Shown here in pieces: positions 1 to 64,000 of a DNA stretch of 64,000 nucleotides. A program made the position numbers and the translations under genes. The DNA lies in assembly GCA_014871385.1 (NCBI GenBank), contig CM026426.1, forward strand, positions 59,744,084 to 59,808,083, written 5' to 3'. Source of the DNA: Ceratodon purpureus (taxonomy: Eukaryota > Streptophyta > Bryopsida > Pseudoditrichales > Ditrichaceae). The notes below the pieces were generated by a model. The model saw nothing but the letters and a program-made list of their open reading frames with translations, was not told where the DNA came from and made no database searches. The first letter of the stretch is position 1. Every line of letters begins with the position of its first letter.

Positions 1-1
1 C

Positions 2-640
2 AAAGTAGGGGTGAAGACCGAGCAACGCTATCACAAGATGCAGAGGCTCAAAGCTGCGAGGGCAAAGAAGGAGAAGATAGTGGAACGAAAGCTCTAGGAA
101 CAAGATATTGTGATGCAATATCTTACACAAAACAATCTCTAGCTGCCGTAGGAGATTGCTTAAATCATCCTGAAGTCAACGCAGCCAAAGCAAGATAGCA
201 TGACTTTTGAGACTACAGCTGAGGAGTCCATCCATGAGCAAACTTTCGAGTCTATTGCGTCCTCTGATCCCTAGGTCTAGGCTCTAGTCCCTTCCATCTC
301 TCTTGTCCAGTCTGCATAGGATTTATATGGACTAGGGGATAACTCTCAACATGGTGCCTCCTTTGATCCTCCCATCCTGGATGTTGTCCCAGCTGAAGCA
401 GCCCAAGATTATCCACAACCCTCGGATAACTCCGATCGTGCTGCCTCCTCCTCTCCTCGCTTCCAGAATCCCAGCCATGATGCCTCCCTTGTCAAGGCTG
501 GTCTAAATCAATTCTGACCTGGGGATGATTTTGTAACTCGTTTATTAGACCCTCGGGTTCAAGTACGCTAGACCAATGTACTTTTTGAGTCACAGTACAA
601 TAGTCAAGAGTACATTACTTTGTACTTGGTATCACCTGAG
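2..640 (+). pseudogene. Decayed coding frame with many nonsense codons
   Basis: One frame (codons starting at base 2) reads like protein for about 600 bases without a frameshift, but carries stops at 95, 140, 149, 161, 272, 278, 317, 515 and 569. Most are TAG, as expected if CAG (Gln) codons had mutated by C-to-T change. The start is rich in Lys, Arg and Glu, like a coiled coil, and the rest is rich in Ser, Pro, Asp and Gln. No family was recognised. The segment starts before the window. It lies upstream of gene P on the same strand and shows the same style of decay, so it may be part of the same old element. Confidence 0.5.
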
Positions 641-1416
641 CGTAGAAGTTTTTTTTCTGGTTTTTGGTTTGCGTTGCTTAGTTCTGCATATGTGAAGTCT
701 CTTGTGCGTCATCAAGTTACTTAAAAAACAAAGTTAACTGCAAAAAAAAAGTACTATTGTAGGGTACTGTAGAAAAGTCACACTGTATTCAGATTTAAGA
801 AAAGTACAAATTTTGTAAACATTAAAGGTTCAAATTTTGTTTTCTTTCTTTGTAGAGGAGATAAGAAGAGCCAGTCTTTTGGGATTTGTCGTCAATTTTA
901 CAAGTACGTCACTTTAATCTTAGAAGTAAATACTGGTTTCGGTTGCAACGGCTTACGAAGTAGAAAATGTTAATTTTTTGTCATCGGGTCTGGGATTCTT
1001 GACAGCTGGGCATATTTCTAGAATGGCCTTCTCTCAAATTATGGTAAAAATCATTTTTCCGTCACTTGGCCCTCGACGCCTTCCTGTGTGCTAATTGTAC
1101 ATGATGTACTTAGAAGTATATATTGTACTCGTAATGTGTAATAACTACTGCCTTGTTTTTGATGCCAGATCCTATTCTGACGTCGGCCGCCGTGTCATGA
1201 AGACGCCGCCACCTTGTGATTTTGTCCACGTCATCGTCTCTCTCGTTCATTTCCCCTCATCCCGCCTGCAGTACACTGTTGCTTGTTTGATTCACTTTGC
1301 TGTTCCTTGTGTATGCTGCGTGCAAGGGTTTCGGTTGAATGTTGTAGTTTACACTGTGTGTTGCGAGACAAATCGATTTCATGAGTTTTTAGCTGCTTCC
1401 TCTTCCCTTTTGAATA
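641..1416. other. Non-coding, GTAC-rich stretch
   Basis: No convincing gene is visible. The tetranucleotide GTAC recurs often, usually as TGTACTT or AAGTAC, a bias shared with the intron at 2749-3584 and with 25617-26530. A predicted reading frame at 1095-1493 has no recognisable features and is probably chance. Confidence 0.4.
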
Positions 1417-1764
1417 ATGTCAAGGTCCACGGCACACCAAACTGTTTTAGTTCAGAGACTGATTACTTCTTACTTTACAAAGGAGGTGATTAGTGAGTTC
1501 GAATCTTGTTGTTACCATTCACTTAGTGAGATATCTGAGTCTGGATATGTTGAAGAAACCCCAGTGTCTAAACAAGGGAATTGGGATTTCTACCTTGGCA
1601 AGTGCAACAATGTAGATGAGTCCCCTAGGCGTTCTCTATTCATGAGTCCAGTTTCGTATTTGTATTCCAGCGGCAGCTTTGAGCGATCACCATCTGTTTC
1701 GGTGGGAAGGTTTTCAGTTGGATCTCCTACAGCTTCTTGCGGATCAGTTGCGATTAAGAAGTAG
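1417..1764 (+). CDS. Hypothetical 115-aa reading frame, possibly an exon
   Basis: The frame opens with ATG and encodes a Ser-rich protein ending in a TAG. Just downstream, at about 1782, there is a good splice donor (GGGTGAGT), so this may be an exon of a gene running toward 1951. No domain was recognised. The TAG could be another decayed CAG, as elsewhere in this layer. Whether it is expressed cannot be judged. Confidence 0.25.
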   Translation: MSRSTAHQTVLVQRLITSYFTKEVISEFESCCYHSLSEISESGYVEETPVSKQGNWDFYLGKCNNVDESPRRSLFMSPVSYLYSSGSFERSPSVSVGRFSVGSPTASCGSVAIKK

Positions 1765-1950
1765 GGTGGAAAAGGCTGAAGGGTGAGTTTACGTCTTAGA
1801 CTCATGACACTGTGATTCTGTTTTTTTTCTCATGCAGTACTATTGAATCGTGTTAGCTTCTCAACTCCTCCACTATGTACTCCGCTTCAGTGTCCATATC
1901 TCATGCGTGGCTTGGTTTTTGACGTGTGGTTTTCTACTAGAATAAGATCA

Positions 1951-2748
1951 ATGGGTAACAGTGCTAAGAGACAGCGGTAACGACATGGTATTAGTCGACT
2001 GGGTCCTGCAGCTAGGCAGACTGAGGCTCGCTTGCGGGAAGAGCAGCAAGCAACGGTTACAGATGTGGCCAAGGAAAAGAAGGCTCGTCAAAGAGCTAGA
2101 GATAGACAAAGACATGAGGAGACCCTGGTTTTAGCTTCAGTGTTGCCGAATGAAGATGTTGAAGATAGTATGTCAGTGCGGGAGTTAAATCGGGTGTCCC
2201 TTCGAATAGCACAGTATGTAGTCGAGCAGTTGAGAAGTTGTCCCGGTCCATCAAGTAGGAGAGATGTAATGGAGAGGGTCATGCGTCATAACACTATTTC
2301 GCCTTTGCTTCCTGTTTACTATGCTCGGCCATAGGAAGCAAAGGTCATTCATTTTTTAATTGAAAACTTCAAGAACGAGTTGCAGTTGGTGAAGGTGGCA
2401 AACTCAAGCGAGCGCTTAGCAAGGAAGAGTGCCTTGTTGGATGCCGCTGTTAGTTTAGGTATTGACGGGATGAGGCCTTTGTCACGTGTTCTGGATACAA
2501 CACAAGCAAGCATCAGTATCGCCTTGAGTAGAAGGGTTTATGCCCCCAACCAAGCAGACACGGTATGTAGTCTTCGTCTCCATCGGAAGAAGAGAGGGGG
2601 TCTATCTGACTATGTGAAGCAGTGTATAGAGGCTTGGTGGAATGGTCAGACCAAGGTATCGCCCAACAAGAAGGACATTGTCCAACACAAAGTAGGCCGA
2701 AGAGAGTGGGCCGAGCCGCATCCAACACATTATCTCTGTGAGACTCAG
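1951..2748 (+). pseudogene. Gene P exon 1: transposase-like protein, N-terminal part
   Basis: From the ATG at 1951 one frame runs to a perfect donor (CAG|GTAAGT) at 2749, interrupted only by TAA at 1978 and TAG at 2332. It encodes a basic, Arg/Glu/Gln-rich N-terminus. A block near its end contains SPNKKDIVQHKVG followed by HPTHYL, typical of large DUF7869-type transposase proteins of plants and fungi. The intron is phase 0. Exon 2 is at 3585, and the gene resumes at 22439 after an 18.6-kb insertion. The assignment rests on the order of several remembered family motifs, so the exact superfamily is uncertain. Confidence 0.6.
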
Positions 2749-3584
2749 GTAAGTTGTCAGATACCAATAAGATTTGATGTTTTTTTTGGCAGAACTCAAT
2801 GCTTAGTCCTTGTACTTTTGATATATCATAGTGCGAAGAAGGTAGTAAAAAATTAGAAGGTACTCGACATGAGTTGCCCTGTCAGTGCTGTACTGCGTGT
2901 TCTATCTAGTTCGTAGTCTTAGATACATAATGTTGGAAAAAAAAGTCCTCAGATTACTCCGGTCCATAGAGCAGCTGGGAGATGTACTCTTTGTAAATTG
3001 AGCTTGTTATGTGGTCTCTCTAGAGCAAAATATCACTTGTACTTATCGTATTCATTGATTCTTCTAAACGGTTTGTAATACTAACCACTATGAATGAGGA
3101 GTACAGAAGTGGTTCTAAACGTATTCCTAAGTACTGTGTGATATCAAGTCGGTTGTTTCTTTGTACATGAGACTACTTAGTGTTGTATCAGTAGGGATTT
3201 AAAGTTATAAATGTACATTAAAAGTTCCTTCAATGTACTTATTGTATAAAGAATATACTAGAGCATGTACATTGTTACCTTAATTTAGCATTCACAATTG
3301 GGACTAATCAGTTTCCATGTACAGTTTTAACCACGTTCAGTACTTCGAAAATTTTATACACCGCCGGTACTCTTAAAACCTTGCCATATTGTACAAGTTG
3401 GTTCTCCACGAAGTACTTATAGCAACGTGTATTGTACACAATGGTTTTGAATGTATGTGTCGATGCATTTTTGTACTTTGTGGTAGTAGTTTGTTACATT
3501 CAGTACAATAATGTACCATCTGTCCATATGTACTTAAGCCTAGGAGACCTTTTGTACCTGATGTATTCACGTATGTGTTTTCAG
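2749..3584 (+). other. Intron of gene P, GTAC-rich
   Basis: The donor is GTAAGT at 2749 and the acceptor is TTTTCAG ending at 3584. Both neighbouring codons are complete, so splicing is phase 0. The intron is 836 bases, AT-rich and crowded with GTAC. No gene is seen inside it. Confidence 0.6.
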
Positions 3585-3864
3585 ACCACATTTTTCCTAC
3601 GATTTGAAGAAGTCCACCCAGAATGCAGTGTGCGGCAGAGAGCCTTTGAGAGGTTGAAGCCGTGGTGGGTGCGAAAACTAAAGGAACGGAATTCATGTTG
3701 TATATATCATGTCGAGATGGACATGATGAAGGTTGGATTAAGCAACCTCAGAGAGAAGACCAGAGGACTGCATGCACAGATGACATGTGTTTGTGACTGT
3801 CAAGTGTGTACAGGCGATGCGGAGGGGGTTTGTTGTGCACACGACCATGTTTTCAAGCAAATAA
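3585..3864 (+). pseudogene. Gene P exon 2: Cys-rich part, interrupted
   Basis: The exon begins after the acceptor at 3584 and encodes a stretch with CCIYHVEM and a Cys-rich cluster CVCDCQVC. Such clusters are typical of the zinc-binding region of large transposase-like proteins. Coding stops abruptly at HVFKQ, where the 18.6-kb element starts at 3865. The frame continues at 22439: joining the flanks with one ATAA copy gives FKQ-ITLMWES and then the next Cys block. Gene P was therefore whole when the element landed, apart from earlier nonsense changes. Confidence 0.65.
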
Positions 3865-3891
3865 AACACCATATTCGTTATTTTGGGAGAT
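3865..3891 (+). repeat. Left terminal inverted repeat of 18.6-kb element
   Basis: It starts AACACCATATTCGTTATTTT and pairs exactly over 27 bases with the right end at 22412-22438. The inner 14 bases (3878-3891) are repeated inverted at 3897-3910 after a 5-base spacer, forming a hairpin found only at this end. ATAA precedes it. Confidence 0.85.
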
Positions 3892-4847
3892 CTATCATCT
3901 CCCAAAATAATGCATTAGGTCAGGTCCAGTTAAAATGGGCACAATGGTCCCATACTTGGCAAGGAAAAGCTTATAAGCAATTTCCATTAATTTGGGACAT
4001 GATCACAAAGTACTAATGGGAAATGAAAGAAGGTAGTGGTTTACTAGAAATATTTGAAAAAATACAAGGTAGGTCGAACCACCCTAAATGAACATCAAAC
4101 AAATAACAAGAAATGGACACAACGGATATGCTGGGAAATCTTATATTATATATATGTGTGGAAATACAAATTAGGTCGACACTTCTTAAATGTTGAATCC
4201 GTGACAGGCTCTTTCAGACCTGTACAAACAATCAAGTTGTTCGACTAACATAGCTGCCTACAGTTTCCAGAGTATGATATGCAATCCAAGAACATACGGA
4301 CTTCAGTATAGTCCCATGCCAACAAATGTATGTTATCAGCTCTACTTCAGAGATCCAAACTAGGAACTTCAACGCTAGATGTCGTTTAGGTCGCCTCGAC
4401 CTAAATGGCTGTTATGTGGCAGTACATATGATATAGAATCAACGCTTTAGGGTACTAAGTAAAAATCTACACAAAGAACTATAGGTGACCTGTTGGTATC
4501 CCGCACTCGTAAAGTACGAACTTCAACGCCAAATGTAGTTTAGGTCGCCTCGACCTAAACTGTGGCCTATAATGTGGTACACATGATAAATAAGGAATGG
4601 ACTTAAACACTTAAGTAGTGTTACCTCCAACAAAATATATGTAATTTGCTAGTATTCAAAACATAAATACGCTAGAACTAATACGCTATAACTGATTAGG
4701 TCGACTCGAGCTAAACATCTACCTTTGTCTAGAAAACATAATGTTGGATGAAGGGACAAACGAAATTCAGTTCAGTCGTCTTCAAACGAATATAAGCGAT
4801 CTCACTAAATTCAGAACTTCAAGACCACCAACTTCAAAGCTACATGT
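3892..4847. other. Left subterminal zone with GGTCGA palindromes
   Basis: No gene is seen. Palindromes of the form TTTAGGTCGA-N-TCGACCTAAA lie at about 4385 and 4539. A hybrid form (GGTCGA in one arm, GAGC in the other) is at about 4695, and degraded versions are near 4067 and 4172. This zone is the 3-prime flank of gene A. The same palindrome class recurs near the right end, so these could be subterminal sites for the transposase; that role is inferred. Confidence 0.6.
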
Positions 4848-6539
4848 TTATTCAGAATCCGGAGACACAAATCTCTCCAAGGAGGCCTTTATAATGTCCA
4901 GTTGTTTCAGTGGGATCTTCAGCGTTGGATCCTTGCCCACGCCCCGCTCGTTGACAGTTTTTTTAACTTTGGATTTCCAAGCTGTTATGACTGCATCAGT
5001 ACTCTGCCACGACTCGGGTGCATCCTTCTCAACTGTCCAACGAAGTCTCCCATCCACATCCCAGCCGGTATAGAATTTCAAAACATTTTCATCTCGGGAA
5101 ATTGGGCGGTAGAACTCTACTTGGAGCGTGTTTGGGAGGTCAGGGTTCGAATTAGGGTCAGTCAAGGCCCTCGCAAGCCAGAAAGGACGATCGTCTTCAT
5201 TGCAGGGTCGAAGCGCTAAGAAGTAACCTGCAAAAAGGTCTCGCGCAACACGGAAGGACGGTCCTGGGCGATCTCGTTTGTGACCAACAAAGTGATCATC
5301 CTCTGCGAACTCCTCGCGCAAAGTTCCATCTTCCTGAAACTCGTCTTCGACGGAATGAGCGAGCCAAGTGGATGGCCAGAAACCATGCTCCAAGGTGGGG
5401 ACTGCATCAAAGGGGATGGAAAGAGCCTCTTTAACATCGTTCCAATAGTATGAGACTGGCTCATAGATTCTTCTGGACTGGACTGAATCCGAAGATAGCC
5501 TCTCCCAATGATCTACAAAACCCGACAAGCCCTTAATCACATCAGGCAGGTGCCGCATCTCGCGAGGCGCCACGGCACAAGGAACACCACAGGGCCATAA
5601 AGACCGACCTTCTGAATCCTCCTTCCACAACTTGATGCCACAACCATCTCCTTTTGGCAACCAGTCGTCGTCGTGACAGAAGATTTTATACTTCATGACT
5701 GGGCATCCTGAAGAATCTACATAGAATTTGAACTGATGAGCTTTAGTGTGACCCATTAATGTATCGTCGCCATCAAGCATCCACTCCGCGATGAATTTCT
5801 TGAAATCTGGGACCTCCTGAATGAGATGAGGAATTGTTGGTACAACTTCATTTTTCATGAAGGACTTCATGAGGAGAGGTACTGTGGGGAAGTCCTCCCT
5901 CCGCAAAGCCATGCTCCATTGCCCAAAAAGGGCATCAATATCGTCATGAGTATGGCCGACCAGGTTGAAATTCACGTACACTTCGCAAAACACCCGCTTC
6001 GCGACTAATAGGGACCAGAATGAAAATACAAATCTATTCTTGTTATCACTGACAGCGTTATCCATTTGGACGTTAAGAATGGGAGGCAAGGGTTTGGCAG
6101 CAACAGGAACCTCAGGAGGAGGGCCAAGAGGATCCAAACACATCTCTGAACCATGCAAAAGCGCGGCATACAATGGGTGGGATGGATTTTCTTGAAAGAG
6201 TTCCCTAGAGGTGGATTTAGGGGGTGACTCAAGATCCCGAAGGAGCTTCGCAAACGATCCAACCGTGTAATTAACGTCGTGTGAGTAAATGTCAAGGCCA
6301 TAATGGGCGTAACGCTGGTCCACATGCCCATGAGCAAGCATTCCGGTGACAGCGAGAGGAAGCTTCATGAGACCGTCTAAGTGTTTGACCTTGTGGGATA
6401 AGGCCGGCGACGCTGTCTTGGAGTGGTCCATCTTATCATGCATAATTGTAAGAACTTCATGAGGAGTAGCCTTCGACCTGAATCGATATAGGTAGTACAA
6501 GTCCCTATGCGCCATTGCAGAGTCATTGTGCAACCTCAT
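4848..6539 (-). CDS. Gene A: DUF7869-type transposase, main part (563 aa)
   Basis: The 563-aa frame from ATG 6539 contains the hallmark blocks of DUF7869-type proteins: HDKMDHSKTA near residue 40, MDNAVSDNKNR near residue 160, and VGHTHDDIDALFGQW near residue 195. The family is linked to transposons and is thought to have an RNase H-like (DDE) fold, with the Asp and His of these blocks as candidate catalytic residues. An in-frame TGA (6552-6554) separates it from the upstream frame 6552-7130, yet the domain reads on across it. Copy 2 has the same TGA and is nearly identical, but is interrupted by a hAT element. This is the likely mobilising enzyme of the 18.6-kb element; excision chemistry is unproven. 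Confidence 0.75.
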   Translation of the reverse strand: MRLHNDSAMAHRDLYYLYRFRSKATPHEVLTIMHDKMDHSKTASPALSHKVKHLDGLMKLPLAVTGMLAHGHVDQRYAHYGLDIYSHDVNYTVGSFAKLLRDLESPPKSTSRELFQENPSHPLYAALLHGSEMCLDPLGPPPEVPVAAKPLPPILNVQMDNAVSDNKNRFVFSFWSLLVAKRVFCEVYVNFNLVGHTHDDIDALFGQWSMALRREDFPTVPLLMKSFMKNEVVPTIPHLIQEVPDFKKFIAEWMLDGDDTLMGHTKAHQFKFYVDSSGCPVMKYKIFCHDDDWLPKGDGCGIKLWKEDSEGRSLWPCGVPCAVAPREMRHLPDVIKGLSGFVDHWERLSSDSVQSRRIYEPVSYYWNDVKEALSIPFDAVPTLEHGFWPSTWLAHSVEDEFQEDGTLREEFAEDDHFVGHKRDRPGPSFRVARDLFAGYFLALRPCNEDDRPFWLARALTDPNSNPDLPNTLQVEFYRPISRDENVLKFYTGWDVDGRLRWTVEKDAPESWQSTDAVITAWKSKVKKTVNERGVGKDPTLKIPLKQLDIIKASLERFVSPDSE

Positions 6540-6551
6540 TTTCTTAGACCA

Positions 6552-7130
6552 TCACAGGGACGCCTGAGATCCTGTTAACGTCAACTTCTTCTGCCACTGG
6601 AACTCATCACATTTTGAGCAACGAGCGAAGTTGTCTCCTGCCCGTTTGACGTAATATTCTGGATAGCTAAGCCTCCTGATCTTGCTCAAATTAGAAGCGG
6701 ACATAGGAGGCAATCCACAGTCCGTTAGATGTTCATCAAGGATCGGAATCTGTTCCTTCCATTTGAAACTGGAAGGCAGAACTTTAGCTACAACTGTCTC
6801 CCCTGAAGGCAGAACACGACTCTTGTGGGGCATGTGGTCGGCATGCTTGTCAAGGATGGCCCCTAGGACGGCAGTTGCTACCACTGTGTGATTTCGAGGT
6901 TTACGTAAACCAGTATTACCGTGAAATTGAGCTTCGAAACCAGCAGCAGCATACTTGGCATTTCTATAAAATGTACTGGAGCTCATTCCCATAATCTTCA
7001 TCCAGGCGAAGGGGCAAACATCTATGCCCTCCAGAGTCACCACACTCCTCCCCGCTGAATTCTTGTGAATCTGTCTATGCACGTCGAGTTTTATGTGGTT
7101 ACGGAACTGCACTGTGGTCTTGTCGTACAT
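6552..7130 (-). CDS. Gene A: upstream part with zinc-binding region (192 aa)
   Basis: This frame is in the same phase as the 563-aa part and ends at a single TGA 12 bases before its ATG. It includes a basic N-terminus, a helix-rich middle and a CSKCDEF motif near its end, the zinc-binding lead-in usual before the DUF7869 core. Just upstream is a strong splice acceptor (CTATTCTACAG, about 7137-7147 on minus), so this is probably exon 2. The TGA may be a real nonsense mutation, a readthrough site, or evidence that only the 563-aa part is translated. Copy 2 differs by one amino acid. Confidence 0.6.
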   Translation of the reverse strand: MYDKTTVQFRNHIKLDVHRQIHKNSAGRSVVTLEGIDVCPFAWMKIMGMSSSTFYRNAKYAAAGFEAQFHGNTGLRKPRNHTVVATAVLGAILDKHADHMPHKSRVLPSGETVVAKVLPSSFKWKEQIPILDEHLTDCGLPPMSASNLSKIRRLSYPEYYVKRAGDNFARCSKCDEFQWQKKLTLTGSQASL

Positions 7131-7223
7131 ACGCGACTGTAGAATAGAGATTTTATCTCTAGGATAGTGTTGGACGCATAGGTGAGCGCAGCACGTGTTT
7201 GCCGCTACAGAGTTGATTGATGG

Positions 7224-7685
7224 CTAGGTCATCAGAAACTCAGCGTGACGTGATATAGGTGGGGGGGCATTCCTAGAGGAGTTATCATACGATCGGGTAC
7301 GATCTCCCAGGGATCGGTTACGCTCCGCAACCCAACGGTTATACACATCACGTTGACTATGGTGCTCTAGGCTAACTCCATCCAGATAGACGTGGCTGAT
7401 AGGCCACGTTTTGAAGGAGTACCTCCAATCATCCTCTGACTCTTCTTGGACCAAAGAACGTGATACCTGGACGACGACAACGGAATCACCAAGGGGACCA
7501 ATTGTGTCAGATACCAAGCTGGACCGTGGGTTCCGGATCAAACCCTCTGCTAACGGGATATTGTCGTCACTATATATTGTTACAGTCTTGTTCTGCCATT
7601 GTCTTGAGGGTACAACCACGAAGTCTGGAAGGTCTGGGTTTACGGGCACTTCAATGGGTACCTCGTCATCTGAGACATAGTCCAT
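7224..7685 (-). CDS. Gene A: first coding exon (about 153 aa)
   Basis: ATG at 7685 opens an acidic, Asp/Val-rich protein segment conserved in copy 2 (46429). The reading frame ends at 7224, but it probably splices to the acceptor before 7130 first, since the two frames share phase. The donor could not be fixed. Copy 2 has eight C bases where copy 1 has seven (near 7261), which shifts the last residues and would matter only if that stretch is exonic. Palindromes fill its leader at 7781-7990. Confidence 0.55.
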   Translation of the reverse strand: MDYVSDDEVPIEVPVNPDLPDFVVVPSRQWQNKTVTIYSDDNIPLAEGLIRNPRSSLVSDTIGPLGDSVVVVQVSRSLVQEESEDDWRYSFKTWPISHVYLDGVSLEHHSQRDVYNRWVAERNRSLGDRTRSYDNSSRNAPPPISRHAEFLMT

Positions 7686-7780
7686 TGTACCTGGAATGCA
7701 ATAGATCCAATTTTATGAGAACATATTATACTCCTTGAAGAGAATTCATCTTTAAATTTGAGAACTTATCCCAGGCGCAG

Positions 7781-7990
7781 TTTAACTCGAGTCGAGCTAA
7801 ACTGTTCGTGGACTATGGGAAGCATGAGTTTAGCTCGAGTCGAGCTAAACTACTGCTGCCCTTTAGATGCAGAAGTTTAGCTCGACTCGAGCTAAACTCA
7901 TGCTGCCCTTTGGATACAGATGTTTAGCTCGAGTCGAGCTAAACTCATGATGCCCTTTGGATGCAGCACTCTAGCTCAACTCGAGCTAAA
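7781..7990. repeat. Cluster of five 21-bp palindromes upstream of gene A
   Basis: Copies start at about 7781 (one arm altered), 7829, 7876, 7923 and 7970 (altered). Each consists of TTTAGCTCGA, one centre base, TCGAGCTAAA. They are spaced 47-48 bases apart, while the spacers show only partial similarity (CATGCTGCCCTTTGGAT-like). Copy 2 has three in the same place (46219, 46266, 46314). The position just upstream of the gene A start suggests a regulatory or recognition role. Confidence 0.85.
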
Positions 7991-8587
7991 GTACCGTCCG
8001 CAAAAAGCGGCGCTTTAATAGGTGCTTCCATCTTCGGAATTCTAAGTCGCAGACTCAGAGTACGCTTACGGTGTCCGCTCTAAAACGTCTGTAAGAAGTA
8101 AAGAGAGACACGGCAAATACACCATGACTTGAAACAATGGAAAGCATACAACAACCAGAAATCAATGATGTGTATTGATGATCGGAGAAAACTAAAGAGA
8201 AGACGTACAAGAGAAACGGCGCAATACAGCTTCCGCCCAGAAAACAACCACCTCCAAGTGAGCGCCGAGAGCTCCTACAAGCGAGAGAAGCAAGTGAGTA
8301 GAGAAAAGACTTCGAGCGGGGACGATTCCAGAGGTCATTCTCTAACGTGTGACCGTTTTCATGCCGCTTGAGTTTTGAAAATAGGCGGGAATCATGCATG
8401 ACCATTCGACCCTCCACATTTCGGGGTGTGAGAAAGCGCGGGAATTACCACTTTCCAGACTTCTCGGCCCTTTAGATAGATGCCGATGCGAAATATTTGG
8501 TGCATTAAATCAAATGGGATGGGTTGGAAGTCCCTATAGCGCCAGACAGAGTGTTGACTTTTGGCCGCGAACTTTTCTTCCTCTATC
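7991..8587 (-). other. Conserved leader or promoter region of gene A
   Basis: This GC-balanced block is conserved in copy 2 (45622-46200) with scattered substitutions. Overlapping reading frames exist on both strands (8055-8417 minus, 8129-8371 plus), but their proteins change between copies at ordinary non-coding rates and match nothing known. It is best read as promoter plus leader of gene A, with transcription leftward. Confidence 0.45.
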
Positions 8588-8673
8588 AGGGTTCAGGGTT
8601 TAGGGTATAGGGTTCAAGGTTAAGGGTTTAGGGTCTTAGGTCCAGGGTTAAGGGTTTAGGGTATAGGGTTAAG
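8588..8673 (+). repeat. Degenerate TTTAGGG (telomere-like) repeats
   Basis: The stretch contains GGGTTTAGGG, GGGTATAGGG, GGGTTAAGG and related heptamers, a decayed form of the plant telomere repeat. The same block, inverted, lies at 45542-45621 in copy 2, so it is an inherited part of the element and not a chromosome end. It marks the border between the gene A leader and AT-rich DNA. Confidence 0.8.
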
Positions 8674-9469
8674 GCATTTCTAGGGACATTAAATATCTCG
8701 TACATAGAATAAAATTAAATCAAAAATTGTTTGAACCTATTTGAATTTCGTGAGTCAGGTTGATACAGGGAAGTATATCGTTGCAAATATTCATACCTCC
8801 ATTTACTAAATATGTATTTTTGCTCGATTTCATTATTATATATGATATATGAAATCAAATCATTATATGTGAATTCATGAATAGTTCTTGATAGACCTTG
8901 GTAGATATGTTTTTAAATTTAGAATTATTTATTTATTCTACATATTTAGTCAGATATAATTATCATGTATATATATTCATGTACTTTTATTTATGTCTCT
9001 ATTTATTTCATAATGTGTTCTTTACGCCGTGAATGGTGTAGATTTGTTCTTTCGTTTCTGGAACTCTACATCTTAACATGTATATTTTTGATATACATGT
9101 TAGTATTATAATATGAATAATATAATTATATATTCATTTACAAGTAGGTACTAATATATTCATTAACAATTTAATGTCCAATTAAGAATAGTATGAGAAT
9201 AATAAACTATAATCTAATGTATACAAATCTTAAAATGATATACAAGTATATTCAAGTATATACGAAATACATTGTTAAAAATAATAGTATTAGATTATAG
9301 AATTTAATTCATTTCTCATGGCAAATTATATACGTTTTTTAGAAGATTGAATTTTTAATATTTAATCATGAGAAGCAAATATTTAAACCATGGTATGCCT
9401 TGTATGATTGGCATGGGGTGAAAGTACGTTGACCTAAATGTAAGCCTAATATTCTTAAAGTACATGATA
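8674..9469. repeat. AT-rich DNA with a duplicated arm
   Basis: No gene is seen. The part from about 9100 to 9418 is a diverged direct repeat of about 9480-9800, both ending in a shared block that contains CCATGGTATGCCTTGTATGA. Copy 2 appears to have only one copy of this arm, so the duplication may be specific to copy 1. Confidence 0.55.
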
Positions 9470-9895
9470 GTATCATAATTTAATTATAATATAATAATAT
9501 AGTATAGTATACCAAGGCACTAATATATTCATTTACAATTTTATATTTAATTATTTATTATAATACGAGAATAATAATCTATATTCAAGTATATACAAAA
9601 TTTAAAAATGATATACAAATATATTCAAGTATATATACGAAGTACATTGTTAAAAATAAAAGTATTAAATTATAGAAATCAATTCATTTATTATGGCAAA
9701 TTCTTTATATTTTTTAAAAGGTTTATGGTTTTTTATATTTAATCATGAGAAGCAAATATTTAAACCATGGTATGCCTTGTATGATTGGCATGGAAATTAC
9801 ACAAACCTTAATTAATTCATTAATGTTCTACCTTGACTTCTACTTGTACAATTTTATTACATTCTAATAAGAAAGTGGAATGTTTGGTTCATTCA
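9470..9895 (+). repeat. Left arm of long inverted repeat around gene B
   Basis: This AT-rich arm matches the reverse complement of about 11190-11620 over roughly 430 bases by eye, including CCATGGTATGCCTT and ATTCTAATAAGAAAGTGGAA. The two arms enclose about 1.3 kb with gene B. The same arrangement is present in copy 2 (about 42950-43380 and 44690-45110). Confidence 0.7.
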
Positions 9896-10262
9896 TTTTA
9901 TAAAAAAAAACTCATAAATTATGGATTCAAATGAAACGTATTAAACCAATGATCATAATTATAATTGTAGTATTAATATATAATATCGGGAAAGGCTCTA
10001 GATGCTTGTCTAAGCATACAATCCCATTAATCAATTCTTTAATAATAAATTAAAATGTCACATTTAAGTAAATCCGGACTTTCAAAAGCCCACATCGGTC
10101 AAAGTCCCGTTACCGAGTCTGGTCAAAGTCCCCTTCGTTACTCTGGAACATTCGGCTTCCCGCCGATGCCGCTTCATAAGCATAAGTTCCTTTGGGCGAC
10201 GAAACAGTTGTTTCATTCGTAGTTTCCCTTCTGTTTCATCTACTTATAGTTCATTTGCTGTG

Positions 10263-10598
10263 ATGAGGAGGTCGGGCGGTGGTTTTAGGGTGTCAAGTTA
10301 CCCGCAAGACGAGTGGGAGGTGGTTGTTTCCCCACAAGGAGTGGAGGAGCTTCGTCCCTGGTTTATGGCGGTGGAACGCGCCCGTGGTCGCGGCGTAGAG
10401 ATTCCCCCGTGGAACCTCATTGCACGCCTAATGCAGCCTGGTGTGGAGTGGGATTGGACTATTGCACATGGTCTAGAGCAACTGGAGATTATGAACGCTT
10501 CCAACATCAAGTTTCCCCTCACCTCCGGCGAGGGCTTCTCTATGGCTGATTCTAATGAGGAGGGGAGCGTGGATTTGGGGAGCCCACCACATGAGTGA
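10263..10598 (+). CDS. Gene B: small conserved protein of unknown function (111 aa)
   Basis: The ATG at 10263 starts a protein with a basic N-terminus, a Trp-rich middle (ELRPWFM, VEWDW) and an acidic tail ending near SPPHE. It is unlike any family I know. The frame is open in both element copies (copy 2 at 43981-44316, minus) although about a tenth of residues differ, with no stops or indels, which suggests past coding constraint. It lies between two long inverted arms, and promoter-like DNA (10130-10260) is conserved too. GAGTGAG at its end could be a splice donor, so more exons to the right are possible. Confidence 0.5.
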   Translation: MRRSGGGFRVSSYPQDEWEVVVSPQGVEELRPWFMAVERARGRGVEIPPWNLIARLMQPGVEWDWTIAHGLEQLEIMNASNIKFPLTSGEGFSMADSNEEGSVDLGSPPHE

Positions 10599-11189
10599 GT
10601 AGGTGAATTGTTATCTCCTCAGAACCCTTAACCTTGTCCTCAGTTTGATGTTTTCATAATAATAGATTGCGTTTGCTGTATGTATTGCGTAGAATTTTAA
10701 TGGCTGATGCTGAGTTCGTTCTGATTGTCAGGAGGATGAGTCCTTGCTTTTGACATTCACTTTTCCGTTTTAAACCCTAAACATCATACCATTTGATCCT
10801 GTTTTTCTCTTTGCTCCTGAACTTGCAGGTATCTTCGATATACTTCTACGATTTTACTTTTTGCTGCTAATCACCTCAGATATGGAATGGGGACTTCAGG
10901 AGTAGTTAGCAGGACCGTTAGATTATACAATATTTGGAAACCATAGATGTTAAAACAGATGACTTTCATCTTTTGGTAACTTTCGCTGATGGTGTTTCCC
11001 GTGTGGATTGTAAACTATTTTTGGAATGGAATGCCTTCAAAACAGGGTTCTTCTAGACGAAAACCAGTGTTTCATCTGATGCTTTCATATTTGTATATTT
11101 CGTATTCTAATATGTCCATGCTATCTAGTAAATGAAGTAGTTAATTTTGTTTGAATCTTTGAATTATGAATTTTGTATTTTAAAATTAT
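10599..11189 (+). other. Conserved region downstream of gene B
   Basis: The stretch is retained in copy 2 (about 43390-43980). It contains a splice-acceptor-like TTGCAG near 10830 but no clear coding frame. It may be the 3-prime untranslated part, or further small exons, of gene B. Confidence 0.35.
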
Positions 11190-11620
11190 GCAAATTAAGC
11201 AAGCATTCCACTTTCTTATTAGAATGTAATACAATTGTACAAATATTAGTCAAGATACAACGTTAATGAATTGATTACGATTTTTGTAATTTAATGCCAA
11301 TCATAGAAGGCATACCATGGTTTAAATATTCGCTTCTCATGAATAAATATAAAGAACCATAAACCTTTTAAAAAATATAAAGAATTTGCCATAATAAATG
11401 AATTGAATTCAATAATTTAATACTTTTTTTTTAACAATGTACTTTGTATATATATTTGAATATATTTGTATATCATTTTTAGATTTGTGTATACTTGAAT
11501 ATAGATTATTATTCTCGTTTCATAATCAATAACTAAAAATAAATTTGTAAATGAATATATTAGTACCTTAGTATACTATATCATATTATTATATTATAAT
11601 TAAATTATGTTACTAACATG
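11190..11620 (-). repeat. Right arm of long inverted repeat around gene B
   Basis: It is the reverse-complement partner of 9470-9895. The pairing covers AT-rich sequence plus the recognisable CATACCATGG block, which makes this a large potential foldback structure about 2.1 kb across. Confidence 0.7.
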
Positions 11621-13250
11621 TACTTTAGGAATATGATGATTATATTTAGGTAAATATGTTTCCAATTTGAGTATATGAAATTCATTATCATTGCAAATAG
11701 TGTATTTGAATTTGATGCTTAGTCAAATAATTACAAATTATTATTACAAAATTGGAAGAAGCATTATTGAATTGATTAAAATTTAGTTAATTCAAAAAAT
11801 TTAAAAATCAAAATCTAATGTAGATTCAGAAATGTATATAAATGCAAATACAATCAAAACCCTAAACCAACTTCACATAATGCAAGCATGCTGTGAAGCA
11901 TTGTAAAATATTACCAATACATTTCATCAAAACCCTGAAAAAACGAGTTCCCTATCCTGTTTAGGTTTCATTGAAACTCACACTGGGTTGGTAACCTCAA
12001 CTCCATTCACAGTACACATTAAGGGTCATGGTTCTCCAATTCCATGTGAGTTATTGGAGCCATCATGGTGAATTCTTCTTAAGGTAAGAAAGAGCAGGTT
12101 TACCAAACCATATGGGATTAACAATATGGAGACTGAATCGCACTATCTATCTTTAAAGTAAATTCCTATAAAAAGTTATTTTCACTTTCTCACTACCCGA
12201 ATCAGGTTCATAAAAATAAAATAAAAAAAGGGCCAGTAATATTTAACTTGCAATTCTTACAAATATAAATAATACCATTCAGTGATTCTGATATATCTAA
12301 AATTATTATTCCGTAATGAAAATTAAATTTTTAAATTGCGGTATCTATGTACATGCTTGTATATGAATTCTGAATTACCAGAATCTTTGAAATGGCATGG
12401 AATTTATTTGGAATAGAATTCTAATTCATAATTGTACTATCATGTACTTTATGAATAATATGATGATAACATTTACGTAAATATGTTACCAATAGGAGTA
12501 TAGTAAATTAATTTTCATTCTTAACAGTGTATTCATATTAGATGCTTTCGTAATATAATTACAAACTATTATTTAAACTCTAATCTTGTGTAATTAAAAT
12601 TGAATTTGTCTTTGAACAAATTTTAACTTCGTATATCTCAAAGGATTATGATGTTAATTAAATTTGAAGACGTCGCATATTCAATTAATATTAGTAAAGT
12701 TAAAATATACGCATGTCAAACCAGATATTCTACTTTCTTGTTATAATGTGGTAAATTTCTGCACATATTTGCTTCCTATGAATATTTAAAAAAAAGTAGA
12801 ATATTTACTACTCATGAATATTTGTAGTTTCGTACAAATTAAGTTTCTCTTATTAAAAGCTAATTCGTACAAAAATATTAGATTCTCATGAATATATTAT
12901 TAAAGTAATATAATTGCACCTTATTAGATAGTAATGAATATTTACGAAATTTTAAATATTTGCTTCACATGAATAAAAATAAAAATTTCAATTCTCTAAA
13001 AATTGTTAATAATTTGCCTACTTAGATTTTGTGCTTGCTCAAGTGTCTACACCATTACACAATATCATATATTAATACTACAACAATGATGTCCATTGAT
13101 GTAGGACAATTCATTTGAATCCATAATATGAGGATTTTATTTTTGGAATATATATAAAAGAGTAAGGAAATTAAGTTCTGTTTATATATTTTAAAAATGC
13201 GAAAAAGTATTGTTTGAACCGAGGTTAAAATTACAAGTTTAAAAAAAATA
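11621..13250. other. AT-rich non-coding DNA
   Basis: No gene is seen. The sequence is conserved with copy 2 (about 41215-42950, inverted) with many small changes. A moderately GC block at about 11950-12130 is better conserved than its surroundings, but shows no open frame retained in both copies. Confidence 0.5.
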
Positions 13251-14612
13251 ATAAATTTTTTTAACCCACGGGGACGGGTCATTGAACCCCGCGGCGACGG
13301 GGCCCCACGAATTGGCGGCGCGGTCATAGGCCCCCGCGAGGGCGAGGAACATCCTCCCGCAGACCCTGTCCACGCACTTGGTTTTCTTTTGCATTTCTCT
13401 GTCTGTGGCGTTTTCGTGGTGGTTCTGGTGGTGGCGAGAATTCATTTCCTTTGATGAATCGTATAAGTGAGGGATAGTTATGCACGGGCGAGTTCCGAGG
13501 GTATACGAAAGCATGTGAGCACCTTGAATTAGTTTGCTTCCTTCCAGAGGGTGTGAGCGCTCATTGTTTGGAGTAGTTTTGGTGTTTGGAGTAGTTTCGG
13601 GTTAGGGTTTAGCTGTTTCTTCATGGTTTGAAGTCTATTTGCACGGAGGTTGTTTGAGGTGTTCTTTGAGTGGGTCTTGAGCTTGTTCGAGGGTTTGTAC
13701 AGAGATTCTTAAGGTGTTTCGTAGCTGGGCTGTTTCTGGTTCTTTAGGGTTTAGTTGTTTCGTTTTTTTTTCTCCCTCTACGGACTTCGTTGACCGTGTA
13801 CAAAGGCGTCCACTTCGGCTTGGGGTTGTTGGAGGCGACAATCACGGTGCTGAAGAAGTCACAGGTTTGTATCGAAATCAACATTACTGGTTATTTGTTT
13901 TTTGCAGTTCAATTCCACTAATTTTTGCAATCTAGGGTCTTCTCAAGTGAGCTTGTTCGTTATTCTTTTTATCAGTTGCACGCATGTGGTGGTTCTTTTC
14001 ATTGCTTATTTGATTTCCTGTTGGAATTGTGTCTGATTTTAGTACTCCAGAATGAAGGATTAGGTGAATTCGTTACTGTGTGTCTAGTTATGTGTTTTGT
14101 CTCTATGTTCGTGTGTCTTTCTGTGTGTATGTTTTGTGCCTTTCTTCGTGTGTCTGTCTGTGTGTATGTTTTGTGTCTCTGTTCGTGTGTCTCTCTGTGT
14201 GTATCTCTCTCTGAATTGTATTTGTCTTGTGTATGTCGGTGTCTGTATGTGAATCAATGTCTGTTTCTCTACATGTCTGTGTAATTGCATGTGTGTATTA
14301 TTATATGCTTGCAATAGCATATTTCCATTCTTGTGTATTACATGTCAACATCATTTGCATTGCGTCTTGGTCTACGAACTATGTTTTTTGGGATTTCTAT
14401 CTAGTTACAGTCCCATTAGAATCTAATTATGGGGCTTTTTGAAAATACCGTACTCGTTTTTATTCCGCCTTTTTCGGAACTACTGTAATGGGATGTGAAA
14501 CAGTTCTTTTATTCTCGGATTTGTGTTCTCACCTTCGAAAATCCTTCATTTCTGCACGCAGAGCACGTCTTATCAGCTCTACAACGGAGGAATCTGAAGG
14601 AAGATCAAAAAA
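13251..14612 (+). promoter_or_regulatory. Upstream region and leader of gene C, with TGTGTC microsatellite
   Basis: A GC-rich patch (13260-13370) marks a likely promoter, followed by T-rich leader sequence. A TG/TC-rich microsatellite at about 14085-14290 (GTGTGTCT units) appears inverted in copy 2 at 40190-40460. A good acceptor (CTGCACGCAG) lies at about 14563, directly before the short exon with the gene C start codon, so the leader is probably spliced. Frames crossing the microsatellite look like artefacts of the repeat. Confidence 0.5.
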
Positions 14613-14623
14613 ATGACCGTTAG

Positions 14624-15367
14624 GTACTAAATATTTATGCAAATTGCGTAATCAATCCCTCAAAAATCAAGAACAGTTTAGCTCGAGTCGAGCTAAACTG
14701 CGTGCGGAAGACAACTCTCGCTTGACAGTTTAGCTCGACTCGAGCTAAACTCACATACAACATGTATTAAAAAGATCAATAAAATGAAAATACTTTAAAA
14801 ATAGTCCATTAATTGCTACAGTTTAGCTCGACTCGAGCTAAACAGTAGCCAAATACTATTTTGTACAGTGCAGGTAAGCTCGATTCGCGAGAAACCGCAG
14901 TGTACTAAGTAACATTTGGCCACAGTTTAGCTCGAGTCGAGCTAAACTGCTTGGGCTCCCACCTTGGGAGCTCTACAGTTTAGCTCGACTCGAGCTAAAC
15001 TTCTCGGGCCTTCACCATGAGAGCTCTACAGTTTAGCTCGACTCGAGCTAAACTGCTTGGGCTTTCAGCATGGGAGCTCTACAGTTTAGCTCAACTCGAG
15101 CTTACTGCTTGGGCTCCCACCATGGGAGCTCTACAGTTTAGCTCGACTCGAGCTAAACTGCTTGGGCTTTCAGCATGGGAGCTCTACAGTTTAGCTCGAC
15201 TCGAGCTAAACTGCTTGGGCTCCCACCATGGGAGCTCTACAGTTTAGCTCGACTCGAGCTAAACTGCTGGGATGTCATGTGTCATTTTTTTAATAGAACC
15301 AACATTTAGCTCGAATCGAGCTAAATGGCTTCAAATTTCTCTAATGGTAAAAGTCTCCTCCTTGCAG
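14624..15367 (+). repeat. Intron 1 of gene C packed with palindromes
   Basis: The intron runs from the GTACTAA donor to the CTCCTTGCAG acceptor. It holds about eleven palindromes, at 14677, 14729, 14822, 14936, 14979, 15032, 15084 (altered), 15137, 15190, 15243 and 15305. From 14936 on they recur every 43-62 bases with spacers like GCTTGGGCTCCCACCATGGG. Copy 2 intron 1 (39135-39838) has about eleven with quite different spacers, so the palindromes are kept while the spacers are not. Confidence 0.85.
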
Positions 15368-16808
15368 TGAGGAGAAAGCAAGGGTACTTGAGGCGCTTCA
15401 ACATTTCTTCAAGCCTGTTCCTATCTCGGATTCGGATGACGATGACGGGGATGACTCAAGCACATTTGAGCCGTGGACCTTCAAAGACCCCTCGAAGGTC
15501 CAAAATTGGACATTGCGATGGGTTGCACACACACCATATCTAACGTTCGCAACCATTTTCAAGGGTGAAGTCGATGATCCCCACGTCATCGACATGGATA
15601 CAAAGGTCACCGAGTTTGACCATAAGGGGAGAGATCAAATAAAGATCCTCTGCTCATCTATGGGGAGTAATCCATACCTCTTCACCATAGTAGTAGACGT
15701 AGCAGAGAACCTCTTCGACTCCATTTCCTTAATGGAAAGTCTGTCCAATTCACCTTACGACGAGATAGTGACCACAATGAGGCAAGAAGTACTGGACAGG
15801 AAGTGGGCAACCAAAGATGGACGAACTCTCCCGGCGAAATCCCTAGCGTGGAAACTGAGGAATGTTGTCAGCACCCTTGCGCTCCGCGCAACGGAGGCAA
15901 AGGTGAAGCAGAACCTTGGAAAATATCATATTGACGTTTTTGGAGTGACAGCAACCGGGAGCCAAATGGGAAGCCAACAGACCGGACGCAGTAGGGGGAG
16001 AGCAATAGTTCCTTCCCAAAGCCGGGGCGCTTCTGCAAACTCCCACACCCCTCTCACCATTGAAGAAGAAAGGCCTCGAGAAGAAAACCGACAAGCCAAA
16101 GCCCAAGAAGGACTTGCTCTTATCTGCGGAGGACTTGGCAACAAGTTTGAACTCTGTTCTCGGGGAACTTCCAAAGGTGAACAAGGTTGGAGAGGTCCTG
16201 GACTTCGATAATGCCAATCGAATTTACCAGAGTTTATTCGCTGATTGCCAGGACGAGTTCGTCTTCAAAACGAATGGGCAACAGAAGAAGTTCAGTGAGG
16301 ACGTGACGCGGTGCAAGCCCGCACCGGCCCATTGGACTATCCGTGCATATGAGAAGCGGGGCATGGAGGAGATGAAGAATTACTTGGTCAACATGCCGGA
16401 TAGGACACAGAAGCAAACCCTGTGTCTGATGCCAGACACGAAGGCCCGACCTCAACAAGAAGAGGATCTAAGGGGTTGTACATTTAACATCATCAACGGG
16501 CAACACAGCGTTGCGGCGTCCAAATCTCTCATCGAGGATAACGCCAGTGAGGAGTTGGTGAGGGACTTCAGGAGGTGGGATGCGTACATTGTTTGGACGC
16601 TTGATGTAGATAAGCTACGAAAGATCTCAGCATTTTATAATCGGGTGAACCATCTCGCACCCTTTAAGCCAACTTGGGCGAGCAATATACTTGCCTCAAA
16701 AAAGTGTGGGTGAAGTATGGTAAGCCCCAAAAGAAACATGCTGCCGCTGGTGCTGCCGAGCGCAGGAGTACAGGTCCAAAAAGTAATCCAGCGTCGAAGA
16801 CGTACGAC

Positions 16809-16977
16809 GTAAGTTCACAGATTCATTAGCATTAGCAGTTTAGCTTGACTCGAGCTAAATATTGATAATCTTCTTTGTTTTCAATATTCTGGTGTATCTC
16901 GATCAATTTAGCTCGAGTCGAGCTAAAGAGTAGTTCCGAGACAGCATCATCTAAGGTTTCTTCATGTGCATATGCAG
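16809..16977 (+). repeat. Intron 2 of gene C with two palindromes
   Basis: The donor is GTAAGT and the acceptor ATATGCAG, phase 0. Palindromes start at 16839 (one arm base changed) and 16907. The matching intron of copy 2 (37496-37693) has three. Confidence 0.8.
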
Positions 16978-18351
16978 AACTTTGTGAATGCAATCAGGGA
17001 GCGCTTCGCTATGATCGATGTGGCGAAGCATCAAGCCATGGTGGCGAAGAAGGGAGGGAAGAACACTATCTCCCTAACAAATGAGCTGTTTATCATCACA
17101 TCCAGTGATGAAACATGGGACCTGTGGAAGGAGGTGATCGCGTCTGCGGCATGTGGTGGACTCATTGATCCCGACACCGAAGCTCCTCATAAGAAATTCT
17201 ATGAGAAGAAGGGGTTCGTTCTGGACAAGGATCGGACGCTTCCGAGGGAGTTCTTCAAATGGCTTGGGAACTTGACAGAGGCAGATCACCAGAAGCTCTG
17301 TAAGCACATCTTGCATAAGTCTGGGCCAAGTCGGAAGTACACGTATCCGAAGGTTACCATCAAGCAGAATACGAGTGTATTGGAGGACTGCTACTCGGTC
17401 AAGGAGTGGGCGGAGCGGAGAAAACGTAAGGCTGTAGCTCAAGCGGAGTTCAACAACATTAATCCAACGCTCCATCTATTCAAAAGAGACGGCTTTGATG
17501 TACCCGCTTGGAAGCATGTCAAGAAGACTTACTATGTCCCCAAGGAGTCGAAGCACGTTCTGCTTGATTGGAGTATTCCAGACTCGTACTGGACTAACTC
17601 CAGAGCTACACAGTTCCGCAACAAGTCGGCCAAGGATCTCTCCCCATATGCGGTTGAGTTCTTTAAAACCTTCCTGAAGGTTCGACATGCGTTTCAGTGT
17701 CCTTCAGCTGAGATGTGGTTCCTCCCATTCATCAGGGAGCCTCGACTCGCCTTCGGATCTTGGCCCTCCGATATATGGAGGTTGGCGGGCGGCGCACTCA
17801 CATTCGAAATCATCGACTTCCGGTTCCTCCCAACCTACAAGACAAGGCACAACTACACTTTGGAGAACCCCTTCTTCATGGAGTTCTTCAAAATGATCGA
17901 TGAGTATGGGCAGCCCCAGTTTCACGATGTTCGCCACTGGCTTCTTATTTGCGGAGACGATGAGGACTTCGCCCAGGTGCTCACTTGGGTGGAGCGAAAC
18001 ACCTTGAGTGGTCGTAGAAGAGTCCCTTCTGAGTATTTACCCGCTCCTAACGAGCGACTCGGCGGACACCCCCCAAAGAACAGAATCGCGATGGAACCCG
18101 TCAAACTCCTGTTTCTCATTGATGATAATGTACTTGAGAACGATGGGTCAACGCCAGAACCTCTGAGCAAGTACACAACTCCGGACCACCCACTATACAC
18201 GGACAACAGGAAGTTCAACGAAAGGAGGTACTCAATGTATCCATCCGAGTTAAGGATGGAGTTCTACCTGCAGGTCCACGACACTTTCTGCAGTACTGGA
18301 GGGGCGGTTTATCAGCTCTATGCTGGAACGAAGTCCCTCATGGCCGCCGCG

Positions 18352-18487
18352 GTAAGTTTCCACACTTTAGCTCGAGTCGAGTTAAATCGTTCTACTGTTT
18401 TGATCTTATGCACCATGTATGCATACACTTCCACACTTTAGCTCGAGTCGAGCTAAACCTCGTTTACCTTGCCTTTGTTTTTTTTAG
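18352..18487 (+). repeat. Intron 3 of gene C with two palindromes
   Basis: The donor is GTAAGT and the acceptor TTTTTTTTAG, phase 0. Palindromes start at 18366 and 18437. They lie entirely inside the 136-base intron. Confidence 0.8.
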
Positions 18488-19423
18488 ATGCTCTCGATCT
18501 CGGCTTTCGTGGTTGCGGATGATAGTGACTCGTCTCATATGATCGAAGCTCAGTCACTTGGATTAACTCTGGACCCAACCGATTTTAGTATCAACGCTTA
18601 TTATGTCGATATGGAACGCTTTCCGGAATATGGCAGAGCCGTGCGGAAAGGGAAAGGCAGAGCTGTGGAGGAGGGTGACGATGTTGATCTGGAGGAGGAT
18701 GCCCCTTCCGAAGAACAGACCCCCTCCTCCACTGCTGCGGACATCAGCAATGAGAGCGATGCGCCGCCTTCTGATCCGGTAAGTCAGACAGCATCTGAGG
18801 GTGGAGTGGGGAGAAGACTCAATTTCCCTGACGTCGACATTATACGTACGGACGATGAGAGACCGGGTTCTGCACCTGAGCTGGGATCCGAAAGTGGGAG
18901 AAAGACTGGCGGTGCGCGAAGTACTGGAAAGCCGGCACAGAAGAAGAAGAAGCCCAACCCTACAGCTCGGCAAGCCTCCCCGTTGGGGAGAGCCGCTCCC
19001 TCTCCGGATGTTCAAGCTCTTATCGCAGAACTACAGGCGTGCAGGGAAAGAGAGAAAGACTTACAAGATAAGATGGCGAGGCAGAGCATGGATATAGAGA
19101 AGACAGTGCAGGCGGCACTGCAGGGTGCTCTGCGAGGCATCAGTAATGCCCCTATTTTTCCGAATGCGGTTCCAGTTCTGCCCAACGTCCAGCCGATAGG
19201 TAACGCCCCACCTTCTCCGCGAGTATTTGAGATTTTGGGCTCCCCTACTAGTGGTGCAAAATTGCCAATGTCGGATCCGAGTCCCGCATCAGTGCCTGAG
19301 CCAAGCCATCATTACACCGACCGGGTCATGCGTGACCCTAGTCCAAGCCCGCCCCGTTCTCCCTCCCACAATCAGACTCAGGGAGATGCTCCCGAGACAT
19401 CTTCAGGTCCCTCCCAAACTTAG

Positions 19424-20009
19424 ATTTTTTGAACTCGGAATTTTGTAGATGAGGTGTTAATACCGGAGTAGTTCACTGAAATGTGCATTTTGTACCAAAG
19501 CAACTGTAATTAATAGAAATGGGCTATTCAGCTCAAACCGAGCTAAACTGTTCAACGTTTTACCAATCCCTTCTATGTCAGCTTCATTGATCACTCTCTG
19601 ATGATTCAATAGTTCTCTTGCAATGCCCAGGTCAGAAAGTACATGAGGAAGTGGACAATCTTCTGATCATGGATGATGTTGTCATGGCCCAAAACTGCGG
19701 ATGAGCCTGTACGCACAAATATGGATTTAGATGTCACGGCCTAATGTGCTCTTACCTTGCCACCGTGCGTAGAGGTCATTCCTGACGATCAACCCCAACA
19801 TTCGTTAGGGTTGATGGGTCCTGTGGAGGATCGGGATGTCGTAGAAGAACAAGCCGAGGATGTTCAAGTATTTCATCCATCATTATATCTTGTTGCACTG
19901 TTTCCTTGGGTACTGACTTGCCCTGCAATTGTCCTCATTGTATCATTCGTATAACTCCGTCCTAGTATAATATAGTAATGTCCATTTGTCATTGGTATTT
20001 CCTCTCTAG
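19424..20009 (+). other. Gap between genes C and D with a likely first exon of D
   Basis: A decayed palindrome lies at about 19528. A segment at about 19757-19867 encodes an acidic peptide ending in EEQAEDVQ, followed by a donor (GTATTT) at 19868 and an acceptor (CTCTCTAG) at 20009. Joined in phase 0, it leads into the frame of gene D. The true start codon of D was not found. Confidence 0.4.
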
Positions 20010-20798
20010 GTGCGCGAGGCATCTGGATGTGATGTAAGTTCTAGTGAAGAATTGAGTCCTGTCTCGACGCGACCTCAGAGTGGCTGGTTGAACGTGGTCC
20101 TCGACCTCAATGGAATACTCTGCTCCAGTACTCCTAATTGGCCTGGACAATCATACGTTAGCCATGACCTTAGCATCCACTCAGCGTCCAAGCCAGCAGT
20201 CGTGGGCCCCAAGCTTGTTTGTGTCAGGCCCAATTGCGCTGATTTCCTTCGTCGGTTGTCAACGTTTGCAACCATAACTGTCTGGAGTTGGATGAAGACT
20301 TCAACGACAAAAATGATCTGCGACTATCTGTTTGGTCCGATTCGTCCTGTCTATCCGCTCAGAATTCTAGGTCAAGAGGACTGTCAGAGAGTTCCTATGG
20401 GCGTAGATTTTCGAGGTCGTCCGGTATATATGAAGGAACCCGGGACTCAGAAGGAGATCTTCTTTAAGCCGATGTGTGATGGTCTCTTTCGTAAATTTGG
20501 TGGCTTATATTCCGAAGCCAACACCATTTTTATCGACAATAGTCCGATCAAGCACTGTCAGAATAATTCTCACAATGTCCTTTTACTCTCCACTTGGAAC
20601 AACGAGAATCCCGATGCCGCAGATGATCGTTTCTTGTTGTCGAAACTTTTGCCATATCTTGTAGACCTACACCACTTTGTGGGGACAATCGCTAGATTCA
20701 GGGCCGAGCGTCCGATGGGGAAGAAAGTGTATTATGATGACCGTTCTACCTGTGAACACTACGCTAAGATTAACGAGGCAATTAGTCGTAGACCATAA
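20010..20798 (+). CDS. Gene D: FCP1/NIF-like HAD phosphatase domain protein
   Basis: The exon begins after the acceptor at 20009 and ends in TAA. It encodes VVLDLNGILC, the HAD motif I in the DxN form used by plant NLI-interacting-factor (NIF) relatives in place of DxD. ATITVWSW follows (motif II region), then a Lys in EIFFKPMCD (motif III) and TIFIDNSPIKHCQNN, equivalent to the acidic motif IV. Canonical FCP1-type enzymes dephosphorylate the RNA polymerase II tail. With Asn in place of the second Asp, activity of this protein is uncertain. It is intact in copy 1 and absent from the truncated copy 2. A phosphatase carried by a transposon is unusual; its role in transposition is unknown. Confidence 0.7.
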   Translation: MREASGCDVSSSEELSPVSTRPQSGWLNVVLDLNGILCSSTPNWPGQSYVSHDLSIHSASKPAVVGPKLVCVRPNCADFLRRLSTFATITVWSWMKTSTTKMICDYLFGPIRPVYPLRILGQEDCQRVPMGVDFRGRPVYMKEPGTQKEIFFKPMCDGLFRKFGGLYSEANTIFIDNSPIKHCQNNSHNVLLLSTWNNENPDAADDRFLLSKLLPYLVDLHHFVGTIARFRAERPMGKKVYYDDRSTCEHYAKINEAISRRP

Positions 20799-21028
20799 TT
20801 TGGCATGATTTTGGTTCTTTACTTTGTTAATAGACATTTCTGAACTGCCGCGGAGCTATTAGTATATTGTACATCTTAACTACTTGCGTAATCTTTGTAT
20901 CCAGACTACTCCTTTTGTAATACAAAGTTTATATTTCTTTCTTGATCTATTCTGCCCCTTGCGACGAACCCTAAACCATTGCTGAATTATTGGTGGATGT
21001 ATGTTTCTATTCGCTTTATGTATTGCAG

Positions 21029-21953
21029 GATAATGCATGTCGAGCCTCAGTGGATTCTTTGAATAATGCTTATGGCTGCGGGCCCTCTCTACGTAGCAGA
21101 GGGCTTCTGTTGCAATCCGTTGCAACAGCGCAGTCCACGATGGACTACTCAACTATGGTTGTCGACGAAGGGGTTGTGGACAGCCCGGTTAACCTGTCCG
21201 TTCCCAAGACCCTCAAATCCCCTTCTCCTATGTGGCCACGGACCGTACTGCAGGTTCTATCTCCGAAACAACAGAGTTCTACCCCTACGAAGCGTGCTCT
21301 TTATAACAATGTGGAGGACATGCCGTCACCACCACCTACAAAGGTTGGTTTTCATTCCTCAGTATTCGCTTTTCATTCCTTTCTGATGTTTCATCCCGTA
21401 AGTTTCTTTCATGATGTTTCATTCTGATGTCCTTATTTTAGCTCGAGGCCACCTAAAATGATTGATCTTTTTATACTTTCATCTAGGTCTGGTTCTAGCT
21501 TATGTAGGCCTCCTCGTTCAAGGTCCGTTCGACCTTTACACTTGCACTCAGCAGTTTAGGTCGATTCGACCTAAACCGAAATCTCTTCCCAATGCTAATT
21601 TATCCCCTTTGCAGATGCCAAGGCTACGATCAACAACTACAGGATCCGGGGCAAGGAAGTCCGCCGACTCCCACTCTAAACCATCTAGTACCCGTCGCCA
21701 CTCTCTGCCAGAGTCAAGCATCGGTGACAGGCGTAGGCAGAAGTTGCAACGTCTTCTTGATAGTCCAATGATGCAGGTTGAAGGAATGTCGTGGACACGT
21801 CAGCGCCAACGGGAATTTGTCAAGTCAAGAATTGAGGCTTACGGAGGGACTCCATTACCATATAGAGGATACTATGTACTGTATAGCAATGGCGCAGACA
21901 ATGTAGACGATTATAAGAGTCGTCTGTGTTATTTCAATGTAATTATGTTTTGA
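21029..21953 (+). CDS. Gene E: two-exon protein of unknown function
   Basis: Exon 1 (21029-21343) follows an acceptor (TATTGCAG) and ends in AAG before a GT donor. The intron (21344-21614) holds one decayed and one good GGTCGA-type palindrome (21555). Exon 2 (21615-21953) starts with an ATG codon after TTTGCAG and ends in TGA. The protein is Ser/Pro-rich with SPxP-type motifs, then a compact Arg-rich block (DRRRQKLQRLLDSP, RQREFVKSRIEAYGG). No known domain was recognised. An upstream exon is likely but not resolved; it could also be a downstream part of gene D. Confidence 0.45.
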
Positions 21954-22411
21954 ATAAAACGATTGGTCTGTTTGTCAAATTTTCTCGTCTGCTATTTTTG
22001 CCTCATTGTCTTGCACACTTTTTGTGTTATTCAAATTTCCGAATGTAATTTATGTGATTGGACATTGCCTTTTATTGAAACCTTGGTTTAGAAAGGTAAC
22101 AAATAGTTACTACTAAAAATACTGGGGACGTGGTATATTCTTTTTCCTTGTTTATATTGCTTTAGGTGTGATCGACCTAAATGACTTAATCATCATCTCT
22201 CTTTAAACATGTTTTTAATGAATCAATGAACATTACTAAGTTTTCTCCTGTATGTTCGTGCATTTAGGTCCACTCGACCTAAATGACATGGACCTCATTG
22301 TTCCTTTAAGGTGTTTTTAATGCTTCAATATTGATTTCCGCAAGATTGAAGTAAATGGGAGGGGACGAATGTGGCCATTTCTCTACACGCTGATTTCCCA
22401 AATTCAAGAAT
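21954..22411. other. Right subterminal zone with GGTCGA palindromes
   Basis: Non-coding. TTTAGGTCGA-type palindromes or near-palindromes lie at about 22161 and 22263, mirroring the class seen at the left end. Nothing else was recognised. Confidence 0.6.
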
Positions 22412-22438
22412 ATCTCCCAAAATAACGAATATGGTGTT
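22412..22438 (-). repeat. Right terminal inverted repeat of 18.6-kb element
   Basis: It is the exact 27-base reverse complement of 3865-3891 and is followed by ATAA, the same tetranucleotide that precedes the left end. Confidence 0.85.
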
Positions 22439-23035
22439 ATAACATTGATGTGGGAGTCATGTGTGTGTCCAAAAGGAGAATATGATGTGTGGCATAGACT
22501 TGAGTGCCTTATGGGCGACTGTTTTTAGTGTGGTTTCCATCTCCTTCCTCTAGAGTTGTCTGCTCCTAATACGGCTCTTGTGAAATGGAAGTGTTTTGAG
22601 TACTACCAGGTGGGAGTGGATGCACAGACTGGAAAGGTGAAGAAACGGTTGCGGGAGGCTATCAGAGAGACAGCTGCCCACGAATTCCTTTCATACATGG
22701 AGAAAACCATAACGACTTTCATCACCCACAACTTCAAAGCACAATGGCAGGATGAGCAGTGCCAACTGATGATGAAGAACGTGCCTGAGGGAGTTGTCAT
22801 ATCGCATATTGACTATGCGGAGAACTATACGTTTGTTATCCAAAACGAGGTCTAGAGCTTGTACTACTTCAGTACAAGTGTGACCATCTTTGTGCACATT
22901 ATGATCTGGAAGGAAGTCGAGCAGACCATGAAGCAAACCCACTTCTATATATCCGACGACAAGGCACACGACTCAGCGTGTGTGCAGCACTGTTTGCTGT
23001 TGCATTGGGATTGGCTGAGAGATTCGGGTATAAGC
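22439..23035 (+). pseudogene. Gene P continuation: transposase core fragment
   Basis: Reading on from the insertion point, one frame encodes ESCVCPKGEYDVWH, then a second Cys pair, VKWKCFEY, HNFKAQWQDEQ, DYAENYTF and YISDDKAHDS, in the order found in large transposase-like proteins of this type. Stops TAG at 22526 and 22853 sit where the family usually has other residues, the second in place of an expected Gln. Homology ends near 23030, where a truncated SET-domain gene on the opposite strand begins. The short repeat TATAAGCTC flanks that junction, pointing to a rearrangement. Confidence 0.65.
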
Positions 23036-23527
23036 TCTAGGTATAAGCTCACATGTCCGAATCCCCCATCCCGTAAGGGCTTTACGAAAAACCTCTACTC
23101 GATACTTCATCCCCGGCTAAACAACACGATTGCCACAATCACCACGACACCTACACTTAACATTGCACTCCTTAACAAATGGACGAGGCACATGACCCTC
23201 ACAAACTTCATTTCCACTTAAACACCGTGAATCCGGCTTATAGTAGTTAGCATCGGTGTTGTTGAATTGATCAAGAGCCATATCTTCTAAAATTCCTCCA
23301 TCGCTGTAGCCGACTCCACCTAGGGACTGCGCTTGACATGCACATGTACCACTTCCACGGAGACATTCCGAGGAACACAAGCAGTAGTCCCCGGGGCGGA
23401 AACTCCCTAGGGTAGTAGGTACCCGGGCCTGATCATAGGATACACTAGAGTTCACATACTGAAAATAATGGATAGTTAGATCAGACTGACCAACAAGGAT
23501 AGGCACCCTCTCGAGCCCATTAGACAA
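23036..23527 (-). pseudogene. SUVR-like histone methyltransferase fragment (Pre-SET and start of SET)
   Basis: The minus-strand frame carries the Pre-SET zinc cluster: CLCSSEC, CACQ, then GVGYSDGGIL and ECNVKCRCRGDCGNRVV. This is the pattern of plant SUVR/SUVH H3K9 methyltransferases. The next codon is TAG, exactly where the family has Gln (NRVVQ), and after it the frame goes on to GWGIRTCEL, the start of SET. The catalytic core is missing because the gene is cut at about 23036 by the fragment of gene P. The upstream boundary is a probable splice site near 23470-23527. It may be an old host gene copy or cargo of the old element. Confidence 0.7.
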
Positions 23528-23909
23528 ATCTTCAGGATTATACCAACTGTCGGCCTGGTTGAATCACATCCCACCAGACCACCTTCCACAAGTCAAGATG
23601 CAAAAAAAATGAATACCAAGAAAACACCTCAGGCGGAGCAACCAAGAACCTACTATACAGTTATTCATTAAGGAAAATGATCAAATAATTCAACAAGGAG
23701 AAAACGCAAAGGAAAAAAAACAACGCCAAGGGAAAAAAATTGCATCTCAACCGTGAACAATTCTTGTTAGAGGGCCTCATAGATGAGGTATAGTAACTGC
23801 AGAACCATTCTATCCAAGCATGCTAGCGCAGGTCAATAGATGATATAGCAACAACAAAAAAAATCAAAAATAATGAAATGTGAAAACAGTCCGCACTTCA
23901 ACACTCATT
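23528..23909 (-). other. Probable intron or spacer
   Basis: AT-rich, with runs of A and no gene seen. It separates the Pre-SET exon from the low-complexity frame at 23910-25616 on the same strand and could be an intron between them. Confidence 0.35.
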
Positions 23910-25616
23910 CTATGTGTGGCCTCGCCGTCTTTTCACTGAGATAGCGCCACCTACCTTACCACCCTTCTCCTTCTCTCCTCGTTTAGAGTTACCCTTTGTC
24001 GAAGAAGGGGATTCTTCTGATGCGTGCTCCGCCTCCTTTGCAGTGCGTGCTCTCGTTCGCACCTGCCCCTCTGCAATTGCCGGGCTACCACTAACACCAG
24101 CAATCTCACTCAGTTCTTTAAAGGTGGTCTTCTCAGCCGAGTAGATGTTCTCTGGTGCAGTGTGATTCAAAGGTGTTGTGTCGTCGGACACGCTTGAACC
24201 TCGCTGCCTCTTTGCCCTCAGCTTGAAGGGCAATCTCGGACTCTCCACTATCTACTTCGCTCCCTTTGCTGCGGGCGACCCTTCTTTAGCCGCGGGCCCC
24301 CCTTCCTTTACTGCGGGCCCTCCTTCCTCTACTGCGGGCCCTCCTTCCTTCACAGCCAGCTCCGCTTCCTTCAATTTGGGCTCCCTCTCCTTTGCCGCAG
24401 GCTCCCCTCCCTTCGATGCGGGCCCTCCTTCCTTTGCTGTGGGCTCCCTCCCCTTTGCCGTGGGCTCCCCTCCCTTCGCTGCGGGCTCTCCTTTCTTTGC
24501 TGCCAGCTCCCTTTCCTTCGTTGTGGGGTCCCTCCCCTTTGCTGCGGGCTCCCCGCCCTTTGCTATAGGCTCCCCTTCCTTTGCTCCCTTTGCTTTCCGT
24601 CCTGGCAAGCACTACGATCCTAGTCTTGCTAGGACACTCTAGAGAGCCTGGGGCGAAGGCTCCGTGGCCTTGTCCTTGTCCTTCTCACCATCTCTCGGCT
24701 GCCGTATCAATTCTTCCCGCCCAAAGGACCCTTCCTTCGATGCCACACCCTCACGTACGCCTCCTCCCGCTGGGCTGCCGCCCCCTCCCGCTGGACCACT
24801 AACTCCTCCCGCTGGACTGCCGCCCCCTCCCGAGGGACCCTTGACTCCTCCCCTTTTGCCGCCGCCTCCTCTTGCCGCTGGATCATCAACTCCCGCTGGA
24901 CGTTCTTCTCCCGCTGGAACGCCGCCTCCTACTTCTGGCCTTCCGCCTCCTCCTGCAAGTGCTCTTTCTCCCACTGGACTACCGCCTCCTGCTGTTGGAC
25001 TGCCGCCTCCTACTGTTGGACTGCCTTCACCCGCTGGACCACCGCCTTGAACCCCTAGATTGCCGCCCCCTCCTGTTGCACTGATATCCTTTGGCCGTCC
25101 TCTCCACTCTATGCCATCTCCCGCATATGGTGTTGCTGGAGTGTCCTTAGGCAGAGCTGATAGTGAAATCTCCTGAGTCTGGACACAATGATCACCATCT
25201 TCGGGCTCCCCTTCCTCACCATCTTCCTTACCCTGGTCGGATGAAGTGCCGTCTGAGTCGGATTCCCCTTCAATACTTGTGCCCGAGCTGGAATACAGAG
25301 GAGACATCTTGATTTCTTCTTCATCCTCCGAAGATTCATCCCCAGAATCGAGATCAGGTTCTTTGCCCTTCAAGGGATTTCCACCCGTCAAGCAAGCCAT
25401 CACCAGAGGTTGAAGCGGCTTCCCTACACTTATCTCTCCCCATAGTCCCCGGGTCTCGGCCTTTGCCATAAGAGTTGGTGCCTCCACATAACCTTCATCA
25501 TCCCGTATGAAGCAATCTCCCTGACTTGTCTCTCCCTCCACAAAGCAAACTGAGGTATTGACTGCTGAAACAGGTGGTGCAAACCTTAAGCTTGAGCCTG
25601 CCATAACACATAACAT
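23910..25616 (-). pseudogene. Low-complexity repeat protein, decayed
   Basis: One minus-strand frame spans the whole stretch with only a few stops (including 24639 and 24252, both TAG). From its N-terminus it has a unique acidic part rich in Ser, Glu and Asp (25616-25150). Gly/Pro repeats of GGGSPAGG type follow (25080-24750), then about a dozen units like KEGEPAAKG (24600-24255), then a Lys/Arg-rich, nuclear-signal-like end (KVGGAISVKRRRGHT). Its phase and strand allow it to be the N-terminal region of the SUVR-like gene, but that link is inferred. Confidence 0.45.
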
Positions 25617-26550
25617 TAGACATTGGTGATTTTGTAAACAATGTACTAAAAATACAATTCTATAAAGGATGTACTGATGAACTAGTATTATGACTACATA
25701 TAAGAACTACACTAATTGAGCGGCTGTGCTAATCAAGAGTACTTAGTGTACTCCCTAAACACCACTGGATTAGTGAGAAACCTATAGGACTTAGAGTACA
25801 AATGGGATAGAATACCATACTATACCTGTTGTAGGTCCGTCTAGTATAGTGCTCACTGCGTACAATACAAGTTAGTACATTTTTAACCCAAACCTTGAAT
25901 CTGGACTACATAAAGTACTTTCACTACTTGGTTGCATGTACCTAAATATTGCATACTCTGTACAAAGACAAAACTGTAGTATCTACCCTAAACCGAAACG
26001 TGTTTTGCAATGTACACTACTTTGTGCATCACTTTGAAGTACATGCATCGAATACACTTTCTCTTAGCATAGTACACTAAGACATCTCATGGTCACATAC
26101 TGTAGACATTCTATTCACCCCTTTACTCTTCCATTGCAATTTAAGTACACATTCTACATTTCCTATTGGGTGCTCACTACAACAACAAAACTCTTTGAAG
26201 CCAACAATGTACTAATCATACATCTGCCCTCGAACTTTCACAACTCAGACTTTACTAAATTACCCGCAGTCTGAAATGCACATAAGAGGATACAGAAGCA
26301 GTAGGGAGAAGGTACAATACCTACGCTCCCCATATTTCCTACAAAACAGACACCTTCCTTTGCTACCTGTTTCAATCTCTAAGGTACACTGTGTACCTCA
26401 CGTCAAGCCTAGACTACATACTGAAATTATCCGAGACCATAGCCATGGAACTTTGGGGACAGCAAATACTCTCAATACCGCAAAGGAACTTGGAATCTAG
26501 AACGCAAAGAATTCCGCTCTGAAATTGCACTGCAACAAAGAATGCAAAAT
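25617..26550. other. GTAC-rich non-coding stretch
   Basis: GTAC occurs roughly 18 times by eye in about 900 bases, several-fold above random expectation. The same bias marks 540-4000. No gene is seen. The shared motif suggests these two regions derive from the same old element family. Confidence 0.5.
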
Positions 26551-27528
26551 TCACGTAAACTTACCATCCGAGGGTGCCTTGGCCTTAGCTTCGTCTGTTC
26601 TCTCCTGCAGTAATCTCCTCCTTTCCTCGGCTGACCCCAACATCATCGCCCTTTCCAATAGCTCTGGAGATGGCTCTCCCCAACCAAAGCTCCGATGCCA
26701 ATCCGGGTGAGATAACTCTCCACACCTTACTGCCACACACTTGCAACTTCGCACATACAACACCGAAGCACACTAGGGATGGCACAGATGCTTACATGAA
26801 GATACTACTATATCATTCTGAGGAAATGGAAAATCGCACAAGCAGCAAGCAGTAATCTTTATGAACTGGCTCTCAACGGTATCACCCATCTCTAGTGTAG
26901 TCGGATCTCCTCGTCCATACACCATTGGCTGGGGGCAGAAATTAGAAGCACTCTTCCCCTCCTTGAGCAAAAACTTCTCCGCTGCAAGGGCATCGAACTG
27001 CACCTGTCCGGTTTCCAACCCTCGTGTCAGTGCTTGGATCTCCTCTTCCGCGAGTTTCAGCTCCTCCTTTGCAGCTGCAACCTTCACATCCTCCTCCGCT
27101 AACTGTTCTTGGATTCCCTCCATTTTAATCTTCTCCTTGTAGACGTCGGCTCCTTGCTCCTCCAGCGTGTTGATCAGCGCTGCCTTCAGCTCCTCTTGTT
27201 TCTTCAATGTCTCCACACCCCACTCCGATTGCTTGCTCCTCCACACGGCGCTATCAAGCCTCCCCCCGGCCTTCTTCTTCAACTCACATTTGTGCTTCAA
27301 CTCTAGATGTAAGGCCGCCATTTAACCCTCCACAACCTGCAATCGCTCCGCTGCTACTCCCTTCGACAACACCGCGCCCCTCCCTCCAGCATGCACATCC
27401 TCCTGCAAGCAAATTCTAGACTCCCTTGCGGATTCAAGCCCACCGTCCCCCTCACCCCTTCTAATCCTTCCTCCACTACGAACTGTTTGCTCAAAGTGGT
27501 TGCGGGCACCTGGCTTCCCTCGACCTAG
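26551..27528 (-). pseudogene. Gene K, C-terminal part: coiled coil plus RING-like zinc region
   Basis: The minus-strand frame 27321-26773 encodes a long Glu/Lys/Leu-rich coiled coil, followed by FIKITACCLCDFPFPQND and CKHLCHP, a zinc-binding segment like a RING or PHD relative. The next conserved block (HPDWHRSFGWGEPSPEL) is in another frame (26763-26551), so one indel lies near 26770. A TAA at 27322-27324 breaks the frame upstream. I associate this architecture with a repetitive transposon-linked family. The other half of the gene lies beyond the CACTA insertion at 30758-31434. Confidence 0.55.
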
Positions 27529-30500
27529 CACTACAAGAACTTAGTTGTCCTATTTGACAAAATGATGACAGAAATCTATTAATTTAGGTGTCAATTAGGG
27601 TACCTTGATTCGGTCACTTAGTTGACAGAATCTTGTCAGTTTGGTTGTCAATTAGGACATTTATCCACGTAGGATTGGCAATTTCCTTTCCTCCTTGCCA
27701 CGTAGGATTTAACATGTGGTTTCACCATTTACAACTTGGTGAAATATTGGCTATAATTGCCATGTCATCATTTACTTTTGAAATTTTTTAATTACTGGTT
27801 TCCATTTCACATTTTACGTATGGTGAATTTTAGACAATGTTACCATGCTTTTACACTTTAGTAAAATCGAATTAAAGTAAGTGGTTCTGTGAATGATTTG
27901 TGGATCTTCAAAATTAATTTTTACTACAGCTCCATGCCCCTGTCCGGGTATCATTAAGGTCTGTAGTATAGCCCGGGTATCTTTGTGGTCCGTGTATCTT
28001 CGTGGTCCGGGTATCTTAAATTTATGCAGTGAAGCGTGGCTGCGTGTGGCTGGGAGTAAAATAGTGGCTGCGTGCAAATGAATGTGATTGCAAGCAGATG
28101 AATGTGATTGCGTGCAAAATAGCGTGGGTGCATGCAAAAATAGTGTGGCTGCGTGCAAAATAGTGTGACTCAATTTCTTGAGCAAATCGATTGTCAAAAT
28201 GAACCGCCTATTTCAGAGGGGCCGTGATGCTTCGAAAACTTGTATCCATCTTGGTTTAAAGGAAAGAGCACCATAACGATTGATGTTGAGCGTACCTCCT
28301 TTGCTGTAAGACACCCTTCACATATTGCTTCTGAATACAGCCCCAGCTTTGAACTGCAGAATTCGAACACCTCTAGCTCACGGGTGCAAAAGCAGCACTT
28401 AGATTCTACCGCTCGAGATGGTGCACAATCAAACCATTCCAAAAATGAAATCCTGCACAATGAACACATGAACAATTAGTCTTCAAGAGAAAGGGTGTTC
28501 AAGTTTCGAGTGAAAGCTCGATACACACAAGCATAGACTCTGGACAAATGGCACAGCTAACAGGATCTACAAACTAGAAATTCCGAAAGCCGCTCAAAAT
28601 AACTAGATGCTGGTAACTATATTGGTTTCTCCCATCTCGGAGGATCTGTCCTGAAGGTGCCAACAACAAGGAGGCAGCCGCAACTGCAACAGCAAAGGAG
28701 GCCTCGGAAGTACCGTAGGTGCAAGAATAAGCAGCGCTGGTGGATGCTACCCAAGTCATCGAGCAAGGCATTAGAGCATCGGAGCAGGTCACCGAGGGGA
28801 GGCGCAGAGACCCAACCGGGAACAGAGTGGTACCAGCAAGTGCGGCGGGGGGCCAAGCATCGAAGGCCGAGAGCACAACGGAAAAGGCCTTGAGGCTACA
28901 ACATCACCAGAGCCAGCTGCGACGGCTGCAGAGGCCCCCGAAGTCCCAGCAGCAAAGGGTTGGAAGCGGCGGGGTTACGTTATCCGTAGAGCACAAGAGG
29001 TGGACCATTGCTCCTGCTTTGCAAGATCGTGCGGTTGGCTCGCTAGACTGAGGAGCTGCCGCGGGGTCCGTAGTTGAGGACAGCCGTCGATTTGTCGCGA
29101 ATTGTGTCAGTGGTTAGCACAAGTTTAGTTTTCAATCAACCCCGCTCCGTTTGCGGCCTAGAGTGGGGGCCAGCGGTGGGCTATCTTAAGTAACCCCAGT
29201 GCTGCTGACGGGGGAGTAGAAAAGAAAAAGACATCACCATCTCACCTTGAGTGTGTCAGTTAGTTGTTGACAAGTTTGTTCTTTCTCGTTCTCCCTTAGG
29301 CTTCCCAATTTCTTCCATCTTCTTCTTTTTTATCATATCAACTGGCATACAAGTGTTGTGTTTAGTTGCATCTCCCACACTCCTCTTGGTCGTCACCTAC
29401 GTCAGCCTGGCATTCGCTTAATCTTTGTTGTCACCTCAAAGTCGTAACGTAGATTACAAACCAGTCCACTAAGCGCGCTCTTGGCAGGCTAGAAGGAAGG
29501 AAGGGATAAAGAGCGACACGGAACTCCGCGTTCGTTTGTTCTTGGGCGGCGGTGCTTGTTTAGAGTGTGTCCAGAGATTGCCATTGCAGCAACAGACAAT
29601 GATATTATGTAGGTAGCACCTACATACAAGTGTTGTACGTGAGCTTCTTGGTAGTCATGATTTCCGCTGTTGCCGCTACGCTCACTACCGCAGCAACATC
29701 CTCTTCAACAACGCCATCGCTAGCTAGCTACAAACCCACACTAGCTCAGTACCAATATCGATCAGGTTTTGATCAGGTGCCAAGTATCAGGTATGGATCG
29801 ATTTGTTAGTGTGAGCCTGGGTGTCCTAGCTATGGGAGGATGGCATGGGGCTCTTTAATTGTGTGATGTTCGGAGCGTGATAGATTGTAGTGACTAGTGC
29901 ATGTTTACTGGAAAGTCGACAATCTGGTTATATCCAATGTAGAGCCTGTCTAAGTTCATTGTAATGAGGTGGTGCTGATCATGTGGCTCGTGATTCCAGC
30001 TTTGAGGTCGTCTGCTCTGATCAGAACGAATCGGCGCGAGCTGTCACGAGCAAGTATAGTGATATTTACTGTATTTCCCATGCTCACATGTAGTGCCAGC
30101 TTGTAATATTTTGCTACTTTTACTCCATAATTTATTCACTTTCAAGGTTCAGCAAAAAAATTCATGCTATTAATATTTCAGCTACATGTGATAGTAGGTA
30201 GACTTCTCACATTCTAAATATAACTTTGTGGTTGCCGTAGTATGTACTGTGTGGCGCATGGTATAATTGCTGGTTCAAATTATATGTGCCACAGAACAAG
30301 GTAAGAGAAAAGTGGTAAGAGAAAAGTGCAGCACAGTCAATGTGGGCTGGACCTCCCTACAAAATCTTACTTATTTACGAAATCAATCCCTCAACCAAAA
30401 TATTCGGGGAATCATTCAGAAGATATATTGTGTTAAAACTTACGGAGTAAAACAGCAATGTGTTAAAATGTAAATCAATATTTAATCTCATATCAGTTGT

Positions 30501-30757
30501 TACTAGAGCGTGGAATGCAAATCCAAGTCAACATAAGGGTAATAAAGATTAGAGTTCAAAAAAAAGCTGAGTGAAAGGCCCATTTATGCCTCCATGCTGT
30601 AAAGTTGTATATTAGTTGACTAAAAGTTGACAAAAAGATGACAGGCATTATGTACAAGACAAAAATTGACAGAAGTCAAGTGCTTGGAACCGTTTTTGTC
30701 ATTTTGGACATTTTTGTGTCAAATTTTAGTCAATTTTACACCTATTTTCTTGTAGTG
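27529..30757. mobile_element. CACTA (En/Spm-type) non-autonomous element, 3.2 kb
   Basis: It begins CACTACAAGAA and ends TTCTTGTAGTG, the classic CACTA terminus, and is flanked by TAG on both sides (27526-27528 and 30758-30760), the expected 3-bp duplication. TTGACA/TGACAG motifs recur near both ends as subterminal repeats. Inside are GTGTGGCTGCGTGCAAAA-type minisatellite units (about 28020-28165) and a few short frames with no transposase similarity. It lacks a TnpA/TnpD-like gene, so it would depend on enzymes from elsewhere. It splits gene K. Confidence 0.88.
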
Positions 30758-31434
30758 TAGCTCCCCTCCATCCGCTTCGTGCTCGCGATCTTCACCCTCG
30801 ACCCATGCTCCACCTTGATTCCCCGCCACTCCAATCCTCGCACATCAATCTTTCCTTTTCCTTCCACAGTCCTGGACTCCGCGACCTTCTTCCAAAGCTC
30901 ATCCAGTTTTGAGCGATCGAGCTGGTACCGGCTTTGTTGTCGCTTATTGGTCTCCTCTCTGAAAGCACATCAGTTGACCCGACCTCCACACTCCTCATAC
31001 TCAAGGGTGACTCCTTCCGCAAACCGCACCGTAATGAGGTTCGGGGTCTCATCTTCTCCGTGTTTGTAGAGGATTGGGTGAAGATACTTCACTCGGTCGA
31101 CCACCTCCTGTACCTCGCAATTCTGCCAGTTAAAACCACTCCTCCCACCGTCTCCATAGGGTTTCCTAAACAACTTCCGCAAGGACTCTGCTTGAATTGT
31201 ACTCCTTCGAAAATGGTGCGGATTGTCCCCTTCGTTTGGAAGTCCGAACTCCTCCTGGAAATCGCGTTTCTTCAACTCTCTCGGTGGTTTCTTCAACCTC
31301 GCGATCTCCTCGTCCACGTCCTCGACGCTGTTGAAGACTCTCTCGGACCTCCCGGCTGACTTTGCTCTCTTCCTTGCAGCTGCCTTCGGAGCTCCCACGA
31401 CTTCATCTACAGCTCCCCCTCCGTCGCCCCTCAC
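30758..31434 (-). pseudogene. Gene K, N-terminal part
   Basis: A minus-strand frame from about 31434 encodes VEDVDEEIARLKKPPREL, then LPNEGDNPHHFRRSTIQ, NWQNCEVQEVVDRVKYLHPILYK and VRFAEGVTLEYEE. After one TGA (about 30967) the same frame goes on with charged sequence (LDRSKLDELWKKVAES) to the CACTA border. The TGA may stand for Trp. The first codon is GTG preceded by CCTAG, so this is probably an internal exon start. The function is unknown; the family appears repetitive. Confidence 0.5.
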
Positions 31435-31444
31435 ACTAGGTTCA

Positions 31445-34400
31445 AATTATATGTGATTATCTCTAATCCAACTCTCTTCCACTCCATGCTATTGATTTTA
31501 TTTTATTCCCTTTATCTCCCAAATCATTGGCCTCGAGCCCTTCCTAACGGTTCTTGATATTAATAATTATATGTTGGAGCATGGTTTGCGTTGTATGTAC
31601 AATAAAATATATAGATTGACATGATTATCTCTAATCCAACTCTCTTTCACTCCATGCTATTGATTTGATTTTATTCCCTTTATCTCCCAAATCAATTGCC
31701 TCGAGCCCTTCCTAACGGTTATTTATATTATTATTTATATGAAAGTGGTTTGATTGTGTTATTAGTACATTGAATTATATAGATTGACTTGATTTTCTCT
31801 AATCGAGCTCCCTTGCACTCCATGCTATTGATTTTATTTTATTCCCTTTATCTCCCAAATCAACTGCCTCGAGCCCTTCGTAACAGTTCTTTATATTATT
31901 ATTTATATGTAAGAGCATTGATTGTGTCGTTAGTACATAGAATTATATAGATTGACTTGATTATCTCTAATCCAACTCCCTTGCACTCCATGCTATTGAT
32001 TTTATTTTAATCCCTTTATCCTTCAAATCGATTGCCTCCAGCCCTTCGTAATAGTTTTTTATATTACTATTTAGATGTTAGAACATTGTTTGTGTCGTAT
32101 GTACAATAAAATATATAGATTGACTTGATTATCGCTAATCCAACTCTCTTCCACTCCATGGTATTGATATTATTTTATTCCCTTTATCTCCCAAATCAAC
32201 TACCTCGAGCCCTTCGTAACAGTTCTTTATATTATTATGTCAATGTGAGAGCATTGTTTGTGTCGTATGTACAGTTAAATATGTAGATTGACTTGATTAT
32301 CTTTAATCCAACTCTTTTCCACTCCATGCTATTGATTTTATTTTATTCCCTTTATCTCCTAAATCAACTGCCTCGAGCCCTTTCTAAGGGTTCTTTATAT
32401 TATTAATTATATGTTAAAGCATGGTTTGCGTCGTATGTACATTGATTTATATAGTTTGATTTGTTTATCTTTAATCCAACTCTCTTCCACTCCATGCTAT
32501 TGATTTGATTTTATTCCCTTTACCTCCCAAATCAATTGCCTCGAGCCCTTGCAAACGGTTCTTTACATTATTAATTATATGTTAGAGCATGGTTTGCTTC
32601 AATTGTACAATAAAATGTATAGATTGACATGATTATCTCTAATCCAACTCTCTGCCACTCCATGCTAATGATTTGATTTAATTCCCATTATCTCCCAAAT
32701 CAATTGCCTCGAGCCCTTCCTAACGGTTATTTATATTATTATTTATATAAAAGTGGTTTGATTGTGTCGTTAGTACATTGAATAATATACATTGACTTGA
32801 TTTTCTCTAATCCAGCTCCCTTGCACTCCATGCTATTGAGTTTATTTTATTCCCTTTATCTCCCAAATCAACTACCTTGAGCCCTTCCTAAAGGTTCTTT
32901 ATATTTTTAATTATATGTTAGAGATTTGTTTGCGTCGTATGTACAATAAAATATATAGAGATTGACTTGATTATCTCTAATCCAACTCCCTTCCACTCCA
33001 TGCTTTTGATTTTTTTTTATTCCCTTTATCTCCCAAATCAATTGCCTCGAGCCCTTCCTAAGGGTTATATATTTTATTGATTATATGTTAGAGCTTTGTT
33101 TGCGCCGTATGTACATTGAATTATATAGATTGACTTGATTATCGCTAATCCAACTCTCTTCCACTCCATGCTATTGATTTTATTTTATTCCCTTTATCTC
33201 CCAAATCAATTGCCTCGAGCCCTTGCAAACGGGTCTTTATATTATTAATTTTATGTTAGAACATGGTTTGCGTCGTTTGTACAATAAAATTTATAGATTA
33301 ACTCAATTATCTCTATTTTAACTCCTTTCCCCTTCATGCTATTGATTTTATTTTTTACCCTTTATCTCCCAAATCAATTGCCTCGAGCTTTTTCTAACTG
33401 TTATTTATATTACTAATTATATGTTAGACCATTGTTTGTGTCGTATGTACATAGATTTATATAGATTGACTTGATTATCTCTAATCCAACTCTCTTCCAC
33501 TACATGCTTATGATTTTATTTTATTCCCTTTATTGCCCAAATCAACTGCCTGAAACCAATCCTATCAATTCTTTATATTCTTAAGTATATTTTAGAGCAT
33601 TTTTTGTGTCGTATGTACATAAAATTAGATAGATTGATTTGATTATCTCTAATCCAAGTCTCTTCCACTCCATGCTATTGATTTTCTTTTATTCCCTTTA
33701 TCTCCCAAATCAATTGCCTCGAGCGTTCCTTACGGTTATTTATATTACTAATTATATGTTAGAGCATTGTTTGCATCCTATGTACATTAAATTATATTGA
33801 TTGATTTGTTTATCTCAAATCAAACTCTCTTCCACTCCATGCTATTGATACTATTTTATACCTTTATCAGTCAAATCAATTGCCTCGAGCCTTTGCAAAC
33901 GGTTCTTTATATTATCATTCATATGTTAGAGCATTGTTTGTGTCGTCTGTACAATAAAATATATAGATTGACTTGATAATCTCTATACCAACTCTCTTCC
34001 TCTCCATGCTATTGATTTTATTTTATTCTCTTTATCTCCCAAATCAATTGCCTCGAGCCCTTGCAAACGGTTCTTTATATTTTTAATTATATGTTAGAGC
34101 ATGGTTTGCGTCGTTTGTACAATAATATATATAGATTGACTTGATTATCTCTAATCCAACTCCCTTGCACTCCATGACATTGATTTTATTTTATTTCCTT
34201 TATCTTCCAAATCCATTGCCTCGAGCCGTTTGTACCGGTTCTTTATATTATTAATTATATGTTTGAGCATTGTTTGTGTCGTATGTACAATAAAATATAT
34301 AAATTGACTTGATTATCGCTAATCCAACTCTTTGGCACTCCATGCTATTGATTTTATTTTATTCCCTTTATCTCCCAAATCAATGGCCTCGAGCTCTTCC

Positions 34401-36775
34401 TAACGGTTCTTTATATTATTAATTATATGTTAGGGCATGGTTTGCGTCGTATGTACTAACAAATAAATAAATTGACTTGATTATCTCTAATCCAACTCTC
34501 TTCCACTCCATGCTATTGATTTTATTTTATTCCCTTTATCTCCCAAATTAATTGCCTCGAGCCCTTGCGTACGGTTCTTTATATTGTTAATTATATGTTA
34601 GAGCATGGTTTGCGTCGTATGTACATTAATATATATAGATTGACTTGATTATCTCTAATCTAACTCTCTTAAACTCCATGATATTGATTTTATTTTATTC
34701 CCTTTATCTTTCAAATCGATTTCCTTGAGCCCCTCGTAATGGTTCTTTATAGTACTATTTAGATGTTAGAGCATCGTTTGTGTCGTATGTACAATAAAAT
34801 ATATAGATTGACTTGATTATCTCTAATCCAACTCCTTTGCACTCCATGCTATTGATTTTATTTTATTCCCTGTATCGCCCAAATCAATGGCCTCGAGCCC
34901 TTCCTTACGGTTCTTTATATTATTAATTATATGTTAGAGCATGGTTTGCGTTGTAAGCACAATAAAATATATATAGATTGACTTGATTATCTCTAATCCA
35001 ACTCCCTTCCACTCCATGCTTTTGATTTTATTTTATTCCCTTTATCTCCCAAATCAATTGCCTCCAGCCCTTCATACCGGTTCTTTACATTATTAAATAT
35101 ATCTTAGAGCATTCTTTGTGTCGTATGTTCAATTAAATATATAGATTGACTTGATAATCTCTAATCCAACTCTTTTTCACTCCATTGTATATATTTGAAT
35201 TTATTGCCTTTATCGCCCAAATCAACTGCCTCCAGCCCTTCCTAACGGTTCTTTATATTAATAATTATATCTTAGAGCATGGTTTGTGTCGTATGTACAA
35301 TAAAATATATAGATTGACTTGATTATCTCTAATCCAACTCCTTTGCACTCCATGCTATTGATTTTATTTTATTACCTTTATTTCCCAAATCAATTGCCTC
35401 GAGCCTTTTGTACCGTTTATTTATATTGATAATTATATGTTAGCCTTGTTTGCGTCGTATGTAAATTGAATTTTATAGATTGAGTTGATAATTTCTAATC
35501 CAACTCTCTTCCACTCCATGCTATTGATTTCGTTTTATTCCCTTTATCTCCCAAATTAATTATCTCGAGCCCTTGCAAACGGTTCTTTATATTTTTAATT
35601 ATATGTTAGAGCATGGTTTGCGTCGTTTGTACAATAAAATATATAGATTGACTGGATTATCTCTGATCCAACTCCCTTGCACTCCATGCTATTGATTTTA
35701 TTTTATTCCCTTTATCTCCCAAATCAATTGCCTCGAGCCCTTCGTTACGGTTCTTTATATTATTCATTATTTGTTAGAGCATGGTTTGCATCAGTACATT
35801 GAATTGTATAGATTGATTTGTTTATCTCTAATCCAACTCTTTTCCACTCCATGCTATTGATTTTATATTTTTCCATTTATCCCTCAAATCAATTGCCTCG
35901 AGCCCTCGCAAACAGTTCTTAATATTACTAATTATATGTTAGAGCATGGTTTGCGTCATATGTACAATAAAATATATAGATTGCCTTGATTATCTCTAAT
36001 CCAACTCTCTTCCACTCCATGCTATTGATTTTATTTTATTCATTTTATCTCCCAAATCAATTGCCTTGAGCCCTTCGTAACGGTTCTCTATATCACTATT
36101 TAGATGTTAGAGCATGGTGTGCGTCGTTTGTACAATAAAATATATAGATTGACTTGATTCTCTCTAATCCAACTCCCTTTTACTCCATGCTGTTGATTTT
36201 TTTTTATTCCGTTTTTCTCTTAAATCAATTGCCTCGAGCCCTTCGTAACGGTTCTTTATATTATTAATTATATGTTAGAGTATGGTTTGCGTCGTATGTA
36301 CATAAAATTATGTAGATTGAACTGTTATCTCTAATCGAACTCTCTTCCACTCCATTGTATTGATTTTATTTTATTTCCTTTAGCTCCCAAATCAATTGCC
36401 TCGAGCTCTTCCTAACGGTTCAGTATATTATTATTTATATGTTAGAGCATGGATTGCGTCTTATGTACAATAAAATATATAGATTGACTTGATTATCTCT
36501 AATCCAACTCCCTTGCACTCCATGCTATTGATTTTAATTTATTCCCTTTATCTCCCAAATCAATTGCCTCGAGCCCTTCCTAACGGTTATTTATATTATT
36601 AATTATATGTTAGAGCATTGTTTGCGACGTATGTACATTGAATGATATAGATTGATTTGTTTATCTCTAATCCAACTCTCTTCCACTACATGCTATTGAT
36701 TTTATTTTATTCATTTTATCTCTCAATTCAATTGCCTCGAGCCCTTTGTAACGGGTCTTTATATTATTAATTATT
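31445..36775. repeat. Satellite array, ~170-bp unit, about 31 copies
   Basis: The unit is about 169-170 bases and includes TCTAATCCAACTCTCTTCC, CCATGCTATTGATTTTATTT and TTGCCTCGAGCCCTT. Successive GCCTCGAGCCC blocks fall at about 31529, 31699 and 31868. Units differ by scattered substitutions and small indels, with no higher-order pattern obvious by eye. The unit length is close to a nucleosome repeat, as in many plant centromeric or heterochromatic satellites. The array abuts a truncated gene C at 36776, so it marks a breakpoint or has expanded there. Confidence 0.92.
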
Positions 36776-37495
36776 CTGAATCGCATCTCGAACTTGAAGG
36801 AAGGTTTTAAAGAATTCAATTGCATGTGGGGAGAGATCCTTGGCAGACTTGTTGCGGTACTGTGTAGCTCTAGAGTTAGTTCTGTATGAGTTTTGAATAC
36901 CCCAATCAAGTTGAATATGCTTGGACTTCTTGGTGACATGGTAAGCCTTCTTGAAATGCTTCCAAGCGGGTACATCAGGGCCGTTCCTCTTGATTAGATG
37001 TAGCGTTGGTTTGATGTTGTTCAGCTCCGCCTGAGCTACTGCCTTACGTTTTCTCCGCTCTACCCACTCCCTTACCGAGTAGCAGTCCTCCGATACATTC
37101 GTATTCTGCTTAATGACAACCTTCGGATACGTGTACTTCTGACTTGGCCCAGACTTATGCACGATGTGCTTACAGAGCTTCTGGTGATCTGCCTCTGTCA
37201 AGTTCCCGAGCCATTTGAAGAACTCCCTCGGAAGCATTCCATCCTTGTCCAGAACGAACCCCTTCTTCTCATAAAATTTCTTGTGAGGTTCTTCGGTGTC
37301 GGGATCTAGAAGTCCACCACATGCCGCAGACGCGATCACCTCCTTCCACAGGTCCCATGTTTCATCACTGGAACATATGATCTACAGCTCGTTTGTCAGG
37401 GAGATAGTGTTCTTCCCTCCCTTCTTCGCCACCAGGGCTTGATGCTTCGCCACATCGATCATTGCAAAGAGCTCCCTGATTGCTTCCACAAAGTT

Positions 37496-37693
37496 CTGCA
37501 TACGCACAGGAACAACCTTAGATGATTCTTTCACGCAATTACACTTTCGCTCGACTCGAGCTAAAGTGCGTCAGATATACCAGATCATTGAAAACAAAGA
37601 AGATTGAAAACATTTAGCTCGACTCGAGCTAAACTCCAAGCACTTTAGCTCGAGTCGAGCTAAACCGCTAATGCTATGAGTCAGTGAACTTAC
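37496..37693 (-). repeat. Intron 2 of gene C copy 2 with three palindromes
   Basis: Palindromes start at about 37549, 37615 and 37644. The first reads CACTTT...AAAGTG at its outer bases, so both arms carry matching flank changes. Copy 1 has two palindromes in this intron. Confidence 0.8.
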
Positions 37694-39134
37694 TTCGTAC
37701 GTCTTCGACGCTGGGTTTCTTTTTTGACCTGTAGTCCTGGACTCGGTTGCACCAGCGCCAGCATGTTTTGGTTGCGGCTTACCATACTTCACCCACACTG
37801 TTCTTGCGGCAAGGATATTGCTCGCCCAAGTTGGCTTAAAGGGTGCCAGATGGTTCACCCGATTATAAAATGCTGAGATCTTTCGCAGCTTATCATAATC
37901 GTGCGTCCAAACGATGTATGCGTCCCACCTCCTGAAGTCCCTCAGCAACTCCTCACTGGCGTTATCCTTGATGAGAGATTTGGACGCCGCAATGTTGTGT
38001 TGCCCGTTGATGATGTGGATTGTACAGCCCCTGAGATCGTCTTCTTGTTGTGGTCTTGCCTTCGTGTCTGGCATCAGACACAGGGTTTGCTTCTGTGTCA
38101 TATCCGGCATGTTGATCAAGTAATTCTTCATCTCCTCCATGCCCCGCTTCTCATATGCACGGATAGTCCAATGGGCCGGTGCGGGCTTGCACCGCGTCAC
38201 GTCCACACTAATCTTCTTTGGTTGCCCATTCGTTTTGAAGACGAACTCCTCCTGGCAATCAGCGAAGAAACCCTGTTAAATTCAATTGGCATTATCGAAG
38301 TCTAGGACCTCACCAACCTTGTTCACCTTTGGGAGTTCCACGAGAACAAAGTTCAAACTTGTTGCCAAGTCCTCCGCAGATAAGAGCAAGTCCTTCTTGG
38401 GCTTTGGCTTGTCGGTTTTCTTCTCGAGGCCTTTCTTCTTCAATGGTGAGAGGGGTGTGGGAGTTGCAGAAGCGCCCCGACTTTGTGACGAAACTATTGC
38501 TCTCCCCCTACTGCGTCCGGTCTGTTGGCTTCCCATTTGGCTCCCGGTTGCTGTCACTCCAGAAACGTCAATATGAGATTTTCCTAAGGATTGCCGAACC
38601 TTTGCCTCCGTTGCAACAAGCGTAAGGATGCTGACAACATTCCTCAGTTTCCAAGCTAGGGACTTTGCGAGGAGAGTAGGTCCATCTTTTGTTGCCCACT
38701 TCCTGTCCAGTACTTCTTGCCTCAATATGTTCACTATCTCATCGAAGCATGAATTCGACAGACTTTCCATTAAGGAAATCGGGTCGAAGAGGTTCTTTGC
38801 TACGACTACTACTATGGTAAAGAGGTATGGATTACTCCCCATAGATGAGCAGAGGATCTTTATGTGCTCTCTCCCCTTATGGTCAAACTCGATGACCTTT
38901 GTTTCCATGTCACTGACCTGGGGATCTTGGATTTCACCCTTGAAAATGGTTGCAAAGGTTAGATATAGGGTGTGTGCAACCCATCGCAATGTCCAATTTT
39001 GGACCTTCGAGGGGTCTTTGAAAGTCCAGGCTTCAAGTGTGGTTGAGTCATCCCCGTCATCGTCATCCGAATCCGAGATAGGAACAGGCTTGAAGAAATG
39101 TTGTAGCGCCTCAAGTACCCTTGCTTTCTCCTCA

Positions 39135-39838
39135 CTGCAAGGAGGAGACGTTTAACATTAGACAAATTTGAAGCCATTTAGCTCGATTCGAGCTAAATGG
39201 TGGTATAACTACAAAATATAACACATGACATTCCAACAGTTTAGCTCGACTCGAGCTAAACTGCAAAGGGCATATGCTCATAGCCCAAGCAATTTAGCTC
39301 GACTCGAGCTAAACTGCACAACTCCCAGTAAAGCCCCCAAGCAGTTTAGCTCGAGTCGAGCTAAACTGTAAGGGCTTTTGAAAGGAGCACTCTCAGTTTA
39401 GCTCGAGTCGAGCTAAATTGTAGGTGGATCTCCCGGGTAGGTTTCGGGAGTTACACCTATAGTTTAGCTCGACTCGAGCTAAACTTTGAATTCTCCCTGC
39501 TAAATCTCTGTAGTTTAGCTGAAGTCGAGCTAAACTTTAGCCAAAAGCTACTTTGTACTCTGCAGTTTAGCTCGATTTGAGCTAAACTGTGAGTGGTCAA
39601 AATAGCCTTTGGCTACAGTTTAGCTCGAGTCGAGCTAAACTGTTGCAATTAATGAACTAATTTTAAAGTACTTTATGTTTTTTAATCTTCTTTTATACAT
39701 GGTGGATGTGAGTTTAGCTCGAGTCGAGCTAAACTGTCAAGCGATAGTTGTCTTCCGCAAGCAGTTTAGCTCAACTCGAGCTAAACTGTTCTTGATTTTT
39801 GAGAGATTGATTATGCAATTTTTAGAAATATTTAGTAC
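39135..39838 (-). repeat. Intron 1 of gene C copy 2 with about eleven palindromes
   Basis: Copies lie at about 39178, 39239, 39293, 39343, 39400, 39462, 39514, 39563, 39617, 39713 and 39764; three have one altered arm. The palindrome next to the acceptor (39178) has centre base and flanks equivalent to 15305 in copy 1. Most spacers in the middle of the intron do not align with copy 1. Confidence 0.82.
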
Positions 39839-40189
39839 CTCTCGGCCATTTTTACTGAAATCCCTCCATTGTGAATCTGTTGAAACGTGTTCCGCTTGCA
39901 GAAAAGAAGGCATATTGAATGGTTAGAACACGAATACGAGACTGTTACAATGGTTTCACATCCTATCGCACACGTTCCGGAATAAGCGGAAGACAATCGA
40001 CTAAAGTGCTTCCAATAAGCCCAATACTCACATACTAAGGCGACTGTAACTATAAATATCAAAATAAACCTATGTTGAAACTACAACACAATGCAAATGA
40101 CATTGATATGTAATACAAAATACAAGGAATATGCTATTGCAACCATCTTATGATACACACATGCACTCACACAAACCTGTTGAGAACCA

Positions 40190-40470
40190 CACATTAAATC
40201 ACAAACAAACACACTCATACAGAAAACGAACGGAATTCAGAATTCGAAACCCAACAGACACATACAGAAGACGAACACAATTCAGAATTTGAACACAAAC
40301 AGACACACACAGAAGACGAATACAATTCAAAATTCGAACACAAACAGAATTCAAAATTCGAACACACACAGAATACGAAAACAAGACAGAATTCTACCAC
40401 AGACAGACACACACATAACACATAAAGAGTACGAACAGAAACAGACACACACAATTCAGAATTCAGTACG
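40190..40470 (-). repeat. ACACAGA microsatellite in gene C leader, copy 2
   Basis: The run of ACACAGACACA, GAATTCAGAA and CGAACACA units is the counterpart of 14085-14290. It has diverged in unit pattern and yields chance reading frames on both strands. Confidence 0.75.
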
Positions 40471-43400
40471 AAAATTACAGGATGCTTATCCTAAACTAGC
40501 GAGAACATGCCAAAGAATTATAATTGCAACAAAAAAAAAAACAAAAGAACTCAATTGACAAGACCCTAAATTGCGAAATTCAATGGAATTGAATTGAAAG
40601 AAAAGGGAAACTAATAACGCGATCAATTACGCACCTGAAATTTAGCGCCGCAGGAATGTTTTCCACGCCTCCCGAAACCCCAATCCAAATCGCACGCCTC
40701 CACAGAGCACCGAAGAAGTTTGCACAAGAACAGAAGAACCGAAATACACCTAAATCCTATAGACCGAGGAAGAGCCCAGCACAGGAAAACCTAACACAGA
40801 TCCGTGGAACAACTCGAAGAAGCACAAGCTGAAGCGCAAAACACTTTCAACTCCCTCCGCGCATTAACATTTCAAACCATCACCCTAAAACCTAAACCCT
40901 AAAGACCAACAGTACTTCAAACAAAGAAGTCACACACTATGGAGGAAGGAAATGGACTAGAGAAAGCCCCAAAAACTCGCGCGAAACAAAATGTAGTGCA
41001 CAGTTTCTCACGGAATTCATTCCCGCCACCACCAAAAAACAAGCGCAGAGACAGACACACACAGAGAAAAGGAGAAACAGTGAAACACCTTCGTGGACAA
41101 GGTCGCGGTGGGGATCAGTTCCTCCCCCTCGCACGGGCCCGTGACTGCGCCGCCATATCGCGTGGCCCCGTCACTGCGGGGTTCAATGCCCCGTCCCCGC
41201 AGGTTAAATTTTTATTTACTTTTTTCTACCTTGTTATTTTAAATTTGGTTCAACCAATATTTTTTAGCTTTTTTCAAATATACAAACGGAACTTAATTTT
41301 CTTACTCTTTTATATATATTCCAAAAAAAAATCCTACATCAATGGACATCATTGTTGTAGTATTAATATATGATATTGTGTAATGGTATAGACACTTGAG
41401 CAAGCACAAAATCTAAGTAGGCAAATTATTAACAATTTTTAGAGAATTGAAGTTTTTATATTTATTCATGAGAATCAAATATTTAAAATTTTGTAAATAT
41501 TCATTACTATCTAATAAGGTGCAAATATACTACTTTAATAATATATTCATGAGAATCTAATATTTTTGTACAAATTAGCTTCTTATTAGAGAAACTTAAT
41601 TTGTACGAAACTAAAAATATTCATGAGTAGCAAATATTCTACTTTTTCTAAATATTCATAAAAAGCAAATACGTGCACAAATTTATTACTTCATAACAAG
41701 AAAGTAGAATATTTGGTTCATGCGTATATTTTAACTTTACTAATATTACTTGAATATGAGAAGTCTTCAAATTTAATTAACATCATAATCCTGTGAGATA
41801 TACGAAGTTAAAATTTGTTCAAAGACAAATTTAATTTTAATTACACAAGATTAGAGTTTAAATAATAGTTTGTAATTATATTACGAAAGCATCAAATATG
41901 AATACACTGTTAGCAATGAAAATTAATTTACTATACTCTAATTGGGAACATATTTACGTAAATGTTATCATCATATTATTCTTAAAATACATGTTAGTAT
42001 AATTATGAATTAGAATTCTATTCCAAATAAATTCCATGCAATTTTGAAGATTTTGATAATTCAGAATTCATATACAAGCATGTACATAGATACTGCAATT
42101 TAAAAATTTAATTCTCATTTTGGATAATAATTTTAGTTATATCAGAATCACTGAATGGTAATATCAATATTTGTAAGAATTGCGAGTTAAATATTACTGT
42201 CCATTTTTTTATTTTATTTGTATTAACCTAATTTGTGTAGTGAGAAAGTGAAAATAACTTTTTTTTAGGAAGTTACTTTAAAGATAGATAGTGCGGTTCA
42301 CTCTCCATATTGTTAACCCCATATGGTTTCGTAAACCTGCTCTTTCTTACCTTAAGAAGAATTCACCATGATGGCTCTAATAACTCACATGGGATTGGAG
42401 AACCATGTCCCTTAATGTGTACTGTGAATGGGGTTGAGGTTGCCAACCCAATGTGGGTTCCAATGAAAACTAAACAGGATAGGGAACTCCTTTTTTTTTT
42501 ATTCTGATGAAAAGTATTGGTAATATTTTACAATGCTTCAAAACATGCTTGCATTATGTGAAGTTGGTATTGCATTTTGATTATATTTGGTTTCATATAA
42601 ATTTATGAATCTACATTAGATTTTGATTTCTGAATATCTATGAATGAAAGATAGAGAAGTATGTTTTTTATTGTTTTTATTTATTTTTAGCCTCTCCGTT
42701 ACTAAATTTACAGTAAAACATGGAAATATTATAATACAAAATATACAAATAGGGTTTATGAATTAAAATTCTATTCAAAAGAAATTGCACGCAATTTTGA
42801 ATGTTTTGAAAAAATACACAATTTTGAACTTCGAAGTGGCCAAATTATGAACAATTGTAAAGGATGAAAATGTACATTTTTAGCAATGAAATTGAATTTC
42901 ATATAATCTAATTGGAAACATATTTACATAAATGTTATCATCATATTCTTAAAGTACATGTTAGTATCATAATTTATTTATAATATAATAATATAGTATA
43001 GTATACTAAGGTACTAATATATTCATTTACAATTCTATATTTAATTAATGATTATAATACAAGAATAATAATCTATATTCAAGTATATACAAATCTTGAA
43101 ATGATATACCAGTATATTCAAGTATATATACGAAGTACATTGTTAAAAATAATAGTATCAAATCATAGAATTCAATTCATTTATCATGGCAAAATCTTTA
43201 TATTTTTTAGAAGGTTTAGGGTTTTTTATATTTATTCATGAGAAGCGAATATTTAAACCATGGTATGCCTTGTAAGATTGGCATGTAAATTACAAAAATC
43301 TTAATCAATTCATTAACGTTCTACCTTGACTAATATTTGTACAATTTTATTACATTCTAATAAGAAAGTGGAATGTTTGGTTCATTCATATAATTTTATA

Positions 43401-43980
43401 AATAAAATTCATAATTCATGGATTCAAACGAAATTTACTACTAAATTTATTATAAAGCATGGAAATATTAGAATACAAAATATACAAATATGAAAGCATC
43501 AAATGAAACTCTGGTTTTTATCTTAAACTACCCTAATTTGAAGGCATTCCATTCCAAAAATAGTTTACAACCCACACGGGGAACACCATCAGCGAAAGTT
43601 ACCAAAAGATGAAAGTCATATGTTTTTACATCTATGGTTGCCAAATATCGTATAATATAACGGTCCTGCTAACTACTTCTTGAAGTCCCCTTTCTATATC
43701 TGAGCTGATTAGCACCAAAAAGTCAAACCGTAGGAGTATATCGAAGATGCCTGCAAGTTCAGGAGTTAAGAGAAAAAGAGGATCAGATGGTATGATGTTT
43801 AGGGTTTAAAACAGAAAAGTGCATGTCAAAAGCAAGGACTCATCCTCTTGACACTCACCACGAACTCAACATCAGCCAACGAAATTCTGCGCAATACATA
43901 CAGCAAACGTAATCTATTACTATGAAAACATCAAACTAAGGGCGAGGTTAAGGGTTACGAGGAGATAACATTTCACCTCC
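40471..43980. other. Gene C upstream region and AT-rich DNA, copy 2
   Basis: It is the counterpart of about 10599-13700 of copy 1, inverted. It includes the GC patch at about 41095-41205, long AT-rich DNA, and one arm (about 42950-43380) of the inverted repeat around gene B. No gene is seen; a frame at 42310-42507 lies in a conserved block but is not clearly coding. Confidence 0.5.
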
Positions 43981-44316
43981 TCACTCATGTGGCGGGCTCC
44001 CCAAATTCCCGCTCCCCTCCTCATTAGAATCAGCCATAGAGAAGCCCTCGCCGGAGGTGAGGGGAAACTTGATGTTGGAAGCGTTCATAATCTCCACTTG
44101 CTCTAGACCATGTGCAAGAGTCCAATCCCACTCCACACCAGGCTGCATTAGGCGTGCAATGCGGTTCCACAGGGGAATGGCTACGCCGCGACCACGGGCG
44201 CGTTCCACAGCCATAAACCACGGACGAAGCTCCTCCACTCCTTGTGGGAAAACAACCGGCTCCCACTCGTCTGGCGTGTAACTTGACACCCTAAAACCAC
44301 CGCCCGACCTCCTCAT
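43981..44316 (-). CDS. Gene B, copy 2: small conserved protein (111 aa)
   Basis: ATG at 44316 starts the same unknown protein as 10263-10598, of equal length and with no indel. Differences are spread through the first two thirds, while NASNIKFPLTSGEGFSMADS is identical. The function is unknown. It is again enclosed by long inverted arms and conserved leader DNA. Confidence 0.5.
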   Translation of the reverse strand: MRRSGGGFRVSSYTPDEWEPVVFPQGVEELRPWFMAVERARGRGVAIPLWNRIARLMQPGVEWDWTLAHGLEQVEIMNASNIKFPLTSGEGFSMADSNEEGSGNLGSPPHE

Positions 44317-45541
44317 CACAGCAAATGAACTACAAGTAGATGAAACAGAAGGGAAACTAAGAATGGAACAATTGTTTCGTCGCGCAAAGGAACTTATGCT
44401 TATGAAGCGGCATCGGCGGGAAGCCGAATGTTCCAGAGTAACGAAGGGGACTTTGACCAGACTCGGTAACGGGACTTTGACCGATGTGGACTTTTGAAAG
44501 TCCGGATTTACTTAAATGTGACATTTTAATTTATTATTAAAGAATTGATTAATGGGATTGTATGCTTGCACAAGCATCTAGAGCCTTTCTCGATATCATA
44601 TATTAAAACTACAATTATAATTATGATCATTGATTTAATACGTTTCATTTGAATCCATGATTTATGAGATTTGTTTTATAAAATTATATGAATGAACCAA
44701 AGATTCCACTTTCTTATTAGAATGTAATAAAATTGTACAAATATAAGTTAAGGTAGAACGTTAATGAATTGATTAAGGTATATGTAATTTCCATGCCAAT
44801 CATACAAGGCATACCATGGTTTAATATTTGCTTCTCATGATTAAATATAAAAAATTCAATCTTCTAAATAACGTAAAGAATTTGCCATAATAAATGAATT
44901 GAATTCTATAATTTAATACTATTATTTTTAACAATGTACTTCGTATATATACTTGAACATTCTTGTATATCATTCTAAGATTCATATATATTAGATTATA
45001 GTTTATTATTCTCGTACTATTTTTAATTGGAAATAAAATTGTTAATGAATATATAAGTACCTAGTTGGAAATGAATATACAATTATATTATACATATTAT
45101 AATACTAACATGTATATTAAAAATATACATGTTAAGATATAGAGTTCCAGAAAGGAAAGAACAAATCTACACCATTCACGGCGTAAAGAACACATTATGA
45201 AATAAATAGAGACATAAATAAAAGTACATGAAGATATATACATGATAATTATATCTGACTATATATGTAGAATAAATAAATAATTCTAGATTTAAAAATA
45301 TATCTACCTAGGTCTATCAAGCACTATTCATGAACTCACATATAATGATTTGATTTCATACATCATATATAATAACAAAATTGAGCAAAAATACATACTC
45401 TAAACCCTGGAGGTATGAATATTTGCAACGATATACTTCCCTGTATGAACCTTACTCACAAAATTCAAATAGCTTCAAACAATTTTTGATTTAATTTTAT
45501 TCCATGTACGAGATATTTAATGTCCCTAGAAATGCCTTAAT
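44317..45541. other. Gene B leader and AT-rich inverted-repeat arm, copy 2
   Basis: The stretch holds the conserved upstream sequence of gene B and one AT-rich arm (about 44690-45110). In copy 1 this arm is present twice in tandem, here apparently once. No further gene is seen. Confidence 0.5.
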
Positions 45542-45621
45542 CCTATACCCTAAACCCTTAACCCTGGACCTAAGACCCTAAACCCTTAACCCTGAACCCT
45601 ATACCCTAAACCCTGAACCCT
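45542..45621 (-). repeat. Degenerate telomere-like repeats, copy 2
   Basis: CCCTAAACCC-type heptamers and variants form the inverted counterpart of 8588-8673. Their presence at the same place in both copies shows they belong to the element. Confidence 0.8.
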
Positions 45622-46218
45622 GATAGAGGAAGAAAAGTTCGCGGCCAAAAGTCAACACTCTGTCTGGCGCTATAGGGACTTCCAACCCATCCCATTTGAT
45701 TTAATGCACCAAATATTTCGCATCTGCATCTATCTAAAGGGCCGAGAAGTATGGAAAGTGGTAATTCGCGCGCTTTCTCACACCCCCAAATGTGGAGGGA
45801 CGAATGGTCATCCATGATTCCCGCCTATTTTCAAAACTCAAGCGGCATGAAAACGGTCACACGTTAGAGAATGACCTCTGGAATCGTCCCCGCTCGAAGT
45901 CTTTTCTCTACTCACTTGCTTCACTCGTGTGTAGGAGCTCTCGGCGCTCACTTGGAGGTGGTTGTTTTCTGGGCGGAAGCTGTATTGCGCCGTTTCTCTT
46001 GTACGTCTTCTCTTTAGTTTTCTCCGATCATCAGTACATCTCATTGATTGCTGGTTGTTGTATGCTTGAGATTGTTTCAATTCATGGTGTATTAGCAGTG
46101 TCTCTCTTTACTACTTGGAAACGTTTGAGAGCGGACACTGTAAGCGTACTCTGAGTCTGCGACTCTGAATTCCGACGATGTAAGCACCTATTAAAGCGCC
46201 GCTTTTTGCGGACGGCAG

Positions 46219-46334
46219 TTTAGCTCGACTCGAGCTAAACTGCTGCATCCAAAGGGCAGCAGCACTTTAGCTCGAGTCGAGCTAAACTGCTGCTTCCCAT
46301 AGTCCAGGAACAGTTTAGCTCGACTCGAGCTAAA
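46219..46334. repeat. Three palindromes upstream of gene A, copy 2
   Basis: Perfect copies start at 46219, 46266 and 46314, against five in copy 1. Their spacing (47-48 bases) equals that in copy 1. Confidence 0.85.
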
Positions 46335-46428
46335 CTTCTGCTGGGATATGTTCTCAAATTCAAAGATGAATTTTCTTCAAGGAGTATAATATGTTCTAAT
46401 AAAATTGGATCTGTTGCATTCCGGTACA

Positions 46429-48863
46429 ATGGACTATGTCTCAGATGACGAGGTACGCGTTGAAGTGCCCGTAAACCCAGACCTTCCAGACTTCGTGGTT
46501 GTACCCTCAAGACAATGGCAGAACAAGACTGTAACAATATATAGTGACGACAATATCCCGTTAGCAGAGGGTTTGATCCGGAACCCACGGTCCAGCTTGG
46601 TATCTGACACAATTGGTCCCCTTGGTGATTCCGTTGTCGTCGTCCAGGTATCACGTTCTTTGGTCCAAGAAGAGTCAGAGGATGATTGGAGGTACTCCTT
46701 CAAAACGTGGCCTATCAGCCACGTCTATCTGGATGGAGTTAGCCTAGAGCACCGTAGTCAACGTGATGTGTATAACCGTTGGGTTGCGGAGCGTAACCGA
46801 TCCCTGGGAGATCGTACCCGATCGTATGATAACTCCTCTAGGAATGCCCCCCCCACCTATATCACGTCACGCTGAGTTTCTGATGACCTAGCCATCAATC
46901 AACTCTGTAGCGGCAAACACGTGCTGCGCTCACCTATGCGTCCAACACTATCCTAGAGATAAAATCTCTATTCTACAGTCGCGTATGTACGACAAGACCA
47001 CAGTGCAGTTCCGTAACCACATAAAACTCGACGTGCATAGACAGATTCACAAGAATTCAGCGGGGAGGAGTGTGGTGACTCTGGAGGGCATAGATGTTTG
47101 CCCCTTCGCCTGGATGAAGATTATGGGAATGAGCTCCAGTACATTTTATAGAAATGCCAAGTATGCTGCTGCTGGTTTCGAAGCTCAATTTCACGGTAAT
47201 ACTGGTTTACGTAAACCTCGAAATCACACAGTGGTAGCAACTGCCGTCCTAGGGGCCATCCTTGACAAGCATGCCGACCACATGCCCCACAAGAGTCGTG
47301 TTCTGCCTTCAGGGGAGACAGTTGTAGCTAAAGTTCTGCCTTCCAGTTTCAAATGGAAGGAACAGATTCCGATCCTTGATGAACATCTAACGGACTGTGG
47401 ATTGCCTCCTATGTCCGCTTCTAATTTGAGCAAGATCAGGAGGCTTAGCTATCCAGAATATTACGCCAAACGGGCAGGAGACAACTTCGCTCGTTGCTCA
47501 AAATGTGATGAGTTCCAGTGGCAGAAGAAGTTGACGTTAACAGGATCTCAGGCGTCCCTGTGATGGTCTAAGAAAATGAGGTTGCACAATGACTCTGCAA
47601 TGGCGCATAGGGACTTGTACTACCTATATCGATTCAGGTCGAAGGCTACTCCTCATGAAGTTCTTACAATTATGCATGATAAGATGGACCACTCCAAGAC
47701 AGCGTCGCCGGCCTTATCCCACAAGGTCAAACACTTAGACGGTCTCATGAAGCTTCCTCTCGCTGTCACCGGAATGCTTGCTCATGGGCATGTGGACCAG
47801 CGTTACGCCCATTATGGCCTTGACATTTACTCACACGACGTTAATTACATGGTTGGATCGTTTGCGAAGCTCCTTCGGGATCTTGAGTCACCCCCTAAAT
47901 CCACCTCTAGGGAACTCTTTCAAGAAAATCCATCCCACCCATTGTATGCCGCGCTTTTGCATGGTTCAGAGATGTGTTTGGATCCTCTTGGCCCTCCTCC
48001 TGAGGTTCCTGTTGCTGCCAAACCCTTGCCTCCCATTCTTAACGTCCAAATGGATAACGCTGTCAGTGATAACAAGAATAGATTTGTATTTTCATTCTGG
48101 TCCCTATTAGTCGCGAAGCGGGTGTTTTGCGAAGTGTACGTGAATTTCAACCTGGTCGGCCATACTCATGACGATATTGATGCCCTTTTTGGGCAATGGA
48201 GCATGGCTTTGCGGAGGGAGGACTTCCCCACAGTACCTCTCCTCATGAAGTCCTTCATGAAAAATGAAGTTGTACCAACAATTCCTCATCTCATTCAGGA
48301 GGTCCCAGATTTCAAGAAATTCATCGCGGAGTGGATGCTTGATGGCGACGATACATTAATGGGTCACACTAAAGCTCATCAGTTCAAATTCTATGTAGAT
48401 TCTTCAGGATGCCCAGTCATGAAGTATAAAATCTTCTGTCACGACGACGACTGGTTGCCAAAAGGAGATGGTTGTGGCATCAAGTTGTGGAAGGAGGATT
48501 CAGAAGGTCGGTCTTTATGGCCCTGTGGTGTTCCTTGTGCCGTGGCGCCTCGCGAGATGCGGCACCTGCCTGATGTGATTAAGGGCTTGTCGGGTTTTGT
48601 AGATCATTGGGAGAGGCTATCTTCGGATTCAGTCCAGTCCAGAAGAATCTATGAGCCAGTCTCATACTATTGGAACGATGTTAAAGAGGCTCTTTCCATC
48701 CCCTTTGATGCAGTCCCCACCTTGGAGCATGGTTTCTGGCCATCCACTTGGCTCGCTCATTCCGTCGAAGACGAGTTTCAGGAAGATGGAACTTTGCGCG
48801 AGGAGTTCGCAGAGGATGATCACTTTGTTGGTCACAAACGAGATCGCCCAGGACCGTCCTTCC
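46429..48863 (+). pseudogene. Gene A, copy 2, first part, interrupted by hAT insertion
   Basis: Frames at 46429-46875, 46985-47563 and 47576-48863 match those of copy 1 almost exactly; only a few residues differ in about 780. The same in-frame TGA (47561-47563) is present, and a run of eight C bases replaces seven near 46857. Coding breaks at 48863, directly at the 8-bp duplication of the hAT element, and resumes at 63492. The insertion adds a premature stop, so this copy is inactive. Confidence 0.82.
48856..48863 (+). repeat. 8-bp target-site duplication, left copy
   Basis: GTCCTTCC is repeated exactly at 63492-63499 and occurs once in uninterrupted gene A of copy 1 (5253-5260 on the other strand). 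An 8-bp duplication is the hallmark of hAT insertion. Confidence 0.95.
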
Positions 48864-48882
48864 CATGGTTGTCATAATGGAC

Positions 48883-49015
48883 GGACGGGCCAAAAAATTG
48901 TCGTGTAGTCACGTGACGAACGTGACGGACGGTTATCGGACGGACGGTTATCGGACGGGCTCCCGACCGCGAGCAAAATTACTGTCCTCACAGTTTACTA
49001 CTGTTTACCATGGGT
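48883..49015 (+). repeat. Left subterminal GGACGG repeats of hAT
   Basis: Just inside the TIR, GGACGG and TGACGGACGGTTATC-like units recur several times (48880-48965). The right end has similar ACGGACTAACGGACGG units at 63410-63472. Subterminal repeats of this kind bind hAT transposases in known elements; that role is inferred here. Confidence 0.65.
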
Positions 49016-49290
49016 GGCGCCCGTCGTCGTGTCCGCGCGCGTCTTTGCGCCTGTTCGCGCCGGTCATTTGTGGCTGTTCGCGCCCGTCGTCAGTCTCGCG
49101 CGCGCGCGGTGATCGCGCCCGATTACCCTCGCCCGACCAGGGTCGCCCGCGCCCGTCGTCAGTCTCGCGCGCGCGCGGTGATCGCGCCCGATTACCCTCG
49201 CCCAATCAGGGTCGCCCGCGCCCGTAACATGCTCGCGCCCGTAGCAGCCTGCGCGCGCCCAACCTGCTCGCGCCCACACTGTCGGCCCCG
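49016..49290 (+). promoter_or_regulatory. CGCGCCCG array 1
   Basis: Dense copies of CGCGCCCG, often as TCGCGCCCGT, including a tandem ~60-base duplication around 49080-49220. The array ends just before a TATA box at 49295. It behaves like a CpG-rich promoter or binding-site array. Arg-rich frames across it are compositional artefacts. Confidence 0.7.
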
Positions 49291-49294
49291 TGAG

Positions 49295-49300
49295 TATAAA
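49295..49300 (+). promoter_or_regulatory. TATA box of coiled-coil ORF
   Basis: TATAAA lies directly after array 1. About 50 bases on comes a leader block (about 49350-49375) nearly shared with 50330-50360, containing TTGCCTTCAACAGCCC and GGGTAGCTGATTGC. Confidence 0.6.
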
Positions 49301-49442
49301 TTGCCACCCTCCTCCACTGATTTCGCACCCCCCCACTTTGTGCATTTTGCCTTCAACAGCCCAAGGGTAGCTGATTGCTTAGTGCTACGGTGGGTTTCTC
49401 AACATTCGGTGTACCGTCCAACATGAATTCCAACGCCTGCAA

Positions 49443-49826
49443 TTGCCAACAAGTCAAGTCCATTATGATTTAACGAATGGTGCTACTCCACCGGGCACTG
49501 CACAGCGAACGGACACAGTTATTTGGTCAAAGCTGGAGCGACTCCGTCAACTGATTGAGTTCTTTAAGGATTGGATCTCTCGCCGTGACAAATTGGTGGC
49601 CTACGCAGAGAATGGACGCCCTCTGCCTCCAACCACTGAAGAGCAGTTGGCAACCCAAGCGATTGTCGAAGAACTTGACTGTGAGATTGGCGATCTCATC
49701 AAAGAACTGAAGAAGGAGATGGCAATACTTTGTGTCCCCAATATTGTCTCTAGTGCTCAAACGAACCATTTCGAGACGCACTTGAAAGACCTAGAGGACC
49801 GGTACCTAGAGTGCATGGCACTGTAA
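49443..49826 (+). CDS. Small coiled-coil protein of hAT element (about 127 aa)
   Basis: The open frame encodes an acidic, Leu/Glu/Lys-rich helix-forming protein (KLERLRQLIEFFKDW, LIKELKKEMAIL) ending in TAA. No family was recognised. The frame has no usable ATG at its 5-prime end: the first codon is TTG, and the nearest upstream ATG (49423) opens a different, 16-codon frame. A spliced start, a small frameshift or non-AUG initiation are all possible. A TATA box and a leader shared with the next gene argue that the unit is transcribed. It could be an accessory or partner protein. Confidence 0.45.
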   Translation: MPTSQVHYDLTNGATPPGTAQRTDTVIWSKLERLRQLIEFFKDWISRRDKLVAYAENGRPLPPTTEEQLATQAIVEELDCEIGDLIKELKKEMAILCVPNIVSSAQTNHFETHLKDLEDRYLECMAL

Positions 49827-49936
49827 TCAACATTACAATGAAGTGATACATTTCCAAAATAAATAAAGTATTCTTTTTTAACTCTGAATTTGCAAGTCCT
49901 CTTTGGTTACTCTGATTTTTAACAGTGTTCTAGGTT

Positions 49937-50276
49937 GTGGTGGCGCCCGTCCTGGCCCACTGCTCGCGCCCGTCCATTCAGCGTTGGCGCCCGACGGTCG
50001 CGCCCGTACAGTTCGGATCGCGCCCGAAAATATCCGCGCGCCCGCGTCGACGTCCGCGCGCGCGCCCCTTCGGTACCCGGACGACGCCCGCTCGCGCGCG
50101 GTAAAACCCGCGCGCGCCCGTCATATACCCGCCACTGAACCGCTCGCGCCCGTTGATATCCGCGCGGGCGCGGACGGATACACGGCCGAAACCCCGCCGT
50201 CGGTGCCCGCGCGCGCCCGTCGGGTTTCCGCTCGCGCCCGTAGCAGGCTGTTCGCGCCCGTTCCCTGGCGCCCGTG
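49937..50276 (+). promoter_or_regulatory. CGCGCCCG array 2
   Basis: A second GC-rich array made of TCGCGCCCGT and CGCGCGCCC units, running to a TATA box at 50279. It sits between the small ORF and the 850-aa gene. The apparent proteins on both strands are Arg/Ala-rich artefacts. Confidence 0.7.
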
Positions 50277-50278
50277 AC

Positions 50279-50285
50279 TATAAAA
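50279..50285 (+). promoter_or_regulatory. TATA box of RING-like gene
   Basis: TATAAAA is followed by a C-run and the same leader block as at the first gene. A possible leader intron (GTGGGT near 50374 to TTCTCCAG near 50420) precedes the coding start. Confidence 0.65.
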
Positions 50286-50562
50286 GGGCGATTTCCCACC
50301 TCATTTTGCACTCCCCCCCCCCTTTGAGCACCTTGCCTTCAACAGCCCCCGGGTAGCTGATTGCGTGGTACTCAGGTGGGTCCCAGCACTCTGACACGTG
50401 TCCTTGTTTTTATTCTCCAGAACTCTATGGTGTCTGTGTATTACATTTGAGAATTTTGTAAATGTTTATAATTTGTAAATGTGATTGAGGTTCTGGGGTA
50501 GTCGTAGGCTTTTAATTTTGCACCTTCGGAAGACTTCGAAGAACGATCTACCTCGAGCAGAC

Positions 50563-53115
50563 ATGGAACGGCAACAACCAGCACTCACGGCGGCAGAGCA
50601 GAGGAAAAAGCAAAAGGATGCGGGACGGCCCAGGCATGGAAACCTCCAACATAAGAGGGTCCACGTCTTATTGAATCCAGCAAAGCTGGCATTCAGAGGG
50701 TGGGAAGCTGCATCGCAACCGTGGACTCTAGCAACGTGTGAACAATTCATTGAATGGTGCCACATTGGGAAGTTATTCCCGTTGCACCGTCATAAATGCA
50801 ATCGTCAATCAAACAAGGCAAACATGAAATATTGCAAGAACCGTCAGTTCGGGAGGCGGTGTTTGGAGGTGTGGCAGGTCCTATACAACCAGGCGATGAA
50901 CGAGAGGAATGAGGTTCCGCTCTTTATTTGTAGAATGGTATATGCCGAGGTAGTGCTTCATAGGCAGGTGGATTGGAGGACCATACGGTTGACTCCTAGC
51001 GTCCACCGGCGTCCACATGAGATGGCGATACCTACGGGGGTCCTAAGATTCCCAGGTGTGGACTGGGCATACTTGGATGATCCTGAGGATCAAGCGCCTG
51101 TTCAATGGAGTGACTCAGGGGAGGATAGTGATTCTGATGGTACGGTAGACCGTCCCCCTCAGTCACAGACAAGAGCAGCGACTAGTGCTAGAATCACACG
51201 GTTAAAAAAGAAGGATCCTGAGCTAGCTGCCTGTTTGTCGACGAGGAATCGTGCACCGCCTGCAAATCCTACTGGACCGGGTATTCCTCATCAGGCTCCT
51301 CTAGCAATCGTCGGGGGCCCAAGCAATGTTGATGTTGCTCCTCCAATATTAGTTCCACAGATTGCGGGCCCGAGCAATGTTGATGTAGCTCCTCATGTAC
51401 TGAATCCACAGATTGCGGGCCCGAGCAATGTAATGGAAGATGATGACACTGGGTTTGCAGATGAGTTGGAGGCTACAATAGCCGCCGCTGATGCCCAGGG
51501 CCTGCAAGTCGATGCATTGCAGAAGGAGCTGGAAGGAAAAAATGCAATAATTTCTGAGATGGAGAAGACTATCCAGAACTTGTACGAGGAAGCTGATAGG
51601 ATGAATGAGATTATACGGAAGCAGTATGAAGAGATTTCGCAACTTAGATCTGCGAAGACTCCGACTTACGTACCCGAAGCAAGCCAAGCTCCAATCCCTG
51701 GTAGCCCTGGAATGAACGAGGAAGACGTGAATGCCATCATTGAATCGGCCACGCACGGTCTCCTGGAAGATACCCCGGTCCGAGTTCCCCGCAAGCCAAT
51801 CATTCCATTCGCGTCATCAAGTCAAGTGATGCACCCCCCCCAGCGGCAAATCATGTTCGTAGATTCTCAAGAGACGGAGGACTCTTTGGGATTTCAACAG
51901 CCATCAGTACCCACTGTCTCCGAATTGCAAGCTACCAACGGGATGCTCAGAAAGTATCTGATCGAGATGAGCAGACAGTACTACCAATGGAAGATTGCAT
52001 GCATCATGAACGTCGACCGTTTCAGACAGATGCGCGCTGAGTTCGAGAGGATTGACCGCGACTACCTCCAGCTTAACTCCAAGAGAGATTTCGGACTTAC
52101 CTCGTGGGCAGATCCAAATGAAATGTTCCCTGACAGCCTACCGATGATTGGTAAAGCAATAGATTGGACGCGGTTGGGGTGGGAGTACAAGACCGCCATA
52201 TCCAATGAGAAGATCGCTAAAAATGCAAAGCCAAGCTTGCTCTGGCCCAATCCAGCGAAGTATGTGTTGGATGGAACCCACTGTGCAATTTGTACCAATC
52301 TATTTGGGCCAGAGGGGGGCTGGCAATTGGGATCCTGTCAATGCATGTATCATCCACAATGCTTGATTTCCCATGCCTTGATACGTCGGAAGTGTGCAGT
52401 ATGTAAGGCCCCCTTACACAAGCGTTTTTATGAGCAATTCGGCCTAGTGAATTGGATGCCACCGCATTGGGAGCTAAATAAGGAAAATACTCCTGACTTT
52501 CCGGACAAGTGGGGTGAAGACTTGATTTGGAATTGGCTTATGGGAATGCACCAGTCCTATGTTAAACAAATGAGCGATCAGTGGAGGTGGGACCAGAAAC
52601 CTGCGGAGATTGTACGGATCTGCCACGAACTCATCAAGGGCGGGACGGAGGAGGAACTTGAGGGAAGGAGGAATTTCTTCTACCAAGTGCTACATGGGTA
52701 TTGGGATATTCAAACTTGTACATTCCAGTACGGCCCCCATCCTCTTGGATTTAAGTGGAATTCCAAAGGGGAGTTGGTTGCGGATCAGATCAAGGAGTTG
52801 CACGACATGACTGCAGAGGATTTCCGGATCGCTGAGGATGTACAAACCGCGGAATCTGAATGGGATATATTGTTCAAGAATCAAGCCGTGGATTTCCTAT
52901 GTGCTGAAGTGGCTCCGGAGGTCGTAACAGTGCTCCGTCGGATGCGCAACAACAACTTCATGGAAGCAATGCTTGGAGGAGATGGCATAGCGAAGAGAAC
53001 CCGTTCTGCCAAGCGGAAACTCATCGCCAACGATGGGGCAGAAAGTAGTGCAGCAGGTACCTCTCGTGCTCGACACGATGAGGGTGGATCGAGTTCCTCT
53101 GCACCGGGCACGTGA
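50563..53115 (+). CDS. 850-aa coiled-coil/RING-like protein of hAT element
   Basis: ATG at 50563 starts a single-exon 850-aa protein. The N-terminal 170 residues are a basic, Cys/His/Trp-containing domain. Next come an acidic Ser/Asp stretch, a short repeat (AGPSNVDVAP, two or three times), a coiled coil at about residues 320-380 and a second helical region near 490-530. A RING-like zinc site has Cys574, Cys577, Cys592/594, His597, Cys600, His604, Cys611 and Cys614. The tail is Ser-rich with a basic KRTRSAKRK motif. RING proteins are often ubiquitin ligases, but whether this one is cannot be judged. The layout resembles gene K, suggesting different transposons use related accessory proteins. 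Confidence 0.7.
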   Translation: MERQQPALTAAEQRKKQKDAGRPRHGNLQHKRVHVLLNPAKLAFRGWEAASQPWTLATCEQFIEWCHIGKLFPLHRHKCNRQSNKANMKYCKNRQFGRRCLEVWQVLYNQAMNERNEVPLFICRMVYAEVVLHRQVDWRTIRLTPSVHRRPHEMAIPTGVLRFPGVDWAYLDDPEDQAPVQWSDSGEDSDSDGTVDRPPQSQTRAATSARITRLKKKDPELAACLSTRNRAPPANPTGPGIPHQAPLAIVGGPSNVDVAPPILVPQIAGPSNVDVAPHVLNPQIAGPSNVMEDDDTGFADELEATIAAADAQGLQVDALQKELEGKNAIISEMEKTIQNLYEEADRMNEIIRKQYEEISQLRSAKTPTYVPEASQAPIPGSPGMNEEDVNAIIESATHGLLEDTPVRVPRKPIIPFASSSQVMHPPQRQIMFVDSQETEDSLGFQQPSVPTVSELQATNGMLRKYLIEMSRQYYQWKIACIMNVDRFRQMRAEFERIDRDYLQLNSKRDFGLTSWADPNEMFPDSLPMIGKAIDWTRLGWEYKTAISNEKIAKNAKPSLLWPNPAKYVLDGTHCAICTNLFGPEGGWQLGSCQCMYHPQCLISHALIRRKCAVCKAPLHKRFYEQFGLVNWMPPHWELNKENTPDFPDKWGEDLIWNWLMGMHQSYVKQMSDQWRWDQKPAEIVRICHELIKGGTEEELEGRRNFFYQVLHGYWDIQTCTFQYGPHPLGFKWNSKGELVADQIKELHDMTAEDFRIAEDVQTAESEWDILFKNQAVDFLCAEVAPEVVTVLRRMRNNNFMEAMLGGDGIAKRTRSAKRKLIANDGAESSAAGTSRARHDEGGSSSSAPGT

Positions 53116-53461
53116 CGTCGTGGAGATCCATGAGTGAAGACCACGTTTTGTAAAAAGATATCGGAATATAAATACATGTAGATGGCATAGGGGTATGGAT
53201 AGGTTTGGGATTACATTCACATGTTTAATGTTTGTTAAACTCAAACAATGGATGATAATTTGCTTTTGTAAATCATTGTCGTGATTCTCAAGACGCTTTT
53301 ATGCTCCCTTCATAATACATTGGCCTCTCTTTTTTGGATTGCCAATCATGTTATTCATTCCGCCCGTTGTCTCATCTCCTTCCATCGTATGATAAGTGTA
53401 TAAATATCTCTGTTGCACACCAAAATGTTTAATATGGACAGTGGATTTAAGTCACGCTAAG
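53116..53461. other. 3-prime flank of the RING-like gene
   Basis: AT-rich sequence with no gene; probably the untranslated end of the preceding gene. It ends in the direct repeat TGGATTTAAGTCACGCTAAG that flanks the next insertion. Confidence 0.4.
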
Positions 53462-53619
53462 GGTCCCTTCACACCTGGAGGTGTGTACCACCGGCTACCG
53501 ACTGTCTAACTCCGGGCCCTCCAAAAAACCCGTTTCCGATTCACAGGGTTCGAGTTAATTTACAGGGGGTTGGGTCTCGTGATAGGCCAGAGTCGGGGAT
53601 CGGGGGCTGGGGTTCTTGC
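53462..53619 (+). mobile_element. 158-bp SINE-like insertion with 20-bp duplication
   Basis: A 158-base block is flanked by exact 20-base direct repeats (53442-53461 and 53620-53639, TGGATTTAAGTCACGCTAAG). Long duplications of this kind are made by LINE-driven target-primed insertion. The insert contains GGGTTCGAG, close to the B box of RNA polymerase III promoters, but no clear A box or A tail. A SINE or another short retroposed RNA fits best; identity is not established. Confidence 0.55.
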
Positions 53620-53706
53620 TGGATTTAAGTCACGCTAAGAGAACTTCAGTTATTGTAAGTGTATTTAACTTATGGACTGAATTTTATGTTACGTGGATTT
53701 GAACTC

Positions 53707-54330
53707 TGATCCCGCCCGCATGGTCGCGCGCGTTTGCGCGCGCCCGTAGTGTGCGTACTCGCGCGCGCGCGAACCTGCCCCAGCGAGAATAAAACCAGGA
53801 TTACGCCCGCCCGTGCGCGCGCGCACGAACTGCTCGCGCGCGTGCGAAGTGCTCGCGCCCGTCGCGCCCACAGCGCGCGAACGGATACTGAAATGTGGAA
53901 CACCCGACGGTGTCTCCGTCGTTTGGCTCGCGCCCGATTCCGCATGCGCCCGCCCGATTTCGCGCGCGCCCGACAGTGCACGCGTGCGCGCACTGCAACC
54001 TGGGTGGGGGACTAATTTTTCTCCCCAAACTCTCTTTTCCATTTGCCCGCGCCCGTACGCGCGCGCGCGTCCTGATCGCGCCCGTCAAACCAACCGCGCG
54101 CGCGCGGTCGCGTGATTCTGAATCTCTTCCTCCCCCACAATGTCCCCCGCATTTCGTTCGCGCCCAATTTCGCGCGCGCCCGATTGCGCGCGCCCGTCAA
54201 TACTCGCGCGCGCGCACTGCAACCATGTCATGGAAGTAATTTCTCCCCATTCAGTCCCTCGTTCCATTTGCACGCGCCCGGACGCGCTCGCGCCCATCAA
54301 TGCGGGCGCCCGTTTTGCACGCGCCCAAGC
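53707..54330 (+). promoter_or_regulatory. CGCGCCCG array 3
   Basis: A long GC-rich array with many CGCGCCCG and CGCGCGCG units. It includes two related sub-blocks in which CTGCAACC... and TTTCTCCCC...TTCCATTTGC alternate with GC units (about 53990-54055 and 54205-54280), so it grew by duplication. No gene follows directly, unlike the arrays before genes. Confidence 0.6.
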
Positions 54331-54439
54331 ACTCCAACAACATCACTCAAATAAATTTTATGATTCCACCACTCTCCCATGGTATCCCCTTGTTTTTATT
54401 AAATAATCCCACACTCTCTAAATTTTTAATTGTTTTTTT

Positions 54440-55620
54440 TCCCCCTCTTTGAACACTACGTTTTTATTTAACTCGTAATCTCATTTTGTCTGTTCATTTT
54501 TATAATATACTAAAGGTAGTAAATCTTCATGTCGACCCAGAGTCACATGAAGATCCTCTAAGCGCCTGAGTTCAGCTGATTTATATCCACTATTTTTTTT
54601 TTTCCCACTGTTTTTTTTTTCCCCCTTCGTTGAACACTACGCTTTTATTTAATTCCTTCTTTCATTTCGTTTGTTCAATTTTATAATTCCACCTCTCCCC
54701 CTTCTTCCCGCCTTATTTTTATTCAATACTTCTACGCTCTGTAATTTGTTTTATATTTTTATTTCCCTTTCGTTGAACACTACGCTTTCATTTAATACCT
54801 TCTCTCATTTTGTTTGTTCATTTTTATAATTCCACCTCTAGTCTATCCTCCCGCCTTATATTTATTCAATACTCCTACGCTCTTTAATTCCTTTTTTTTT
54901 TTCCCCCTTCGTTGAACACTACGCTTTTATTTAATTCCTTCTTTCATTTCGTTTGTTCAATTTTATAATTCCACCTCTCCCCCTTCTTCCCGCCTTATTT
55001 TTATTCAATACTTCTACGCTCTGTAATTTGTTTTATATTTTTTTTTCCCCTTCGTTGAACACTACGCTTTCATTTAATACCTTCTCTCATTTTGTTTGTT
55101 CATTTTTATAATTCCACCTCTAGTCTATCCTCCCGCCTTATATTTATTCAATACTCCTACGCTCTTTAATTCCTTTTTTTTTTTCCCCCTTCGTTGAACA
55201 CTACGCTTTTATTTAATTCCTTCTTTCATTTCGTTTGTTCAATTTTATAATTCCACCTCTCCCCCTTCTTCCCGCCTTATTTTTATTCAATACTTCTACG
55301 CTCTGTAATTTGTTTTATATTTTTTTTTCCCCTTCGTTGAACACTACGCTTTTATTTAATTCCTTCTTTCATTTCGTTTGTTCAATTTTATAATTCCACC
55401 TCTCCCCCTTCTTCCCGCCTTATTTTTATTCAATACTTCTACGCTCTGTAATTTGTTTTATATTTTTTTTTCCCCTTCGTTGAACACTACGCTTTTATTT
55501 AATTCCTTCTTTCATTTCGTTTGTTCATTTTTATAATTCCACATCTCCCCCATCCTCCCGCCTTATTTTTATTCAATACTCCTATGCTATTTAATTTGTT
55601 TTTTTATTTTTTTCTTCATT
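54440..55620 (+). repeat. Satellite within hAT, ~142-bp unit, about eight copies
   Basis: GTTGAACACTACGC recurs at about 54630, 54773, 54913, 55056, 55195, 55338 and 55481, spaced 139-143 bases apart. Units contain TTATAATTCCACCTCT, CCCGCCTTAT and long T runs, and two alternating subtypes (CTCCCCCTTC or TAGTCTATCC) suggest dimers in the first half. There is no coding sequence. It lies between arrays 3 and 4. Confidence 0.9.
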
Positions 55621-55784
55621 TTATAAATTTGAATGCCTATTCGTTTACTTTTTTTTTTTTTTTTTTTCTTTTGGGTACTCTAATCTCCCATACTAATGTA
55701 TGGTATTTCAGTGTAGTCCAGTCTCTCCCTTAAGCTTTATTTTTTTTCTTTTTTTGAACTTACGACTTTTAAACTTCATTGAGC

Positions 55785-56033
55785 GCGCCCTGTTGGATCG
55801 CGCGCGTCCGAACGCGCCCGCAGGCGCCGGCGCGGTGGTGTCCGCAGTGGACCCACTGAACCTGCCCACGCGCGCGCGCGCACACTCGCGACCGCGCCCG
55901 CAAGTACGCGCGCGCGCCTGCTTGTTCGACGCGCGCACGCGTCGTCCCCGACCTGCGCTCGCCCTGCTCGCGCCCACCCGTTCGCGCGCGCCTGCTCGCG
56001 CCCCACGCCGCCTGCGCGCGCGCTCGGGGTTTC
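55785..56033 (+). promoter_or_regulatory. CGCGCCCG array 4
   Basis: A short GC-rich array of CGCGCCCG and CGCGCGCGC units after a T-rich tract. No TATA box or gene follows closely; the hAT transposase promoter is the next array. Confidence 0.55.
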
Positions 56034-56365
56034 AACTGGATTAGTGCAGTAACTAGTAAAATTTATCCCATATTTTAAGTTAACACTCCCTGAGGTTAGC
56101 TTAAAACGACTTACCTTCCACTAGGAGGGCAGAAACATGAGGGGCGAAATGACAACCTGCTCTAGTTCTTAGACATGTGTGAATGGAGTGGTTTGTCCTT
56201 TCGCACTGTCATGTTTCTCATTTTTTTTACTAAAATAGGGTTCCTTTTAATGTAGATGTGCACGTGTATGTAGTTCACACACTTTAATTTATTTAAATTT
56301 TATTCATTTTATCCCCTCGTTGTTACTTCTTCTCATAGAATTGAGGTGGTCAAATCGATCCCGGC

Positions 56366-56690
56366 CGTTTGGTCGCGCCCGCACCCGACCGCCCGTGCGC
56401 GCCCGCGCCTGCATTCGCCCGCCGCTCTCCGCCCGTGCGCGCCCGCGCCCGCATTCGCCCGCTGCTCTCCGCCCGCGCCCGCCCGCGCCCGCCCGCTTCG
56501 CGATCCAGCGCTCGCGCGTGCATGCGCCCGCCCCCGCCCGTCTTCCACCGCGCGCGCTATCCGCCACGCGGCCTTCAATCGCGCGCACCCACCTGCGCCC
56601 GCCCGTTCGCCTCGGAGCGCGCCCGATCTTCTGGTGCGCGCGCGCCCGTTCGGTCGCGCCCGTCCGGACAGTACTCGCTCGGTCGAGGGC
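56366..56690 (+). promoter_or_regulatory. CGCGCCCG array 5
   Basis: Dense CGCCCGCGCC and GCGCGCCCG units just upstream of TATATAAA and the hAT transposase gene. It is the most G+C-rich stretch near the transposase. Confidence 0.7.
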
Positions 56691-56695
56691 GGCAG

Positions 56696-56703
56696 TATAT
56701 AAA
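56696..56703 (+). promoter_or_regulatory. TATA box of hAT transposase gene
   Basis: TATATAAA follows array 5. Downstream, GGTTTGGGTGGGGGGAAT (about 56807) resembles GATTGGGTGGGGGGGATC before the kinase gene, so these two leaders are related. An upstream ATG near 56748 opens a short frame that would affect translation unless spliced out. Confidence 0.6.
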
Positions 56704-56946
56704 CTGCCCCCTTGATTTGACATCCACCTTACCTCCTTGCGTGCTTCATGTCCTGGGTCTCCTTGAGGGCTCCTTGCTTGAAACTGTTAGCTTGGGGAGA
56801 CACTTGGTTTGGGTGGGGGGAATGTAAAAATTCTTCTCTCCATAAATCAATGTGTCAAGCACTTTTCAGACACACTAAGTTATTCAGATAATAATCTTTT
56901 CGTACTACTGGTCCTATTAGTCCCGATACTTCCCTAATCATTCACT

Positions 56947-59900
56947 ATGGATCCGGATGAAGCGGTTGAACCGGTTGAAGTGGTTGCTCCGGCTAGAGCC
57001 ATTCCAAGACTCGGTACGAGAGAGTGGGCACCATGGTTTTCGATCAAGTTCCAGGAAGGGTCACTGTCACATAAGGTAGCCCAATGTGTGTATTGCAGGA
57101 CCAAGTTTTCGTACGTGAGGCATAGGTGCTTTCAGCATTATGGTTGGGACCAGTCCAATCTCTCGAGGGTTTGCCAAAAGGCACCTACCGTAGTGAAGAG
57201 GAAGTTTCAGTTTTGCGCTGGAAAGATTCCCGGCCCTTTGACACAGGAGGAGGTGGATGGTATCAGGCCAACGTTCCCCGCGTCAGTTCAACGTGGAACA
57301 TCCAGTGCTTCCACACACGGCACTCTGTACGGTGGATCCGAACCCTCGTATAATGATTCCGAAGAGGACCGAAATGTCTCCAGTGTTGCACCTAGTAGGG
57401 CCGGTTCGAATACCACTAGGAGCTTGCGGCAACAGGACATGAGTGAAGTACTCCAGATCGCCAAGCGGAAGGAGCTGGACATGTTGTGGTCATCCTTCTT
57501 TTACGAAGCCAACGTCGCATTCAACGTGGCCAAGCACCCAGCATTTATTAAGGCGGTGAGCACAACCGCGGCTGCCGGATTTAACTACAGTCCTCCTTCC
57601 TATGACGCGATGCGAACAACGCACATCAAGGAAAAAAAGAAGTTAATCAAGGCAAAGATTGATGAACGTACGAAAACCTCGACCGAGTTATACGGGGGTA
57701 CCATATGCTCCGATGGCTGGGATAATGTGAATCGCCGACCGTTGATGAATGTCATGCTAGTATGTCCGGCAGGCGATGTATTTCTTGGGTCTGTTGATAC
57801 GACTGGCGAGAAGAAGTCAATGGGATATATTGCCGGGGAGATGAAGAAATATATTCGAGAAATTGGCCCTCAGAATGTTGTCCAGATTTGCACGGACAAT
57901 GCAGCCAACATGCTTGGCGCCATGGATAATATCCTGGAGGAGTTTCCTCACATGTACAAGCAGGGCTGTTGTGCCCATATTCTAGATCTTCTTATGGAGG
58001 ACTGGGGCAAGGAAGTCTTTGTGAAGGATTTGGTCGCCAAGGCTAAACACGTGTGTCATTACATTCGGAGACATCATGTTCCCATGGCCCTTTTCCGCAA
58101 ATTTGAACCGAAGTTGTCCTTGGTGGTTCCCGCTGAAACCAGATTCGCTTGTAACTATCTGATGATAGAGCGCCTTATGGAGGTTAAATTTGCTTTGGAG
58201 CAAGTGGTCATGGCACAGGAGTGGTACGAGTATGTCGACGGTTTATTCAACCAAACCGAGGGGGTGCGTAATCATGCACGCGCAAGCGTAGTGCGTCAAA
58301 CAATTCGTGACGATGGGTTCTGGCATCAGTGTGACAACTTCACGCACCTAGTGAATCCAGCCCTAGTAGCTCTCAGAACCTTCGATGGAAGCCAGCCGGC
58401 AATGGGCAAGGCATGGATTACAATGAGCAACCTAAAGGATCACGTGTACAATCTCCGAGGATCCCCTTGCTTTTTCCCACCTGTCATGGCAACAAGGATG
58501 GAGCTGCGGTTCGACCGTAGATGGGACATGATGCATACCGATCTTCATTATGCCGCGGCGCTCTTGAACCCTTGGGTTAGAACGCATAAGGGCTTACAAG
58601 TCATAGGAGAAGCGAAGGCGGCTCTCAATCGGGTGTTTCGTCAGGTGGGTGGCCAAATGGGAATTCCATTTGGCGATCTTATGAAAGAGATGATCGAGTT
58701 CGACGAGGGACGTGGCCCTTACAGCCCCGAAGTGACCATCGATAACAGAGGTTTGAATCTGGTACCCCATCAATGGTGGCGGAGGATTGGAGGGGGACCA
58801 TTGGCAGTCATTGCGAAGCGCATTTTATCTCAGGTCTGCTCCGCCTCATCGTGTGAACGGAATTGGAGCATGTATTCGTTTGTCCACAACAAGGTACGCA
58901 ACCGCCTGGGGTTAGAGAAGTCTGAGGCCTTGGTGTACATTTATACGAATAGCAGACTCCTCCGCGAACGCCCAAAGCCCAACCCCCTCAGATGGTACGA
59001 GAACAATGCATGGTCAGAGGAGTCAGATCCGGAGAGAGATCCAAGCGAAGAGGAAGGAGATGACGACGATCATTACATACCGGTTGACCATGCAGGCAGT
59101 GGGGATGATGATGTCTGGGGACATGATAACGTCGACGTTAACACGAATGGGCAAAACGACGGTAATGGCAACGGACGCGGTGACGCTAACCGCAACAATC
59201 CGCGTGACCGCAACAACCACGATGATAACGGTGATGCGTACGACTTCAACAATGAACCAGAATATAACCAGGGAAACCCGGACATGAACATCTATGGAGA
59301 CGAATTTCCCACGCTCCCGGTATTTGATGAAGCGGCTAATGCAGAAGGAAGAGGCGCTCGTGACGAAAGAGATGCTATTCCAGTCCAAATCAATCCTGAG
59401 AACAATGACGGGGTTGCAGATGATTCATCCAGCGAGGACCATCTAGGCAACGATATCCATGCTGGCGATGATGATGAGGACAGTGACGAAGGGGGTGATG
59501 GAAGTCATGGACGGGCTGTAGATAGACCTCATTGGACCGGCCTCGTTAGTGGGGAGGGCAACTGGGGAACCGTTCCGGCACAAGGCGACTCAAGCTTGTT
59601 TCAAGAGATTCCTCCTGCTCACGAGAGAAGGACTGTGCACGCAATCCCCGCACAGACTGTGGCTCCATCGCAACCCACTGGTACGGGGGGTATCGAACCA
59701 GATACAATCGTGGATGGAAGCCTGGCTCGGAGGCCCACAAGTTCAATGGGCGCAAAAATAGCTCGACTCCTTAGATCATCAGCAGCGGCGAGGCCTCCAC
59801 TCAATCGAGCTAGTGGTAGTCGGCGTGGTGCCTCCACCGCCAAGCTAGTCCCCGTGGCGCCAGCTATAGACGAAGCCGTACAGAATGTGGCCCAACGTGG

Positions 59901-60393
59901 TGCGAAGAAGTCCACAGCCAAGGTTGTTAGGAAACCACCATCACAAGAACCCCGCGGAGGAACACGAAAGTCAAGCAAAAAAACTGGACCTGATCCCCTT
60001 CCATTCTATACAGGGTACACTGAAGGGGGGCCTTCTTCTGGAACTGGGGTTGTTCGCACACGCATAAACTTTGAGGATGGCATCACAGCCATCGGTAATT
60101 CCGGAAAGGAGAGGCCTATGAAGCGCCTAGTAAGTGCCAGAGATGGCAATACGGGTGAAGTTTCCGTGCAAGTGCGCAATCTTACATCGGAGGTGGAAGG
60201 AGAGGTACAAGCTCCAGTGGTCGGAGCTCCTGAGGATGAAGGTGACAACGAGCACTCAGAGGAGGAAGACCCCGATTGCGATGAGGCGCCAGATGACGAA
60301 GATGTGATAATCCGGCACGAATTGGGGCCCACTGTAGCTCGGAAAAGACAATCTTCACGCAAGAAGAAGCCCCGCAAAGCAAGGAGAGTCTAG
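56947..60393 (+). CDS. hAT transposase (1148 aa)
   Basis: ATG at 56947. Domains in order: a BED-like zinc finger (about 25-65, CVYC...RHRCFQHYG), a linker, the DUF659/RNase H-like core (about 235-460), the hAT C-terminal dimerisation region (about 615-680, SCERNWSMYSFVHNKVRNRL), and a long acidic, Asn/Asp-rich then basic tail (690-1148). The catalytic triad appears complete: Asp256 in CSDGWD, Asp317 in CTDNAANM, Glu637 in CERNW. The CxxH-type motif (CCAHILDLL) and ETRF motif are present. It is longer than usual for the family because of the tail. It is likely the enzyme that moves this 14.6-kb element, and no break is visible. Confidence 0.92.
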   Translation: MDPDEAVEPVEVVAPARAIPRLGTREWAPWFSIKFQEGSLSHKVAQCVYCRTKFSYVRHRCFQHYGWDQSNLSRVCQKAPTVVKRKFQFCAGKIPGPLTQEEVDGIRPTFPASVQRGTSSASTHGTLYGGSEPSYNDSEEDRNVSSVAPSRAGSNTTRSLRQQDMSEVLQIAKRKELDMLWSSFFYEANVAFNVAKHPAFIKAVSTTAAAGFNYSPPSYDAMRTTHIKEKKKLIKAKIDERTKTSTELYGGTICSDGWDNVNRRPLMNVMLVCPAGDVFLGSVDTTGEKKSMGYIAGEMKKYIREIGPQNVVQICTDNAANMLGAMDNILEEFPHMYKQGCCAHILDLLMEDWGKEVFVKDLVAKAKHVCHYIRRHHVPMALFRKFEPKLSLVVPAETRFACNYLMIERLMEVKFALEQVVMAQEWYEYVDGLFNQTEGVRNHARASVVRQTIRDDGFWHQCDNFTHLVNPALVALRTFDGSQPAMGKAWITMSNLKDHVYNLRGSPCFFPPVMATRMELRFDRRWDMMHTDLHYAAALLNPWVRTHKGLQVIGEAKAALNRVFRQVGGQMGIPFGDLMKEMIEFDEGRGPYSPEVTIDNRGLNLVPHQWWRRIGGGPLAVIAKRILSQVCSASSCERNWSMYSFVHNKVRNRLGLEKSEALVYIYTNSRLLRERPKPNPLRWYENNAWSEESDPERDPSEEEGDDDDHYIPVDHAGSGDDDVWGHDNVDVNTNGQNDGNGNGRGDANRNNPRDRNNHDDNGDAYDFNNEPEYNQGNPDMNIYGDEFPTLPVFDEAANAEGRGARDERDAIPVQINPENNDGVADDSSSEDHLGNDIHAGDDDEDSDEGGDGSHGRAVDRPHWTGLVSGEGNWGTVPAQGDSSLFQEIPPAHERRTVHAIPAQTVAPSQPTGTGGIEPDTIVDGSLARRPTSSMGAKIARLLRSSAAARPPLNRASGSRRGASTAKLVPVAPAIDEAVQNVAQRGAKKSTAKVVRKPPSQEPRGGTRKSSKKTGPDPLPFYTGYTEGGPSSGTGVVRTRINFEDGITAIGNSGKERPMKRLVSARDGNTGEVSVQVRNLTSEVEGEVQAPVVGAPEDEGDNEHSEEEDPDCDEAPDDEDVIIRHELGPTVARKRQSSRKKKPRKARRV

Positions 60394-60734
60394 ACTGTGG
60401 TCACCTTTTTAGCGCATGAAGTAGCAGTAAATCTAAACATACAATCTACCGGCTAAAAACCAATATAAATACTACGTTATTCTTAATGTTTTTTTTTTTT
60501 TTTTGGTAGCACCTTCTTATTACGTAGGCTTATACTGTTACTTAGAGTCAACCTAGTTCATTATCTCACACTCGAAGGAATTGTATGGTTGTGCTCTGTA
60601 TTAATTTTTGTGCGCTAAATGCGGTTAATATATCTCCATTGAGTAATTTCGCAGTGAATTTTTTTGGTATTCTGTTCAATATACGAGTATACCGTAACCG
60701 AACCTGTACAGTGTATGTAACGCTGCCTATCCGG
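60394..60734. other. Spacer after hAT transposase
   Basis: AT-rich DNA, probably the untranslated end of the transposase gene plus spacer. No gene is seen. Confidence 0.4.
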
Positions 60735-61090
60735 GCGCGTGCACTGGGACGGGCGCGTACAGGAAGGCGGGCGAGTGCACGGTGTCGGGCGCGTGCGCGG
60801 GGACAGGCGCGTGCACGGCCACGGGCGCGTACAGCGTGCTCGCGCGTACAGATAACCGGCGCGCGCAGGGGTACGGGCGCGAGCACGCGGGCACGGGCGC
60901 CTACGGCGTCGGGCGCGCCCGATGTGGGCTGACGGGCGCGCACGTGGGCACGGGCGCGCAAACGCGGGCACGGGCGCCGGCAGTCCCCCGCGCGAACGCG
61001 GTGGACGGGCGCGTGCAGACGGGCGCATGCGGACGGGCGCGTGTGGAGGCCCTGTGCGCGCGCGTGTACGCGCTTACGGGCGCGAACAGC
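60735..61090 (-). promoter_or_regulatory. CGCGCCCG array 6, reversed orientation
   Basis: The units read ACGGGCGCGTGCAC and CGGGCGCG on plus, so CGCGCCCG lies on the minus strand, opposite to the other arrays. It still ends in a TATA-like box before the kinase gene, which suggests the array works in either orientation. Confidence 0.65.
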
Positions 61091-61099
61091 CGAGGGGAG

Positions 61100-61107
61100 C
61101 ATAAAAG
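61100..61107 (+). promoter_or_regulatory. TATA-like box of kinase gene
   Basis: CATAAAAG follows array 6. No ATG occurs between it and 61284, so the first ATG is the kinase start. Confidence 0.55.
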
Positions 61108-61283
61108 GCGCCCCTTAACCCTTATTTTCTACTTTTCAAAGTCTCCTCTTCCAGGTGGCTCCTTGTCCTAGCCCGTGACTCCACGTGCTCTGCTTGGAAC
61201 TGCAGGAAGTGGGAGCAACCAGATTGGGTGGGGGGGATCTTTTGGTTTTTTTTTTATTGTGTGTCCAGTTCATTATTCCAACT

Positions 61284-62852
61284 ATGTCGGTCTCTCGCGG
61301 ATCCGGGAAACGCCCTGCCTACGTAGATCTTGATGCTCCTGTAGAGGATGTGATGGCAACCTCCACAGCACCGACCGCTACAGGCTCAAACCCGTCATCA
61401 AGCTCATCGGGAAAGAAGAACCGGAAGTCGGCGAGTGAGAGGGACCCGGACTACCCACCTCCTCGGTACCAGGAATTCGTTAGAGAGCTAGCATTGGAGT
61501 GGTACGGATGTCGGAAACGGGAGATGATTACCCGTACGTACGTTGAGAAGGGGGAGACCGGAATTAAGGACTTAAAGACCCATTTGGAAGAGTATTTGTG
61601 GAAGAAGCTGGACCTTTCCGAGAGATATAATGATTGTATTCATTACTTTCATTTCCCTAAGTGGATGGAGCAACAAATAACAACAAACACTACGAACATT
61701 GTGCATGTCTTTGAGTGTGTCAACAAGAAGCCGACGGAGGGCTACTCGCGGGCGCAGAAGGAAGAGATAGAGAAGCTCAAATATGTCCAGGATTCGTGCG
61801 CGAGATTCTCGAATAATAAGACGAGGGCGAGGCCATGGCTTGAAGCTGGACTGAAAAGCGCAATGGAGAAGTACTTGTGGAGAGCAGTGGTTGGAGTTCC
61901 GAGAGGGGTCAAGTTGGTTCCGCTGTCAGGCACAAAGGAAGGCGGTTATGGTAAAGTCCAAAAATTACGTATTGTTGGCATGCAAACCATACCTGAGACT
62001 TGTGTCTTTGCGGGGAAGACGTCCAAGGCTCCTGACGAGACCCAGAAGCGGCACGAGACATCAATAGAAGCCATGGTTTGCAGAATTGACCATCCCGGCG
62101 TTATTAAGTTTTTTGCGGTCAATGACTGGACGATGGAAGCCTACACGCTTTGGTGGAATGGGGATTGCCTGCAGAATTTTCTGCACAAGTTCAATTCAAA
62201 TATCGGTGAGGGTACTCAGAACCGTAACATCCACAAGCAGATCGATATGCCCATGGAAACACGTGACCGTGTTAAGGCCTTCCGCACCCATAGGGCCAAG
62301 CTAGCTTGGGCACTCATCTGTATTATGGACCGGGTGCATAAGGGGTATTTGCAGCATAATGACATCTCCCCGGGAAATGTCTTGCTTCACTTCCCAGAGG
62401 ATAAAGTGAGCGAGGTTTACATTGGAGTATGCGACTGGGACCTTGCAAGTCGAGTGTGTGAGACAACTCCTTCAAGGTACGGTTACCCAAGTGATGAGGC
62501 GCGTACGGAAGCCTTCAAGGAACGTGGTAGTTTTGTGGCTCCGGAGTTGTGGTACACTTATGGTAAGCGAAATTCGGAGACCTCTTATGAAACTGTAAGG
62601 AGGAGACATCTATATACGCAGGCTGCCGATGCGTACTCGGTTGGAGTGGTAGCAAATAAGATTTGGGATAACGAGGACGACTTCGACCTTTTCAAGGATA
62701 CAGCGGGGAAGGCTAGATTTGCGGTGGCGTTGAAGGAGCTCACAGATCCCGATCCCAAGAGCCGCTCCACCTTGCGTTTGGTCCACGCTACTCTAACAGC
62801 CCCTCCCTACAATTTCCAAATCCCAGAGTGTTGTTATCGCAAACATATTTAG
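61284..62852 (+). CDS. Protein kinase carried by hAT element (522 aa)
   Basis: ATG at 61284. A Ser-rich N-terminus (about 1-60) precedes a helical domain and a kinase domain from about residue 215. Visible motifs: Gly-rich loop GTKEGGYGKV, ATP-anchoring Lys245 in FAGKTSK, an alpha-C Glu in ETSIEAMVC, catalytic loop QHNDISPGNVLL with Asp360, DWD in place of DFG with Asp384, FVAPELW as the APE motif, and DAYSVGVV. All residues needed for phosphotransfer appear present, so an active Ser/Thr-type kinase is plausible. The HND and DWD variants set it apart from common plant kinases. Its role could be control of transposase or host chromatin; this is inference. Confidence 0.85.
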   Translation: MSVSRGSGKRPAYVDLDAPVEDVMATSTAPTATGSNPSSSSSGKKNRKSASERDPDYPPPRYQEFVRELALEWYGCRKREMITRTYVEKGETGIKDLKTHLEEYLWKKLDLSERYNDCIHYFHFPKWMEQQITTNTTNIVHVFECVNKKPTEGYSRAQKEEIEKLKYVQDSCARFSNNKTRARPWLEAGLKSAMEKYLWRAVVGVPRGVKLVPLSGTKEGGYGKVQKLRIVGMQTIPETCVFAGKTSKAPDETQKRHETSIEAMVCRIDHPGVIKFFAVNDWTMEAYTLWWNGDCLQNFLHKFNSNIGEGTQNRNIHKQIDMPMETRDRVKAFRTHRAKLAWALICIMDRVHKGYLQHNDISPGNVLLHFPEDKVSEVYIGVCDWDLASRVCETTPSRYGYPSDEARTEAFKERGSFVAPELWYTYGKRNSETSYETVRRRHLYTQAADAYSVGVVANKIWDNEDDFDLFKDTAGKARFAVALKELTDPDPKSRSTLRLVHATLTAPPYNFQIPECCYRKHI

Positions 62853-63049
62853 AAGTAGGCAAGTAGTGACAACAATGTGATATTCTCAGTTCTCCATAAG
62901 AGGGGACATTTTTTGTAAGTGGTTTACTGCCACAATTTTGCAAAACTTTTCAATAAACATTGCACTTCCCAATTGCCCTCTTCTGAAATACATGCCCTCT
63001 CTTGTCATTTATGATTTTGCCCGATGTCGCTCTTTCCCTACTAACCTGC
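62853..63049. other. 3-prime flank of kinase gene
   Basis: AT-rich, non-coding; likely the untranslated end of the kinase gene. Confidence 0.4.
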
Positions 63050-63351
63050 AGCGCTCGCGCCCGACCGCCGGCGCCCGATGCAGCGCACTCGCCCAAATGC
63101 ACGCGCCCGATCCAGGCTCGCGCCCACATGACCGCGCCCGATAAGTGTGCTCGCGACCGTCAACTGGATCGCGCCCGCAGCGACGCTCGCGCCCGTTCGC
63201 AGGCGCACGCGCGCGGCCGGAACGACGCACGCGCCCTCGCTCTCGCGCACTCCAGCGCGCGCCCGTGACATCGCGTTCGCGCGGACGCTCGCGCCCGTCG
63301 TCCTGCTCGCGCCCACCCGCTCGCGCCCGTAATCGCGCTCGCGCCCGCACT
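63050..63351 (+). promoter_or_regulatory. CGCGCCCG array 7 at right end of hAT
   Basis: GCTCGCGCCCGT and related units close the element about 120 bases before its right TIR, as array 1 opens it about 130 bases after the left TIR. With no gene downstream inside the element, this copy may serve in transposition and not in promotion. Confidence 0.6.
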
Positions 63352-63472
63352 AATTCAGCGCTAGGTAAATTCGTTTCACCCTTACCGTGAGTCAACTGGT
63401 CAACGCCCTTATGTGACGGACACGGGGGTCTGTCTTGTCACCATGACGGACTAACGGACTAACGGACGGTCG

Positions 63473-63491
63473 GTCCATTATGACAACCATG
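63473..63491 (-). repeat. Right TIR of hAT element
   Basis: It is the exact 19-base complement of 48864-48882, followed by the GTCCTTCC duplication at 63492-63499. Confidence 0.95.
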
Positions 63492-63903
63492 GTCCTTCCG
63501 TGTTGCGCGAGACCTTTTTGCAGGTTACTTCTTAGCGCTTCGACCCTGCGATGAAGACGATCGTCCTTTCTGGCTTGCGAGGGCCTTGACTGACCCTAAT
63601 TCGAACCCTGACCTCCCAAACACGCTCCAAGTAGAGTTCTACCGCCCAATTTCCCGAGATGAAAATGTTTTGAAATTCTATACCGGCTGGGATGTGGATG
63701 GGAGACTTCCTTGGACAGTTGAGAAGGATGCACCCGAGTCGTGGCAGAGTACTGATGCAGTCATAACAGCTTGGAAATCCAAAGTTAAAAAAACTGTCAA
63801 CGAGCGGGGCGTGGGCAAGGATCCAACGCTGAAGATCCCACTGAAACAACTGGACATTATAAAGGCCTCCTTGGAGAGATTTGTGTCTCCGGATTCTGAA
63901 TAA
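63492..63903 (+). pseudogene. Gene A, copy 2, last part after hAT insertion
   Basis: The C-terminal quarter of gene A continues directly from the right duplication, matching 4848-5260 of copy 1 with a single noted residue change (Arg to Pro in GRLRWTV). It ends in TAA at 63901-63903. The 97 bases after it match the 3-prime flank of copy 1, so the element continues beyond the window toward its TIR, about 0.9 kb further. Confidence 0.85.
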
Positions 63904-64000
63904 ACATGTAGCTTTGAAGTTGGTGGTCTTGAAGTTCTGAATTTAGTGAGATCGCTTATATTCGTTTGAAGACGACTGAACTGAATTTCGTTTGTCCCTT

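Follow-up and report, generated by a model that had tools for sequence, protein, structure and literature searches.

A giant DNA transposon of probable Sola type with ParB/methylase-like and phosphatase genes in the moss Ceratodon purpureus

Ends, empty site and genomic copies of E18

The window analysed here (the whole 64,000-nucleotide stretch of DNA from the moss Ceratodon purpureus) contains an 18.6-kb cut-and-paste transposon, E18, at positions 3865–22438. Comparison with described elements suggests that E18 probably belongs to the Sola type of giant DNA transposons, within it probably to Sola1, and has a co-diverging accessory package. As originally predicted, the element is bounded by 27-bp terminal inverted repeats (TIRs), exact at 3865–3891 (plus strand) and 22412–22438 (minus strand), and no such pair was found in 100 shuffles. 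ATAA lies directly outside each TIR, at 3861–3864 and 22439–22442, and occurs only once, at the junction, in the empty paralog L046. This paralog, the one fetched, has a 170-codon frame open across the junction, which bears out the earlier claim that removal of E18 restores the reading frame of gene P. Frame restoration by itself was rejected as proof of insertion and replaced by the empty paralog, as removal of 3 or 5–8 nt from the joined flanks also gives ORFs of 148–182 aa. The window copy of gene P has its own TAG 28 codons past the junction. Gene P itself is a dispersed repeat; with the joined flanks as a genome query, all of the 40 places scored (out of 290 first-look candidates) matched along all or almost all of the 500 nt, with an identity of 88–96%.

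The 27-bp TIR has at least 181 + 181 matches in the 362-Mb genome (genome copy counts are lower bounds), compared with 0 + 0 for the control pattern. Ten genomic copies were fetched. All of them have the E18 ends, are 17.6–19.0 kb in length and show identical gene order, and each of the 11 window ORFs tested has a match in every one of them, in line with the prediction of at least five genes; one pair of copies is 99.7% identical. None had different ends or lacked genes C–E, and the proposal of a single unit was thus upheld. The true target duplication, which the original prediction had left to be defined, is 4 bp, perfect in all of the fetched copies and found in 11 out of 11 copies when the window copy is included. 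CACTA, hAT and PIF/Harbinger elements, which make duplications of 3, 8 and 3 bp, respectively, were rejected on this ground. In the genome search with the methyltransferase-like (M) exon described below, 85 of 597 candidates were scored. Within C1–C5 and C6 below 56.56 Mb, 35 out of 36 M-exon matches have a facing E18 TIR at a distance of up to 25 kb, and one has none inside 25 kb, while 10 out of 32 adjacent TIR pairs have no scored M match between them.

Several ORF frames are broken in some of the 10 fetched copies. For example, the phosphatase frame is broken in copy C2c, and in copy C6a most genes are decayed and the introns are without palindromes. In the window copy, both the transposase frame and the ParB frame are broken, and this copy could move only with proteins of other copies. 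The dN/dS values among the copies are 0.21 for the transposase, 0.31 for the ParB exon, 0.33 for the M exon, 0.39 for the phosphatase and 0.51 for the third exon of the ParB/methylase-like gene, with 0.74–1.05 for two noncoding stretches.

The second copy in the window had been said to share order and landmarks with E18. It is indeed collinear, in inverse orientation, over element positions 4751–17697, and the phosphatase-bearing right part is not in it because the collinearity is limited to these positions; that part is present in all 10 fetched genomic copies. The main portion of the second copy (36776–48863, minus strand; element positions 5252–17697) is cut at 36775 by a 168-bp satellite, and the remainder (63492–64000, minus strand; element positions 4751–5259) runs off the window. 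Between them lies a nested 14,628-bp hAT-type insertion (48864–63491, plus strand) with the 8-bp duplication GTCCTTCC, which is not part of E18. The ParB exon of the second copy has its own stops at 38276–38284.

Coding content and related DUF7869 families

The transposase gene of E18 is located at 4848–7685 on the minus strand, with the ATG at 7685 and the stop at 4848–4850. In the window copy it contains an in-frame TGA (6552–6554) and TAG (7224–7226). These are neither introns nor recoding sites, because 7 out of 11 copies have this frame uninterrupted for 955 codons from stop to stop. The predicted DUF7869 identity was confirmed by a Pfam match to PF25273 (E-value, 1.3e-40) at 5670–6098 on the minus strand (coordinates computed from the residue range), a domain that in E18 includes the motifs DN...NK and GHTHDDID. 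Five diverged DUF7869 proteins all share residues D427/D430, D552 and D592/D594 of the 955-aa frame, which are compatible with a D-D-D core; Asp 480, 637 and 826 are invariant as well. No match was found among PDB sequences, and no relative was confirmed in viral contigs by single-protein and alignment searches. The protein would act as a D-D-D (RNase H-like) transposase, which binds the TIRs, excises E18 and inserts it at target cuts staggered by 4 bp.

On the strand opposite to the transposase, with order and strand kept in all 10 copies, lies a gene for which models were built from splice motifs. Its ParB-like exon (15351–16811, plus strand) contains the motif IINGQHSVAAS and ends in the inferred donor GAC|GTAAGT; it has a one-base gap or frameshift near 16030 in the window copy, and no more than 5 out of 11 copies have its 492-codon frame fully open. 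The methyltransferase-like exon (16978–18351, plus strand; acceptor TATGCAG|AAC, donor GCG|GTAAGT) carries the motif-I-like LYAGTKSLMAAA at its inferred end. The third putative exon (18488–19423, plus strand) perhaps encodes the end of the methylase-like fold, followed by a low-complexity tail.

The ParB and methyltransferase assignments of the original prediction stand as far as motifs are concerned, and these recur in four diverged families; nothing relevant was found in searches of Pfam, NCBIfam, PDB and phage sequences. The PDB matches were at chance level only (E-values of 0.06 and up), the E18 ParB and M proteins had no tblastn match at E-values up to 10 in the phage collection, and the alignment of the ParB exon led to no confirmed relative in viral contigs. 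The ParB proteins of families F661 and F678 hit five phage records and one, respectively, at E-values of only 0.3–9, which were not used. Read by eye, the ParB box II arginine (GxRR or GxxR) is absent in all four families, where GQH[ST] is found, and the name "ParB-like" rather than "ParB" is therefore used. The catalytic (D/N/S)PP(Y/F) is likewise absent by eye at the aligned place, which reads DFR, DLR, DFR and DVR in E18, F966, F661 and F678, respectively; NPMY in F661 and DPAG in F678 stand at other places. Because both the box II arginines and the aligned DPPY are missing, nucleotide switching and methylation may have been lost. The product, encoded by at least three exons, would be an element-specific DNA-binding protein.

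The ORF at 20010–20798 (plus strand) encodes a NIF-type HAD phosphatase (PF03031; E-value, 6.1e-13) with the motif DLNGIL. It had been called FCP1-like. It is a phosphatase and a fixed part of E18, and NIF/dullard-like fits it better than FCP1: TIGR02251 scored an E-value of 5.2e-7 vs. 0.22 for TIGR02250, both far below the curated cut-offs. The PF03031 scores in E18, F966 and F678 (49.2, 51.8 and 46.0 bits) exceed the gathering cut-off of 21.8, while among PDB sequences SCP1, SCP2 and TIM50 matched at E-values of 0.02 and up. The DxD pair is not intact: D-L/I-N-G-I/L-L is found in 3 out of 3 families, with the first Asp kept and the second replaced by Asn. The phosphatase would most likely act on a host protein, perhaps, by family precedent, the RNA polymerase II tail, and thus favour element expression.

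ORF D (10068–10595, plus strand; 176 aa, stop to stop) has a homologue in F678, placed elsewhere in that family. In 4 out of 11 copies an internal duplication brings it to 246 aa, and its dN/dS of 0.73 is that of noncoding sequence, i.e., without measurable constraint. Two more ORFs at 20975–21950 (plus strand) were matched in all of the 10 fetched copies, and the second of these, X163, which is the last ORF, is interrupted by a stop in 10 out of 11 copies.

Three further DUF7869 families (F966, F661 and F678), with transposases 34–49% identical to that of E18, carry diverged ParB/methylase-like genes, and two of them (F966 and F678) also carry the phosphatase. The ParB and M identities to E18 fall in the order of the transposases, with almost equal M values for F661 and F678. 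The ParB and M proteins of F678 share about 20% identity with those of E18, and blastp gave no ParB match, an E-value of 3e-4 for M and 0.002 for the phosphatase; ParB of F678 matched that of F661 at an E-value of 0.007 only. The one F966 copy is flanked by TTAA at each end, no TIR was found at the ends of F678, and neither the phosphatase nor the ends of F661 were found in the 19.5 kb fetched. In a further DUF7869 family, F1072, the 5 kb to each side contain no ParB, M or phosphatase genes.

Family-specific palindromes

E18 contains arrays of 23-nt palindromes, four at 7780–7944, directly upstream of the transposase start, and ten at 14676–15326, upstream of the ParB-like gene. Two more are found at 16838–16928, in the intron predicted to separate the ParB-like exon from the methylase-like one, and two at 18365–18458, in the inferred second intron. 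Subterminally, there are three at 4384–4716 (two GGTCG forms and one hybrid) and two of GGTC type at 21554–22284. The palindromes are family-specific, with E18 having TTTAGCTCGA-N-TCGAGCTAAA, F966 TTTAGCTCAC-N-GTGAGCTAAA, and F661 AGTAGTCAATTGACTACT; in these three out of four families, the family's own palindrome is found ahead of both genes and within the predicted introns, and no array was found in F678. The CpG sites TCGA and CTCGAG occur in the E18 unit.

All 40 palindrome matches in the window lie inside the two E18 copies. The genome has at least 2,154 sites, compared with 0 for the control; among those listed, which cover C1 and the beginning of C2, the candidate sites are nearly confined to E18 copies, with 49 out of 50 in copies of the E18 family and one in no known copy. 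The likeliest sites of the ParB/methylase-like protein would be these palindromes, through which it would regulate the promoters of the element or mark its DNA. We tentatively propose, as a possibility and not as the expected outcome, that they are cognate, parS-like loading sites, that each lineage has its own protein–site pair, and that the bound protein marks element DNA, switches the two promoters and perhaps the introns, and acts together with the phosphatase on host transcription, making the element self-marking and self-regulating. That the binder is the ParB-like protein, and not the transposase or a host factor, is a guess.

Alternatively, the palindromes might be host-directed features, such as silencing or methylation targets or replication-aiding hairpins, as plain palindromes can form hairpins and the E18 unit contains the CpG sites mentioned above. 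This seems rather unlikely, as three families have their own sequence at like places, whereas a host factor is not expected to follow the family, and none of the 21 palindromes of copy C3c falls in inferred exons.

Relation to known giant elements

According to the literature, Sola elements have TIRs of 11–1124 bp, a range that includes the 27 bp of E18, 4-bp duplications and a DDD transposase, and are on record in the moss Physcomitrella, with some exceeding 15 kb (PMC10741241). Most Sola elements are 2–9 kb and accessory genes are outside their description as far as available, whereas E18 measures 18.6 kb and has such genes (PMC10741241). The closest described system is Sola1-1_Ec32 of Ectocarpus, a 21.5-kb Sola-1 element with a gene for a ParB-like protein and DNA methyltransferase (1104 aa) opposite to the transposase strand (PMC12477816). 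The original prediction that such a combination of proteins was unknown is therefore not supported in this respect by the available account. By description, the two elements share giant size and an opposite-strand gene, which in E18 is ParB/methylase-like by its motifs. In contrast, E18 resides in a moss, not in a brown alga, and the available description of Sola1-1_Ec32 makes no mention of a NIF phosphatase, ORF D, palindrome arrays or a degenerate-looking methylase motif.

The suggested Sola link of E18, set beside Sola1 by description, is based on duplication length, the candidate D-D-D pattern, size and the opposite-strand gene. It is improbable that DUF7869 elements form a superfamily apart from Sola, with 4-bp duplications and a ParB-methylase gene shared with Sola1 by exchange. 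The word DUF7869 does not occur in the literature searched; nevertheless, these four features, together with the occurrence of Sola in a moss, agree with Sola/Sola1 as far as the accounts available describe them. Assignment of E18 to the Sola type would give DUF7869 a likely identity as a Sola-type transposase.

It is more improbable still that the accessory genes are passenger cargo, i.e., host or bacterial genes with no role in transposition, caught in the manner of Pack-MULEs or Starships. In favour of this reading, NIF-type phosphatases are common in eukaryotes, the motifs of ParB and methylase seem degenerate and F1072 lacks such genes nearby. Against it, the genes, their order and strand are the same in all 10 copies and recur in F966 and F678 at 20–40% identity (ParB/M also in F661), random capture is not expected to diverge in parallel, and the dN/dS values are 0.31–0.39. 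The giant KDZ and EnSpm elements (PMC12477816) are likewise large eukaryotic transposons with extra genes, as are Starships and Pack-MULEs. All of these differ from E18 in their transposases and duplications, and their cargo is less fixed.

Fusions of the ParB-CTPase fold to N6/N4 methyltransferases are frequent in phages, and the box II arginine is needed for nucleotide binding in the ParB-CTPase work available (PMC12704722). E18 has putative ParB-like and methylase-like domains and the mobile-element link in common with these fusions; the arginine is not seen in its GQH[ST].

The Ectocarpus-type ParB-methylase gene may thus belong to a larger package that diverges together and comprises the transposase, the ParB/methylase-like protein, the NIF phosphatase and lineage-specific palindromes, here in a land plant that has recent copies. 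The ParB-methylase part is known from algae, and the whole package is without description in the available portions of published giant-element accounts (PMC12477816); the land-plant setting, the conserved phosphatase and the co-diverging palindromes are apparently new. The candidate sites in three families make it possible to test the published idea that proteins of this kind attach to the transposon encoding them and mark it. Giant elements, in the available text of the Ectocarpus study, occur in organisms whose life cycle is in large part haploid (PMC12477816), and mosses likewise spend much of life as haploids.

Ends, insertion site and genomic copies of E18

The 18.6-kb element E18 (3865–22438) is bounded by identical 27-bp terminal inverted repeats (TIRs; 3865–3891 and 22412–22438), a 27-mer that had no match in 100 shuffles, and ATAA directly flanks both ends, as originally predicted. 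Removal of E18 had also been claimed to restore the frame of gene P, the ORF that it interrupts (pieces at 3423–3864 and 22439–22852), and this is borne out by the single paralog fetched (L046): the two ATAA that bracket E18 in the window correspond there to a single ATAA, and a 170-codon frame is open across the insertion site. The window copy also departs from this paralog by a TAG, gaps of 3 and 9 nt, and substitutions, all of them elsewhere in gene P. A genome search with the joined flanks revealed that gene P, with no fewer than 40 relatives, is part of a separate dispersed repeat, all 40 scored places (290 candidates) being matched at 88–96% identity over the full or nearly full query length. 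The frame of gene P continues into ...HIDYAENYTFVIQNEV, and the gene is perhaps another transposase; its two pieces gave no Pfam match.

A search of the whole 362-Mb genome with the 25-nt TIR core (≤2 mismatches) yielded 181 forward and 181 reverse matches, and 0 + 0 for the control pattern. Among the 100 places listed, 32 adjacent facing pairs were found less than 45 kb apart, 24 of them spaced by 15–20 kb. In all ten complete copies fetched (17,562–18,970 bp), the 27-bp ends are exact and the flanking 4-bp duplications free of mismatches (TTGT, GTAT, ATGG, TTAT, ATGA, ATGA, AGGT, AAAT, AAGA and GTGT), and all 11 window ORFs tested were matched in each, with order and strand kept. This collection of copies by their TIRs thus settles the true target duplication and upholds the claim of a single unit, with the same ends and ORF matches recurring elsewhere. 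Two copies on separate contigs (C3b and C5a) are 99.7% identical, and the family has therefore moved recently; the most decayed copy fetched is C6a. The window's own contig, which makes up 30.5% of the assembly, holds 54 of the 85 scored matches (597 candidates overall) to the methyltransferase-like M exon (16978–18351).

Genes of the element and selection

The predicted DUF7869 transposase, encoded on the minus strand, was confirmed by a match to PF25273 (E-value, 1.3e-40). Its frame is interrupted by TGA and TAG in the window copy, and is open for 955 codons in 7 of the 11 copies (window copy plus ten fetched). Five DUF7869 proteins from this genome retain D(K/G)MD, QxDNxxxxNK and VGHTHxDID, read from sequence as the three acidic sites. 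The protein would very probably perform cut-and-paste transposition.

The ParB/methylase-like gene lies on the plus strand as three ORFs with splice motifs at their ends (in order, GAC|GTAAGT, TATGCAG|AAC, GCG|GTAAGT and TTTTAG|ATG). A frame running out into a donor-like VS just past a motif-I-like stretch is also found in two other DUF7869 families, F966 and F678. The ParB exon of the window copy has a one-base frame break, a site at which the window's second copy reads through, with stops farther along. The phosphatase gene, likewise predicted, is supported by PF03031 matches of 49.2 bits in E18, and of 51.8 and 46.0 bits in two other families (cut-off, 21.8), with D-L/I-N-G in place of DxD.

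The dN/dS values, summed over all pairs of the 11 copies and descriptive because the copies are related, were 0.21 for the transposase, 0.31, 0.33 and 0.51 for the ParB, M and third exons, 0.39 for the phosphatase, 0.53–0.60 for the two end ORFs, and 0.73 for ORF D (10068–10595). Wrong-frame controls for the six main ORFs (five per ORF) gave 0.70–1.66, except for one antisense frame (0.33–0.66), as expected from shared third positions; two noncoding stretches gave 0.74–1.05. It is quite probable that the element requires or benefits from the accessory genes, and that they are not cargo picked up at random. By analogy with its protein family, the phosphatase might act on host transcription, which we consider rather unlikely. 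Active DNA methylation by the ParB/methylase-like protein, in which no catalytic methylase motif was seen in E18, is less likely still.

Related families and palindromes

A first-look search of this genome with PF25273 gave 1,400 candidates, of which 150 were scored and listed over the cut-off; none of 14 control genomes gave a match. Four other DUF7869 families were examined in one copy each, with the ORF of a second copy (L030) for F1072. F966 (L037, L034, L031 and L043) shares 49% (transposase), 40% (ParB), 31% (M) and 39% (phosphatase) identity with E18; its layout is the mirror image, with order unchanged, and its ends, TTAA|[CA/GG]TCATATTCATTAAAATGGGAC, resemble the E18 end. For F661, the identities are 45% (transposase), 27% (ParB) and 22% (M), and neither the phosphatase nor the ends were found within the 19.5 kb fetched. 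F678 (34.5%, 20%, 21% and, for the phosphatase, 24%) has the gene order of E18, with the exception of ORF D, whose homologue (45% over 66 aa; E-value, 4e-16) occupies a different place; element ends were not found. Its assignments at about 20% identity are based on gene order, on motifs and on low-scoring blastp matches: E-values to E18 were 3e-4 for M and 0.002 for the phosphatase (also a Pfam match), while the ParB-like protein matched F661 (0.007) and not E18. F1072, a higher-scoring family against the Pfam DUF7869 profile, has no ParB/methylase-like or phosphatase genes in the 5 kb to its left or right. The ranking of families by identity to E18 agrees across proteins (F661 and F678 being nearly tied for M), and this sequence-based agreement makes it most likely that transposase and accessory set were inherited together.

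Dozens of DUF7869 matches share the 678-aa frame and score (134.7 bits) of F678, which suggests a very recent burst of this family. Near its cargo, an ORF of methylase-like appearance (L035:9410–9844, minus strand; DLIIADIPENL ... DGAICLIYNTDQKLAKDI) had no Pfam match, and to the right of its genes (L045) a tandem array begins (~128-bp unit, at least 17 copies).

When ≤3 mismatches are allowed, the palindrome GTTTAGSTCGANTCGASCTAAAC is matched 40 times in the window, in every case within the two E18 copies (0.01 expected). Palindromes precede both the transposase and the ParB-like gene in 11 of 11 copies, occur in inferred introns in ten (the exception being C6a), and a GGTCGA form lies near the right end in all 11. 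In copy C3c, none of 21 falls in the inferred exons, which make up 42% of the element. Genome-wide, there are 2,154 exact sites (control, 0); among 50 listed, 39 lie inside two TIR pairs, ten in a copy for which a single TIR is listed, and one elsewhere. F966 has TTTAGCTCACNGTGAGCTAAA at corresponding places (35 with ≤2 mismatches; 0 in 20 shuffles). F661 has five matches to AGTAGTCAATTGACTACT (≤3 mismatches; 0–1 in 20 shuffles), lying about 1.1 kb ahead of the transposase ORF, at two sites ahead of the ParB-like gene and at a single site in each inferred intron. No palindrome was found in F678. It is fairly likely that these putative sites are bound by some element protein; their binding by the ParB/methylase-like protein in particular is a tentative proposal.

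Sola1 comparison and window neighbourhood

The Sola superfamily, which is present in Physcomitrella, is characterised by a DDD transposase and duplications of 4 bp (PMC10741241). A 21.5-kb Sola1 element of Ectocarpus encodes a ParB-like and DNA methyltransferase protein opposite in strand to its transposase (PMC12477816). The original prediction regarded the gene combination as unknown, which is not supported. Compared by description, E18 agrees well with the published Sola1 giants in its size, its target duplication, the strand of the accessory gene and, as read from motifs, the pair of domains. E18 is treated here as a Sola1-like giant element on these four features, and by this analogy is probably a member of Sola1. 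The phosphatase, co-diverging palindromes and a moss carrying such an element are not mentioned in the available parts of the Sola literature, and E18 is therefore treated as a new variant.

The transposase tracts of the two inverted window copies (4751–7500 vs. 46614–48863 plus 63492–64000) are 99.6–100% identical, with a stop codon at the same places. Elsewhere, these copies are mostly 85–98% identical (62–81% at 13200–15300), and identity in the transposase tract falls to 95–97% when the window element is compared with the ten other copies. Judged from sequence, the two inverted copies may have undergone gene conversion on a presumed sex chromosome, or the pattern may be an assembly effect.

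The second copy is interrupted by a nested 14,628-bp hAT-type element (48864–63491) with ends CATGGTTGTCATAATGGAC and an 8-bp duplication, GTCCTTCC. It is another large transposon with extra genes: alongside a hAT transposase (matched by DUF659 at 2.9e-34 and by the dimerisation domain at 5.9e-5), it has a kinase-like ORF of 557 aa (E-value, 3e-6; under the curated cut-off) and an ORF of 876 aa whose RING match is at chance level. The second copy is truncated by an adjoining satellite (31454–36774), in which a 168-bp unit is repeated about 32 times, and a histone-methyltransferase-like fragment with a Pre-SET domain (23120–23563, minus strand; PF05033, 1.2e-10) lies beside E18.
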